Source: Cenococcum geophilum 1.58
Taxonomy: Eukaryota > Ascomycota > Dothideomycetes > Gloniales > Gloniaceae
Direction: 5' to 3'
Assembly: GCA_001692895.1 (NCBI GenBank)
Contig: KV748176.1
Span: 5,547,092-5,611,091 of the forward strand
Length of the DNA stretch: 64,000 nt
Shown: one piece after another, positions 1 to 64,000 of the stretch
Position numbering within the stretch: the stretch's first letter is position 1
How the letters are laid out: each line of letters starts with the position of its first letter
Notes under the pieces: generated by a model
The model's input: the letters and a program-made list of their open reading frames with translations, nothing else
Databases searched by the model: none
What the model was told of the DNA's origin: nothing
Made by a program: the position numbers and the translations under genes

Positions 1-934
1 CGATGAAGTTACACGCCTCCTAAATATTCAAGACAAAAACGGCGACACAGCCATCATGATTGCAGCACGCAACGGCGCTCGAAAATGTGTCCGCTCTCTC
101 CTCGGCCGCAACGTAGCGGTCGATATACCAAACAACAAAGGCGAAACAGCCGATGATCTAATCCGCGAGTTAAACCAGCGCCGCCGTCATGGCGTCGGAC
201 GACCCCGCCAAGCCTCCTCTTCTCCCTTCGCCCCTGACCCCCGTTTGAACGGGGACAGCGCCCCTCTCCCTTTCACGAGCTCACTAGCAGCAAGTATGCC
301 CGGCGCGGTACAGTACCGCAGCCAAACAGCAAGCCACTTAATGCACAAGATCGCGCCAACGCTCCTCGAGAAATGCGAAGCTCTGGCACTAGCCTACGAA
401 GCCGAGCTCGAGGAAAAAGAAGTCGAGATCGCAGACGCTGAGCGCGTCGTGCGGAAACGGCAGGCAGAAATCGACGCCATCCGTAAGCAGCTGGCCGAGC
501 TGCCGCCGGGCAACGACGCCGGGGCCGTCGACGTGGACCGCACGCAAGAGGACGGGTTAGCAGCTCTAGTGCGCGAGGCCGAGGCGCTCCTCGAGGTCGA
601 GCAGCGCGCAGAGCTGCGGCGCCTCTCCAGCGTCTCGCAGAACCACGCTCCCGAGCCGGACAGGCAGGACGGCGACAGCGAGACGCTCGTGCGCGAGAAG
701 CTGAATCTGGCTCTGTTGCTGCATAGAGCGCAAGCGGAGCGGAGGGCGCTGGTCGCGGAGGTCGTGCAGAATCTGAGCGTGGCGGGCATGGGCGAGCGGC
801 AGAGTGAGTATAAGCGGCTGATTACGGGGGCGCTGGGCGTCAGGGAGGAGGATGTCGAAGCCATGCTGCCAGATATCCTAGAGGAGTTGGAGGAGGCAAG
901 GGAGAGGGATCGGTTAGAGGCTAGTCCCTTATGA
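1..934 (+). CDS. MBF-type transcription factor (Mbp1/Swi6 family), C-terminal part, 5' partial
   Basis: The frame is open from base 2 to a TGA at 932-934 and codes about 310 residues; the start lies left of the window. An ankyrin repeat opens it (LNIQDKNGDTAIMIAARNGA), followed by a low-complexity linker, then a charged coiled coil around residues 115-165 (EAELEEKEVEIADAERVV). Near the end is a conserved block, NLSVAGMGERQSEYKRLITG. This order (ankyrin repeats, coiled coil, C-terminal dimerisation segment) is that of the Mbp1/Swi6/Cdc10 subunits of the MBF/SBF complex, which drives G1/S transcription in fungal nuclei. Mbp1-type proteins also have an N-terminal APSES DNA-binding domain, which would be upstream, so Mbp1 and Swi6 cannot be separated here. 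Base composition is normal with no RIP stops, so this is a working host gene. An antisense open frame at 394-864 is only a shadow. Confidence 0.85.
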   Translation, partial: DEVTRLLNIQDKNGDTAIMIAARNGARKCVRSLLGRNVAVDIPNNKGETADDLIRELNQRRRHGVGRPRQASSSPFAPDPRLNGDSAPLPFTSSLAASMPGAVQYRSQTASHLMHKIAPTLLEKCEALALAYEAELEEKEVEIADAERVVRKRQAEIDAIRKQLAELPPGNDAGAVDVDRTQEDGLAALVREAEALLEVEQRAELRRLSSVSQNHAPEPDRQDGDSETLVREKLNLALLLHRAQAERRALVAEVVQNLSVAGMGERQSEYKRLITGALGVREEDVEAMLPDILEELEEARERDRLEASPL

Positions 935-1684
935 GACGGTTGGAAAGTGAAAGGGGTTGTCTGGGTTAATGGTGGAGAGCGTAGGAATGGGTTCTGGAAA
1001 TGTGTATGAGCCTCAGGAGACTTGAGGAACTGGAGTTGTGCTGATGGTCTGGTGTTAAGAATATGAGTTACAAATGCTGCGCATTTGGACCAAGATTTAT
1101 TGCATAGGAATTGATATGTACGACTACGCTATATGGCGGATATTAGGACAACATCTTATCCATTAACCCGCCGACGTCCTACTGAAAATTAGTCCGTGCT
1201 TGAACACCAGAATAGCTACACAGGGCTGATCTGATTGGCTAGTTCTTATCGATAACAGTAAGACGAATTCCGGCGGGTTAAGGAATAAAGGAATTTCTTC
1301 GGTCGATCTATATTAGGGCTGTCAGACGCGCTCTCAGGCCTATCCTTGCTACCAAGTTTATGGGCAGTCCCCCCATCTGTAGGTTTCTGGTTAGACAAAC
1401 GCCTTGAATGTCTGCTGACCTAGCCCCGCTAAATGCCAATTCTCACTTGGCCTTGGCAGAATCTATTTAGGCATTCTAGAAATATGACAGTATCCTGGTC
1501 TTCCCTAACTCGAACCCTAGACAAGAGAAGGGCGCATAAATTTCCGTAAGATCAACAGTACCAATCTAATAGCGCCCTTATTGACTGTTCACATAGCCGT
1601 GATATTAAGGTATGCGCTTCCCCAGCCCTATACCTCTTTGACCGCTATTGTTTTTTGCGATTGAACTTACAACTGAGAAAATCA
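935..1684. other. Intergenic region, ordinary host DNA
   Basis: About 750 bases between the transcription factor and the GMC stump. Composition is mixed and not RIP-like. It should hold the 3' UTR of the first gene and the promoter of the second. I see no ORF, repeat or RNA gene in it. Confidence 0.6.
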
Positions 1685-2200
1685 ATGGCAGGCTTGAAAA
1701 TATCGGTGCCCCTTCGACCGCTCGTATGGGTCCACGTCTGTTTCTGCGCTCCAAGCATATCCCGCCCAGCTCGGCCTAAGCGCTTTGCTAAAGAAAATAC
1801 ATATGACTATATTATTGCTGGTGGTGGAACAAGTGGTCTGATTGTTGCGGACCGCCTGACTTGGGACGGCAAGAGTAAATCTACAAACTGAGCATGTTCT
1901 ATATCCGGCCTTACCAAGACGCTGACTTTCGCTTGTAGATTCCGTCCTCGTCATCGAATTTGGATATCTCAATGATGACATAAACATTTTAATCCCTGAA
2001 CGGACAGCTATTGATGACGCTCGAGATGCCTTCAACTGGACGTACATTCCACAGCCTAGTATAAACAATCGCACTATCCTTGTCCCTGCTGGAGCTGTAG
2101 TAGGTGGAGCGGTTAATGGTATGTTACTTTGCCGCGGCCCTGAGGAGGATTATGATACCTGGGAAGCACTTGGTAACCCTGGGTGGGGCTGGTCTTGTCG
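1685..2200 (+). pseudogene. GMC oxidoreductase, N-terminal stump cut by a retrotransposon
   Basis: From the ATG at 1685 a hydrophobic leader-like stretch is followed by YDYIIAGGGTSGLIVADRL, the FAD-binding GxGxxG motif of glucose-methanol-choline oxidoreductases. A 64-nt intron fits at 1875-1938 (GTAAAT donor, GCTGAC branch site, TGTAG acceptor). Translation resumes with VLVIEFGYLNDDINILIPER, then FNWTYIPQP, the glycine-rich GAVVGGAVNGM block and DYDTWEALGNPGWGW. All are in family order. The family usually has GGGSAVNGM here, so about two residues seem to be missing. Similarity ends near 2195, where RIPed repeat DNA begins, so roughly the last two thirds of a protein of about 600 residues is gone. 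The family oxidises sugars, alcohols or aryl alcohols, often outside the cell; the substrate here cannot be told. The surviving exons are not RIPed. Confidence 0.8.
1875..1938 (+). other. Spliceosomal intron in the GMC stump
   Basis: 64 nt with GTAAAT at the 5' end, GCTGAC 13 nt before the acceptor TAG, and phase 1. Removing it joins the GxGxxG segment to the next conserved GMC segment in frame. Confidence 0.75.
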
Positions 2201-2403
2201 ACTAGAAATATCAGGTCAGGAACGACGAAGAAAGAGAGACTATCCCTTCCCTTGGTTATTATCCCTTTTTAGTCTTTAACCTTTAGACCTTTATAGTTAT
2301 TTCTTTTTTAACTCTTATATTCCGCTTAGATCTATTAGCTCTAGTTTGCTATACTATAGTTTTAATGCTTATTATAGTGCTCTTTATACCTATACTAGTT
2401 TAT

Positions 2404-2502
2404 TGCAACGTGTCCCGCACCACGTCGCCATACGGCCAAAAAGACAGAGAGTACTCCCGCACTCGCGCGACTCTTGCGGGATCTAATATATGCACTCTTA
2501 CA
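2404..2502. repeat. 99-bp LTR-like insert, copy 1
   Basis: Starts TGCAACGTGTCCCGC and ends CACTCTTACA, flanked on both sides by TTTAT (2399-2403 and 2503-2507). It is GC-rich in AT-rich surroundings and matches the insert at 3483-3590 along its length. TG...CA ends plus a perfect 5-bp duplication point to a solo LTR of a very small LTR element. The inner GTCCCGC/GCGGGA forms an inverted pair. Confidence 0.75.
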
Positions 2503-2711
2503 TTTATTGTACCCTTTCTTAGCTCTTTCCCTTTGGAAAATCTAGTTATTAATTTTAATTACTTAATTAATTAACTCTCTAATAGTTATTATATCTTCTA
2601 TAAGGATTAATATATCCTAGACCTTTAACTTTAGTCTTTACCGATATTATACTATATATATTTAGAATTACGTTATATATTCTATTGCTAGTATTCTCTG
2701 AGTTAATTTAT

Positions 2712-3024
2712 TGTAACGGGCTCTCCCAGAAGGTACATATTAGACGAGACAGTAGTCAGACAGATGAAGGTTTCACCAACGTCCCAGAGAAGACACCGTC
2801 AGACAGATAAGGGGCGAAAAGTTTTACTAATGTCTCGGAAGGATTATATAGGAAGCTGGTTCTCTGAATAGAGAAGAACCAGCGATTAGTCTCTGAATAG
2901 AAGGGGTCAGGAAGCGATTGTCCATCAAACACATGAAGCTCATTCTACCTTCGACTTACCTATGACTCTCATTGGACACTGTCGATTAGATAATCATACG
3001 TTCCGGTCGAACTGGCCTCTTACA
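2712..3024. repeat. Solo LTR, 313 bp
   Basis: Begins TGTAACGGGCTCTCCCAG and ends GGCCTCTTACA. It is flanked by TTTAT (2707-2711) and CTTAT (3025-3029), a 5-bp duplication differing by one C/T. It has mixed base composition and little RIP, unlike the gag relic around it, so it arrived later. No internal region remains. Its ends resemble those of the 99-108-bp inserts. Confidence 0.75.
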
Positions 3025-3482
3025 CTTATAGAGTTTTATTTTAGCCGTTACTACTACTTCTAGGTCTCTATATATCTGCTTAAGTCTATCTACGAAGCCT
3101 TTCTAGCTTAAGAATATATACGTAACCTCTAGGTTAGTTATTGTTATACTATTCTTCTATATCTCTATAAGATATAGCTTAAACTACTTAATTGCCCTTC
3201 TTATTAGAAATAATCCTATATATATAACTTAGTCTATAGGTATTTATAACTTAGTTTCCTTATATTAGATTTTAAACTTTATTTATATTAGAAATCTTTT
3301 AAGTTTTAACTTCTTATCTATAAATTACTTAATTATTAGTATTTTAATATTTCTCTTTTTATATTAGTAAGTTGCTTATTTAGAGTTACCTAGTTATTAA
3401 CTACTTATTCTATAAATACTTTTAGCTATACTATAGCAACTACTTAAGTCGTTATCGTTTATACTAGTATTTTCTATATTAT

Positions 3483-3590
3483 TGTAACGTGTCCCGCTCC
3501 ACGTCGCCATACGGCCAAAAAGATAGAGAGTAATCGCGAATCTATCGCGACTCTTGCGGGACCCAATATGTATACTCTTATACTCTTACA
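3483..3590. repeat. 108-bp LTR-like insert, copy 2
   Basis: Second copy of the insert at 2404-2502. TGTAACGTGTCCCGC at the left and ACTCTTACA at the right are flanked by perfect ATTAT duplications (3478-3482, 3591-3595). It is longer than copy 1 mainly because a TACTCTTA unit near the right end is doubled. Confidence 0.75.
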
Positions 3591-3647
3591 ATTATTTAAC
3601 GTAGTTATCTATAACAGTAATATAGATTATACTTTTAGTAGTATCTT

Positions 3648-5766
3648 TTTTTTTTTTTTGTCCATTATATTATACTACGTACAATACTGCGCATGCAGCC
3701 TTAGGCTATGGCGCTATAGTTCTATATACATAAATCCTTTCTAGGCAGCTTAATATATACTAGTGGCTATGTCCTAGTAGTTTATAAACCCCTAAACTAG
3801 GAGTTTATAGTTTCCTAGTAAAATACTAAGATACTACAACTACTAGGGAATGAGAAAATGGTAGGAAAAACTATAAGAAATCCTAACCCCTGTCCCTATC
3901 CTTTTGCAATTTATTTCTATCCTTTTACTCTCTAATATCTTTTACCTAGAAGCCTAGTAGGAGGTACCTCCTTCTAGAATCCTATTAATTTTTATTCTTC
4001 TATAGAATCTTCTACACTAGTACTATATACTAGTTTAGCTGCTTTAAAAACCTCGCAGTCTTTGCTATTAGTAAAGTGTTTTTCTTTACAATTGATATAA
4101 AGAGGGGTAGTATGCTTGTAAGGCCTGCCCCCTACCATATAGGTAGGACAGACGTGGTCTTTAGATAGATGTATAGCCGCATAATATCTACAGGCCCTAG
4201 TAGAGCATCTATCTCCTATATGGCCAAATTTTTGGCAGCTATTACACTGCGTAGTAGGAGAGACTTTGAGGTATTTTACTACCTTAGTAGCTGTACCTGC
4301 AATTAATATATCTTTTTATTTAAGGATTTCTTGTCTTTTTTCTTTGTTCTCTATAGTAAAAACTATAAAGCTAAATCTGGTCTGTAGATTGTGTCTTTTT
4401 ACACTAGATAAGATCCATCTAGGTAGTCCTTGTATCCTTATAGGATTAAAAGTCTTAATTTCTTCTTTTAGAAGCTTAGAGCCTTCTTCTCCTAGGAAAA
4501 GTAGGGTAGGAACCCTATGGGCTATAATTTAAACCCATGGTTTTAGTTTTTGTTCTCTTTAAAAGGTAAAGCAGTTATGCCAGATTTCCTTATATTTGAC
4601 TAGGAAATCCACATTATACTCTTCCGTAGTCGTAAGAAGAATATTTTATTTTCCTTTAGTTCTAGCTATAAATGCTAAAACAAGTTTTTTTTACTTGCAG
4701 TTTTAATGTAAATAGTTAATTAACTTTGTTTCGTATAGAGAAGGTATTTAAAGGTTAGTCCTTTTGGTCCATAATTAGGACTAGCTTTCTTTCTTATAGC
4801 TGCTTTTTCTTACTTCTAGTAGAAGTAGAAGGAGTAGGAGGTAGTAGTAATAAGGAGGGTAGAGAGGACAAAGTAGGGAGGTCCTTCTTTAGCCTCTCTG
4901 CGTAGGTTTCTTTAGTAGGGGCTACCTTCTTACGGAGAGCTCTTACTTCTTTAACTAGTCCTTTTAGGACATCTTTTGTCTTTTCTTTTCCTTTTATAAA
5001 GGGATTTTCTCCTACTAGGATACTACGTGTATAGTCCTCTAGCTGTTTAACTTGTTCTTTTTTATCTTCTTCTTCTTCTAGTCCTTTATAGGCCTGGGTT
5101 AGGCTATCTAAAGCCTTTTATAGGTGTTGTTCTGGAGAAAGGGAAGAGAAAGATATACTAGGTATACCAGCCGTAAAAGTTATTAATTTAGTTGTCTTTT
5201 TTGCAGGTTTTTGGTTTTCTTTTTAGTGGAAGACTAAGGATGTCCTCTTTTTTCTCCTGTCCCAAATAGGCTAGGAGAAGGAGAAGGGCTAGAAAAAGTG
5301 AATGTAGATATAGACTTATTATCACTTATTTCTATAGGTTTCTTTTTAGGCCTACCGGGCCTTGGCATTTTGTGTCTTATAGGGGGGTTTTCCTAGTTTT
5401 TACTATCCTTATACCTTTTCTCCTTACTAATCCTACTAGAAGATTTCTGGGGAGATTAGGCTAAGAGGTAGTAGAAAATCTAGCCTCTATATTTCGTGGT
5501 TTTGGTATTTAGTTTTGGTGTTCCTGTCCGTACCTCGCTTATAAGCTAGGACTACCCCTAAGAAGAATTTTCTATTGGGGGAAAGGGGGTAAAACGACAA
5601 ATAAATCCACCTTTAGCTCGCTAGGCAGTAGGAATTAAGTCTTAAAAGTTGGAAAATCGATTGTTTTTGATGGTAAGATGGGTATGCGTAAGTTTAGAAG
5701 TGTGGCGCTACCTTTTAGTAAGGTTGTATATACGGTGAAGGTTTATTACGGACCTTATATTAGCAG
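3648..5766 (-). mobile_element. LINE-derived element carrying ORF1 only, complete ends
   Basis: Minus-strand non-LTR element. Its 3' end is a run of about 16 T on the plus strand (3646-3659), that is a poly(A) tail. A 13-bp target duplication, TTAGTAGTATCTT, flanks it at 3635-3647 and 5767-5779. From 5' to 3' it holds a leader of about 400 nt, ORF1 (5368-3992), and a 3' UTR of about 330 nt. The endonuclease and reverse transcriptase (ORF2) expected downstream of ORF1 are absent, yet both ends and the duplication are intact. It was therefore either a non-autonomous LINE or a template that had already lost ORF2. RIP is light to moderate. Confidence 0.8.
3992..5368 (-). pseudogene. LINE ORF1 protein with CCHC zinc knuckles
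   Basis: The frame runs from ATG at 5368 (MPRPGRPKKKPIEIS) to TAA at 3992, 459 codons with no net frame change. It is broken only by a handful of in-frame stops of the CAG/CAA to TAG/TAA kind expected from RIP. The middle is charged and helical. The C-terminal third has a CCHC knuckle, QCNSCQKFGHIGDRC, followed by two more knuckles in which one cysteine each is now tyrosine (CRYY..., YINCKEKHFTNSKDC), again a TGC to TAC change. Three knuckles at the ORF1 C-terminus is typical of the nucleic-acid-binding ORF1 proteins of fungal Tad- and I-type LINEs, which package the element RNA. Confidence 0.75.
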
Positions 5767-5779
5767 TTAGTAGTATCTT

Positions 5780-7276
5780 ATTAACTTATTTACCGTAACC
5801 TTAATAGTAATTATATTATATAAACTTGGCCGTTAAAACCGGACTCTAAACCTGTACGTGGTGACGGCTACGAACCTAGTCTTCGAAGTTCAGATCCAGA
5901 GCCAACGCAGAGACGTCGCATAGCGCGTGCTGGTGGGCCTGGTGGTGGTTGTGTGCGTCGTGGGGCGTAGTGAAAAGTTTTTACATGGGATGGTAAGATC
6001 TCAAAAACCACTATAGACGGTACCCCTTCACAATACAGCCATTACTATTCCCCTAAGCACCTGTACGATCCAACATGGATATACGGCATTTAATAGCATC
6101 CCCTAACCCCCAACAGAAAGCATTAACGACCTTATATTAACGAACAAGCGATTGCGAGCGAGCGACGAGCAAATATACGGCCCCTCCTAACCCCTAGGGC
6201 GATCGCCCGCGGAGCATGCGGTTACTCACCATTAACTATTAAATACTACCTAGCAGCCTAGATAACACCGTACGGTTTTCCTATCTCCTCTTAAGGAGTA
6301 GTGACCCTTGGCAAGGGCCTAGCAACTAGGGCCTAGGCGTAAAAGATACCCAAGTATACACACACGTCCCACTCGCCTTTTGGTATAGTAGTAGTTTATA
6401 GATAAATCCCCCTTACGCCTTCGATAGGCCTTAGGGGGGGAGGGAGGCATGGCGTATATGGTAATGGTTAAATAAGAGATAGTATATGGGGGATAGCTAA
6501 GATATAGGAAACAACAGTATAGCAGTTAATTGGTAAGGCCTAGCTAGGACGTAGTAAACCCTAGCTGGGATAAGCTAGAGAAGGAAGCAGCGGTTCCCAA
6601 GGAGTTTAAACATCTAAGGAGGACAGGACGTAGCCGTAGGCCCGCAGGGCCGCCGCTATGGACGGATATAGCAAACCGGGGTTTTTTATCCTACTAAGGT
6701 GGCTTATAGGGTTTTTCCTCCCCTAACCCAACTGCAGGGTTTTCTTTATATAAACTATAAGTTTTCCCCCTATAATAGAGTAGTCTGCGTGGGCTAGATA
6801 GGATCCGTATTAAACGTTAATTAAAGATCTACTACTATTATATAAACTTATAGGAAATACTATAGTAGCTTAGTAGATAGGCTAGGTTTATAGGTAATTA
6901 ATAATTAATAAGATAGACTATAGAGTAAGTACTTAATAGATTAACTCTAATTATATTATAAGAATTACTATAAGAGAGAACTATCTATAGTAGAGACTAT
7001 AGATCCTTAAATATATAACCGTACTTCTAAGAAATCCCTTTATACGTAGGTATATAATCCATATCTCGCGTATACTGTATATAACGTCGTTTACCACTTA
7101 TCACATGGTTCCACTAGGTCTATTATAGCCCCTGCTACCTCTAGTAGCTCGTCCGGCTCTCCTCTTAGCAGCCGTAATATCTTTAATATAAGATTGGTAA
7201 CAATTAAGCCAGATACTCGCTATCTTTTTAAATTGTTTAATGGCTGAGTGGCACAGAGCTTACCTTATATAGTATC
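5780..7276. other. Unassigned repeat-like DNA without a gene
   Basis: About 1.5 kb with alternating GC-richer blocks (about 5850-5960, 6180-6210, 6620-6680) and AT-rich RIPed stretches. I see no readable protein on either strand, no RNA gene, no paired terminal repeat and no tandem array. It is probably the remains of one or more older elements. Confidence 0.4.
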
Positions 7277-7278
7277 TA

Positions 7279-7690
7279 CAGTACATCGTTAAAAAGTGTC
7301 CGCGCTTCCCACACCAATTTTTTTACCCTCTCCCCCCTACTATTTTAGCCCTACTTTTCAACCATGGCACGTCGTGCATTAGCTCTAATTAGCGGGAATA
7401 TTCCTTATAGGAAGGAATTAACTCGTTATAAAAGAGGAGTAGTTAGAGGATTTGCTAGAGTAGGAGTTATAGCCTCCTAAATTACGACTAAGTTAAGCCT
7501 ACTAAAATTAATAGTACTTAAAACTCTACCTAAAGTACCTTAACGCCTATATGGTATATCTACTCTTTATATTAGATGTCCTTTAGAATATATAGTTTAA
7601 GATATATATAAGATTTAAAAAATAGTTTATGTAAAGCCTGAGATTATTATCAATTTAGGTTAGATTTAGCCTATTACCCTATCCTTATTC
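7279..7690 (+). mobile_element. Tc1/mariner transposon, 5' stump with transposase N-terminus
   Basis: After a TA at 7277-7278 comes a terminal-repeat-like sequence (CAGTACATCGTTAAAAAGTG, 7279-7298). At 7364 an ATG starts MARRALALISGNIPYRKELT, then a helix-turn-helix pattern (VRGFARVGV...) and a second one about 50 codons on, the paired HTH layout of a Tc1-type transposase. The catalytic DDE domain and right terminal repeat are missing. The copia element to the right probably cut it. Several RIP-type stops are present. Confidence 0.6.
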
Positions 7691-7853
7691 TTGTTCTAGT
7701 TATACTACTACCCCCGTTTTAGTTATAGACTCCCCCTATCTTTCCTATTTTAGATACCTACCTTATATATAAATAGCTTCTTTTCTTTATAGTTTAAATA
7801 GATAGAGTCCTTATTCTTTACTTACTTATCAGTATATAGACTACCGATTAACA

Positions 7854-8701
7854 GTTATAAGCCCGGGTGACTTGCTATATTACACCTATTTAACTAATTA
7901 ATTTAATTAATCATACCCCTTATTAAATACTTTATTCGTCTTTACAAGCACTAAGCACCTCTTAATATAACTTCTTAATATACCCAAGCTATTACTACAA
8001 CGGTAATATTATCGAACTAAGCTGATTGGGATGAATAGATTGACCTTATTAGGCTTTAAGCTCGAACAGGAGACGTATAGGAGTACGTCGACCCCTTAAC
8101 CAAACAGGATTAGTTGCCTTGTTTGCTTAAACTAGTCTTTCCTAGGCCTTAAGATGTAAAGACAGGAACGACCTTATATGCAGCTCTCTCTAAGGATAAG
8201 AAGGACGAGCTTTAAATTCTCTATAAGAGGTATAAGATAGTAAAAAAGGAATATAAGAAGTAAAAGGTAGCTTTAACCTCCCTATAAAGCTATATTACTA
8301 GTATAGTAGCTAGGAACCTTAACACCTATATACTGGGTATTAACTTGGTATATAATACCCTAGTGGCTCTTAAGGAGAGGGTTGCCCCTACTAATATAGT
8401 ATGTAAGCTGTACCTATCTACTTAATATGCTAAGGTTAAAAAGGGCCTAAAGAACTAGAACTTCGAGGCCTAGCTATAGCAGTAAAAGAAGACACATAAT
8501 GACTATAAAAAGATTAAATTGCTGGACGTATACGGCGACTAAGTAATTAGAGATTTTTTAATGGTGGTAAAGCTAGCATCACTAAACTAGGCCTTAACGT
8601 GGAAGGTTAAATTTGATAAATATAACTAGGCTAGTGACTATATAATATCTATAGATTAACTGGTTAAAATATATTAAAACTATTAATAACTAAAGGCCGC
8701 C
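7854..8701 (+). mobile_element. Ty1/copia element, gag part, cut by G1
   Basis: Plus-strand copia Gag reads from about 7980 to 8640, with the tryptophan-rich start, the ALKERVAPT segment and the downstream helices usual in fungal copia Gag. An LTR end (ACA at 7853) and a GTTATAAGCCCGGG segment that could be the primer-binding site precede it; the left LTR start is not clear. The element is interrupted at 8701 by Ty3 element G1, so its remainder must lie beyond the window. It is a fossil with many breaks. Confidence 0.65.
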
Positions 8702-8901
8702 TGTTACGGCTCGTATAAATACCTCTAAACTAAAGCTTATAAAATGCTGTATTACGAAGATACTAAGCTAAGGAGAAGGAAAAGGGGTCGCTAGGACCGA
8801 TGTAAATAAATATATAGAATAAGCCGCCAAGGCGCTAGCTTTAGGCGAGCCAATTATAGGTTAGTAGAATTTGGCAGGTAATGTACAATAGCGCCGTTAT
8901 A
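8702..8901 (-). repeat. G1 3' LTR
   Basis: 200 bp, plus strand TGTTACGGCTCG to GCCGTTATA (CA end RIPed to TA), next to the polypurine tract. G1's other LTR is outside the window. Confidence 0.7.
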
Positions 8902-10934
8902 TTACCCCCCTTTTTAAAAGAAAGCCTACCCTTAGGCTTTAGTTAGAAATAAGATAGCACTAGGCTTCTAAAACGTAAGATTACAAAATATAAGATAAGA
9001 AAAGAAAGAAAATACAAGCGCGTTCGGACTAAGTACTAAGAGGCAACCGTAGGTTAAGTGGAAGCGCTAGGCTAAGAAGAGTAGCTGCTAAAAGTCTTAG
9101 TAAGGAACTAACTAATTAGATAACTTTAACCGGTGGTTAAAGTTCCTAGATATTTAAACTTTTACGGTACTAGCAGAAAACGGCAGAATCTGGTAGAATC
9201 TAGTAGATAGCTATATTAGGGCTTTAGGGCGTTCTTATCCCTATACTCCTCTGGTAACTTATTATCTTTATTATACTAGCATTTTATCCACTTATATAAG
9301 TACTTTAGGGGTCTAGGTATGTTAGGGTATTAGTTATAAAACCTTTTAAGCTTTTAGGGGCAGCTTATAAAGTTTTATATAGGGTACTAGGTTAGGTCTA
9401 GGTCGTAGCCCTTCTATTAAATACGGTATTTTAATATTCCCCATACTATTTTATAGGCCAGTATTTTATTAACTTCCTATTTATCGTCGCCGTTTACTTA
9501 AATTAGTAGGGGAGGCTCGTTCTTTTATCTGGGTAATAAGTTATTTTTAGCCTTTTATAACTTATTTAGCGAGAAGATAGGGTACACCCTAATTAAATCC
9601 GGGAGCTTTACCTTATATAAGTTGCCTAACTTCTTAAGAACCTTATACGGTCCTGCTATTTAGTAGTCTAACTTACAGCTAGGTTGTTTAGTCTTCCAAT
9701 TCTTTGTTATAACCTAGACTATATTACTAGGGGTAAAGTTAGGCTCTTAATAGTATTTATTCGCCTACTATTTTATTAACCTTTAGGCTTTTCCTAGGTT
9801 TTTATAGGCTACTATCTAGGCTTCTTCTAAGCATTTAATATACTATTAGGCCTTATTATAGAATAGCTTCTCTTATATAGTCTGGGGTTCTTCTAGTTTT
9901 TTCTAGTTAAAGCTTATATGGGGTAAGTATCCTATTTCTAGCTAAATCGGGGCAAACCCTATAGAGTTATAGGGTAGAGTTGCTTAGGCGTAGTCTATTA
10001 AAGGTAGTAGTTTAAACTAGTTATCCTAGAAGTAGTTAATAAAGGGCCTAAGCCTCTAGTCTAGGTACTAATTTACAATCTCTATCTAACCGTCTATCTG
10101 GGGGTAGTAAGCCGTAAAAAGCTTTAGCTTAATGCTTAAGATCTAGGTAAACTCGTTCTAAAAGGCTGATATAAACTATAGCCTATAATTAGATATAATA
10201 GTATCTAGTAGTCTATAAATTTAGTAAATGTAGTAGATATACAGCCGGGCTACTTTTTTAGTATTAATATTTTTATAATAGGGAAGGGAGAACGGGCGTT
10301 TACTAAAGCGGTTAACTATAACTATAACTATATCGTATCCGTTACGGTTTATAAGTAGCTTATAAAAGTCTATAGAGATATACTACTAAGGGCGCTCTAG
10401 TATTAGGAGTAGCTTAAGTAGTCCTAGGGTTTTATCTTATAGGGTTATAGCTCTCTAGTAGTCTTTATAGTTCTATATATATCGGTTAATATCTATAACT
10501 ATTCTCGGCTAGTAATAGCGGCAGTTAATAATTTTACGTGTCTTATTCTTACTAGGGTGTGCTATAAAAACTTAGTAATAAGCTTTACGGATTAGTTTAG
10601 TCCGTAGGTTATTAACGTTAGGGACTATAAGCCGCTCCTAGTATAGGAGTAATCCTTTCTCTATTTTAAAATTGGGGTCTCTTTTTACAGCTTAGTTACA
10701 GAGGGCCTTTAGGGCGTTAGCCGTGCGGTTTACAGTTAGGAGGCGGTTAATTAGCCCTATTAGCTTATCTAAGAACTCCTCTATTAGTGCTAGCTAGTTT
10801 TACTGGGAGTCTAGCTCCCTAAAGATCCGCGGGTTAAGCTATTTGGGGTAAAGAAGGACGCGCGTCTGGTATAGGGTCTTTAGTTTATCCTAGGGTCCTA
10901 TATCTTATTCTCTTTAGGTTAAAGTATTAGCCTT

Positions 10935-11239
10935 TATAAGGGCGCGGAGAGACTTTAGGGAAGATTTAAAGGAATAATATAAATTCTATCTAAATCTAAA
11001 AATATATAGCTCTTGCTAAAAACAAGACGTTATATAAAGGAGAGAAGAGAATAATAAGAAAATTATATAATTAAATAGTTAGGGGCTTGGTGGTTAATGC
11101 GTGCGTATATATACACGTAGTCTTTAACGGACTTTAGTAGAATTTAATTAATCTAGCAGAATTTAGTTAAAGCGTTAGAATTTATCTATTAAGTATTTTA
11201 TTAAGATATTCCTACTATAACTAGGCTAATCCCGTTATA
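10935..11239 (-). repeat. G2 3' LTR (left copy)
   Basis: 305 bp. Plus strand starts TATAAGGGCGCGG (presumably TG before RIP) and ends CCCGTTATA, followed by a C-rich tract (polypurine tract on the minus strand). Pairs with 54430-54734. Confidence 0.85.
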
Positions 11240-13662
11240 GTACCCCCCCTTTTAGCCAAAGGTCTAAATAATTTAATTTTAGTTAAGACTTATAACTTAT
11301 CGCGTATTATGTTTTCGCGTTAAGTAGTAGTATAGAGTTTTACCGGTTCTAATTATAAATAAACTAATTAAGATTTTCTATGCCTAGTATAGAAAATTAT
11401 TATTAGCTTAGTTAGGGCGATAAGTAGAACTAATATCTTTATAGTAAGTCTTAGTAAGGTAAATCTAACTAATTAGATAACTTTAACTGGCGGTTAAAGT
11501 TCCTTAATATTTTATATATTACGTAATTATATTATAGATATTATAACGTAGTTTAAGTTCTTTTTAATTTTAAGCTTCCTACTATTATATTTCATGTATT
11601 TATATTAGGTGGCAGTTATTTACCTTTATATCATGTCTATCTAGCTAAAGTAGGCCGCAAAGGATAGTCCTTATAGAATTCTTTTACTAAGGAAGGCGCG
11701 TCGGCTTTAATCTGGTTATAGGTTTCCTAGGTTTATATTTTATATCCTTTCTACTTAATAAGAAGTTTAAATTGTTTAGATTATATTTTTTATTATATAT
11801 TATTAATTAAATTAATAAAGTAAGAACCGTTACCGTTATTAATAATTATGGGAGGTAGCGGCGGCACTTTACGAGTTAAAGGTTTACCTTTTAAAGGTTA
11901 TAGTAAGTTTACATAAAACGTTAGATATATTTTTATCTTAGTTAGTAGTTTAAGCTTATAAGCGTATAGGCTTAGTTTCTTCTTAATTTAGTATAGGCCC
12001 GCAAACTTCTAATCTAGTTTCTTTAAGGGTTGTTAAGTCTTTAGGTTTTATATATTTAGGTAAACTATATTACCTTCCTTAAAGTCCTATACGGGAGCTC
12101 GTTCTTTATTTATATGCCATTTTTATACTATTTAAGCGTACGTTAATTTACTTTATAATAGTTCCGTTAACTACTTTATTTAATTAGCAAAGTTATATAT
12201 GTTAATTAGTTAAATCCTCTTAATTATAAGTCCTGTTATATTAATTTTGGGTTATAGTTTAAATTTAAGTTAAGGGTTTTATCTATAGGTTGCGTAGAAC
12301 GGTATTACGCCTATTAATTTGTTTCTTATATTATTCGCAGTAAACTTAGCTAAAGGTAGCTACTTTTCCTAGTTATCTTGTAGGTAGGAGCAGTATATTT
12401 ATAGGTATTATTCTATAATTATATTTACAATTTTAGTTTAACTATCTATCTCCGGATAAAATGCAGTTAAGAGTTATATTTATATACTTAATTATTTATA
12501 TAGGGCTTACTAGAAGTCTAAAACAAACTGGCTTTTATAGTCGGATATTATTAAATTAGGAAGTCTATATAGCTTAAAGACGTACTTAATAAAATATTCG
12601 GCTACTAATATTGTATTAATTAAGTCTATAGGAATTATATGTTATATTTTTATAAAACGGTTAATAACTACTATAACATTTATAAACCTATTACTATTAG
12701 GTAGGTTAACTATAAAGTTAATTAAGATATCTCGCTATCTTTATATTGGAATTAGCAACGGTTAAAGTACTCCTTACTTTTTTTATATAAGAGGTCTTCC
12801 TATATACGCATATTCTATATACTTAAATGTATTTTCGTATATAGTTATACATTATAGGCTAGTAATATACTTATTAGATAATCTTATAGGTCTTTATATA
12901 GCTAGGATGCCCTACTATAGGGAAATTGTATACGAATTTAAGTATCTTAAATTATAAGGGTTTGGAATTTAGGATTACTATCTTCTATTAATAATATAAC
13001 CGATTATTATAGATTTTGTATTTAGCGAGTGTAATATCTTTATATTGCCGTTTCCCTATTTAAATTGCTTTTATTATATTTACTATCTAGGGGTTATTCT
13101 TATATTTGTGCTCTATTAATTTATTAATTTCTAATTTATTCTTATTAAGCTTCGCGTTTAGAAATATAGGGCGTAGTTTCTTAAAGCGTTTAGGAGGTAG
13201 TAGAATTCGCAATTAATCTATAATCCGTTTATTAGAGGCGTTTATAGATAAGTCCTATAATTATTATATTAATAAGTTAAGCTTCTAATTAAGTTTACTA
13301 GGTTAGTACGTAATCTTAAAGTCAAATTATAAAAGGTATTCGGCCTAACGAATTTGGCGCTATATTAATTGCTTTATAGTTATAAAGTACTATAGGTTTT
13401 TATAGTTTATTAATACGCGTATTAGAAATAACAATTCTTTAAGTTCTAGACGCTATTATTTAAAGTATTTAATAATTATAAGTAGTTCCTTATTATATAT
13501 CTTATAGTTTAATTTAGTAGGGATAAGTTTCTAAGAGAGAAAGGCTATTAGGCGTAGCTCGCCGTTCTTATTATATTATAATAACACTTCTCCTAGTATA
13601 TAATTAGACGAGTCTATTTTAATAATATATTTAAGGTCTAGATTAAAGTAGGCAAGAATTAA

Positions 13663-13671
13663 AGTAGTTAT
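13663..13671. repeat. 9-bp direct repeat, left edge of the 33-kb insertion
   Basis: AGTAGTTAT, repeated at 46674-46682. Outside both copies is G2. The sequence left of this copy and right of the other are consecutive parts of one Ty3 pol region, so the repeat marks the exact insertion edges. Confidence 0.8.
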
Positions 13672-15540
13672 TTTATTGTGTAGGAAACTGCATTAGGAAA
13701 TGGAGGCTTCCTTTACGGGTAAGGCGCCCTTGCTTATTAACCCCGACCAAGCTAAAACTGCCCCTCAACCTCAACTATAAAAGGCTATTTCTCTCGCTGC
13801 TTTTCCTCTTATCCTCTATCTTTCCTTTCTCCTAATACTGCGCCTCCTTCTCTTCTTGCTGCTAGTCCCTAGTATAGTCGTATTAAGGTATTTCTGCCGT
13901 CCCTTTAGCGCTAATGCGTATATAAGTCTAGCCCGCTTATTGCTTTATTCCCCTATATCTTAGACTAATAATTAATATAGTTAACTACGGCCTTTCCGAT
14001 GGGCGAGTCTCTATTCTACAGTAATGTATAAATAGTCTTAGCCTCCTCTCCTAATTCCCATCTCTGGAGCCAATGGCTTTAATTTTTATTAACCTCTTTT
14101 AGCGCCGCCTCTATCCGCTAAGCGCGTCCATATCCTTATAATTCTATCCTCTCTCCTTTCGCCTTCTAGATGGCGCTGGTCCGCAACCGTCCTATAGGAA
14201 GGGGGTTAGGGGAATTCCGTACTTACCAGCCGCGTTAGCACTATTGTCTTATTTAACTCTGCCGCATATCTCCTTCTAAGGTAGGGAGGGATAGGTATGC
14301 CGTATCTGCCCCCTTAAGGGTTTAAGCGAGCTTACGTCGCACTTATTTTAGCTAACCTACGCGCTATTTTCTCACCTATAATATACTGTTAGTTAGATAA
14401 CCCGCTTTAGCGTTTGCCGATAGCTAAAGCCACCTATATTACGGCTAGTATACTTACTAGGCTACCCAGCAGAAAAGCAGCTAGACGTCGCCGATTTAAG
14501 CGACTACCCCATATAGGGCTGTGTTAGGTATTATTCAAACAAATATTATACGGAGTATTGCCTAGGTGGCCATGCATGCCTGCCTAGTAGTATAGTTATA
14601 TTGCCACAGATGTTTTAGAGATACCGTTTAATCTACTAGTTTAGGGCTAAGGGGCTATTAGCTCTACCTAACTACTTAGCGGTAAAGCGGTAAAAGATTA
14701 ATAATCCGGCCTTCTAAGCTATAGGGCTATAGTAGGAACCACCTGGATTAAAATTAGAAGGTTACAGCTTTTAGGCGTATAATAGATCTGCGGCACTACG
14801 GCATAACTGCGAAGAAATCTCTAACACTAGCCAGCTATATTAAGAGGGCGAGCATTATATAGCACCTTATGTAGCACCCTATGCAGTCCTTTACCTAGCG
14901 CATTTATATATCTATATACGATCACTATATAAGCGGCAGGCGTATCTGTTACTAGGCAGTTAGCATTAAAAAACCCCACCTACTACTAATAATAATACTG
15001 CCTCCTTCCGTTATAGATAGCTTATAATGCGCACGCATAAGTAGGGCTTTATATCCTATTAATACGAGCGGCGCAGAAGATTAGCTGGATTGGCATTATT
15101 GGGAAGTAAATAGATATATTAGTACTGCCCTTTACTAAGGAATAAGGGTAGAGAACTTAAGCTACTAACCTCCTAATAAGGGGCTAGATGCGACAGCTAT
15201 ATTAAAGCTAAATATACTAGCTTAAATAGGCGGATATGGTTTAATCGTAATTTACTAAAAGTGTTAATTAGGTGCTAGGAATTTAAGCCCTTATAAACCT
15301 TTATACCCTATAAATAGTAATTAACCTTAGTCTATACCGGAGGCGCACATATTAAATGCTTTAATTTAATAAGAAACCCGGGTGAGGGGTAAAGGGTAAA
15401 GGGCAATAGGCGAGTACTAGCGGTAAAGGGAGGACTGACGTGCACTTAAAAAGACCTTTAATTCCCCCTTAAAGCTTTTAAAAGCTATAAAATAATGGCA
15501 ACTCTAATAATAACAACGTTGGCACCACCTTAGTCTTTAT
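13672..15540. other. Left (3') end of the Starship-like element, no gene seen
   Basis: GC-richer than the G2 sequence beside it. It has pyrimidine-rich promoter-like tracts (for example 13800-13860) and a TATA-like CTATAAAAGGC at about 13776. I could not read a protein of known family on either strand. Confidence 0.4.
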
Positions 15541-15554
15541 TTTATATTTCTCCT

Positions 15555-17530
15555 AAAATTTCGCTTAATAAGAACAATTTCTACACTAGTCCCCCTAGAA
15601 AATTAATAGCTTTATCTTAGTACTATATAATTACGGCCCCTAAGAAAAGCGCGAGCAGTAAGCTTAAAAGGAGGAGTAGGAGAGTACCTCTTTTTCCCCT
15701 AAAAAGTTAAGAAGCATTATAAGCTTAGGCACTTAACGGCATGTTATTCCACCTAGGGCCTTAATTTAGATATTCCGTCTAATAAAGCGCCTATAAACCC
15801 TATATATAATTATAAGAAAGCTAATAATAAGTATTATAAGGATAACGAGGATAATAAGGATAATGAGGATAACGAAGAAGATTTCTATGGGGATGAAAAT
15901 GACAGTTAAGTCTCTAGAAGAAGTAATTAAGGTAATTATCCCAGTAATTACCCCACCACTTTTCCTTTTTCCCTAGTAGTTCTAAATATATAGTTTTAAC
16001 GACTAGTAGCAAATCCAATAATTATTAAAGACAATACAGCTAATCTGGACTTAGAAACTAAGGGCAATAAAGCTAATAATACTAACAATAAAGCTAACAA
16101 AGCCAATAATCGACCGACACCTTATGAATTAGGTATACGCTTCCCCCCTTAATTTATAATAGCTTGTTTAACAATTAGTAGATAATAGGAATAACGGTAA
16201 TAGTAAGGGCAATAAAGATAATAAAGAGCTACCTTTGTTAAAAGCGCTAGAAGAGGAGGTACACATACCTACACACAATCGTACTATACCCTTAACGCTA
16301 GACGGCAATTAAACGGATAATTTAGTTAAGGGGCGTCACATTAGAACTACTCTATAGTTTAGGCAGGAGCTTAGGATATTAGTAGCTGCCGGCTAAAAGT
16401 CTTTAGGAGCCAAGAAGTTAAAGAAGCGGAGGTCCGATTAGCTTAATTAACTAGGCAGCATTAATTATATCTCTAATACTTCTATTAGTAAGAGTAGCAA
16501 GAGCGTATAACTTAGGAAGTAATAAAGGTTACCTGCTTCCTAGAGGACCACGCCTTCTAGCTCTCCTACCCTTAGCCTTAATAACTGTAACGGTATTAAA
16601 GAGCGAGCAGTCTCTACTACGCGGCCCACTAGCTTCTCCCCCTAGCACTGTATGTCTTCTTATAATACTAAACCACCAGAATATAGGGCTAATAACCATT
16701 ATAATTATATTCTAGACGATTTTGTAAACGGCTTAACTAAAGAAAGTAATAATAAGGATGGCGAGAACGTTATAAATAAAGGTAAGGCCAGGAACTACGG
16801 TAATGGAAGTAATAATAGTAATAATACGGATAATAACAACTCTGGGGACGGTAATAGTAGTAGTAGCGATAAGGATAACGAGGCCCGTAGGTATATAGGG
16901 CGACAAGGATTACTAACCCCCATTACTAGTTAATTAAAGGTAAAGCGTACTGCGAAGCATTATTTCCAGCGGTTTTACTATTCCCCTTTAATTTTATCTA
17001 CGTATACGTCCGACTAAAGCACTGCGCTTACCAGCAATTATCGTAAGTAGGTTGTATCCCCTATATATAATCGCCTCCGTACCCAAAAACTGCTACTAAG
17101 CGCCGCCTCTAGTTCCGACTCTAATAAAGCAATACTAGGAGCCGCCTTAAATGCTAATTTAGAAGAAATTTTAATCTAAGCAGCTTTTAGGCGCTAGAAA
17201 GACGGGTTATATATACTAAATATTCTTTCTTAACGATTCCCTTTACCTTTTAACCTAGTTAAGTAGCCTTAGGAGCTAAAGCCCTAAGGGCCAAAGTCTA
17301 GAATAAAATTTACTAAAGAGGAAGACGCGCTACTTATTAACCTAAAAGGGAAATAAAATCTTTTATAGGACTAGATTAAAGACAGCTTTCTAATAAAAAG
17401 TCTTAGATTACTATAGGGGCATTACTATTTAAAACTAAAGGCTTAGCCTGTTGTGTAGAAGAAATAGGGGCGGCCTACTAGGCGGAAGAATTGGTAGTAA
17501 TAGTACTGTTCTTTTTAGCCTAAAGTTTTA
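15555..17530 (+). pseudogene. SANT/Myb-like DNA-binding protein, Asn-rich, RIPed
   Basis: The plus strand keeps a coding pattern across about 2 kb. The first part is rich in Asn, Ser, Lys and Asp (runs of Asn-Asn around 15830-16100 and 16740-16890). At 17306-17445 a SANT/Myb-like helix set reads KFTKEEDALLINLKGKQNLL, ending in YYLKLKAQ. That matches the fungal pattern in which a tryptophan-spaced three-helix domain starts with (F/W)T.EEDALL..LK and ends in RY..KLK. The tryptophans have become stops or other codons as RIP predicts. The family binds DNA, usually as a transcription regulator. Start and exact end are uncertain. The only long clean frame (16652-16933) is the Asn/Ser-rich part. Confidence 0.55.
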
Positions 17531-17699
17531 TTTCTAGCTTAAGTTCTATTTACGGCGTATCTTATAATTTCCGGATTAATAAACTTAATCCCTATATAAC
17601 CTAATAGGCCAGTAACTAGAATTTAAAAATTGCTGCTAAAGAAGCCGTAGTTTAAGGCTGGAGGCGTAATATTTACCTAAAACATTAACCAACTAAGGC

Positions 17700-18930
17700 C
17701 CGTTTTTAGGAGCGTAAACGTTATCATTTTTATCGGGGCTATTTAAGGTATGCTTTATAAATTCGAGCATCTGGTTATTAAAGAAATTCTACTATAGGGA
17801 AATGAATATGCATTGCATAGCTAGATTAGTACGTATATCCTATCTATTAGTATATAATTCTTAATGGCTTTAAGGACTTCTTTACACCGCCTATCCTTTT
17901 TATAACTAATAAACGCGAAACTGCATCTTAGTAACTACCTATTTCTTTTAGCCTTATCTAACGCACGCGTAATAACTACCTTTAGCGATGGATACTGGAC
18001 TATCCTTATCTCCTCTTTGCCCTTATTTATTCTAGTCTGCACTATAAGTATAGAATAATGCTAGCGCTTTAGAGAATTATTATAAGATCTATCTACTACT
18101 CCGTTAAGTGTAAATACCGGCCTATCTTTATCCTTAGAAATTCCCGTTGGTATCTACTCGCTAGTAGGGCTATGGATTATATTAATGTACTTTAGGAGTT
18201 TAGGATTGTCTAATAACTAGTAGACGATCTTTATACCGTGACGTCTATATCCTAATACTGCTTTAAGCCCAAATGTTTAACAATTATTAAGATAAAGTTC
18301 CGCCGTTATAAGAAACTTATTAACAAAATCTTTATAGCGGTTAGTTTTCTTCTATGAGAACGTAAACTAGTTACTTATATAAACTTTTAGATACTCCCTA
18401 ACTGGTGCTTCTATAGCTGAACTAAAAACAGTTAGCTAAAGGACGTAGTCCCTAACTAGTGCTACTAGAGTAAGGTAAGGTAATGTCTCGGTCTTATTAT
18501 CCTTATCCGTTGGGGATTTAAGAGATAATAATTATATAGGGGTTAAGGGTGCGCCTAGTTCCTCCTTAAAGTGGCCTTAAGTAAGCCTATCCTCCACTCT
18601 AGAGTATATAGAGGGGGTTTTAATATTACTAGGGTAGGTTAGGTCCTCATTAGCATTTGTAGAAGAGGGAAAGGGCTAGCTCGGCGTGCTAACACTAGAA
18701 GGAGTCGCTGTCGCTCTAACACCGCTAAGAGAGTTAAGCTTAGAAGGCATTGGCCTCTTATTAATACTTACCAGAGGGCGAGAAAGATAGGGCTAAACGC
18801 TTATTATTATATCGTCTATACTAGAGTTAGTAGTAATTACCGTCTCCCTAATGCTGTAAGAAGAGTTAAGCCTAATAGGTATTAGTTCCTTATTAATATC
18901 CACTAAAGAAGGGGGATAAAGATGGGGCTA
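17700..18930 (-). pseudogene. Unrecognised RIPed gene with Ser/Pro-rich repeated N-terminus
   Basis: Minus-strand coding pattern. A Ser/Thr/Pro-rich start contains two tandem units of about 120 bp (centred near 18760 and 18880, each with GAGTTAAGC/TTAAGC cores), one with an ATG at 18750 (MPSKLNSLSGVRATATPSS). Downstream comes a globular-looking part with segments such as DNPKLLKYINIIHSPTS and DRPVFTLNGVVDRSYNNSLK. I do not recognise the family. Several in-frame stops of RIP type are present. It lies between the SANT/Myb-like gene and the insertion site of gag-only element A. Confidence 0.35.
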
Positions 18931-19636
18931 GATGTTGCTCGTTATATTATTAACATAAGAGTTTATAGTGTTTTTATTAGCCTTATCTAATAATAAGTCT
19001 CTAGTGTATATAATTCGCCTTTAGTTACTTATAGAGCTAGCAGCCTAATAGCTCGGAGTTTCTATAGGAAGTTATTAATAGATTTTCGTTGCCGGTTATA
19101 GGAGGGAAGTATTTATAGGAAATAGGAGTGGGGTAAACTAAGTAAACATTTATGTAAGGGAAGTATAGTAGAGCTGCTGGCACTAAGCGGCTTTCTATAT
19201 ATAGGGCTGCCTAAATCCTCCGTAAGCTAAAGCGCGTGGTGTATACGCCTATAGCTAAATCGAAATACGGTAATAACTTAGAAATACTGTAGACGTTTAT
19301 ATGTAAAGTTTATTATTAGTTACACTTATATCTAAATACCTTATTATATCCTAAGGGAACGGCTTAGCGTTTAAATACAATAAGGCTAAATAGAAGTAAA
19401 TAGTAAGGCCTGCTCTTATAGTTCTCAGAGCTTAAAGAATTGCGCTAAGATAGTCAGCCTATATAGGACATTCTACTTTTAATTTTATAGTGGAGACTTA
19501 GCGACTAGAAGAGCAAATACCCTACATTTTTAGGTAAGTAGTAGCATTATAGGGCATAAATTTACATAAGGCATAGCTGCGTTAATTAGGGTACAATACG
19601 CTACTAATTTCGTAAGGCGAGACAGGCACTACTTAC

Positions 19637-22602
19637 TGTCTGTACGAGTAGAGGTTACGTGGTCATGTCTCTGATTAGTCATCCTTACGGTGACTCATTA
19701 GCCCCCTATTTAGGCACCGCGATCCTTACGATCCTCTGCGAAAGACACGAATGAATTAAAGAACCTGTTACCTTATATTGCAATTGCAGTACCCCCCCAG
19801 GTAATACCGACACTGATTAGTTAATATTACAGATCAGCCAGGTGTTATTATGAAGAGAGGCACTACGCGATCGCTCCTACCAAGGCCCGTTAACTATGTT
19901 GTGTTTACTAAGGAGAACTCTTCCTGTATAGGCCCTGGGAACTTAAAGAACCGACTCCTCTAAGGCTTTATTTGGTTCGCGTCTATTACGCAAATTAACC
20001 CCGTATAATCTCTTTACTAAATGCCAGTACCCCTAATACCTAAGAGAGACACCACGCGATCGCTCCTACCAAGGCCCGTTGATCTTGTCGCGTTTGTTAA
20101 GGAGAACCCTTCCTACTAAGGCCCTGGGAACTTAAGAACCGACTCCTACCAAGGCTTCGTTCGGTTCGCGTCTACTACGCAAAATCAATACCTAGTACGA
20201 CCTCTTTACTGAGCGCTAGTACCCCCTAATACCCATTAACCGCTTAATATGTAAGACTATAACCTACACTATAATCTATGCTAGTTAATTATGTCTAATA
20301 CAGGAACCTAACGTCTAAACTAGAGTAATAGAATTACCTTAACTAACGAGACTACCGTAGAAGACATTACTAACTATATTAACTTTAAAATTAATAAGTA
20401 CACTAAATATAACTTTAAAGACAAAAGCCTATAGGAATTATACTAAGAGGACTTTAATAATTTTAAGGTATAGATATTTAAAGACGCTAATAGGCCTATA
20501 CTTACGGGACTTAAATAACTACTCTAACGCAACGGAGTATGGGTCTTTAATAAGAAGAGCAAGTTAGTACTATAAGCACTGTATAATGTCGCCCACGAAG
20601 ACAACCCTACGGAATAATTAGATGCAGAAATTAAGCTATACATTAATAATAAAGGACGCTTTAATTCGTATATTATTAACTACCGTCTTAAATTACGTTT
20701 ATTAACTCCCTTAATAGCACCTACCCTGACCCCAGCTATCTCGAATAACCTCCTTACGGCCGAGCCTCCCTTACCTATAAACGTTACGGCTCCCCCTACG
20801 GACGTCACGGCCCCCTCTATAAACGTCACAGCTCCCCCTATAAACGTTATAGCTCCTTCTATAGAAGCTAAAGCCACTACCTATAGCAGAGACTTAGTAA
20901 CCTTGGTAAAGATATATATAGAGGAAAGCAAGTACAGCGGAGAGGATAATAACTTTAACCGCAAGCTCACGATTTTTAACGACCTTTGTAATAGGGTTGA
21001 TATACTATAAGAGGTAAAGATTAAAGGCTTTCTGACGATGCTATAGGGTATTACTTTTAACTTCTACTATAAGAACAAGGTAACCTATACCACCTTTAAC
21101 AGCATCTATAATGCTATATACAACTACTTTAAAGGACTAGAATATAAGCGTAGAATCTTAATAAAATAGAACGCTATAACCTTAAAGACCGTAATAATAA
21201 AAAATAAAGGCAAGTCTATAGGGGACTGCCTATAGCTACTGCTTAACGACCTCCGTCATTTACAGTATGGTCTTGACGCTAACCTCCGTAATAACGACTT
21301 CCTATATAATAAGCTCATCATCACTTGTTAAGACGTCACTGCTTACTAGGTAGCTTACTCTAACCCACCTACTACACTTACTGGCCTTATAAACAGCCTA
21401 TAATCGTTAATTATTACTTATAAGAAGATTAATAGTACTATAGGATAACCTGCTAATGTGTTTTTATAGCCTACAGAATAGCCTACGGACGTATTCTTTA
21501 CTGACCGTCGCTACCACCGACTAACGTCTCGACTAAGTTCATTAAATAATCGTTATAGTAATAATGCTAGGACGTGCTTTGTGTGTAAGAAAGGAGACTA
21601 TTAGTTAACTAGGCATACTAAAGAAGAATATAATGAAGTAAGAGAAGGATTTAAAAGATATGTCCACTAGTACCTCGCGGATAATAATATCAACGACGAC
21701 TTTAACAAGGATATAACGGCTATGGCATTTAATATATTAACCCCAACTGCAGTTCCTACTAGTGGTAACTTCTTTTATAACGATTATGGTATTAAGCACT
21801 TTATAACCTTAAATGGACCAATACTAATTAAAACGGCTAAGAATATAGTCATATCTATAAATAATAATGCCTTTACCTATAGCCTTACGGGTAGCATAGA
21901 GCTTAGTAGTATAGACCCTAGTAGTACGGAACCTAGTATAGTAAGGCGCGGTGATGTTAATAATAAGAGTAGCAACAATAAGGGCAAGAGCGCCACCTAC
22001 CTCTATAACAATAACCCTCCTAACCTTACCGTTAATATTAACTTCCTTAACTGTCATTTTAACGATAATGGATAGGACTTAGCCCTTCTACCTGCTTCCC
22101 CTATAGTCTGTGACGACTTTTATACCTTTTAAAGCCGCTATACCTTTGGTTTTAACTTTAACTACGCTCTGTTATAGGACACCTTAGTAACACCTTATAC
22201 GCGCCTACTTGTCTCCACCGCAATATCCAAATATTCACGATATCCGCAATATTCGCAATATCCGTAGCGATATCCGTAATACCCGTAATAATATCCGCAA
22301 CGTCTGCAATATCCGTAATATTCGCAATACCTAAGATATTCGCGATTACTGCCCTAAGCACCTGTTGACCTATATACTTCTCCTTTATACTTTCTTACCT
22401 TCTTTCCTTTTTATAAATGTCGCCAGTGTCTATACGAGTAGAGGTTACGTGGTTATATCTCTGATTAGTTATCCTTATGGTGACTTATCAGCCCCCTATT
22501 TAGGCACCGCGATCCTTATAATCCTCTGCGAAAGATACGAATGAATCAAAGAACCTGTTACCTTATATTGCAATTGCAGTACCCCCCTAGGTGATACCGA
22601 CA
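19637..22602 (+). mobile_element. Gag-only LTR element A
   Basis: Two 176-bp LTRs (19637-19812, 22427-22602) begin TGTCTRTACGAGTAGAGG and end TACCGACA, with perfect CTTAC duplications at 19632-19636 and 22603-22607. Between them is a plus-strand copia-type Gag with a zinc-knuckle segment (CFVCKKGDYQLTRHTKEE, near 21580) and a tail of about 600 nt holding an ATATCCGCA-type microsatellite (22215-22340). There is no room for integrase or reverse transcriptase. The LTRs differ at roughly 14 sites, all transitions, which fits RIP. The structure looks complete for a non-autonomous element, with many breaks in gag. Confidence 0.85.
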
Positions 22603-22639
22603 CTTACATTAGGCTTTAATTTAAGCGCCTATCTTTAAT

Positions 22640-23480
22640 GATCCGTATAGCTATACCCCTATACGTACTACCCGCTACTTATTTTTATATATTGTTTTAT
22701 ATAGGATCCTACGGGAGCCCCTAAATAGGTTTATTAGTTAATTCCCCTTAGGATTCCTTATTCTCTAGAACTAAAATATAGCTTAGTGAAAACGTGCTAG
22801 TTATAATATTTATATTAAAACTAACTAGTAGCACTTCTAATAGCTTTCGGTATACGCCAGCTTATAGCCTTCTAGCTTACTTTATTTAACCTATTATCTC
22901 TTAGTCTCTTATTTACGCGTTCTAAAATTTCCTCCCTTTTAGGTAAATTTATATTATTCTAGCCGCGCCCTAAGGTAATAATATTTCTAGCTTCCTTATT
23001 TGTAAATTTCTACTAATCCTTATTAAAAAAAGGCGCCTTAGCCTAGGCCTATATACTTGCTAGGAAACGCTGCTACTGCTTTAGGTTATACTAAACTGCA
23101 TCCCGCACCTGCTTTATAGTAGCATTAGCCCTAATATCTATTATGCGTAGTAGCGTTTAGAAATAGGTATTAGTGAAATTACTAGGTCCTAATATGTCGT
23201 AATAAAGCAGGGTTTTACAAATAGAGAATTTTAAGTTATTTAAGTGTCTTGGTTAACGCCACTAGTATTACCCCTACTAGTTTGGTTTTATAAGACTAGT
23301 CCTCCCGCCTTCCCCGGGGTCGCACTAACTATTTAGCTAAACGCCGCCGGTTTTGGCAGCCGCGCTAGACGTAGCCCACCTAATACTTCTACTACGTCAC
23401 GGAATATGCAGAAAAACTATATAAGGTTATGATTTAGGCAGCCCCTAGCTAATACGTCGGATCTTTCTTATATTGATAGC
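22640..23480 (-). pseudogene. Unrecognised RIPed gene fragment
   Basis: On the minus strand a continuous pattern with few stops includes APFFNKDQQKFTNKEARNII and KREEILERVNKRLRDN. It is lysine- and arginine-rich and probably helical. No family recognised. It follows element A directly and may be the upstream or downstream part of the gene into which A inserted. Confidence 0.3.
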
Positions 23481-24552
23481 CCTAGGGCTGCTGCGAGGAG
23501 TTAAAGCGCTAGAAGCTGCCTGCTATAGCTAATCCGGTTCTCCTCGCTATATTATAAAAGCGAGAGGAACCGGGGCTAAGTTAATGATAACAGTTACATT
23601 TTCCACAGTTGTTAGAAGGATAATTTATTTTATAGATTGCAAAACCTCCCTAATGCTCTGTATGAGCTAGAAAAAGAATCTGCTTATAAAGTAAAATATT
23701 ATCTTTATACTATTTTCTAATACCCAAAATATAACTCTTAATGATATATAATCTTAAAAATGGCCAATGCGAGGCCTGCGTAACTATATTATATATTAGT
23801 AAACCAATAGCTAAAATCTAGGGGGGCTTTGTACATTAAAACTAGCCCTACGGCCTTAATTACCATCTTTATAGTTATTGCTATTATCCCAATCACGCTT
23901 ATATACTAGAAACTTATTACCTAAATAGATAATACGTATTTAGGGCGATCCTATTAAAGCCATAATTGTAAATACTAACTAAGAATAATAATAGCGTAAT
24001 AAAGCCAGACGCGCTAGACGTCGGAATCTTTAACTAACTTTTTGGTAAGGTATATTATAAAAAAGTAAGTAATAAGTAAGCAGGAAAAGGCACTATATAG
24101 CCCTATTTTAATAATAGAAGGGTTTAGATATAACAAAATCTAAGCAGCTGCGATAAGGGTAGGGTAAGTAAATCTGCTGACGGGAGCTATAATCTTAAAT
24201 ATCTAAGAAAATGGAAAAGAATAAAGATAAAAGTGGGAGTAGGCTAGTTTATAATAATATTTTTTCTTAGAAATAAGGCGGGCTATATAAACGCTATATT
24301 ATTATTGTTAAATAACTTAACCAAGCGGCTTTCTAATAAGTTATCGCCCCAACCTTAGGCAATAAAAGGCACTTAGGGCGTATAGGGGTTAGTTACCTCC
24401 TCTATTCTATTACTAGATTAAGTATTTAATACTATTTATAATTTTAGGTAATACTAAATAGAAAAAGAGAAGAGTATAAATCTTTTATTTTAGCTGGTAA
24501 CTTATAAGTTTTCTATACCCTTATGCCCTATATTAATCTTTATCTCCTAGCT
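23481..24552. other. Unassigned AT-rich DNA in the Starship-like element
   Basis: RIPed sequence without a readable gene. A stem-forming GGTTCCTCTC/GAGAGGAACC pair lies near 23540-23575. Confidence 0.3.
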
Positions 24553-24601
24553 NTANNCTTATAGTNCGGCGCTNTNGTTTATAAGNACTAAAACNNTATA
24601 N
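24553..24601. other. Cluster of ambiguous bases
   Basis: Ten Ns are spread over these 49 bases. This is a low-quality consensus spot, not a scaffold gap. Others occur at 58885-58905, 60399 and 60447-60448. Confidence 0.9.
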
Positions 24602-25343
24602 ATACTTTACCGGACCTTCTATTAACTTAGTCTTAATATTAAACCCAAAGTGTCTTAGAATAGGTTGGCTTGCTAGTATAGCTAACACCTATATCTTCTT
24701 TCCCTCTTTGTCCTGCTTTTCTACTGCTATTTTAATAAGTATTCTGCCCAGACCAGACTTTTAATAAGACTTGTGTATAGTAAGAGTAGAGATTTTTATT
24801 TAGCAATCTTAGGAGTACCTAGCGTAAAATTAGCCACGCCCCTAAGCTTATAACCTAGGAACTATACTAATACCCCTTAGCGTAAGTTTTTTCCTTATAA
24901 AACTTAATACCATTTAGGTTTTTATCTTAATATAGATTTTTAATACCCTCTAGGAGGCTGTTAAGAATACCTTTGTTTTATTAGCTTATAAACTTATACT
25001 AGATAAATAGTAGTACCGTATAAATATCCCCCTTAGGTAGTGGCTAGGGTTCTAGGCCACTTATAATAAGGACACTAGAAATTACAGTTCCGCTAATTAA
25101 TACTGTTAAATCTTACCTGGCCTATAGCAACTTAACTACCTTAGCTTCGTTTTTATTATATAGGCTTTCTATACTATAAACCCTTAAGGTAGAACTAAGA
25201 AGCGCATTAATAAGATTAACTGCATAAAAGTTATACGTATCTATTAGGAATGCTTTAGAATGTAGTCTTCGAATCTTAAAAGATTGGGAGGTTTTAAAAG
25301 CTAAAACAATAATATAGGTTGCTCGAAATATATCTAAGTGCAT
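24602..25343 (-). pseudogene. Unrecognised RIPed gene
   Basis: A minus-strand frame starts at ATG 25343 (MHLDIFRATYIIVLAFKTSQ) and stays open for 73 codons. The coding pattern then continues through a few RIP-type stops to about 24602, including ISGTVISSVLIISGLEP and LASQPILRHFGFNIKTKLIE. Family unknown; I checked it by eye against DUF3723, a frequent Starship gene, and saw no match. Confidence 0.35.
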
Positions 25344-27425
25344 AAGCGGTCGAATTTAATAAGTAGCCATTATAGGAGAGAGCGAAGAAAAGTAAAATTG
25401 GTAGTAGAAGGAGGAATACCCTTAAAAGGTATATGGAGAAGTCACAATATTAATTAAACGAGAGCTATTGGGACCGTCGCGGATATAATAACTATAGCCC
25501 CTACTCCGACTAACGGAATTAGGTTCTTTAGTATTACTATTTCACCCTACCTTTAGATAGTATCTAGTAAAGGATTTTATACGGCAGGCATGGCTGAGAA
25601 TTATTGCCGCACGTATTATGCTAATTTATCGTTATGTATTTTATATCTGCTTAGTATTACCTAATGCTTAACCTCTAGGAACGTATATATATAAGTCTAA
25701 CGCTGCCGAATGCCATTAGATGCAAGGATAAGGTGCTAAGGTAAAAGATTTAGTTTCCTAAGCTAGATACAAATGACTACTATTAAGGGTCCATAATGGA
25801 TAGACGCGGCCTCTACTTTAAAACATTCTCTATACCTTTCTCTTTAATATAGTTCTCTAAGCCTTAGAGATTCCCTAAATTATAGTCTGCAATTTAATTA
25901 GAATAGATACCGTATAAGAGATATTAAACGTACTTAAAACGTATACGCGTTAGAGTAGTTACACATTAATTTAAGGAAAGTAGGTAAATAGATAATATCC
26001 CGTATTTATCGCCCTCTAGTTTTTTTATAAAGAGTACTAAGGAACTCCCGTTAAGACTTGGAGAAGGAATAAATTAAGGAGTAAGAAAGTTTATCCGTAG
26101 TCTTCTCATCTAGGTAGATGCAGAGAATTTCACTTAATATTAAATCATTAAGTGTTCGAGCGACTTGTTAGTATTTTAGGCGGTTAGGATTTCCTAGACC
26201 CGCACCTGCCATTTATTAGTCTTTTAGGCCTATAGTGATTTGATCCCCTAATAGGCCAGTACTAGGACACGACTTTAGGGGTTCCGTCTACTAGCCTTAT
26301 ATACCCTTAAGTTAGTAAGTACCAGAACGCGAAGAAGTTTTAAGCCTAGTAGCTAATCTAGGACGACTTTCTAATATAATTAAAGACCCCTTTTCTAGAT
26401 CTATATCGGCGTATAATAAAGCACTTACTCCTAGGCCAGGGTCGGTAATTAATACACTATAGCTTAAATCTTAATCCTAGCTGCTAGTGATAGTTATAAA
26501 AGGCTGCTAAATATACTAGTCTAAGACTAGTAGGGTCTAGCGAATTACGGCTTAAAAGAGCGAGCTAATTATTAAAGAAGTAGCATCCATATTAAAGAAT
26601 AAAGTGGCCGTAAATAGCTAGCAGAAATAGGGGAGACTAGGGAATAGTTTAAAAGGAGCGGTAAAAATAGCGAAGTTAAGGAAGTAATAAATAAAAGCTG
26701 TAGAAGAAGGCAATAAGGCAACCGGTGAAGTAGACAGTAAAGGTAATTATACATCCCTAGTATAACGGGGCGAAATTAGCTTTATATATCACTTATCTTT
26801 ATCCTATACCTTTAAGATTTAAAGCATTCTTAGGTTTATTAAGGCGTTTTAGCCTTTAATTCTTATGGGACGTATTATTATATTATTAAAAAGAAATTAA
26901 CGGGAGCTTTTAGACTTTATAGCAGTGGGTAGGCTACGTCTAATTAACTAGGGAGACGGCTGCATATCCTTACTTTAATTAGCTGTTTAGTTTTCTATTA
27001 TAGATCTTTAGAGGAGCATAAGTTGTAGTAGTGGAGTTTAGCATAGTATGGCGTCTTAGGGGTAATAAGGTGAGGGGCTAATATACGCCAAGCTAAAATT
27101 ATAGGGGTATTATTGTTGCGATAGTAACGATAATCCCCTACAACATTTCCTACTTCTCTCACTCTTATACCCTATTACCTTCTTTTTTTAGTTTAGCTAA
27201 CCTATAGGATTGTAAATGCCTCTCTACTTTAGTAGTATAGTGAAATAGATTTTAGCGCCACGGTAATTCTATTCTATAGCCTTTCCCTTCCTAAGGCTAA
27301 TTATTATCCGCTATAGGATAGAGAAGTAGTCCTTCCCAGTGCACTGTTATAGCTTACTTGCACCGTCCATCCTTATTACACCGTGGGTTTACCTTCTATT
27401 ACTCCTCTCCTAAGGGATACTTATA
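25344..27425. other. Unassigned part of the Starship-like element
   Basis: RIPed DNA. Some stretches look coding on the plus strand (about 26160-26480) but have many stops, and I could not name a family. No repeats with clear ends. Confidence 0.3.
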
Positions 27426-27429
27426 GATA

Positions 27430-28330
27430 ATAGTCATTGTTAAATAAGATTGAGCTATTTGCGTAATTCCTACGCTCTACTAATAAAGGTAAAGCAGTAA
27501 AAGCCTATAAAAGAGTAGTAGATAAAATTCTGGAGGCCTTACCTACCGACTATAGAGAGGCGCTTAGTTTAAATAAAACCCTAACGGTCTTAGGCCCCTA
27601 GAACACCCTAGCAATCCTAAAAGCCGCGAAAGCCCTAAAAGCCCTAAAGGCCTTGACAACCCCTATAGATTTAGAGACTAGGAAAGCTATAGTTGAATTT
27701 ATTTTATTATTTTAGATTCTTAAAAGATAAGGAACCTTACCTCCTAATAGAAGCCCAGACCTACTTTATAGAGGAAACCCCGCCCCCAAAAAACGCTAGA
27801 ATTTATCGCCGGCAGCCATAAAGCGACTAGTTATAGTTTACACAAAAATTTAGTCTTTAGATAATTGTGAATTAGAACAGTTCCTTAAGCTTTATAATCC
27901 GGCTAAGGGCGGATTACTTAAGGCTCTCTGGGAACTATATATTAAACTAGCAAGAGCTAATAATTAGGTAATAATTCGTAACCTAGCTAATGTCCTTAAC
28001 GCAGGCAAAAATGCAGTTAGTTATAGGTTAATAAAGTCTGTTCTATCTAAGATGCTAAATAATAAGGTAGAGCGATTAAAAAAAAAAGGGTATAAGCCTA
28101 AAAAGGGCTAATAATTTAGAGCTTTGGCACGGGAGATGGCCTATTTATTAGGAGGAGAGCGCCTTAAACTAAATAATATTGCTAGCTAAAAATGGAGTTG
28201 TCTTAAACCTAGAGTACTTATTAGTCTCTATAACCTAGATTCTAGTATAATATTAGTTTTTAATTACCTCTATTAAATTAACGACTAACCTATAATAGTA
28301 TTAAAAGGCATATAGTACCTAAAGAATTTA
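27430..28330 (+). pseudogene. Unrecognised Lys/Ala/Leu-rich gene, lightly broken
   Basis: The plus-strand frame reads NKGKAVKAYKRVVDKILEAL, then an alanine/leucine-rich helix (ILKAAKALKALKALTTPID), IKRLVIVYTKI, and AVSYRLIKSVLSKMLNNKVE, with only a few TAG/TAA breaks of RIP type. It looks all-helical. There is no motif I recognise. Start and end are uncertain. Confidence 0.35.
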
Positions 28331-28639
28331 ATATATTTATTGCTTAGATAGAAATATAACCACAATGCTAGAAATAGACGGAATTATCTCCTTTAGCGAG
28401 GAACCTAAAGGATGCATATCTCTATTGTGCTAATACTAACTCTATAAGTCAGCCCGAAGCCAGTAGCGCTATTTAAAGCCCTAGGGGTATAAAAAGATTA
28501 ACTACTACTAAGCAGTCTAATACTAAATGTACTAGGCGCGAGTTATCTAAAATAAGTAGTCCGTAAGCCGTCCCTAATAGGAGTTCTAATTAAATATTTC
28601 TAACGTCTTTAAGGGACCAACATAGTATAGCTAATCTTT

Positions 28640-28930
28640 ATTTGGACCCTCCTAAAATACTATTACCTTTTAGATCTACCTTAATCCCTAAGATCTACTC
28701 ATACCCTTTAGAAGTCCCTCTTAACCTAAGCTATTACTTAACCCCTAGAATATCCTTCTCTTTTAAACCTACCTTAATTCCTTAAATCTACTTAGATCTA
28801 CTATTAATTCCTTCTAATATAAACCTAGACTATTACTTAAATTCCGAAGTACCTCCCCCTTTTAAACCTCTATTAATTCCTAAAATCTATTTAGATCCTC
28901 TGTTAATTCCTTTTAATTTAAATTCTAATC
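28640..28930 (+). repeat. Imperfect repeats of about 115 bp, coding for a Pro-rich pattern
   Basis: Three consecutive units share TTTAAACCT...TTAATTCCT and TTAGATCT/TAGATCCT cores and read on the plus strand as LIPKIYLDP, LLIPFNLN and EVPPPFKP, with spacing near 38 codons. It is probably the repetitive part of a gene spanning roughly 28340-29150, now RIPed. The family is unknown. Confidence 0.45.
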
Positions 28931-30025
28931 TCCAGCTAATTACTCCGCCAGCTACTATAGTAATAAATAACTAGCTTAATTTATATCCTATATTTCTATA
29001 TATAGCAAGCCTTAACCTAAACCAGAATTCGCAATATAGCACTCCCTGTATATTTTAATATTATTCCTACTCTGCTTCTAGGGAACCCGCGGCCTTAAAC
29101 GGCTCCTATAAGGCTGCGGCTATATAGACCCATATAGATATATAAGCATATCCACCCCCCTTCCCTACAAAGTGTTAAGGCGTATTATTAAGTGCGCCTA
29201 TTATATTGCCGCTCTAAAGTTTAGGGTATTTATATTTCGTGGAAATCCTAAACCCCGGTAAACCGTTATCTAAACTTAGCGGGCCAAGTACTAATATTAC
29301 TATAGCCTTTACCGTGCTATCCCTGGGGTTCGCCTAGATTTCCTTATTTATATTATTATAATATACTAGATATTGGTTTTCGACGGAGACCGCGTCTTTA
29401 GTAGTGCGGAGGATTTTAGCAGTGTGCTGCCTAGCGACTTTCTAAATATTTTTTATTAGCATACTGCTAATCTACCTAGCGTTAGTAATACCTTAATATA
29501 TAGTGAAATATAAAGTAACGTTGTTTTACTATTAGGTATTTTATAGAAGGGGAAGTCCTCCTTTTAGAAGGATAAGGATTGGCTCTGTGCTAATAGAAAG
29601 GCGTATAAGTAATCTAAATATCTGCTATCTATGCTAGAAGCTATCTATAGTGCGGACATAATAAGTCTAAGAAAGATGTAAGTAATAAACGCATTAGTGA
29701 ATAGATATAAAGACCCTTTAAAGGGGCTGATTTTTCTTTAGCGGGGCTGATTTTTAGTAGGGCTGATTTCCGGTCGGGTAGGGCCTATATAATACCGCCC
29801 GTTCCTAAGAACCGTTATTGCGCTAATGCGCGCCTAAGTATTAACGCGCCTTACAAAAGAGGTGCGGGCGACTTATCGAAATTGTCTTAATATTTATAGG
29901 TGAAGAGGATATGCTATATAGCGTATATAGATATATATCCTCTAGTCCTATATAAAGAGGCTACTAGACCTTCACTCCCGTCGTTATCCTTACCTAGCAC
30001 TTTTACCTTAAGAATAACATTGTAA
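28931..30025. other. Mostly non-coding spacer with GGGCTGATTT triplet
   Basis: Three near-copies of GGGCTGATTT lie at about 29723-29772. A TATA-like TATATAAAGAGG at 29951 sits about 70 bp before the ATG of the next gene. Nothing else is recognised. Confidence 0.35.
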
Positions 30026-30741
30026 TGAAGCTGCCGGAAATTACAAAGGACGATTTAATTTTTAGACTAAATTGTCCTCCTGTTTCTCCTTAAGATTTCC
30101 TATAGGGCTTTTATAAACCTAGTACAGATTATAACGGTATTAAGGTAAAAGATACCACTTACCCTTTAGTTATATTAGTTTAGTAGTTCTATAGGTTAAA
30201 GATATTTTTGCCCTCTGCTATATACGGTAGTGCTAGTAAAATAGCTCGTACCTATATTACGGCGAACGTATCTTTTTAGGGATATTTAATTTTAATAGTT
30301 TAGTGGTTAAACGCATGGTATTCTTAGGTGATTTCGTACTTATAAAAGGTGGGCTAGAAATGATTAAATAGGTAGAATGTAAGGTAGAGGATAGGAATAA
30401 TTGGCTTTAGATAAAAAATACTTTATCTTTTTAAAAATTCTTTAAATGGGTCTCCTTTAATGACCAACTTAAGCAAGTTAAGGTAAATATTATAAATAAT
30501 GTGGCTTTTTATATATTAACAGTTTTATAGGTCTTAGACATAATTAATTTCCGCCCTACTTTAAGCACTTCCCCCCTATATAGGAGACGGTTTACCCTAC
30601 TTAGGATTTTTCTTTTAAATAGGTCGCAGAAGCTAGGTAAAGTACTATTAAATATAGTTAAAAGGATAGAAAACGGAGAGGAAGCTATAGAACGGGTAAA
30701 GCGTAAGCTACAGCGTTGTAAGGACAAAGACTTAGCCGGGT
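30026..30741 (+). pseudogene. Unrecognised gene starting MKLPEITKDDLIFRLN
   Basis: A plausible start ATG at 30026 follows a TATA-like box and a pyrimidine-rich leader. The reading shows segments such as PSAIYGSASKIARTYITANV, then a basic helical C-terminal part in the next frame (KRIENGEEAIERVKRKLQ) ending near 30741. The frame change and several TAG stops mean it is broken, or that an intron is present near 30360. No family recognised. A 72-codon open frame on the opposite strand (30509-30727) is its shadow. Confidence 0.35.
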
Positions 30742-30899
30742 AGATGTTGTCTTTAAGTTTTACTTAGCTAATATAGGAGCTACCTTTATAAGGAGGATAT
30801 CTCTTTATTAATTTTGCTTCTGTAATAATAAAGCCTATATAGTAGGCTAGAGCGCGGGCGAATTACTTATAGATCTAAAAATAGGAGAACGGAAGCTAT

Positions 30900-31350
30900 A
30901 AGGCATTAGTTCCTATAGGGGAGAGGAAAACGTAGCTATAGGCTCCTATAGGGGACTAAAAGCTATATAGGAATATAAGCCGTAGGGGATTAGTTCCTAT
31001 AGGGCGGTAAAATACGTGGGCATTAACACCTATAGGGGATTCGTTAGCGTAGGGGATTCGTTAGCGTAGGGGATTTGTTAGCGTAGGGGATTCGTTAGAG
31101 TAGGAGACTAGCTCCTATAGGGGATTTGTTAGTATAGGGGATTTATTAAAGAAGGGGATTAGCTCCTATAGGGGATTTATTAGCGTAGGGGATTTGTTAG
31201 AGTAGGGGACTAGATTCTATAGGGGATTTATTAGAGTAGGGGACTAGTTCCTATAGGGCGGCAAAATACGTAGGCATTAGCTTCCGTAGGGGATTTGTTT
31301 AAGTAGGGGACTTATTTAAGTAGGGGATTGGTTAGAGTAGGGGATTAATT
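30900..31350. repeat. Minisatellite, unit about 19-20 bp
   Basis: Many copies of GTAGGGGATTYGTTAGMG and of a variant with CTCCTATAGGGGA. A larger unit of about 250 bp is also repeated (AGGGCGGTAAAATACGTGGG at 31001 and a near-copy at 31256). It lies between the unknown gene and the FunK1 kinase. Confidence 0.8.
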
Positions 31351-31554
31351 CTCCTATAGCCTCTATTTAGGCAGTATAAGGCGGCTTCTAATAGGCTAGT
31401 AAGTGGATTGCGTATTTTATAGAAAAATAAAGCCTATATAGGATAGTAGGGTGTAGGGACCTGATAATCTGGCAGAAGATTAGGTTATCCGCTTTTCCGG
31501 GTTTATTTAGCCTACCCTACGCTATTTTATATGCGTTTTAACTAAGGCTACTAC

Positions 31555-33870
31555 CTAGCCTTAGCCGCCCAAATCTTTAGTCGTGCTGTAGAAGAGTATA
31601 AGATAATAAAATATTATTCTATCTACTCTGCTAATACCTTTAGATCCTTCTATACTTGCTAGAGTATTTTCTTTATCCTAGAATATAGCTCTAGATTATC
31701 CTTCTCCTACCTCCTACTATTTAGAAATACTATTTTCCGGAGCCTATTAACCCAGGGGACTAATAACTAATAGTACGGCGTAAAGTACTCCTCCGCTGTT
31801 TTAATAAAATCACCTTTATAAGCTACCTCTCCTTTTTTTAACTTAGCTAGCTCTTTAGTGTCCATATAATTCCACTTCTTAAACCTTAGGATAGGCTTGC
31901 GCTCCTTATTTAGACCCTTATAATAAATATATATCTAAAAAAGCACCTAAAAGAACAACTCCAAATCATACCTAAAGGAGTATTTTTTGCCTAGAAGCAC
32001 TCCTATAGCTATAAACACTCTTATACCGGTCTTACCCCGTGCTCCTAAAGGTCCTTCTTACTTCTCTTTAATTACGAGATTAAGATTAATTAAGAATGAC
32101 TTCTAGGAGGGATTGTCGTCTTCCTCGTTTATTAAGAGGTTGCCTATTAAAATATTACGTTAGAAGATGCCAGCCTACGTATATAAAGACTTATATCCTT
32201 TAATGCTACCCTTTAGCGCAGTAAGTATTGCAGTCGGAGAGCTTGCCTTATAAAGAGCCTTTCTATAGTCGTAAGTAATGATATATTAATATACCCAATT
32301 CTATATAATAGGGCGTTTAATTAGAGAGCTCGAACACGGGCGCTTATTAGGCGGTAATAGGGCGTTAATATAGCTGGACGACCTTTTTCTGCTAGTACTT
32401 TAGCCTTTCCTTACACTGCCTTGCACTCTAGCTACGCTTAGAGGTACCATTAAGCTTTTAGGCTTATAGTTTGTCGCTTTAGTAATATCCAGCCCCTTAC
32501 GGATATTAAAGATATTATTATCTTGTCCACTTATACAAACAGTCCCATAGTAATAGTACCTAGCCACGTTAATTACTCCTTTCTCCGCTGCCTTATGCAG
32601 CAGTTTACCTTCTTCCTTACGCTCTAGGTACTGCCATAAGTCTTTAATAATAAGAGGTATCTTAGAGGTGTTACCCTTACGGTGTATTTTCTAGTAAGTT
32701 GTCGCTTAACTAGTAATGCAGGGTGCCCGCTTTATAAGTTCGTTAAGGATAAGACGCTTAGTCTGATTGTTGCGCACGACCTTAATATATCGTTTACCGT
32801 CTAATATTAAAATAGTAGGGTTAAACCCGAGCTACTCTTTATTTATTAAGAGAAACCCTAATATCGCCGAGGTAAATTATAGTCCGTCTTTATTAATATC
32901 GAATAGTAATAATACGATGCCTTCTACCTGGTTATATTCCCATAGCCGTATAATAAATCTATAGAGGGTAAAACCTAGGATAAAGCAACGATTGTCCTAA
33001 GCGGCGAAGACTTCCCTTATATATTTCCCTAAAGCAAACCATGCCTATAAGGCTATATCGGTGTTTAGATTACTCTTTAGCTCTCCTAGTATAAGTATAT
33101 ATAACTAATAGCATTAAGAGCTTTCGCTGGCTATTAGATTATCCATAAAACTAATATTTAGCTTTCGCTTCGCCGTAGACCCTTATAAGGGCTGCTTAGT
33201 ATATGCGACAAGCTTTCGTCATATCTTTAGGGCGGACCCGTACTCCTCTGCAAAGCCTAAAAATAATTTAATTAGGTTATTAAACTACTCTAGGATATTA
33301 TCTTGCTCTACACTTTTAGGCTAGTTACGCTAGCCGCCCTTATCGGCGTATAGTGGATTATCCCCTTCCTTGCATTTCTTAAAAACGGCGGCGCTTACCT
33401 CTTTAAGACCTTCCACTCCTCTAAAGAATACTTTATATAAGCCAGGAATCCCCACGTAAAGAGGGCCTAGCTCCTCCTTTAAAACATTATCCACGTATTT
33501 TCTATATTTGGACGAGTTAGCGAAGCTGCTTATATTACGTAGATGTAGGGTTTAAACGTAGAATAGTAGCGGTTAGGGGGAAGGCGTGGACTCCGTAATA
33601 GTAGCGTATACCTTTTCCTAAATGACTTTATTAGATTTAATCCGGAGGATCGCATTTAGAAGAGGCAGGAACTATTTAACGTCGAAGTTATCAGAATTAA
33701 CTACTAAATTAAGTCTTAATAAATCACTAAGGAGGTTTTTATTGCCGCTATTGGACGGCAATAAATAAAAAGTAGGAAGGCTTTATAGAGCAAGTATTAG
33801 ATTAAGCAAAATATCCTTTAGTCCTATAGGCGTTAGATAAAAACTTATAATAGGTCTATTAATAGTTACC
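31555..33870 (-). pseudogene. FunK1-type fungal protein kinase, RIPed
   Basis: The minus strand shows the long FunK1 layout. The N-terminal part is LPLLNAILRIKSNKVI. The middle has LGKYIREVFAA, FTLYRFIIRLWEYNQVEGIV, FDINKDGL and LGFNPTILILDGKRYIKV. Then come NVARYYYYGT, RKGLDITKATNYKPKSLM, the catalytic-loop region AGIF-RNILIGNLL (32139-32180), FLINLNLVIK and SGARGKTGIRVFIAIGVLLG. In live members the loop is HRD and the metal site is DxD; here both aspartates read as Asn and the His is lost. FunK1 kinases are a family expanded in fungi, with mostly unknown targets. About a dozen stops are present. The start is not certain. An open frame on the plus strand at 32767-32964 is a shadow. Confidence 0.8.
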
Positions 33871-35320
33871 TTTATTACCTATTTAGTATAATAAGTTTAA
33901 AGAGCTAGGGATGCCCAGATCCTAATAAGTTAAGTTAAATAAATTATAAAAGTTATTCAGCCCTTCCCCAATAGGCTTTGTTTTTAATCTAAAGAGATTC
34001 GCTATTACGGGCGGGCGCGCTAAAAGCTATATTAGGAGGGCTAACGTAGTAGGCAGGTAGGTAGGCGGGGGGGGATTAAAGAGACTAGTATATAAGGATA
34101 GTATAATAGTAGAAAAGTAAATAAGTGTAGGGAGGTTAAATACATGTCGGGTACGTCTTAAAATAAGGGAATAGCGAGAGAGAAAAGTGTAAGAGAGGAA
34201 GTAAGGTACGAGCGGAATGCGAGGAGGATTTAAAGGTTAGGCGCGGAAAAGTTAAGCTAATCTAACGTGGCTTAGACTAAGGCTTTATAGGGCTTAGTTA
34301 AATACTAAGCCATAATAACCTAAAGTATAGGAATATTGTTTATAGTCCTAGTTATATAGGTTAAAAATATAATACGCATATAGGGTTCTAGTATTATTAG
34401 AAAGTTATAGGCAGTATTTGTTAGTAATTATAGTTATTAGCTTTTAGTTTATTCCGCGACGTATAAGGCTCTAATATAGTAATACTAAAAGGCGCTAGGT
34501 AAGATATAGCTGGCGACAGCGGGTTAATTATTAGGTTAGTCGTGTAAGCACCTATAATTAATTACGTAGCTAGTCCTAAAACGAGCTAAACCTAATATAC
34601 TAAATATAGATATAGCCAACCCTATTTTATAGCGCTTAATTAACCTATTTTCTATAACTAAGATCCAGTTCTTAGAACTAGATCCTTTTTTAGGATTACG
34701 CCCTTTTTATAGTAGTTAATTGGTCTACTTTATAAACCTAAATTAAAATCTTGGTTTTAGAATTAGATTCCGTTCCTAGAATTATAACTTAAGCTATAAC
34801 TAAAAATAGCTCCTCTCTTCCAAGACCGTTAAACCGCTTGGCTTAACGCTATACCTTTTTGGCTATATTTAGTACGTTTAGCTCAGAATTGGGATAGGAT
34901 AGAGTCTTTAGAATTAGATCTAGTTCTTAAAATAAGATCCTATTTTTAGAGTTACAACTTAGGCCAATATTAAGAGAGATATCCTATATTTATTTTTAAC
35001 ATTCCCACCTTATTAATATGAAATTTAGAGTTAACCCGCACCCTAGTTACCCATAAAAACGCTAGAGACTTTAACACCTTAACTTTAATTCTTTGTGGAG
35101 GACTAAGTAAGTTATAGGGCGGCTAACTTATCGCTACTAAGTATATAAAGGTGGAGGACTTTACTATAAGCAAGTTCTTAACTTTAATTTAATGTATATG
35201 TAAATGATAACGAGATACTCTTAATATAGAAGCAACTAGATAGAAAAACAATGCCGAGCTAAAGAAATCCTAATTAGCGCCTTAATTCTTAACGCTAGAA
35301 AACAAGAATATAATTATAAA
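33871..35320. other. Spacer left of an unknown gene; nothing recognised
   Basis: AT-rich DNA with a short GC-rich tract (GTAGGCAGGTAGGTAGGCGG near 34050) and several copies of an AGAACTAGATC-like word between 34665 and 34940. No gene seen. Confidence 0.3.
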
Positions 35321-35329
35321 AATCTTTTC

Positions 35330-36000
35330 TTATAAGAAATTTCTCATTTCTTTAGCTTCTTAGAGGCTCTATCTATAGTGTAATCCACCTTTCTTTTATA
35401 TGTCCCTCTCCTTAATAGATCTAAATAATTATCTAGTGCCTTTCCTAGTTGGTCTCTTTACTTATATAGTTTACCCTTCCAAGCTATCTCTATTATAATA
35501 TCTTTAAGCGGTTTATATATCCTAGTATAATAACGGAGACGACGCGGGTTCTTAGTATAGTATAATATAAGTTTCTTATGCGGTATACCTGCGGGTAAAA
35601 CCTAGGTAGGATACTAGTATACTACTGCGATAGGACCATATATAGATATAACTAATCTATATCTAGGGTTTTGGAGACGCTTTAAGTCCTCTATTATATA
35701 GCAAGTTGGTAACTATAATAAGAGATACTTTAGTTATCCGTCTAAAATTGTAGCATCGGAAATTATTAATACTTTAGTTAGGGGAGATATATCTCTAAAG
35801 AAGTTTATATAATTGGCTAAACTATTTTCTACTTAACTATTAGTATTGCTAAAAAATATATAGGTGTTTTATAAATATACCTAGAGGTACTGGCAAACCT
35901 TTAATATGGCCCTCTTTTGGTTAAGGTAAGTCTGTTTTAGCCTCGCCATAGCTCTCTATTAGCTTAGGTAAGACTATTTTAGTTTCACTACGGCCTTCTA
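35330..36000 (-). pseudogene. Unrecognised RIPed gene
   Basis: Minus-strand pattern with segments YTKNPRRLRYYTRIYKPLKD and KALDNYLDLLRRGTYKRKVD, basic and helical near the end. I do not recognise the family. Stops are mostly TAG from CAG or TGG. Confidence 0.3.
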
Positions 36001-36766
36001 GGCTCTTAAGGTAATTAGCATATATTTCCGTATCCTCTTATATATCACCCTCCGTATTATTATCGATTTTATAAGAGTTAACCTTATTAGGTATTTAAGT
36101 AGGCGTATAAGGCATCTGTTTCTACATAGGGTTAGAAAGCTATAATTATTTCTTCTCCCTGCTAGCAGATGCTATATCTTTATTGTTAATGCGATTTTAG
36201 GATAATTTAAGGTTTCTAGCAAGTTAATAAATAGGTATATTATCTTCGGGGCGATAGCATATTATAATGTTTTTATAAGTACCGATTAAGGACCTATAGG
36301 TTATGTTAGCAACGTATCTAAGCTTAGTTAAGGTAATATATATAATGTCTAGTATTCTTATAGGGATGTTAAGGGATATATAGTCAAGAGGTCAAATTTA
36401 AAGGTAAGTCAAATTAATGGCATATAAAAACCAGGAGCACGACGTTTATATTCCATTTCTCTTCTAGGGCAGAGTTAGGATAGAAGGTAGAAGGGAAAGG
36501 CGGAGTATACTAGCCGCCCTTTTCCACTTTATGTGGTGTCTATAATACAATATTTAGTGGCTGTAATTACTCTCAGCTTATATATTGTCTGCGCCCGAGA
36601 CTATAGGTGCCTAGAGTGATCTATAAGTAAGGCATTATTAGGGGTAGCTATTAGCTAAGCTGCTGCTAAACTTAAATAGCTAACAATCCCTAACGGACGC
36701 CGCATGCCTTAGTAGGGTTTAGAAGCGTTCGCATAAAGTTATAAACTAGAATTAGAAGTTAACAAT

Positions 36767-37480
36767 GACCCCTAATAACGCCTCTCTTAGTAGGAATAGC
36801 ATTATATAATCTACTTCCGACGCCTATCCTTCCTAGGGCAAGACACTACCTAAGTAGTAGACTTATCCTAGCCAGTTAATCTTGTATATTGACCCCCCAT
36901 CTATAGTAAAGGAGCTGTTAGTGCCTTTAGGGTAGTTTAATTGCTATTCTAGCTAAGCCCTTTATAAGCGCTCCGCCTTATATAGGTGGTAATTAACTTC
37001 TATTAATCTGCCTTATATTAGGGGAGATCTTTTACTTAAAGCGCTAAGCAGCCGGTACTTAGAGGTCTATAGGCTTATTCTATATCCTAATAATATCGAC
37101 CACGATTTTTCCTTAAGTGGTATCTATAACCCTAAGTACCTATAAGCGCAGCGTCCCTAAATTATCAGCTAGTAAGTAGGCGTTTATAGATAAAGAAACC
37201 GACTTTAGAGATAATGGCAACGTAGAGGCGTTAGCTAGTTAGGAAAGTAACTTTAGTAATAAAGATTAAGAATAGGATGCAGAGACATTATATAACGGAG
37301 AAAATGGTTTTAGTACTAAAGATTAAGAAATAGGGGTAAATAGCAATAAAGAGATGTTAAGTAACGAGGCTATATAGGCGACGGTTAGATATAGTGGCCT
37401 TGGCTTTATAGTCTTAAATCTATAAATATAGGGTATAAATGTAAAGAAGATTTCTAATAAAAGCTGGTAAAAGGGTTAAA
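36767..37480 (+). pseudogene. Unrecognised gene, acidic C-terminal part, RIPed
   Basis: ATG at 36767 gives MTPNNASLSRN, then IDPPSIVKELLVPLG, YLEVYRLILYPNNIDHDFSL, and in another frame an acidic Asn/Glu-rich part (ETDFRDNGNVEALAS). Either an intron or a frame change separates the two. No family recognised. Upstream at 36420-36760 is a GC-richer block that may be its promoter. Confidence 0.3.
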
Positions 37481-38039
37481 ACTTTAGCCACTTTTCGTTT
37501 AGCCTATCGCGAAACAAAATAATATTTTACTATTCCTACCAAAGTCTCTGCCTGCTTAACTTATAGCGAGCTATAAAGCATTCGCAATAATCTATACTTT
37601 TACTTAAATGAATTTATTTACTACCTTAAAAGTAATAATAGAAGGAAAATCTATGTTAACGACTTAGGATTTTTTGAATTTCTTATAGACCTGGGACGCA
37701 TGCCACCTTAGTAACTATTAGTTGTGTTTAAGACTACGGTACTTATAGATTTATATCTTAAGGATATAAATATGTTTTTTATAGTGTTTTCTTTTTATTT
37801 AAATTATTTCTCTACTTATAGTATATAGCGGTTGTTTATCTATTCCGGTGTAGTAGGGAGGGGTAGTTGGGTTACGTAAGAGGGGTTAGACTTATAGCTA
37901 CGCTTATAGGGCTGTTTATATAGAAACTTCTCTAAGTATATATAAGGAGTCTTTATATAGGAACTTCTTTAATATTTTTAAATCTGGGACTTATATATTT
38001 CTTTTTTTTATAGTTCTAGTATTTTCCTAATATTTGCTT

Positions 38040-38690
38040 CCTATTTATATACTAGGCGTTAATAAAGGGCGCTAGGTTAGATTACCCTACTTATATAATC
38101 ACTTTACTTACACAATTACTCTACTTATATAATCGCCTAGCTTATACAATTACCTAGCTTGTATAATTACCCAACTCGCACAATTACCTAGCTCGCACAA
38201 TTACCCAGTTCGTATAATCGCCCAGCTCGCACAATTACCTAGCTCGTAGGATTACCTAGCTCCTATAAGCACTATACTCGCATAGTTACCTAGCTTGTAT
38301 AATCACCTAGCTTATAGGATCGGCTAGCTCCTATAAGCATCTAGCTCGTATAATTACTTAGTTTACACGATCGCCTAGCTTGTATAATTACCTAGCTTAT
38401 AGGATTACCCAGCTCCTACAAGTACTATACTCGCACGATTACCTAGCTCGTAGGATTAGCTAGCTCCTATAAGTATCTAGCTCGCACGATTAAAGCCGAA
38501 GTTATTAAACCTATTAATACCCTATTTATACGCTAGGCATTAATTAAAGGGCGCTAGGTTAAACCACTTTACTCGCATAATTACCTAGCTTGTAGGATCC
38601 CCTAGCTTTTATAAGCCCCTAGCTCCTATAAGCCCCTAGCTCCTATAAGCCCCTAGCTCCTATAACCTCCTAGCTTATAGGACCGAAGCC
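38040..38690. repeat. Minisatellite, unit about 17 bp, with a higher-order repeat
   Basis: Dozens of copies of ACCTAGCTCGTATAATT and variants. A longer word, AGGCGTTAATAAAGGGCGC, starts the array near 38050, and a near-copy (AGGCATTAATTAAAGGGCGC) lies about 480 bp on, so a larger block was duplicated. Units vary mostly by C/T and G/A changes. Confidence 0.8.
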
Positions 38691-39994
38691 ACAGCCGCTA
38701 AATCCGTTAAGATCCTTACTGTATATGCGTTAGAGCAGGCACTTATAATATTATTAGGTTAGTATAGGGGTATATATAAAAGATAGGCCGGTATATAGGA
38801 TATATTAGTATATAGCTAGGGAAAAAGTAGAATAGTAAAATTAGCGGGCTGGTACGCAGAAATATAATACTATTTAACTTTACTTAATATAGCTTAGAGG
38901 AGTGTAGAGCCTTAACCTAAGCTATAGGAATACGTCCTTTAACTAAGCCTCTATTATATAATCACTAACTACTTTTAGGCGCTGCGGCCGCATACCCCAC
39001 TACTTACCCTTTTTAGAACTTTAGAAGTTATACTAGTTCTTAGTTAAGCGACTAACGTTTAAAGCTCTAACTAACTAGCTAAATCTATCGTAGATTAGAT
39101 AAAGCTAATAATGACTTCTTAATGTATATATAGAGGCTCTAGAGCTACGTTTAATAAAGTAGAGTTCTTATTCTTAATCGTCCTGTTTAATACTAAATCA
39201 CTCCCTTAAATATTGCTCGAGACGCAGTTAAAACTAGAGAAATATGCTATCTAAGAGTATTCTATTTAGCTTAGCGCAGCTTATAGATAGCGAGAAATAT
39301 AGCAACTTAAAACTTATATACCAGGGGCTGGAGTTTAAAGTCTATAAAGCGATTATATGCACCCAATCTTCTATACTTACAGCTACCTATAATGGAGGCT
39401 TTTAGGTAAAAGCTAACTAAATATCTAGTAGAATTAACCCTAACTAACTAACTAACGGGTAGGAGGCGGCGACTAATATTATAAATATTAACGAGTTCGA
39501 TTCCGGCACCGTTAAGAGGATAATCTAATTTATGTATAAGAGGGACTATAAGAATGGCAAGGAGGAGCAAGGATCTAATATCGACAACGCCGATGCCTTA
39601 TTGCTATCTAAACTAGATAATAGCGGTGGCGATAATAAAGACATAATAATACGGCTGACGACGGCCTATATTATACTTCGTCACGTCTATATTAATATAA
39701 TTACCGATTACTATAATATACTATAGCTAAAAGAGCTTATAAATATAAAAATCTAATATATTCTAGGAACCAGCTAGTCTATAGATGGGTTTCCTAATAT
39801 TATTAAGGATGTCTTTAGCCTACGTCAGGAAAAAAAATTTTGGGCACGTTGTCGCAAGCGAAAATCGGGGTCTGCAAAACCTGCGTAAGTCGCAATTTTG
39901 GCAATTTGCGGCGATTTGTAGCGATTTACTATAAACACACAGGCTACTCGTGTAAATCGCCGTAAATTGCTAAACCCTAATTTTTAGCTGCAAC

Positions 39995-40975
39995 AAAAAT
40001 ACTATAAAAGCTCTGTATAAAGCTCTGCACGGGGCTTTACACAAAGCTCTACGTATAAAGGCTCTGCATAAGGCTCTATATAAAGCTCTACACGAAGCTC
40101 TACACGAAGCTCTATACGAAGCTCTATATAAAGCTCTATACGAAGCTCTATATAAAGCTTTGCACGAGGCTCTATATAAGGCTTTATATAAAGCTCTACG
40201 TATAAAGGCTCTGCACGAGGCTCTATACAAAGCCCTACACAAAGCTCTACACAAAGCTCTGTATAAAGCTCTATATAAAGCTCTATATAAAGCTCTATAC
40301 GAAGCTTTATATAAGGCTCTATATAAGGCTCTATACGAAGCTCTGCGTATAGAGGCTCTATATAAGGCTTTACGCAAAGCTCTATACAAAGCTCTATACA
40401 AAGCTCTGTGTAAAGCTTTACATAAAGCTTTATATAAGGCTCTACACAAGACTCTATATAAAGCTCTGCGTATAGAGGCTCTATATAAGGCTTTACACGA
40501 AGCTCTGTATAAAGCTTTATACGAAGCTCTATATAAAACTCTATACGAAGCTCTATACGAAGCTTTGTACAAGGCTTTACACAAGGCTCTATATAAAGCT
40601 TTATGTATAAAGGCTCTGTATAAGACTCTATACGAAGCTCTATATAAAGCTCTATATAAAGCTCTGTACAAAGCTCTATATAAAGCTCTATACAAAGCTC
40701 TGCACGAAGCTTTACATAAAGCTCTGTATAAAGCTCTATATAAAGCTCTATACGAAGCTTTATATAAGGCTCTACATAAGGCTCTATATAAAGCTCTATA
40801 TATAGAGGCTCTATATAAGGCTCTGTACAAAGCTTTATACGAAGCTCTATATAAAGCTTTATAAAGCTCTATACAAAGCTCTATATATAGAGGCTCTGCA
40901 TAAGGCTCTATATAAGGCTCTACGCGAAGCTCTACGTATAGAGGCTCTACACAAAGCTATACACAAAGCCTTTAT
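39995..40975. repeat. 12-bp minisatellite (TATAAAGCTCTA type), RIPed
   Basis: About 80 units of 12 bp grading from CACGAAGCTCTG to TATAAAGCTCTA, with occasional inserts such as CGTATAGAGG. Because 12 is divisible by 3 and the unit has no stop in these frames, long open frames appear on both strands; they are not genes. Confidence 0.9.
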
Positions 40976-41124
40976 ATATGCGTGCGACATATTACTATTA
41001 GGTCCCCGCTATATTCCTAATAGCCTCTATACATGCCTCTGCTAAGTATACCCCCTATATACACCTAGGTAGCCACCTTATTTTTTACCCTTCTTTCCTT
41101 ACATCCTCCCTACCTAAGGAGACA

Positions 41125-41885
41125 CCGGAACGACGGCCGGCGGACGACCGTCGCCATCGCTAGACGACCGTTGCTAGAGCTAGACGACCGTTGCTAGAGC
41201 CAGACAGCCGGAGCCAGAGCCAGATGACCGTCTCTAGAGCTAGACGACCGTCGTTAGAGCTAGACGACCGTTATTAGAGCTAGACGACCGTTATTAGAGC
41301 TAGACGACCGTCGCCAGAGCCAGATAACCGTCGTTAGAGCTAGACGACTGTTGTTATTGCCAGACAACCGTTGCTAGAGCCAGATGACCGTCGCCAGAGC
41401 TAGACGACCGTCGCCAGAGCTAGATGGCCGGAGCCAGAGCTAGATAACCGTCGCCACAGCTAGACGACCGTCGTCAGAGCTAGACGACCGTCGCTATCGC
41501 CAGATAACTGGTTAGAGCTAGACGACCGTCATCATCGCCAGACGACCGTCGCCAGAGCTAGACGACCGTCGCTATCGCCAGACGGCCATCGCCAGAGCTA
41601 GATGACCGTCGCTAGAGCCAGACGACCGTCGCTAGAGCTAGATAACCGTCGCCAGAGCTAGATAACCGTTGCTAAAGCCAGACGGCCGGAGCCAGAGCTA
41701 GATGACCGTCGCTATAGCTAGATGACTGTCGTTAGAGCTAGACGACCGTTGCTATTATTAGATAATCGGCCAGAGCTAAACGACCGTTATTATCGCTAGA
41801 CGGCTGGAGCTAGAGCTAGATAACCGTCGCTAGAGCTAGATAACCGTCGCCAGAGCTAGGCAACCGTCGCTAGAGCCATATAATA
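41125..41885. repeat. 18-20-bp minisatellite (AGACGACCGTCGCCAGAGCT type)
   Basis: About 40 units containing the palindromic core GACGACCGTCG. The reverse complement of the same unit forms the arrays at 56935-57050 and 57335-57710. Confidence 0.9.
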
Positions 41886-41944
41886 ACCGTTTAAATAACT
41901 AGCCAGCGAATACTATAAACGATTCGATTAATCGATTAAATTAA

Positions 41945-42215
41945 GGTAATATAAATAGGTAGGCATAGGTAGGTAGGTATAGATAGGTAGGTAGGCATAG
42001 ATAGGTAGGCATAGACAGGTAGGTATAGATAGATAGGCATAGATAGGTAGGCATAGATAGGTAGGTATAGATAGGTAGGTATAGACAAATAGGTATAGAT
42101 AGGTAGGTATAAATAGGTAGGTATAGATAGATAGACAGATAGACAGACAGACAGACAGGTAGGTAGATAGGTAGGTAAGTAGGTAGGTAGGTAGGCAGGC
42201 AGGTAGATAGGTAGG
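41945..42215. repeat. TAGG/TAGA short-unit repeat
   Basis: Units of AGGTAGGTATAGAT and similar, ending in pure (GTAG)n. The reverse complement appears at 56600-56885 and 57055-57145. Confidence 0.9.
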
Positions 42216-42334
42216 TAGATAGCTTTATATTTTATATAGCTATAATATAAATATATTTAAAAGTATATTATAGCAATCTATGGAAATATGTAATAATTTA
42301 GTTACTATATAATATAATAATAATTTATATAGTT

Positions 42335-42440
42335 ACAATTTGTATAGTTTATACAGTTTGTATAGTTTATACAGTTTATACAGTTTATACAGTTCGTATA
42401 GTTTGTATAGTTTATATAGTTTATATAGTTTGCGCGCTAT
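42335..42440. repeat. 10-bp repeat GTTTATACAG
   Basis: About ten units of GTTTATACAG or GTTTGTATAG. No counterpart in the second minisatellite element. Confidence 0.85.
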
Positions 42441-43194
42441 ATAATTATAGGGTAGCAAAATGCTAGCATTAGTTTAGTAGTTAAGCATTTTACTACAATT
42501 TGCTAGTAGACGCTATAAACTTATTGCGAAATGCGCGGTTTATACAAATCGCTAACAACCATATACGACCGCCGCGATCGTACAGTTTACGGCAATTTGC
42601 GGCAAACCGCAACAACCTGCCATAAAAAAAATCCTGATGTAATAGGCGACTTAGCATTATATAATATAATTACCTTAATAGCGGCTAAGTATATTAAAGA
42701 GCTTGTTAAACTTAGGGACTTCGTAGAGCTAGACGTTATAAGCAATTTTGCTATTAGTATTATACGGACAGCGATTACCGCATCTAAGGATATAGAGGAA
42801 AATTTTATGCTAAAACTTTAAGCTGTCTAATCTTAGCTATAATAAATAGAATTACTACTTTAATCCGCCGAGGTAAGGTATGTCGCGGCTGAGCGCAAAA
42901 GTAAAAACATTAATAACTGTCTTAATACCCTCTGCACGACTAGGACCTGTTATAATATTAGTTATAAAGCCGAGTTTATATATTATATTAAGGATAGCAG
43001 TTATCTATCTAACCCTAATTACCCTTATATACTTTGTTGTAAAAGGTGTGAGCGTTATATATAAGTAAAGATATATAGCTTAGGAGATCGGCTTAGGTAG
43101 GAAGTCATTATATTGTTTAGGTTGATCTAAGAAATTCAAATGTATATCTCGTCCATAGTCGATCTGTTAGATATTGTATAGCAACTATATTATC

Positions 43195-43330
43195 TATCTC
43201 CTATTAGCCTCTCCTTACTTCACCCTTTACTCCTTACCCCTTACCCCTTACCCTTTACCCCTTACCCCTTACCTTACCCTTTATCTTATCCTTTACCTTA
43301 CCCTCACTTTTACCCTCACCTATTACCCCT
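43195..43330. repeat. CCCCTTA-type repeat, telomere-like
   Basis: Irregular run of TTACCCCTTACCCC and TTACCCTTTACC units, so the other strand reads GGGGTAA and GGGTAAA. It lies just 3' of the captain gene. The units are not the exact fungal TTAGGG telomere repeat. Confidence 0.7.
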
Positions 43331-43499
43331 TGCCCCCCTGGACGAATTATAAAATCCTAGTTATTATATTTATTCTACTAAATACTAGAATAGGATTGGA
43401 TAATAATAGACTAAAATAAAATAAAAAGTAGTAAAGAATAATAAGATAAGCGAGAAATGACTAGGAAAAGGTCCTATATATAAGGAACGTATAGTTCTA

Positions 43500-46096
43500 A
43501 ATTTACCAGTTATATGCCTTTCTATTAGTACTAGAGGGTTAGTATAGGATTCTCGTATAAGTAAGGCAACTTACCTAGCGGTGCCTCTTAATTAGATACT
43601 ATACGCCATGCATAAGGGCTGCGTGATTTTTAAAATACTTAAGTCCTTTAATCCACTCTAAATAATAAGGATACTTATAGCAGAACCTTTACCTAAACAC
43701 TCCTTCTATAACATAATTATTAAGATGCTTTTATAGTGTATCCTTCTTTACAAATAGGCGGGTCTGCCTTAGCGTTAAGAGTTAGTTATTGCCAATATAG
43801 ATAAGGCAAATAAGATTAGTAAACGTCATAGGATGCGGCAGCTGTATTATCTTAATACCCTCTTCCTTAATTGGGACCGCGCTCTACATCTTATCCGGGT
43901 TTTTTTAGAAAGGCGAGTCTAAGCTAATATATTCTTTCTGCCGCTTTGCCTATTAATGGGTACTAGTATTAGTGTTACTTACACCTCTTTTTACGCCTAC
44001 TACACTTTAGTCTACTTTAGACCTAAGTTAAAGTCCGATAGCCTTACTTAGGATCCCATTCTACTAGCTCTCTTATTAATTATAATACTTAACAAGATTA
44101 CGGATAAACTTTATACGGAGTTTTATAGCGTACCCTTCTTTAAGCTCGTTTAGCGGCTAAGACAGCAGTTTAGCAATAGCAGCATGTTTACGAAATTTAT
44201 ACTATATAGCTAAACGGGTGGGAATGTCCGTCCTAATACTACTACTAAGCTGTCTTTTAATATTATAATCGTCGATAATATTATAAAAATTAAGAATAAC
44301 CTAGTCCTCTTTTTGTTTATATAGAACGTTTGTAATACTATAAAGTTTACGTCTGGCTTTATCGTAACGGTTGTATAGTTTCGTTCCCTTTACGGCATTA
44401 ATAGGGTAATATCCTCGGCTCCTAATCTTTTGTTTATATCGCTCTCGTTTCTTATAAAGCTGTAAAATATTAGGGTATTAATTAAGTTTTAACTAGAATT
44501 TAAGCTTTTACTTATTAGTTAGACCTATAGGGGCCCGCTCGTTTCTTAAAATCCCTATCCGTGCGGTATATTAGATAAGGTCGTCCTATAATAGAGTCCT
44601 AAAGTAGATTAACTGGAAATCGCGCTTAATTAAATTAAGTAAATAAAACCGTTAGTAGGTATTGCCGTAATGACCTATTATCTGATTTCGCTCTTCTAGA
44701 GTAAGGGTGGCTAGAAAGGTTAGTTAATAGATATACTTATATTAAATCAGATACTTACTATTTAATTTTCTTCTAAACGCTTATTATAGCTAGTAAAGTT
44801 TAAGCGATTATTTAAACCCGGCTACTCAGCCTAACTATATATAGTGATCGCGGCATTTCTAGTAAGGGAATGCTTTGGTGTCTAATACTCCCCTATAACT
44901 AGCCATTATCTTAATATCTTAAAAGATAGGTTATTCCTCCATCTGCTTCTTAAACTTCACTTTAAGACTCTCTTTATTTACTAGGATTTCGAGTTTAAAA
45001 ATCTCTTCTAGTAAAGTATAATGGCGTTAAAATATATTATCCGTAATAGCAAGGCTTATAAGATAGGATAGAATATAAAAAGCTAGGATGTTTTTAAGAT
45101 AGAAAATAAACCTCTTACTATAGGTCTATTAGCGCCATTCGCGCCGTCTTTAATCGGCGTTACTATATACCGTCTACCTATACCTTTAGAATTCTTAATA
45201 TATATAAGACTTACGAGGGCGACAGTTATAGTTTAATTAAAGTTTTTTGCATCGCGAACTTTTAGGATTATAATATGTTTATATAAAAGCGCTTTATTAG
45301 AGCCTCTTACGCTTAAACTTTTAATAAGAGCTTAGGGTCTTATTGCCGTGGCACTAGAGAGGAGGAGGATTGCTCCCATTTGCACTTAAAAACGACTATA
45401 GTAAGGCTTTACGTCTATTATCTAATGGGCATTAATAATTACATATAAGTCTTATATATATATTACATGCTTTTCTTTCTCCAACGTATTTAGCTCGTAT
45501 ATTAGCGTTAAGTAGGTTAGAATCCACTATAACAAATTAGCTAAGTTTTTTTTTTAAAGGTTAAAGATCGCCCTATATCTTGTATATCAAGTTCTGCGCT
45601 ATTATTTATACTATAGCCTACTATATCTATAAATTTGCACAGAATTCGTCTCTAGTACGCCTTAATCGCGCTTTCCTTCTTAATTTGTGAATTCTTTACG
45701 CGCTATTTAAGGTATATTTTAAGCGTATCGGCCACACACTAATAAAGGGCCTCAGTTAGGTTAGACTTAACTTTTAGGTAGAACCTAAATATAAATCGTT
45801 AGTATTATAAGGTAAATCTTAGTCTAAATATAAACGAACTTTTCCTAATTCTAGAATTTATGCTTAATAAGAGAAGTAGACCAGGGCTTCTATTTTAACT
45901 TTACTCTTCCTTAACCTTTATAATACACAATCCTCTACCGTAAATATTCCCCCTTAGACTTAGCGTCTTCCCTAACTCTAGAGTTAGAGCTTAAATCTAA
46001 GTTTAAAGCTAGCTTAAAATAAGACGGCTTACCTAGTTTAAGGTCTAAGCTAGAGGCTAAATCTATATTTTACTATTTTTTGCTTTAAGAAGGCAT
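43500..46096 (-). pseudogene. DUF3435 tyrosine recombinase (Starship captain-type), RIPed
   Basis: From ATG 46096 the minus strand keeps about 865 codons of DUF3435 pattern. The N-terminal third has ADTLKIYLK and KKESAIKAY. The middle has GSNKALLYKHI-like and IKNSKGIG-like traces, in mixed frames. The catalytic half has LEEIFKLEILVNKESLKVK, ALPY...CRDHYI-LG-VAGFK (44818-44880) and the recombinase box EERNQIIGHYGNTYQRFY (44645-44700), which keeps the His and the nucleophilic Tyr. The paired arginines before AFRRKLN have become stops. A C2H2-like tail (LFVKKDTLQKHLNNYVIEGV, then FKNHAALMHGV) ends it near 43500. In live elements this enzyme cuts and joins Starship ends. It starts 577 bp from the right edge and faces inward, the captain position. 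Confidence 0.85.
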
Positions 46097-46673
46097 AGTA
46101 GTTAAACGCGTGGTGTCTTAGTGCTTTAGCAGCTGCTAGTTACCTATACGCAGAAGCTAGCTTAAGAGTAACTGCTGTTAATAGGAACGCTGAAAAAGGC
46201 TCTACGGGAGATAGGCGTTTTTAAGAGTGGGATAGGGCCAAAAAACCCCGTAAGTAGAAACCTAGAAATTGAGTATTAGAAGTGAATAATATAATAATAG
46301 GGGAAAATATATATATAGCTACTGTGGGAAAAGGGTTAAAGGAGCGTAGTGTAGAAGGGAGGTTTTATTGGGTAAGGGTAGTGCTTTTAGCAGAGGATAA
46401 GGACAAAGGTGGAAACTAGATTAGGTAGGCGGCGGATGTCTATAGCTTCTTAAATAGCTATTAAGGGACGTTTAGGGAGCTTTGAGAGGTATATTGTAGG
46501 GCTGCACGCGCGCTTCTAGGTTTAGTGGGTAAGGGAGACCCTACCGCCCTTGGCACGCTTAGTATGTTATAAAAGCGGTAATAGATATGGGTCTAAGCAA
46601 GAAGAAATAGCCTCCTAAAACGGGGGGTAGGAACCTCTAAATCTGGCTGCGTCTTCCCTAATAATAAGATTCT
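46097..46673. other. 5' end and probable captain promoter region
   Basis: 577 bp between the captain start and the right edge of the insertion. GC-richer than G2 beyond the edge. No gene. The terminal 30 bases show no clear inverted match to the left end of the insertion. Confidence 0.5.
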
Positions 46674-46682
46674 AGTAGTTAT
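46674..46682. repeat. 9-bp direct repeat, right edge of the 33-kb insertion
   Basis: AGTAGTTAT, identical to 13663-13671. Confidence 0.8.
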
Positions 46683-47648
46683 AAAACGATATTTTAGGTT
46701 ATTAAAAGCTTATTTATATTTAGTAATCTATTTAAATCTTATATTCTTTTTTATTAAGTTTACTAATAGCTAAACGATTTTTAAGAAGTGATTAATAAAT
46801 TAATAGTAGAAATTTGCGAATTCTAAAAATCCTTAAATATCTTATATACTACTAGGACTTTCCTAGTTTATAATTATAGCGATTTTCTTAGGGTTTATTT
46901 TAATTCCGTTACGGGATATAATTAGGCCTAAGTATGTAACTTCGGATATATAGAACTTGTATTTCTTAATATTATATTATAAGCCCGCGTTTTATAGGCG
47001 TTTAAAAACTATTTAAATATGCTTTTAATGCTTAAAAAGCGAAGATAAGTAGATTAAGATATTATTAATATACGCGGTAATAAATACATTAAGGAATTCG
47101 CGAAGTGTATTATTAGCGTATTACTAAAACGTACTAAGACCGTTTTTTACACTAAATAGCATTACTAGGTATTTAAAAAGTCCCTATTATATACAGAAAG
47201 CTATATACTTCTTATCTCCTTTATAAATATAGATTTAATTAAAGGCAGTGACTATATTAAGCTTTATAAAGTATTATACTTTTACTAAGTAGTTAAGCGT
47301 TTCTTAAAGCAGAGGAATTAGATATTAGTTTTAAATTATAATTATATTTAGGGCTTAATAATTAATATAGAACCTTAAGCCTCCTTTAGGTTTTTTTAAC
47401 GAATAGTATAGGTAAGGTAAATAGTAATTAACTAGGGTAAATAAATCCTTTCTTTAGGTGCTCTTTAAGGTATTATTACATTATAAGCAGCTCTTCTTAT
47501 AATATACCGTATAATAGGCCGAACTTTAGCGTTATACTAGGTTTAAGTTCTATTTTAAAATTATACTTATCTTAATATAGGGGTAGTTAATCTATAAATC
47601 GTTTCTTAAACATATTAATTAGATTATAATATTCTTTAAATATAAAAG

Positions 47649-49699
47649 TGTCTAAATAAGGTTCTGTAATATAGTAGACACAGTTACTTATAACTAATTG
47701 GGTTAACTATATAAGCTAAGCGAGCTCAGGAGATCCACCAAATTCTACCTATAGAAGTAGGAATAAGAAGGAAGAAATCGATTAAGACTAAAACCCCCCC
47801 TACTGCGGTTCCAACACTAATTAGTGCCGCATAGATCAGTAAGGTATAATAAAGAAAGGCACTATCTAATTCTCTAGACCTCTCGTCGAAGGCTAAGAAT
47901 TAAGCTACTACTTACTAAGCCTAAAGGCCAGTTTATAAGGTTCCTCGCGCTTCTAACCTACGTCTATTACGCCTTTAGAACAATTAATTTGTGGTTATTT
48001 CTACGCTTCTAGTCCAACTGTCAAATTAACTGCGGAACTAAAAGATGGCTACCTCCGCGATAAATACCAAAAAATCTACCTCCGCGATAGATACTAAAAA
48101 ATAGGAGACTGGAATTAACGCGACCGTAACCAACATTAAGGAAGTTAAAGCATTCGTTAATTGGCGCTTATTAATATACAAGGAAAATAGATAGAAGGGA
48201 TTTAACCTATAGGAGAGCTTTATTAACGATTTTAAGTTGTTTATAAGGGATATACTTAATAACCTTGGCAAGGATCGATTAAAGAAGATTAGAGATTACC
48301 TCCGTAAAAATAGAGTATACGTACGGAAGGAGGCAAGGAAGTCAATTACAGACGGCCTCTTAGGAACCATTCACGAACCAACTCTCTTAAAATGGCCTAC
48401 CGACGACCCTACCGACGGCCCTGCTGACGACCCTACCCTAGCCCTACCATTACTACCAACTGCCCCCGTTCAAGCTATTTAACCATTAAATACCCTGTTA
48501 AATCCAACCCTAACTTTAGCACGAATTACCCAAGCCATAGACCAGCTCGCCCTACAAGGAAACTTCGGAAGAGAGATTACTAACTTAGCTAAGCTCTATA
48601 TGGACGAAGTTAAATACTCTAGTAAATAAGATAACTTTAATTTTAAGTTTAAGATCTTCTAAAACTACTGCCTTTAAGCCAGCGTCCCTAAGCAAGCGTA
48701 TATTATTGCTATTCCTACTATACTCCGCGGCCTTACTCTTAAATACTACTTTACCTACCTTAAAGATCTTAACCTTCTCAAGAATATATGCATAGGCCTT
48801 AAATTATACTTTAAAGGCGACGAATACAAACGCGATATCCTATTAAAGTGGAATGCAATTACGCTTAAATAAGTTACTGCTTAAAAAGGACTTAATACAG
48901 GCCAAGCATTTTAGATATTAATTAACGAGATATGGCAGCTATAACGTAGGTTAGCAAAGAACCTCTAAAATAACATAATATTCTATAATAAGCTCCTTAC
49001 TGCGTGCTAAGACGTACCAGCTTGCAAACTAGCCTATTTTCAACCCGCTACTACCCTTACCGGCCTTATTAGCGACATTAAATCCTTAATTATAACGTAC
49101 GGTAAATAAGAACTAGAGATTAAATTATTCTATACTAACTAATAATACAACTCCTCTAACCAACGACATTACCCCCCTAATTGTTAATACCGCAATAAGG
49201 GCAAAAAGTGCTTTGTATGCAGTAAATCTGGATATTAGTCTATAAACCATATAAAGGAAGAAAGGGACCAAAGAATACGTTAATACATCTCCGATTTTAA
49301 GGGTAGTAACGGCAATACTGATAACAACGACGACGATAACTAAGGGGATACCTTTATAGCGAGGTTTAGAGCTTTTAACTTCTACCTCGATATAGAACCC
49401 TGCCCTAGCTATTACAGCGACCCTAAGGCGGAGGCGTTTTGGGCTAAGTTTATAAAGGGAGAGAGATAGAGACTACGGACTCATTTACTAGTATTATTTT
49501 ATTCTCTTTTTTATTTCCTAGTTGTTGCTAGTATCTAAATAAGGTTCTGTAATATAGTAGACACGGTTGCTTGTAACTAATTAGGTTAACCATATAAGCT
49601 AAGCGAGCTCAGGAGATCCACTAAATTCCACCTATAGAAGTAGGAATAAGAAGGAAGAAATCGATTAAGACTAAAACCCCCCCTACCGTGGTTCCAACA
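47649..49699 (+). mobile_element. Gag-only LTR element B
   Basis: Two 168-bp LTRs (47649-47816, 49532-49699), TRTCTAAATAAGG to GGTTCCAACA, with perfect AAAAG duplications (47644-47648, 49700-49704). A single plus-strand Gag-like frame starts at 48045 and ends near 49470. It includes a long Asp/Pro-rich segment, a helical core and a zinc knuckle (CFVCSKSGYQSINHIKEE, near 49210). The 1.7-kb interior has no space for pol. It sits inside the G2 reverse-transcriptase region. The structure is whole as a non-autonomous element; gag has a moderate number of breaks. Confidence 0.85.
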
Positions 49700-50690
49700 A
49701 AAAGGTTAGGGGTTAATATATTGCTTTAGTTCTAACGCTTTTTTAATATCTTTTAGTGTTATAGTAAAGATCTTATAGTCTCGTTTTCTTACTAATAAGT
49801 AAAAGGGTGCGGCTTATACTATATAAATTTTAAGGGGTTTTAATATATTATCTTCGCATTCTTTACTATAATTAGTAGTTATAACTTTATTATATTAGTT
49901 TAAGGTTTATAGTAAGGGCAATTTATATTATATTAAATTTAAATAATTATATGCATATTTATAGGGCAAGTGGTATTTTAAGTAATAACTTCGGCAGTAA
50001 GTTGTATGGAATTTTAGTATTTCTTTAACCTAGCTAATTAAAGGGTTATATTATTTTAGCTATCTATATTTAAGTATTACCTTATAATGCTTTAAGGGTA
50101 TTATAAATAGGGAAATATATTTAAGGTATTTACCTATCCGCATCTTTATAAGAGCGTAGTGCATTAGTTTACTATATATTAAAGGCTTACTATTAAAGCC
50201 TTATAGGCCTTAGGGCTTATTAAGTTTCTTTAAATTTAAGCGTTAAGTTTTTGCGTAGTTTATATTAATAAAGCCTATACTAGTAACTCCGCTATCCATA
50301 AGGATTTATACTTCCTTCTATTTTTTAAGTATTTAAATTTCGCTAAGTATATTAAGGGAGTTATGTTATATATTAGCGCTAAAAGAGCCTAGGTACTTAT
50401 ACTCTTCTATTTCTTATCCTAAGGCGTAACTTAGCCCTAGAACAATTTATTTTCTAAATTAACTAAAGGTAAGATACTTTATAGCGATTAAGTATAATTT
50501 ATAAAATAAGTGCGACTTAAGGACTAAAAGGAGCTACGGCGGACCTTTTTAAAAGGGTAAGTTCGGCAATCCCTTTAAATATATCTCTTTTTTCTATATC
50601 TAAAATATTCTCTATTTATAGCTTATATTCTTTATTTGTTGGTTCCTAAGGGTATATAGGATTAAGTAGCATTAAGGTCTATAGGGTTAT

Positions 50691-53475
50691 TATCTATACG
50701 AGTAGAGGTTACGTAGTCATGTCTCTAATTAGTCATCCTTACGGTGACTTATCAGCCCCCTATTTAGGCACCGCAATCCTTATAATCCTCTGCGCAAGAA
50801 CACAAATGAATTAAAGAACCAGTTACCTCATATTGCAATTGCAGTACCCCCCTAGATGATACCAACACTGATTAGTGATATCACAGATCAGCTAAGTGTT
50901 ATTACGAAGAGAGACAACACGCGATCGCTCCTACCAAGGCCCGTTAATCGTGTCGCGTTTACTAAGGAGAACCCTTCTAGTATAGGCTCTAAGAACTTAA
51001 AGAACCGACTCCTACTAAGGCTTCGTTCGGTTCGCGTCCACCACGCAAAACAACCACTTGAGAGATAACACGCGATCGCTCCTACCAAGGCCCGTCAATT
51101 ACGTCGCGTTTACTAAGAAAAACCAACTCCTACCAAGGCTTCGTTCGGTTCGCGTCCACCACGCAAAATTAACACCCAGTACGACCTCTTTACTAAGCGC
51201 CAGTACACCTAGCAGCGTTAGCAGCACCCCTACCTACACTACGACCTATACCACGATCTACGCCAGTCAATTATGTCTAACACAGGAACCTAACGTCCAA
51301 ACTGGGGCAACAGAATTACCTTAACTAATGAGACCACTGCAGAAGATATTACCAGCTATATTAAGTTCAAAATTAATAAGTATACTAAGTACAACTTTAA
51401 GAACAAAAGCCTATGGGAATTATACCAAGAGGACTTTAATAATTTTGAGGTATAGACATTTAAAGACGCCAATAGGCTTACACTTAAGGGACTTAAACAA
51501 CTACTCCGACATAATAGGGTATAGGTCTTTAATAAGAAAAGCAAGTTAGTACCACAAGCACTGTACGACGTCACTTACAAGGACAACCGTACGGAATAGT
51601 TAGATGCAGAAATTCAACTATACATCAACAACGAAGGATCCTTTAATTCGTATGTTATTAACCATCGTCTTAAATTACGTTCATTAACCCCCTTAACGTC
51701 ATCTGCCCTAACCCCAGCTGTCTCAAATAACCTCCCTACGGCCGAGCCTCCCTCGCCTACGGACGTCACGGCTCCCCCTACAAACGTCACAGCTCCCTCT
51801 ACGGACGTCACAACTCCCTCGCCTACGAACGTCACGGCTCCCTCTACAAACGTCACAACTCCCCCTATAAACGTCACAGCTCCTACAAAAGTTACAACCG
51901 CCGTTAACTACGGCAGAGACTTAGCAACCCTAGTAAAAATGTACACGGAGGAAAGCAAATACAGCGGAGAGGATGACAACTTCGACCGTAAGCTTATAAT
52001 CTTTAACGACCTTTATAACAGAGTTGGTATACCACAAGAGGCAAAGATTAAAGGCTTTCCAACAATGCTACGTAGTATTACTCTTAACTTCTACTACAAG
52101 AATAAGGCAACTTATACCACCTTTAACAGCATCTATAATGCCATACGTAACCATTTTAAAGAACCGGAATATAAGCGTAGAATTCTAACAAAGTAGAATG
52201 CTATTACTCTTAAGACAGTAATAATAAAAAATAAAAGCAAGTCTATAGGGGACTGTCTACAGCTACTGCTTAACGACCTCCGTCATCTACAGTATGGTTT
52301 TAACGCTAACCTCCGTAATAACGATTTCCTATATAATAAGCTTATCGTCGCTTATTAAGATGTCGCTGCTTACTAGGCAGCTTGCTTAAACTTACCTACT
52401 ACACTCACTAGCCTTATAAACAGCCTATAATTATCAATTGTCACTTATAAGAAGATCAATAGTACTATAGGACAACCCGCTAATACGTACTTATAGCCTA
52501 CGGACGTATTCTTTACTAACCGTCGCTACTACCAACTAACGTCTTAACCAAGTTTATTAAATAATTATTACAGCAATAACGCCAGGACGTGCTTCATATA
52601 TAAGAAAGGAGACTATTAGTTAACTAGGCATACTAAAGAAGAACGTAATAAAGCAAGAGAAGGATTTAAGAGACGCGTCCACTAGTACCTCGCGGATAAC
52701 GATATCGACAACGACTTTAACAAGAACATAGTTCTAACTACCACTAGCGGCAATTTCTTCTATAACGACTATGGTATTAAGTACTTTATAACTTTAAACG
52801 GACTAATACTAATTAAAACCGCTAAGAATATAGTTACGTTTATAAACAACGATGCCTTTACCTATAGCCTTACTGGTAGCATAGAGCCTAGTACAGAGCC
52901 TAGTATAGTAAGGCGCGATAACGTTGGCAATAAGAGTAGCAACGATAAGGGCAAGAGCGTTACTTACCTTTGTAACAACAAGGACCCTCCCGACCTTACT
53001 ATTGATATCGACTTCCTTAACTATCATTTTAATGACGATGGATAGGACTACAAATGCTCGGTTAATACCCCGGTAACACCTTATACGCGCCTACCTATTT
53101 CTACCGCAATATCCGCAATATCTATAGCGATATCCATAATATCCGTAGCGATATCCGCAATATCCGTAACGATATCCGCAACGTCTGCAATATTCGCAAT
53201 ACCTAAAATATCCGCGATTACTACCCCGAGCACCTGTCGACCTATATACTACTCCTTTATACTTTCTTACCTTCTTTCCTTTTTATAAATGTCGCCAGTG
53301 TCTATATAAGTAAAGGTTACGTGGTCATGTCTCTAATTAGTCATCCTTACGGTGACTTATCAGCCCCCTATTTAGGCACCGCGATCCTTATGATCCTCTA
53401 CGCAAGAACACAAATGAATTAAAGAACCAGTTACCTCATATTGCAATTGCAGTACCCCCCTAGGTGATACCAACA
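50691..53475 (+). mobile_element. Gag-only LTR element C
   Basis: Two 177-bp LTRs (50691-50867, 53299-53475), TRTCTATACGAGTAGAGG to TACCAACA, with perfect GTTAT duplications (50686-50690, 53476-53480). Same family as A: LTRs, gag and the ATATCCGCA microsatellite tail (53105-53215) all match. Gag carries a Thr-Asn-Val repeat block at 51700-51890. No pol. LTRs differ only by transitions at a small number of sites. Less damaged than A, with several open stretches, but still broken. Confidence 0.85.
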
Positions 53476-54429
53476 GTTATATATAGGGCTTTTAGGTCTT
53501 AGAGACGGGTTGCGCTTTAGGGTATATATTAGTTTTATAGAGTTTTAAACGTAAGGTGTGGTTAGCTTTAGGGAATAAGTTTGTTTGTTATATTAAAGGT
53601 CCTTATTAATTTGTTAATATATTATAGCAAATTTAGGTAAGTTTTTTAGCAGTTCTTTACCTACTAACTATACTCTAATTTTATCTAAAATAGCTTAACG
53701 GAGAGCAGTAACTCTAGCGGCTTTATTCTAATCTAGTTTATTAATAAGGCCTAAAAATTCTAAAAAGAAGCTGGTAAAGTCTTAGTTCCGTTATTATAGG
53801 TTTTTAAGTTTAGTAACAGCTATATATTCGCAGCTGGCGTTATTATATATTTATTCTAGTAGAGAAATAAAGATTTTAAAATTAATAAAGGTGCTATTAT
53901 AGAAGAATGGGTCTATAGTTTATATAGCGTCTTTATTTAAATAAAATATTTTATAGCTAATCTTGCTAACTTTAGTAGGGTATTAGTTATAGTTTATTAA
54001 AAGTTTAAGATAAAGCTTAGTTATAAAGGGATATAGGTTATTTTTATTTTTATTAAATATTAGAGGGTTAGGGAGCTTTTTAGATTTCGTAATAGGTACT
54101 AGGTTTATTATAGGTATAGGTTAAGCTGCTATTACTAGTTTAGGGTTTATATTTAATGGGTTAGGTTTATATACAGTTATTTTAATTTTATTTATAGGTG
54201 TTACTATTAGGGTCTCTAACGCGAATACTTTAGCGTTATAGAATTCTTTATATATTACTTTAATTAATTGCTAATACTAAGCTTCTAGTATAGTTTATTA
54301 CTAGGCTAAGGCATCTATAAAGAACTATTACATTATAGTTATTTATTCCCTAATTAGGGCCATAATAGTTATTATAGCGGATTCGAGTTCGTTTACTATT
54401 TTAAGGGTATTAGTATTAATATAATATAA
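53476..54429 (-). mobile_element. G2 gag portion
   Basis: Minus-strand remains of a Ty3 Gag next to the G2 5' LTR, with a coiled-coil-like glutamate/alanine pattern. Heavily RIPed with many breaks. Confidence 0.5.
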
Positions 54430-54734
54430 TATAAGGGCGCGGAGAGACTTTAGGGAAGATTTAAAGGAATAATATAAATTCTATCTAAATCTAAGGGTAT
54501 ATAGCTCTCGCTAAGAACAAGACGTTGCGTAAAGAAGAGAAGGGAATAATAAGATAATTATATAATTAAATAGTTAGGGGCTTAGTGGTTGATGCGTGCG
54601 TATATACGCACGCGGTCTTTAACGGACTTTAGTAAAATTCGATTAATCTAGCAGAATTCGGTTAAAGCGTCGGAATTTATCTATCGAGTGTTTTACTAAG
54701 ACATTCCTACTGTAACTGGGCTAGTCCCGTTACA
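54430..54734 (-). repeat. G2 5' LTR (right copy)
   Basis: 305 bp pairing with 10935-11239. It ends CCCGTTACA and is followed by the duplication GCCTT. It keeps more C and G than the left copy. Confidence 0.85.
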
Positions 54735-55441
54735 GCCTTAGAGTTTTACTTACTAGAACAATATATAATTGTAAAGAAGGATTATAAGAGTATTTTGGCC
54801 TATTAGGCTTACTGTTTAATAAGCTGCTTTATAGTTATAAAGTACTTTAGGGCTTTATAATCTATATATATCTTAATTTTAAAGTTTATACCTTTAAGCT
54901 CTACGCGCTATTAGGATAGTAATTAAATAATAGCTAGCATTTCTTTATTATGTACTTTATAGTAGTTACACTTAACTAGGTCTATTATTTTTAAAAAGAA
55001 GGTAATAGGGTACTATTTACTGTCCGGATATAACTATAATAGGATTCCCGCTATAACCCTATTAAAAGCGTCTATTTCTAGCATTAATTTAAGTTCTAGG
55101 TTATAGTAATAAAGGATTAGGGAAGAGATAAGCCGATCTTTTATCTTTTTAAAGGCCTTTATATAGTTATTATTAAAGATAAAAGGCGTGTCCTTCCTAG
55201 TTAGTTAAATAAAAGGTTTTATTATAATTCCGTAGTTATAGATAAACTAGTAATAAAAGTTATAAAAGCTAAGGAAGGACTAGATCCCTTTTACTATATA
55301 AAGGGGCTTCTAGTTATAGATTGCCTCTACCTTCTTAGAGTTAACCTTAATTCCTTCTATAGTTATAATAAACCCAAGGTACTTTATACATTTTACCCTA
55401 AACTCGTATTTCTTAATGTTAACTTATAAGCTTACGTTCTA

Positions 55442-55603
55442 TCCCTTACAACGGTAAAATGTGTCCTACGGTTATCGGTAAGAGCCGTCCAATAGGACCT
55501 GTAGTATTAAGGCTCCGTGATAGAAAATACGTATACTTTCGGTTCTGGTTTTTGGTGTTCCGCGCACGGTGCAATTCTTGTAGGACGCTACCGTTGCAAG
55601 GGA
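55442..55603. mobile_element. 162-bp MITE with TA target duplication
   Basis: Terminal inverted repeats TCCCTTACAACGGTA and, reverse-complemented at the right end, TCCCTTGCAACGGTA, followed by further paired bases (GTCCTA). Flanked by TA at 55440-55441 and 55604-55605. About half GC in AT-rich surroundings and without RIP. No coding capacity. The TA duplication and size suggest a Tc1/mariner-type non-autonomous element, inserted in the G1 reverse-transcriptase region. Confidence 0.75.
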
Positions 55604-56384
55604 TAGTCTCTCTAGGACCTTCTTAATATAAACTTAATGTTTAAGTTTATCGTCTAAGTATATAAGAATGTTATCTAGGTATACCGTGCAGAATTCGTCT
55701 AGGTAATTAAAAAGAACGTTATTTATATACCTTTGGTATATAGCTAGTCCGTTTATTAGTCTAAAGGGAAGAACTTTATATTTATAGGAGCTATAATAGG
55801 TACGGAATATAGTTAAATTTTTAGATACGGGGTCTATCCTAATTTAGTGGAAAGCTTAACGGATATTAAGTTTAGTAAAGATCTTTGCCTAGCTTAGATA
55901 TATAAAGGTCTTATTAATTAAAGAAATAGGATACCGATCCTTTTAAGTAATAGTGTTTAGCTTTTAATAGTTAATATAAAAGCGGAGGCCTCTATTAGGC
56001 TTTTTTATAAATAGGATAGGGGAAGTAAAAGGGGCTTAACTTAGCTCAATAAACCCTTTATTTAGGTTATTAATTAAATACTGCTTTATTGCTTTTAGCT
56101 TATCTATTAATTATTAGTAGAGGGGGCTATAATCTAGGGAGTTATTAGCTTCTAATTAAATCTTATAATTATATATCTGGTAAGGGGGTAACTTATCTAA
56201 AGCCGCCTTTAAGAATACATCCTTATAATTTATATAAATAGTAGAAAGGAGGCGTTTAACTAGCTCCTTATATCGGCAAAATATGGTACCCTACCAATGG
56301 CCTCAATAGTTGGTGGTTGACGCAATTGGCGCGCAGTTGAGGGCATTTGGCAACTCGACCGACTAGCCTATATCGTGTTTTTTT

Positions 56385-56460
56385 GACACGCAGCCTGCGC
56401 GCAGCCTGCGAGCAACCTGCGCGCAACCTACGCGCAACCTGCCAGCAATCTGCGCATTTG
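56385..56460. repeat. 12-13-bp repeat GCGCGCAACCTGC
   Basis: Five to six units of GCGCGCAGCCTGC and GCGCGCAACCTGC. Only in copy 2. Confidence 0.8.
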
Positions 56461-56599
56461 GCAACCATAATTGTATTTACCTCTTTTATACTAATAGCAT
56501 ATTTTAAATAAATAAAAGCTACTTTAAAGCTATTTATAAGACTAGCAAAATAAATATTATTTTAGATAATTTAATATAATATAGCGATGGTTCTCTTCT

Positions 56600-57150
56600 A
56601 CCTATCTACCTATTGACTTACCAACCTGCCTGCATCGCCTACCTGTCTATATTACCTACCTATCTATATTGCCTACCTATCTACATTGCCTACCTGTCGC
56701 ATTGCCTACCTGTCTACATTGCCTACCTGTCTGCATTGCCTACCTATTCTGCATTGCCTACCTGTCTACATCGCCTACCTGTTTGCATCTACCTACCTAT
56801 CTATATCTGCCTACCCGTTAGCATCTGCCTACCTGTCTGCATCTGCCTACCCGTCAGCATCTCCCTACTTGTGCCTACCTGTTTGTGGTACCTTATTCAA
56901 TCGATCGATCGAATCGTTTATAGCGTTCGCTGCTAGTCGTTGTCGTCTGGCTCTTGCGACGGTTCGTCTGGTTCTGGTAACGGTCGTCTGGCTCTGGCGA
57001 CGCGTCGTCTAAGCTCTGGCGACGGTGGTCTGGTTCTGGCGACGGGTCCTCTCCTACCTGCTGCCTACCTACCTACCACTACCTACCTACATACCTACCT
57101 ACCTACCTACCTACCTACCTACCTGCCTGCCTGCCTGCCTGCCTGCTGTG
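56600..57150. repeat. CCTA-type arrays with an 18-20-bp block between
   Basis: TGCCTACCTGTCTACAT units (56600-56885), a short CGACGGTCGTCTGG block (56935-57050), then (CCTA)n and (CCTG)n (57055-57145). The open frames here are by-products of the repeats. Confidence 0.85.
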
Positions 57151-57334
57151 TCAGTGTATAATTTAATTGGGGGAGGGGTCGGCCTTGATTAAAGGCCCTG
57201 ATTACATTTGAAACGGGTGCTCCTCCCTAGGAGGCCTTAATTTAATTCGGTGACAGGCCAATATTAAAGCTCTGGTTTAATTCAATTGATCGATTAATTG
57301 AATCATTTTGTGGTGTTTACTGGCTGGTTATTCA

Positions 57335-57710
57335 AACGGTCGTTCGTCTGGTTCTGGCAACGGTCGTCTAGTTCTGGCGACAGTCGTCTGCTCTGGCCAC
57401 GGTCGTCTGGCTCTGGAAACGGTCGTCCTGGCTCTGGCAACCGGTCGTCTGGTTCTGGTAACGGTCGTCTGGGTTTGGTAACGGTTGTCTAGTTCTAGCG
57501 ACGGTCGTCTCATGGTTCTGGTAAACGGTCGTCTAAGTTCTGGCGGACGGTCGTCTGGTCTAACGACGGTCCGTCTGGCGACGGCGGACGGTCGTCTGTG
57601 TTCTAGCGACGGTCATCTGGCTCTGGGCACGGTCGTCCTGGTTCTGGCGACGGTCGTCTAGTTCTGGCGACGGTCGTCTCAGTTCTGGTGACGGTCCTCT
57701 GCTGGCTGCC
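57335..57710. repeat. 18-20-bp minisatellite CGACGGTCGTCTGGTTCTGG
   Basis: About 19 units with small insertions and deletions; reverse complement of the array at 41125-41885 in unRIPed form. Confidence 0.9.
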
Positions 57711-57824
57711 GTTCTGGGTGCTCCCTAGGTAGGGAGGATGTTAAGGAAGGAAGGATGGATAAAAAAAAATAAGGTGGGCTACATAGGAGAGGCTATCGGG
57801 AATATAGCGGGGGACTGCCCGTAT

Positions 57825-58570
57825 GACAGAGCTTCGTGTAGGAGCCTCCGTACGCCAGGAGCTTCGCGCAGAGCCCGATGCAGAGCCTTTGTACGCAGAG
57901 CTTCGTGCAGAGCCTTCGTGCAGAGCTTCGTGTAGAGCTTCGTGCAGAGCTTCGTGCAGAGCTTCGTGTAGAGCTTCGTGCAGAGCCTCATGCAGAGCCT
58001 CTGTACGCAGAGCTTCGTGCAGAGCTTCGTGCAGAGCTTCGTGCAGACGCTTCGTGCAGAGAGCTTCGTGGTAGAGCTTCCGTGCAGAGCTTCGTGGCAG
58101 AGCTTCGTGCAGAAGCTTCGTGCAGAGCTTCGTGCAGAGGCTCGTGCAGAGGCCTCGTGGCAGAGCTTCGTGTAGAGCTTGTGCAGAGCTTCGTGCAGAG
58201 CTTCGTTGTTAGAGCTTCGTGCAGAGCTTCGTTAGAGCTTGCGTGCAGAGCTTCGTGTAGGTAGCGCTTCGTTGCAGAGCTTCTGTGAGACTTCATGCAG
58301 AGCTCCTCTGTACGCAGAGCTTCGTGGCAGAGCTTTCGTGCAGAGCTTCGTGCTAGAGCTGTGTAGAGCTTCGTGCAGAGCCTCTGTACTAGCGCAGAGC
58401 TTCGTGCAGAGCTTCGTGCAGAGCTTCGTGCAGAGCTTCGTGCAGAGCTCCGTACGCAGAGCTTCGCGCAGAGCCTCGTGGCAGCAGCCTCTGTACGTAG
58501 AGCTTCGTGTAGAGCTTCGTGTTAGTGAAGCTTCGTGTAGAGCCTTCGTGGTAGAGGCCTTGTGCAGCCG
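57825..58570. repeat. 12-bp minisatellite CAGAGCTTCGTG, unRIPed
   Basis: About 60 units; reverse complement (CACGAAGCTCTG) is the ancestral-looking form of the RIPed array at 39995-40975. Open frames on both strands here are repeats, not genes. Confidence 0.9.
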
Positions 58571-58654
58571 TCCTTTAAGTAATAAAACTGTGACTTGTAG
58601 CTTTAATTGTAAAAAATTCATTTGCGTAATTAGCATAATAACTTTACCTTAATT

Positions 58655-58950
58655 ACATGTCAAGGAATATATAGTTAGCTTTTAAAGTTGTTAAATAGGT
58701 TAACTGCGTGTCAAGGAATATATAGTTAGCTTTTAAAGTTGTTAAATAGGTTAACTGCGTGTCAAGGAATATATAGTTAGCTATTAAGTAGGTCAACTGC
58801 GTGTCAAGAAATATATAGTTAGCTTTTAAAGTTGTTAAATAGGTTAACTGCGTGTTATTTGACTTTTGGATGTGTCAAATTGGTNAATTGCGTGTNAAGT
58901 TGGTNAATTGCGTGTCGAGTTGGTCAAATTGCATGTCAATTACGCGAAAC
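58655..58950. repeat. 51-bp tandem repeat plus short tail repeats
   Basis: Four units (58655-58856) built on GTCAAGGAATATATAGTTAG and TAGGTTAACTGCGT, one with an internal deletion. Then several units of about 20 bp, GTGTCAAGTTGGTCAATTGC, contain single Ns. Confidence 0.85.
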
Positions 58951-59805
58951 GCGAAAACCAAAGTCTACTTGAATCTCATCCTGCGAATATTTTCCCGATG
59001 TATTAGTCTCCTCGGCTAGCTCTTCCTCCCTATTATTAATAATTTGGTTAATTTTATATAGGCTTATTATAAAGACCTTTTTATCCTTCCGGTATATATT
59101 AAAGTAGAACACTATAGCGCTAATTATAGTAATATCTACGGCGGGGGGGTTATATAACAATAGGGGCGTATATAACTTTATAGACTTTTAGGGTACTAGC
59201 GTTATTATTACTTTTTTTAACTCCTATTGCATCTTTCGGAGGTTATCCCTTATATCCTATTAATGCGTTCTTTTCTATACTAGTTAAATCTACGCAATTT
59301 AGACGTTATCTACGTTACTATTTATCCTGCTTCTATATATAGAGTCCTCTTTAAATATAGCACTTTAGGAGAGTATCTTTATTAGTATAGAGTTCTTTCT
59401 AGCTTTACGGTGGGCGTCTTCTTAGGTAAAGGCTAGATTACGGGCCAGAACATTCTATTAGTAGGTAGAGTTAGCCCTTACGGCTAGGGTTTTACGGTTA
59501 GTTTAGATCTCCCTAATAAAGGAGGGTAACCTTAGTCTATCCTCCGGCTAAATAAACTGTCTTTATTATATATTTAACTAAATATTAAAATAGGATATCT
59601 ATTTTCGTTTAAGGGTTATATTATAGGACCCTAGGTCTAGAATGCAAAAGAGAATACTATATTAGCGTCGTCCGTTAAGAGCAATATATAACTTTAAGAT
59701 AGAGGTAATAGGCTAACTAGCTTAGCCGTTATAGCCTTTTATCTAGATAGGCTTCTTTAATTAGATGGCTTCTGTATTTAGAAACTTAGCAATATTATTT
59801 ATATA

Positions 59806-61510
59806 TGTTACGGCACTGACGCGCGTAACCTGGATAGGGCCTAGTCAGGGGGGTTCGCTTACGTCTTGGCTCCATGTATATAGACGTGTCCTTTCCACGA
59901 CCTTCTTCTTCTCCTCATCTTAATATCCGGGTCAATAGACATTCCAATTATACAGGCTTGCATACGTTCTAAACGGCGCTCGTGCCTTAATTGACTAAGT
60001 CGCTGTGACATTATATCAAGATCCCTCAACCAATCGCAGGCTGTTGTATCCCAGGTCAAAGAAGCCCTATAGCCTAGGGTAGTTAATGGGTGACGGAGCC
60101 CTATATACTAGCAGGCAAAGGAAGGAAGAAGAGCCTAACTCCTATAACAAAGAAGGCAGGAGATGCATACTCTGAGACAAAGCAGGAATTATTATTATTG
60201 TCATTAAAGCCCTACAATCGTAGGAATCATCAAAGTTCTACAATCGTAGACACACTCACCATGGTCCTGTGGTGGCTGGGTATGGAATCCCTACACTTAT
60301 AGGTACCCTCCCTCATATTCTCTTCTTTTTTTCTTTTCTCTCTACCAAACGGCCGCCTATGCTATGGGGAAGCACGTGCCGAGCGGTAACCTCTTTCCNA
60401 CCGTACGATCTCGTCGACCGACCGAGCAACGCGTATATCTGTCAACNNAACGCGTACACCTACCGACCAATCGATCGATCGAACAACGACCCTTTAAACG
60501 ACCACCGTACGTCTCTATCGGACGCTTGCACCGTACTGCTACCTAAATAGTCCTTTTTAATGGATACTAAGCTACGTATACTGTGAGGAACGAAATCGGT
60601 TAATACTAAGACTAGTGCTATACACTAGCTGCGAAGAACGACCCCAACTAATACTGAGTTATACGAGCTGCGAGGAACAAAATCACCAGGACTATCAACG
60701 CTGGCATCACTCTGCTATTAACTACCGATCGTGCCGATATGCATACGATCCATATACTCGACAACAGTAGCGCCAATACGCCTGCTACTACGACCTAACT
60801 ACAACTATGCCAATACGCCTACAGTCTTCTGACCGTACGATCGTGCCGTTACGCCTGCGATCCACAACTTCCGCTTGCATCGTACTGCTACAACAAACGA
60901 CTGCCCTGCCACAGTCGACGAGACCAATCGATAGCCCGAGCTCTACGTTCGACCTGCTATCACAAGACAACCGATAGACGAGCTCTGTGCTCGACCACTA
61001 TCGTTACCGCCGCTAGTACCGTACTACTACCCAAACACAGCTGCTCCTACCTGCAGCTAAACCTTAATTCGACCACTACTGCTCCTGCCTGCAGTACCAC
61101 AATTGACTTCTGCTGCTACGCCCGCAGCACTACGATCGACCCTCGCTGCTCTGCCTGCAGCATTCTAACTGACACTCGCTGCTCTGCCTGCAGCATTCTC
61201 ATCGAACTACTGCTGCCCCACCTACAGCAAATAACTACAACTGTACAAGAGGTAGAAGACAAGCACAAAAAGGGCAAGCTTTTTAAAGGGGGGGGTAATG
61301 TTACGGCACTGACGCGCGTAACCTGGATAGGGCCCTAGTTAGGGGGGTTCGCTTACGTCTTGGCTCCATATATATAGACGTGTTGTCCTTTCCACGACCT
61401 CTTCTTCTTCTTCCTCATCTTGATATCCGGGTCAATAGACATTCCAATTGTACAGGCTTGCATACGTTCTAAACGGCGCTCGTGCCTCAATTAACTGAGT
61501 CGCTGTGACA
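59806..61510 (+). mobile_element. Short non-coding LTR element D
   Basis: LTRs of 205 and 212 bp (59806-60010, 61299-61510), TGTTACGGCACTGACGCGCG to GTCGCTGTGACA. Perfect ATATA duplications flank it (59801-59805, 61511-61515). A polypurine tract (AAAGGGGGGGGGTAA) precedes the right LTR, so it reads on the plus strand. The 1.29-kb interior has no gag or pol; it is pyrimidine-rich with repeated CTGCAG and CGATCGT words. It is hardly RIPed, and the LTRs differ by a few substitutions and small indels. It looks whole as a TRIM/LARD-type element and is the youngest LTR insertion here. Confidence 0.85.
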
Positions 61511-61929
61511 ATATAGTAGTATTTATAAAGGTAAAGCTATTTGCTCTAGTATTAATAAGGGCGGTTATATTAACTTTATATTATTTTAAGATACTATATA
61601 TAGAACCGTAAAATGCTTTCCACCTATTAACTAATTAAGATTAATCTCTTTAAGATCAATTGGGTACCCTAGGGGGAGTCTTTCCCTAGGGTTCTTCTTT
61701 TCTAACTTATTAGACGTTTCTCTTTCTCTATCTCCTTAATATTGCCTATATCCTTTAGCTCCGGGAAGATAAGGCAAAGTAATCCTCCTTATTGCAGTTA
61801 TAGCACGTAGCTAAGGTAGGGTTAATTAGAGTATTGCGATAAATACTAGTTAATAGCGTAGTACGTAGCTAGTTAGCGTTTATTTGCTAGTATATAGTTA
61901 TAACCGCTTTTAGTATAAGAGTAGTTATA

Positions 61930-62116
61930 TGTCACAGTGCTGCAATAAAGTAGATTAAATAACTACGTTGTAGTATAAAGAGGGGAAGAAGGTAGAAAGG
62001 GGGTATTATATATAAATAGTAGGGCCGGCCGCCAAGTCGCTAGTGGTGGGCCAGCTAATAATAGGAAATAGTATAAGATAGTATGAAACAGTATGCGTTA
62101 GGTTAGTGCCGTAACA
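61930..62116 (-). repeat. G3 3' LTR
   Basis: Its ends on the minus strand (TGTTACGGCACT and CTGTGACA) are the same as the ends of element D's LTRs. Confidence 0.7.
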
Positions 62117-64000
62117 GTACTCCTTTTCCCTAGATAGTTTGGTCCCTAAACTAAATAGATAACTTAAAAATAGGCAGTATATGGGGTTGCCTATTTTTTA
62201 CCGCAAAGATATTAGTTCCGCTTACCGCCCTTAACTAAGCTAATAGCGATTTTTTATGCCGGGCATAGAAAATCCTAATTGGTTAGTTTAGTAAGTAAGG
62301 TCGGTAGAACTCTATACCGCCACCTAAATTAATCCGCGTGGCGTTTCTTAGTAAGAATTTGGCTAATTAGATAACTTTAACCGCTAGTTAAAGTTCTATA
62401 ACATCTTAACCACCATAAATTTTAATGCGGTGGTTAACTGCGACCTTAGTATAACTTTTCCTTATCTTATGCCTAGTCTAGGGGTCCTAGCTTCTTAGGG
62501 TGTTGCTTATAAAAGCGCTATACAGCTTATTTACAACCCTTTAGGTCTTCCTCTAGCTGCTAGGTTGTATCCTTATAATATTTCCATTTAATCTTATAAG
62601 TTAGGCCCTAGGGGTCTTTGTTGTATATATTAAAGATTTTCTTAAACTCCTATTTATCTTCTATATTGCCGTTATTATCTCTTTCTACTACTCGTCCTTA
62701 TATATTATAACGCTCTATAGTATTAATATTTGCTTAGCTAGGGATTTTTTTAGTAGCCTAGAGGCGGACCTTAAATGTATAAAAGGATTTGTTTACTTAG
62801 ATGTGGTCTAGGAGATCTACTACGACTGCCTTTTAGTATACTGCGAGTACGGGGTATAGGTCGTCCTATTTCTTCTTAGGTTTATTTATTTTTATATTTT
62901 CTAAGCTAACTATAACTATATCGCCTTTGTAGAATAACGCGCTCTTATCCCTATAGGTATTAGCATTATCTTTATAGTGTTACTGTAAAATCCAGGCTAG
63001 GGCCTTAAGCTATATTAATATCCGCTTAAAGTGGTTGGCCACAGAGTTTGCGTAAAAGAACTCCTTCTTTACTTATACTAATAGTGTTAGTAGGCGGGAG
63101 CCAGTAGGCTTAATTCTGAGGTAAGGGTTAAAGCTATAGTTTGCAAAAAATGGGGAGATGCCTATACTCTTATTGACTTGGTTATTTATAGTAAACTTAG
63201 CGAGCGGTAGGTAGTTAACTTAGTTATTCTATATAAAGCTAATAAAAGCATAGAGGTATTTATTTACGGCAGCGTTAATAATTTTAGTTTGGCCGTCTAT
63301 TTCTAAGTACTAGGCTAAGCTTAGTCGTAAGGTTGTTTTAAGGCGTTTACTTAGTTATCGCCAGAAGTCGCTAATAAATTGTATGCCGTAATTAAAGATA
63401 ATTATACTTAGTGCACCGTGGAGCTTATATACGTTGTTAATAAAGCTATTAACTAGCTCCTTTATTAAGAGTCCCATTACTAAAACAAGGTGTTATATTT
63501 TAGTTAGGCGGTCTATAATAATAAGGATATATTTATATACCTTGCCGTAGCGTTAGTATACCAGTAGCGTTATAATATAGTCGATTGAGATATTGGTTTA
63601 TAGGCGGGTAAGTAATTTTAGTGGCTTTAGGAAACCAGGCGGGGTAGAATAGGGGGTCTTAGTGCAAAAGTATAGGGTATAGTCTTTAACGAAGGTAGCT
63701 ATAAACTGGAAGATTCCTAGCCACTAGTATATTTAGTTTAAGAGGTTAAGAGTTTTAACCTAGCTAGGGTAACTAGCGGGGCTGCTGCTATAAGAGTAAT
63801 GGGTAACTTCTAGGTGGAGGTTTAGGGTGTTAGGGATAAAGAGATATTAGCAGAAGTAGATCTGTCCGTTAATAATATTATATTCTAACTTATTATAACA
63901 AAGTAGTTTTCTAATCTTCTTTGGTTAATAACGAGCTTTCTAATTACGTAGGGCTACTACTATATCTCTTATAAGTTTGTTCTTCTAGTATTCTAGCTAG
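61930..64000 (-). mobile_element. Ty3/gypsy element G3, left part
   Basis: A 187-bp minus-strand LTR (61930-62116; plus TGTCACAGTGC to GTGCCGTAACA) is followed by a polypurine tract (plus strand GTACTCCTTTTCCC). Then minus-strand Ty3 pol, read as integrase around 63100-63600, continues past the window end. It interrupts G1 near its zinc knuckle. RIPed, many breaks. Confidence 0.7.

What the first reader, a model, noticed from the sequence alone, without database searches (positions are those of the whole stretch)
13672..46673. Fossil Starship-like giant transposon with exactly defined edges
Seen: a 33.0-kb block lies between two copies of AGTAGTTAT in Ty3 element G2, and the flanks are consecutive parts of one pol region. 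The first gene from the right edge, facing inward, is a DUF3435 recombinase. Known: in Starships the DUF3435 captain is the first 5' gene and faces inward. Inferred: this is a RIP-killed Starship of moderate size that landed in a retrotransposon. Nine bases is long for a captain-made repeat, so it may instead be a recombination core.
Basis: partly seen in the sequence, partly recalled or inferred. Interest (0 to 1): 0.9.

Follow-up and report, generated by a model that had tools for sequence, protein, structure and literature searches.

The report
Mutation-killed Starship transposon inside a retrotransposon
A 33-kb stretch of what looks like fungal DNA is most likely the decayed remains of a giant Starship-type jumping element that once landed inside an older jumping element; it is a cleanly bounded example of a kind already known.

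Summary
A 33,002-bp block (13672-46673) lies between two copies of AGTAGTTAT. The flanks are consecutive parts of one minus-strand Ty3-type pol: reverse transcriptase on the right, RNase H and integrase on the left. Joined with one copy of the 9-mer, the flanks stay in frame there and align, with no gap at the junction in protein or DNA, to a divergent paralogue in the same window (56008-54737) that lacks the insertion. The first recognisable gene from the right edge, facing inward, matches PF11917 DUF3435 (79.6 bits, E=3e-22, 19 stops in 286 codons). No other mobility domain reached E 0.1 in six frames of the block. A broken fungal-type kinase is the only clear cargo. All 33 one-kb windows of the block carry a RIP signature. 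Published Starships measure 15-700 kb, have 2-12-bp direct repeats in one curated set, and many insert into other TEs, so nine bases is not unusual. Terminal inverted repeats were not detected. Captain family, other copies, orthologous empty sites and host could not be tested. Verdict: a dead new member of a known kind, of modest interest.

The parts
13663..13671 (.). left copy of the 9-bp direct repeat AGTAGTTAT (3' end of the element in captain orientation)
46674..46682 (.). right copy of the 9-bp direct repeat (5', captain end)
13672..46673 (-). 33,002-bp inserted block: fossil Starship-like element, captain end at 46673
44238..45095 (-). DUF3435 (PF11917, profile 97-365 of 418) tyrosine-recombinase captain, E=3e-22, 19 in-frame stops in 286 codons; the gene probably extends beyond this on both sides (inferred)
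31932..33119 (-). broken fungal-type protein kinase (PF17667 Pkinase_fungal, profile 19-122 and 110-386 of 387), E=8.9e-18 and 2.3e-60 in two adjoining queries, 17 stops in 396 codons; cargo
19637..22602 (.). short LTR element (two about 177-bp LTRs, 92.7% alike) nested in the block, 5-bp target duplication CTTAC at 19632-19636 and 22603-22607
40002..42222 (.). compound minisatellite in the block (12-bp, 20-bp, then 14-bp units); a second copy, inverted, lies outside at 56602-58546
46917..47396 (-). reverse transcriptase domain of the interrupted Ty3-type element (G2), right flank
11895..13671 (-). rest of the same pol in the left flank: RNase H from 13665, integrase zinc finger 12960-12793, Tf2-1-like SH3 12074-11895 (other frame)
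54737..56008 (-). divergent Ty3-type paralogue (G3) that runs through the position homologous to the insertion (about 55121-55129) without the block: paralogous empty site

Best explanation
The block is a dead Starship-type transposon of 33 kb. Its DUF3435 tyrosine recombinase (captain), at the 5' end (right edge, minus strand), cut the element out of a donor site and integrated it into the pol gene of a Ty3-type retrotransposon, leaving AGTAGTTAT on both sides. The element carried at least a fungal-type protein kinase gene. A short LTR element is nested in it. C-to-T mutation at CpA sites (RIP) put stop codons in the captain and the kinase, so it can no longer move itself. Shown: edges, interrupted gene, direct repeat, captain domain with position and orientation, cargo domain, RIP signature, nested LTR element. 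Inferred: that this captain did the moving, that excision and re-integration was the route, that RIP caused the stops, and that uniform RIP reflects a time when the element was present in more than one copy.
For: Interrupted pol with RT and RNase H on opposite sides and a frame-preserving 9-bp duplication. Alignment of the joined flanks, with no gap at the junction, to a paralogue without the block. PF11917 at 79.6 bits, minus strand, about 1.6 kb inside the right edge, with no other Pfam match at E 0.1 or better in the 4.3 kb at that end. No other transposase, helicase or polymerase domain at E 0.1 or better in six frames over the block. Kinase cargo. CRI positive in 33 of 33 one-kb windows, range 0.84-1.59; CpA observed/expected 0.41. 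[quoted passage not shown]
Against: No terminal inverted repeat: 140 of 1000 and 124 of 2000 random end pairs scored as well as the real ends in two tests; 18 of 20 high-confidence Starships in PMC12153272 have one. DUF3435 genes are more usually found alone than as captains (PMC12134995 passage), so presence of the domain is not proof. The profile covers only positions 97-365 of 418. Only one copy of the block is known. Of the genes that PMC12134995 lists as prevalent in Starships (DUF3723, ferric reductase, patatin-like), none appeared at E 0.1. The empty site is a 36%-identical paralogue, not an allele.
Confidence: 0.86

Rival explanations
1. A different DNA transposon that makes 9-bp target duplications (for example a Mutator-like element) carried the block in, and the DUF3435 gene is a passenger or an older solo insertion.
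For: Nine bp is the classic Mutator-like duplication length (recalled). DUF3435 genes are often solo. RIP and decay could hide a transposase.
Against: No transposase domain other than DUF3435 at E 0.1 or better in the block. No terminal inverted repeats detected, which Mutator-like elements usually have (recalled). The DUF3435 gene sits where a captain should, facing inward from the edge.
Confidence: 0.07
2. A small Crypton-like tyrosine-recombinase element or solo DUF3435 gene lies near the right edge, and the rest of the 33 kb accreted by nested insertions.
For: The window is a nest of insertions: a short LTR element in the block and others outside.
Against: The two outer edges share one duplication and restore one pol reading frame at the junction, so the outermost event was one insertion at this site. 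That first insert may have been smaller than 33 kb, but apart from the 3-kb LTR element no nested element was recognised in the block.
Confidence: 0.05
3. Not transposition: DNA captured at a staggered double-strand break, or an assembly join between two retrotransposon fragments.
For: At least three Ty3-type fragments lie in the window, and repeats favour misjoins; the window has 16 ambiguous bases, though none at the edges.
Against: A misjoin would not be expected to give an exact 9-bp duplication that keeps the frame, together with an inward captain at one edge.
Confidence: 0.02

Closest known systems
Starship giant transposons of Pezizomycotina fungi (captain = DUF3435/PF11917 tyrosine recombinase)
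   Same: Captain domain first from one edge and facing inward, short direct repeats, size within 15-700 kb, a cargo gene, insertion into another TE.
   Different: Dead, with a RIP signature over its whole length; no terminal inverted repeats detected; single copy known; captain family unassigned.
Element-wide RIPed, gene-poor Starship of Gaeumannomyces tritici type A (PMC11905480, passages)
   Same: A Starship under 100 kb with RIP over its whole length.
   Different: Average CRI there is 0.2-0.3; here the 1-kb values are 0.84-1.59. No sequence was compared.
Galactica-family Starships (Lamia) of Aspergillus fumigatus, predicted target A(N)TAGT (PMC12153272 Table 1)
   Same: The repeat AGTAGTTAT contains AGTAGT, which fits A(N)TAGT.
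   Different: The fit is on the strand opposite to the captain, the passages read did not state a strand convention, and 879 of 41,993 9-mers in 9000-51000 fit on one strand or the other, before counting the other published motifs. Mean lengths of Lamia types are 65-291 kb. A lead only.
Cryptons
   Same: Tyrosine recombinase mobile elements, first found in fungi.
   Different: Captain and Crypton recombinase domains are very distantly related, and Starships differ by a variable, often sizeable cargo (PMC12134995 passage).

Membership tests
Starship | DUF3435 tyrosine recombinase | tested here: met
   PF11917, 79.6 bits, E=3e-22, cut-off 25.8; 19 stops. Catalytic residues were not verified by any search.
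Starship | captain is the first gene at the 5' end and faces inward | tested here: met
   Domain at 45095-44238 on the minus strand, right edge at 46673; nothing else at E 0.1 or better in six frames of 42400-46673. A gene without a Pfam domain cannot be excluded.
Starship | flanking direct repeats, 2-12 bp in the curated A. fumigatus set | tested here: met
   9 bp, identical; range from PMC12153272 section 11
Starship | empty insertion site | tested here: met
   Paralogous site only (G3, 36% identity); no orthologous strain could be searched
Starship | terminal inverted repeats (frequent, not universal: 18 of 20) | tested here: not met
   140 of 1000 and 124 of 2000 random end pairs scored as well. 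Not a required feature; RIP could have eroded them.
Starship | size 15-700 kb with cargo genes | tested here: met
   33,002 bp; Pkinase_fungal E=2.3e-60. Only one clear cargo gene.
Starship | same element with the same edges at another locus or strain | not testable with these tools
   no genome held; no fungal collection offered
Starship | captain assigned to a named family | not testable with these tools
   no reference captains held; viral contigs and genome contigs gave no relative
Starship | host in Pezizomycotina | not testable with these tools
Mutator-like or other transposase-driven DNA transposon | DDE transposase in the element | tested here: not met
   none at E 0.1 or better in six frames, stops as X; strong decay could hide one
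Mutator-like or other transposase-driven DNA transposon | terminal inverted repeats | tested here: not met

The most novel reading that the evidence does not exclude
This captain's lineage may use a site at the start of the Ty3-type RNase H region as a dispersed, multicopy safe landing place, much as some Starships use 5S rDNA. The site here is three in-frame codons within the first 20 or so positions of the RT_RNaseH_2 profile, and at least three Ty3-type copies lie in this window. Against it: the G3 paralogue shares only 5 of the 9 bases at that place, and only one insertion is known.
Probability: 0.07. Interest if true: 0.5.

Novelty: new member of a known kind. Interest (0 to 1): 0.3.

Why it matters
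Dead Starships can be hard to delimit once their edges erode. Here the interrupted pol gene and a relative without the block in the same window fix both edges to the base, apart from the repeat's own ambiguity. That suggests a usable method: retrotransposon coding frames as built-in empty sites. It also adds a small, fully RIP-decayed example to the record of Starship turnover. It does not change what is known about how Starships work.

Tried and rejected
Terminal inverted repeats: the best pairing (TTATTGTGTAGG against TTATTATTAGGG) is no better than random ends. A second copy of the block inferred from the compound minisatellite at 56602-58546: to the right of the arrays there is no homology (58.0 against a maximum of 87.0 in 20 shuffles); to the left it is marginal (62.0 against a maximum of 61.0) and off register (39004-39178 against about 58574-58754), so I drop it. 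Weak matches below their curated cut-offs are not claimed: BTB (39277-39606 plus, E=0.004), DUF445 (about 40043-40534 plus, E=0.0055, inside the 12-bp array) and GNAT (24799-24638 minus, E=0.014); 36 translations were scanned. PDB search with the captain region: 0 matches at E 1. Relatives of the captain: 0 of 3 pattern matches in viral contigs and 0 of 69 in genome contigs were confirmed. Searches for a published link between FunK1-type kinases and Starships showed none in the listings (24 papers, none with the word FunK1; 1 paper; 15 of 157 listed); the name FunK1 is recalled, the Pfam name is Pkinase_fungal. Comparing scores of the separate and joined flanks is not evidence: 126 and 188 apart sum to more than the 301 joined; what counts is that the alignment crosses the junction without a gap. 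No structure was predicted: the captain is full of stops, no alignment was available, and I preferred not to read through stops in an unnamed fungus. Pfam was not run on 1-8999 or 56251-64000.

Full report
Check of the observation. AGTAGTTAT occurs at 13663-13671 and 46674-46682, and identity does not extend beyond nine bases on either side. The 9-mer itself is unremarkable in this AT-rich window (6 matches, 3.4 expected, 11 of 100 shuffles with at least 6), so the weight lies on what surrounds it. With stops masked as X, six-frame Pfam scans of the flanks put RVT_1 at 47396-46917 on the minus strand in the right flank (E=2.3e-12). In the left flank, minus strand, they put RT_RNaseH_2 from 13665 (E=4.8e-14, starting at profile position 19), RT_RNaseH (E=7e-14), Integrase_H2C2 at 12960-12793 (E=4.7e-6) and, in another frame, SH3_Tf2-1 at 12074-11895. 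These are consecutive parts of one Ty3-type pol. The nine bases are three whole codons in both the RT frame and the RNase H frame.

Empty site. Another Ty3-type element in the window, at 56008-54737 on the minus strand, carries RVT_1, RT_RNaseH_2 (profile 2-100) and RT_RNaseH in one frame. The two G2 flanks joined in a script with a single copy of the 9-mer align to it over 424 columns (E=1.6e-34, 36% identity). That protein alignment has 55 gap positions; all but one lie more than 100 residues upstream of the junction, one lies about 50 residues downstream, none is at it. The DNA alignment likewise has gaps elsewhere but none in the rows that hold the junction (joined-sequence positions 595-714). 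The homologous place in the paralogue is about 55121-55129; it shares 5 of the 9 bases. This paralogue is divergent, so it is an empty site by homology and not an allele. With the offset fixed by this alignment, an identical run of at least nine within 60 bp was found at a rate of 0.00135 among 20,000 random pairs of positions.

Captain. In the 4.3 kb at the right end, one of six frames matches PF11917 DUF3435: 79.6 bits, E=3e-22, profile 97-365 of 418, at 45095-44238 on the minus strand, the direction that faces into the block. There are 19 stops in 286 codons. The stretch ERNQIIGH followed by RFY resembles a motif that I recall from captains; no call verifies the catalytic residues. No other Pfam match at E 0.1 or better was found in this stretch, so none lies between the domain and the edge.

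Rest of the block. Six frames over 13600-42450 (translations) gave one clear domain: Pkinase_fungal on the minus strand, 33119-31932 (E=8.9e-18 and 2.3e-60 in two adjoining queries), with 17 stops in 396 codons. Matches to BTB, DUF445 and GNAT are below their curated cut-offs. No transposase, helicase or polymerase was found at E 0.1. A short LTR element at 19637-22602 has its own 5-bp duplication CTTAC. A relative at 50691-53475, outside the block, has GTTAT. The two differ by 368 transitions and 54 transversions, 235 of the 368 transitions being next to an A or T so as to fit CpA/TpG in at least one copy.

RIP. CpA observed/expected is 0.41 and TpA 1.54 in the block, against 0.91 and 0.94 in 1-1500. 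The composite RIP index is positive in 33 of 33 one-kb windows of the block (0.84-1.59). The RIP reading is by analogy with known fungi. RIP normally needs duplicated DNA (established knowledge), which would mean that the block was once present in more than one copy, but spread from the surrounding repeats or slow decay in heterochromatin is not excluded.

Comparison with what is known. From PMC12153272 (sections 6 and 11 and passages): captain at the 5' end, direct repeats of 2-12 bp in the 19 of 20 high-confidence Starships where they could be identified, terminal inverted repeats in 18 of 20, Tardis repeats of 9-11 bp. From PMC12134995 (passages; [quoted passage not shown] From PMC11905480 (passages): one lineage with a gene-poor Starship RIPed over its whole length. 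Passages of PMC12506042, PMC12257634, PMC12289983 and PMC11623301 were also seen; in Verticillium dahliae (PMC12289983) most TEs in Starship regions lack the RIP signature, so heavy RIP is not the rule there. The absence of terminal inverted repeats is the one tested feature that goes against the common pattern; it is not required and could be due to RIP.

Target motif. The repeat contains AGTAGT, which fits A(N)TAGT, the predicted target of Galactica-family Lamia elements (PMC12153272 Table 1). It fits on the strand opposite to the captain, and 879 of 41,993 9-mers in 9000-51000 fit on one strand or the other. I treat it as a lead for family assignment.

Limits. The window's genome is not held and no fungal collection is offered, so copies elsewhere, orthologous empty sites, the captain family and the species are open. 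Scans of viral contigs and genome contigs with the captain found no relative, which says little because neither is a fungal collection.

Noticed in passing
40002-42222 and 56602-58546: The same compound minisatellite (12-bp units, then 20-bp, then 14/17-bp) occurs twice, in inverted orientation, once AT-shifted inside the block and once more GC-rich outside it. No homology was established beyond the arrays.
   Followed up: partly
47649-49700 (approximate): A short LTR element with two about 170-bp LTRs (94% alike) sits in the G2 pol region just upstream of RT; AAAAG appears on both sides as a likely 5-bp duplication (printout).
   Followed up: partly
50691-53475: Short LTR element with 5-bp duplication GTTAT, relative of the one nested in the block; it holds a stop-to-stop frame of 198 codons (51600-52196).
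   Followed up: partly
10464-11240: Remnant of a further Ty3-type element: an integrase zinc-finger match just below its cut-off, and 306 bp 89% alike to the stretch just downstream of the G3 RNase H domain (54430-54735), apparently truncated.
   Followed up: no
1-2000: The only 500-bp windows with CRI at or below 0; GC 0.53. Probably the edge of a normal genic region.
   Followed up: no
43222-43304: ACCCCTT/ACCCTTT tandem array downstream of the captain domain, faintly telomere-like.
   Followed up: no
59805-60015 and 61298-61515: Direct repeat pair, 93% alike, possibly LTRs of another short element.
   Followed up: no
24553-24601: Cluster of 10 ambiguous bases inside the block (8 short runs of N).
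   Followed up: no
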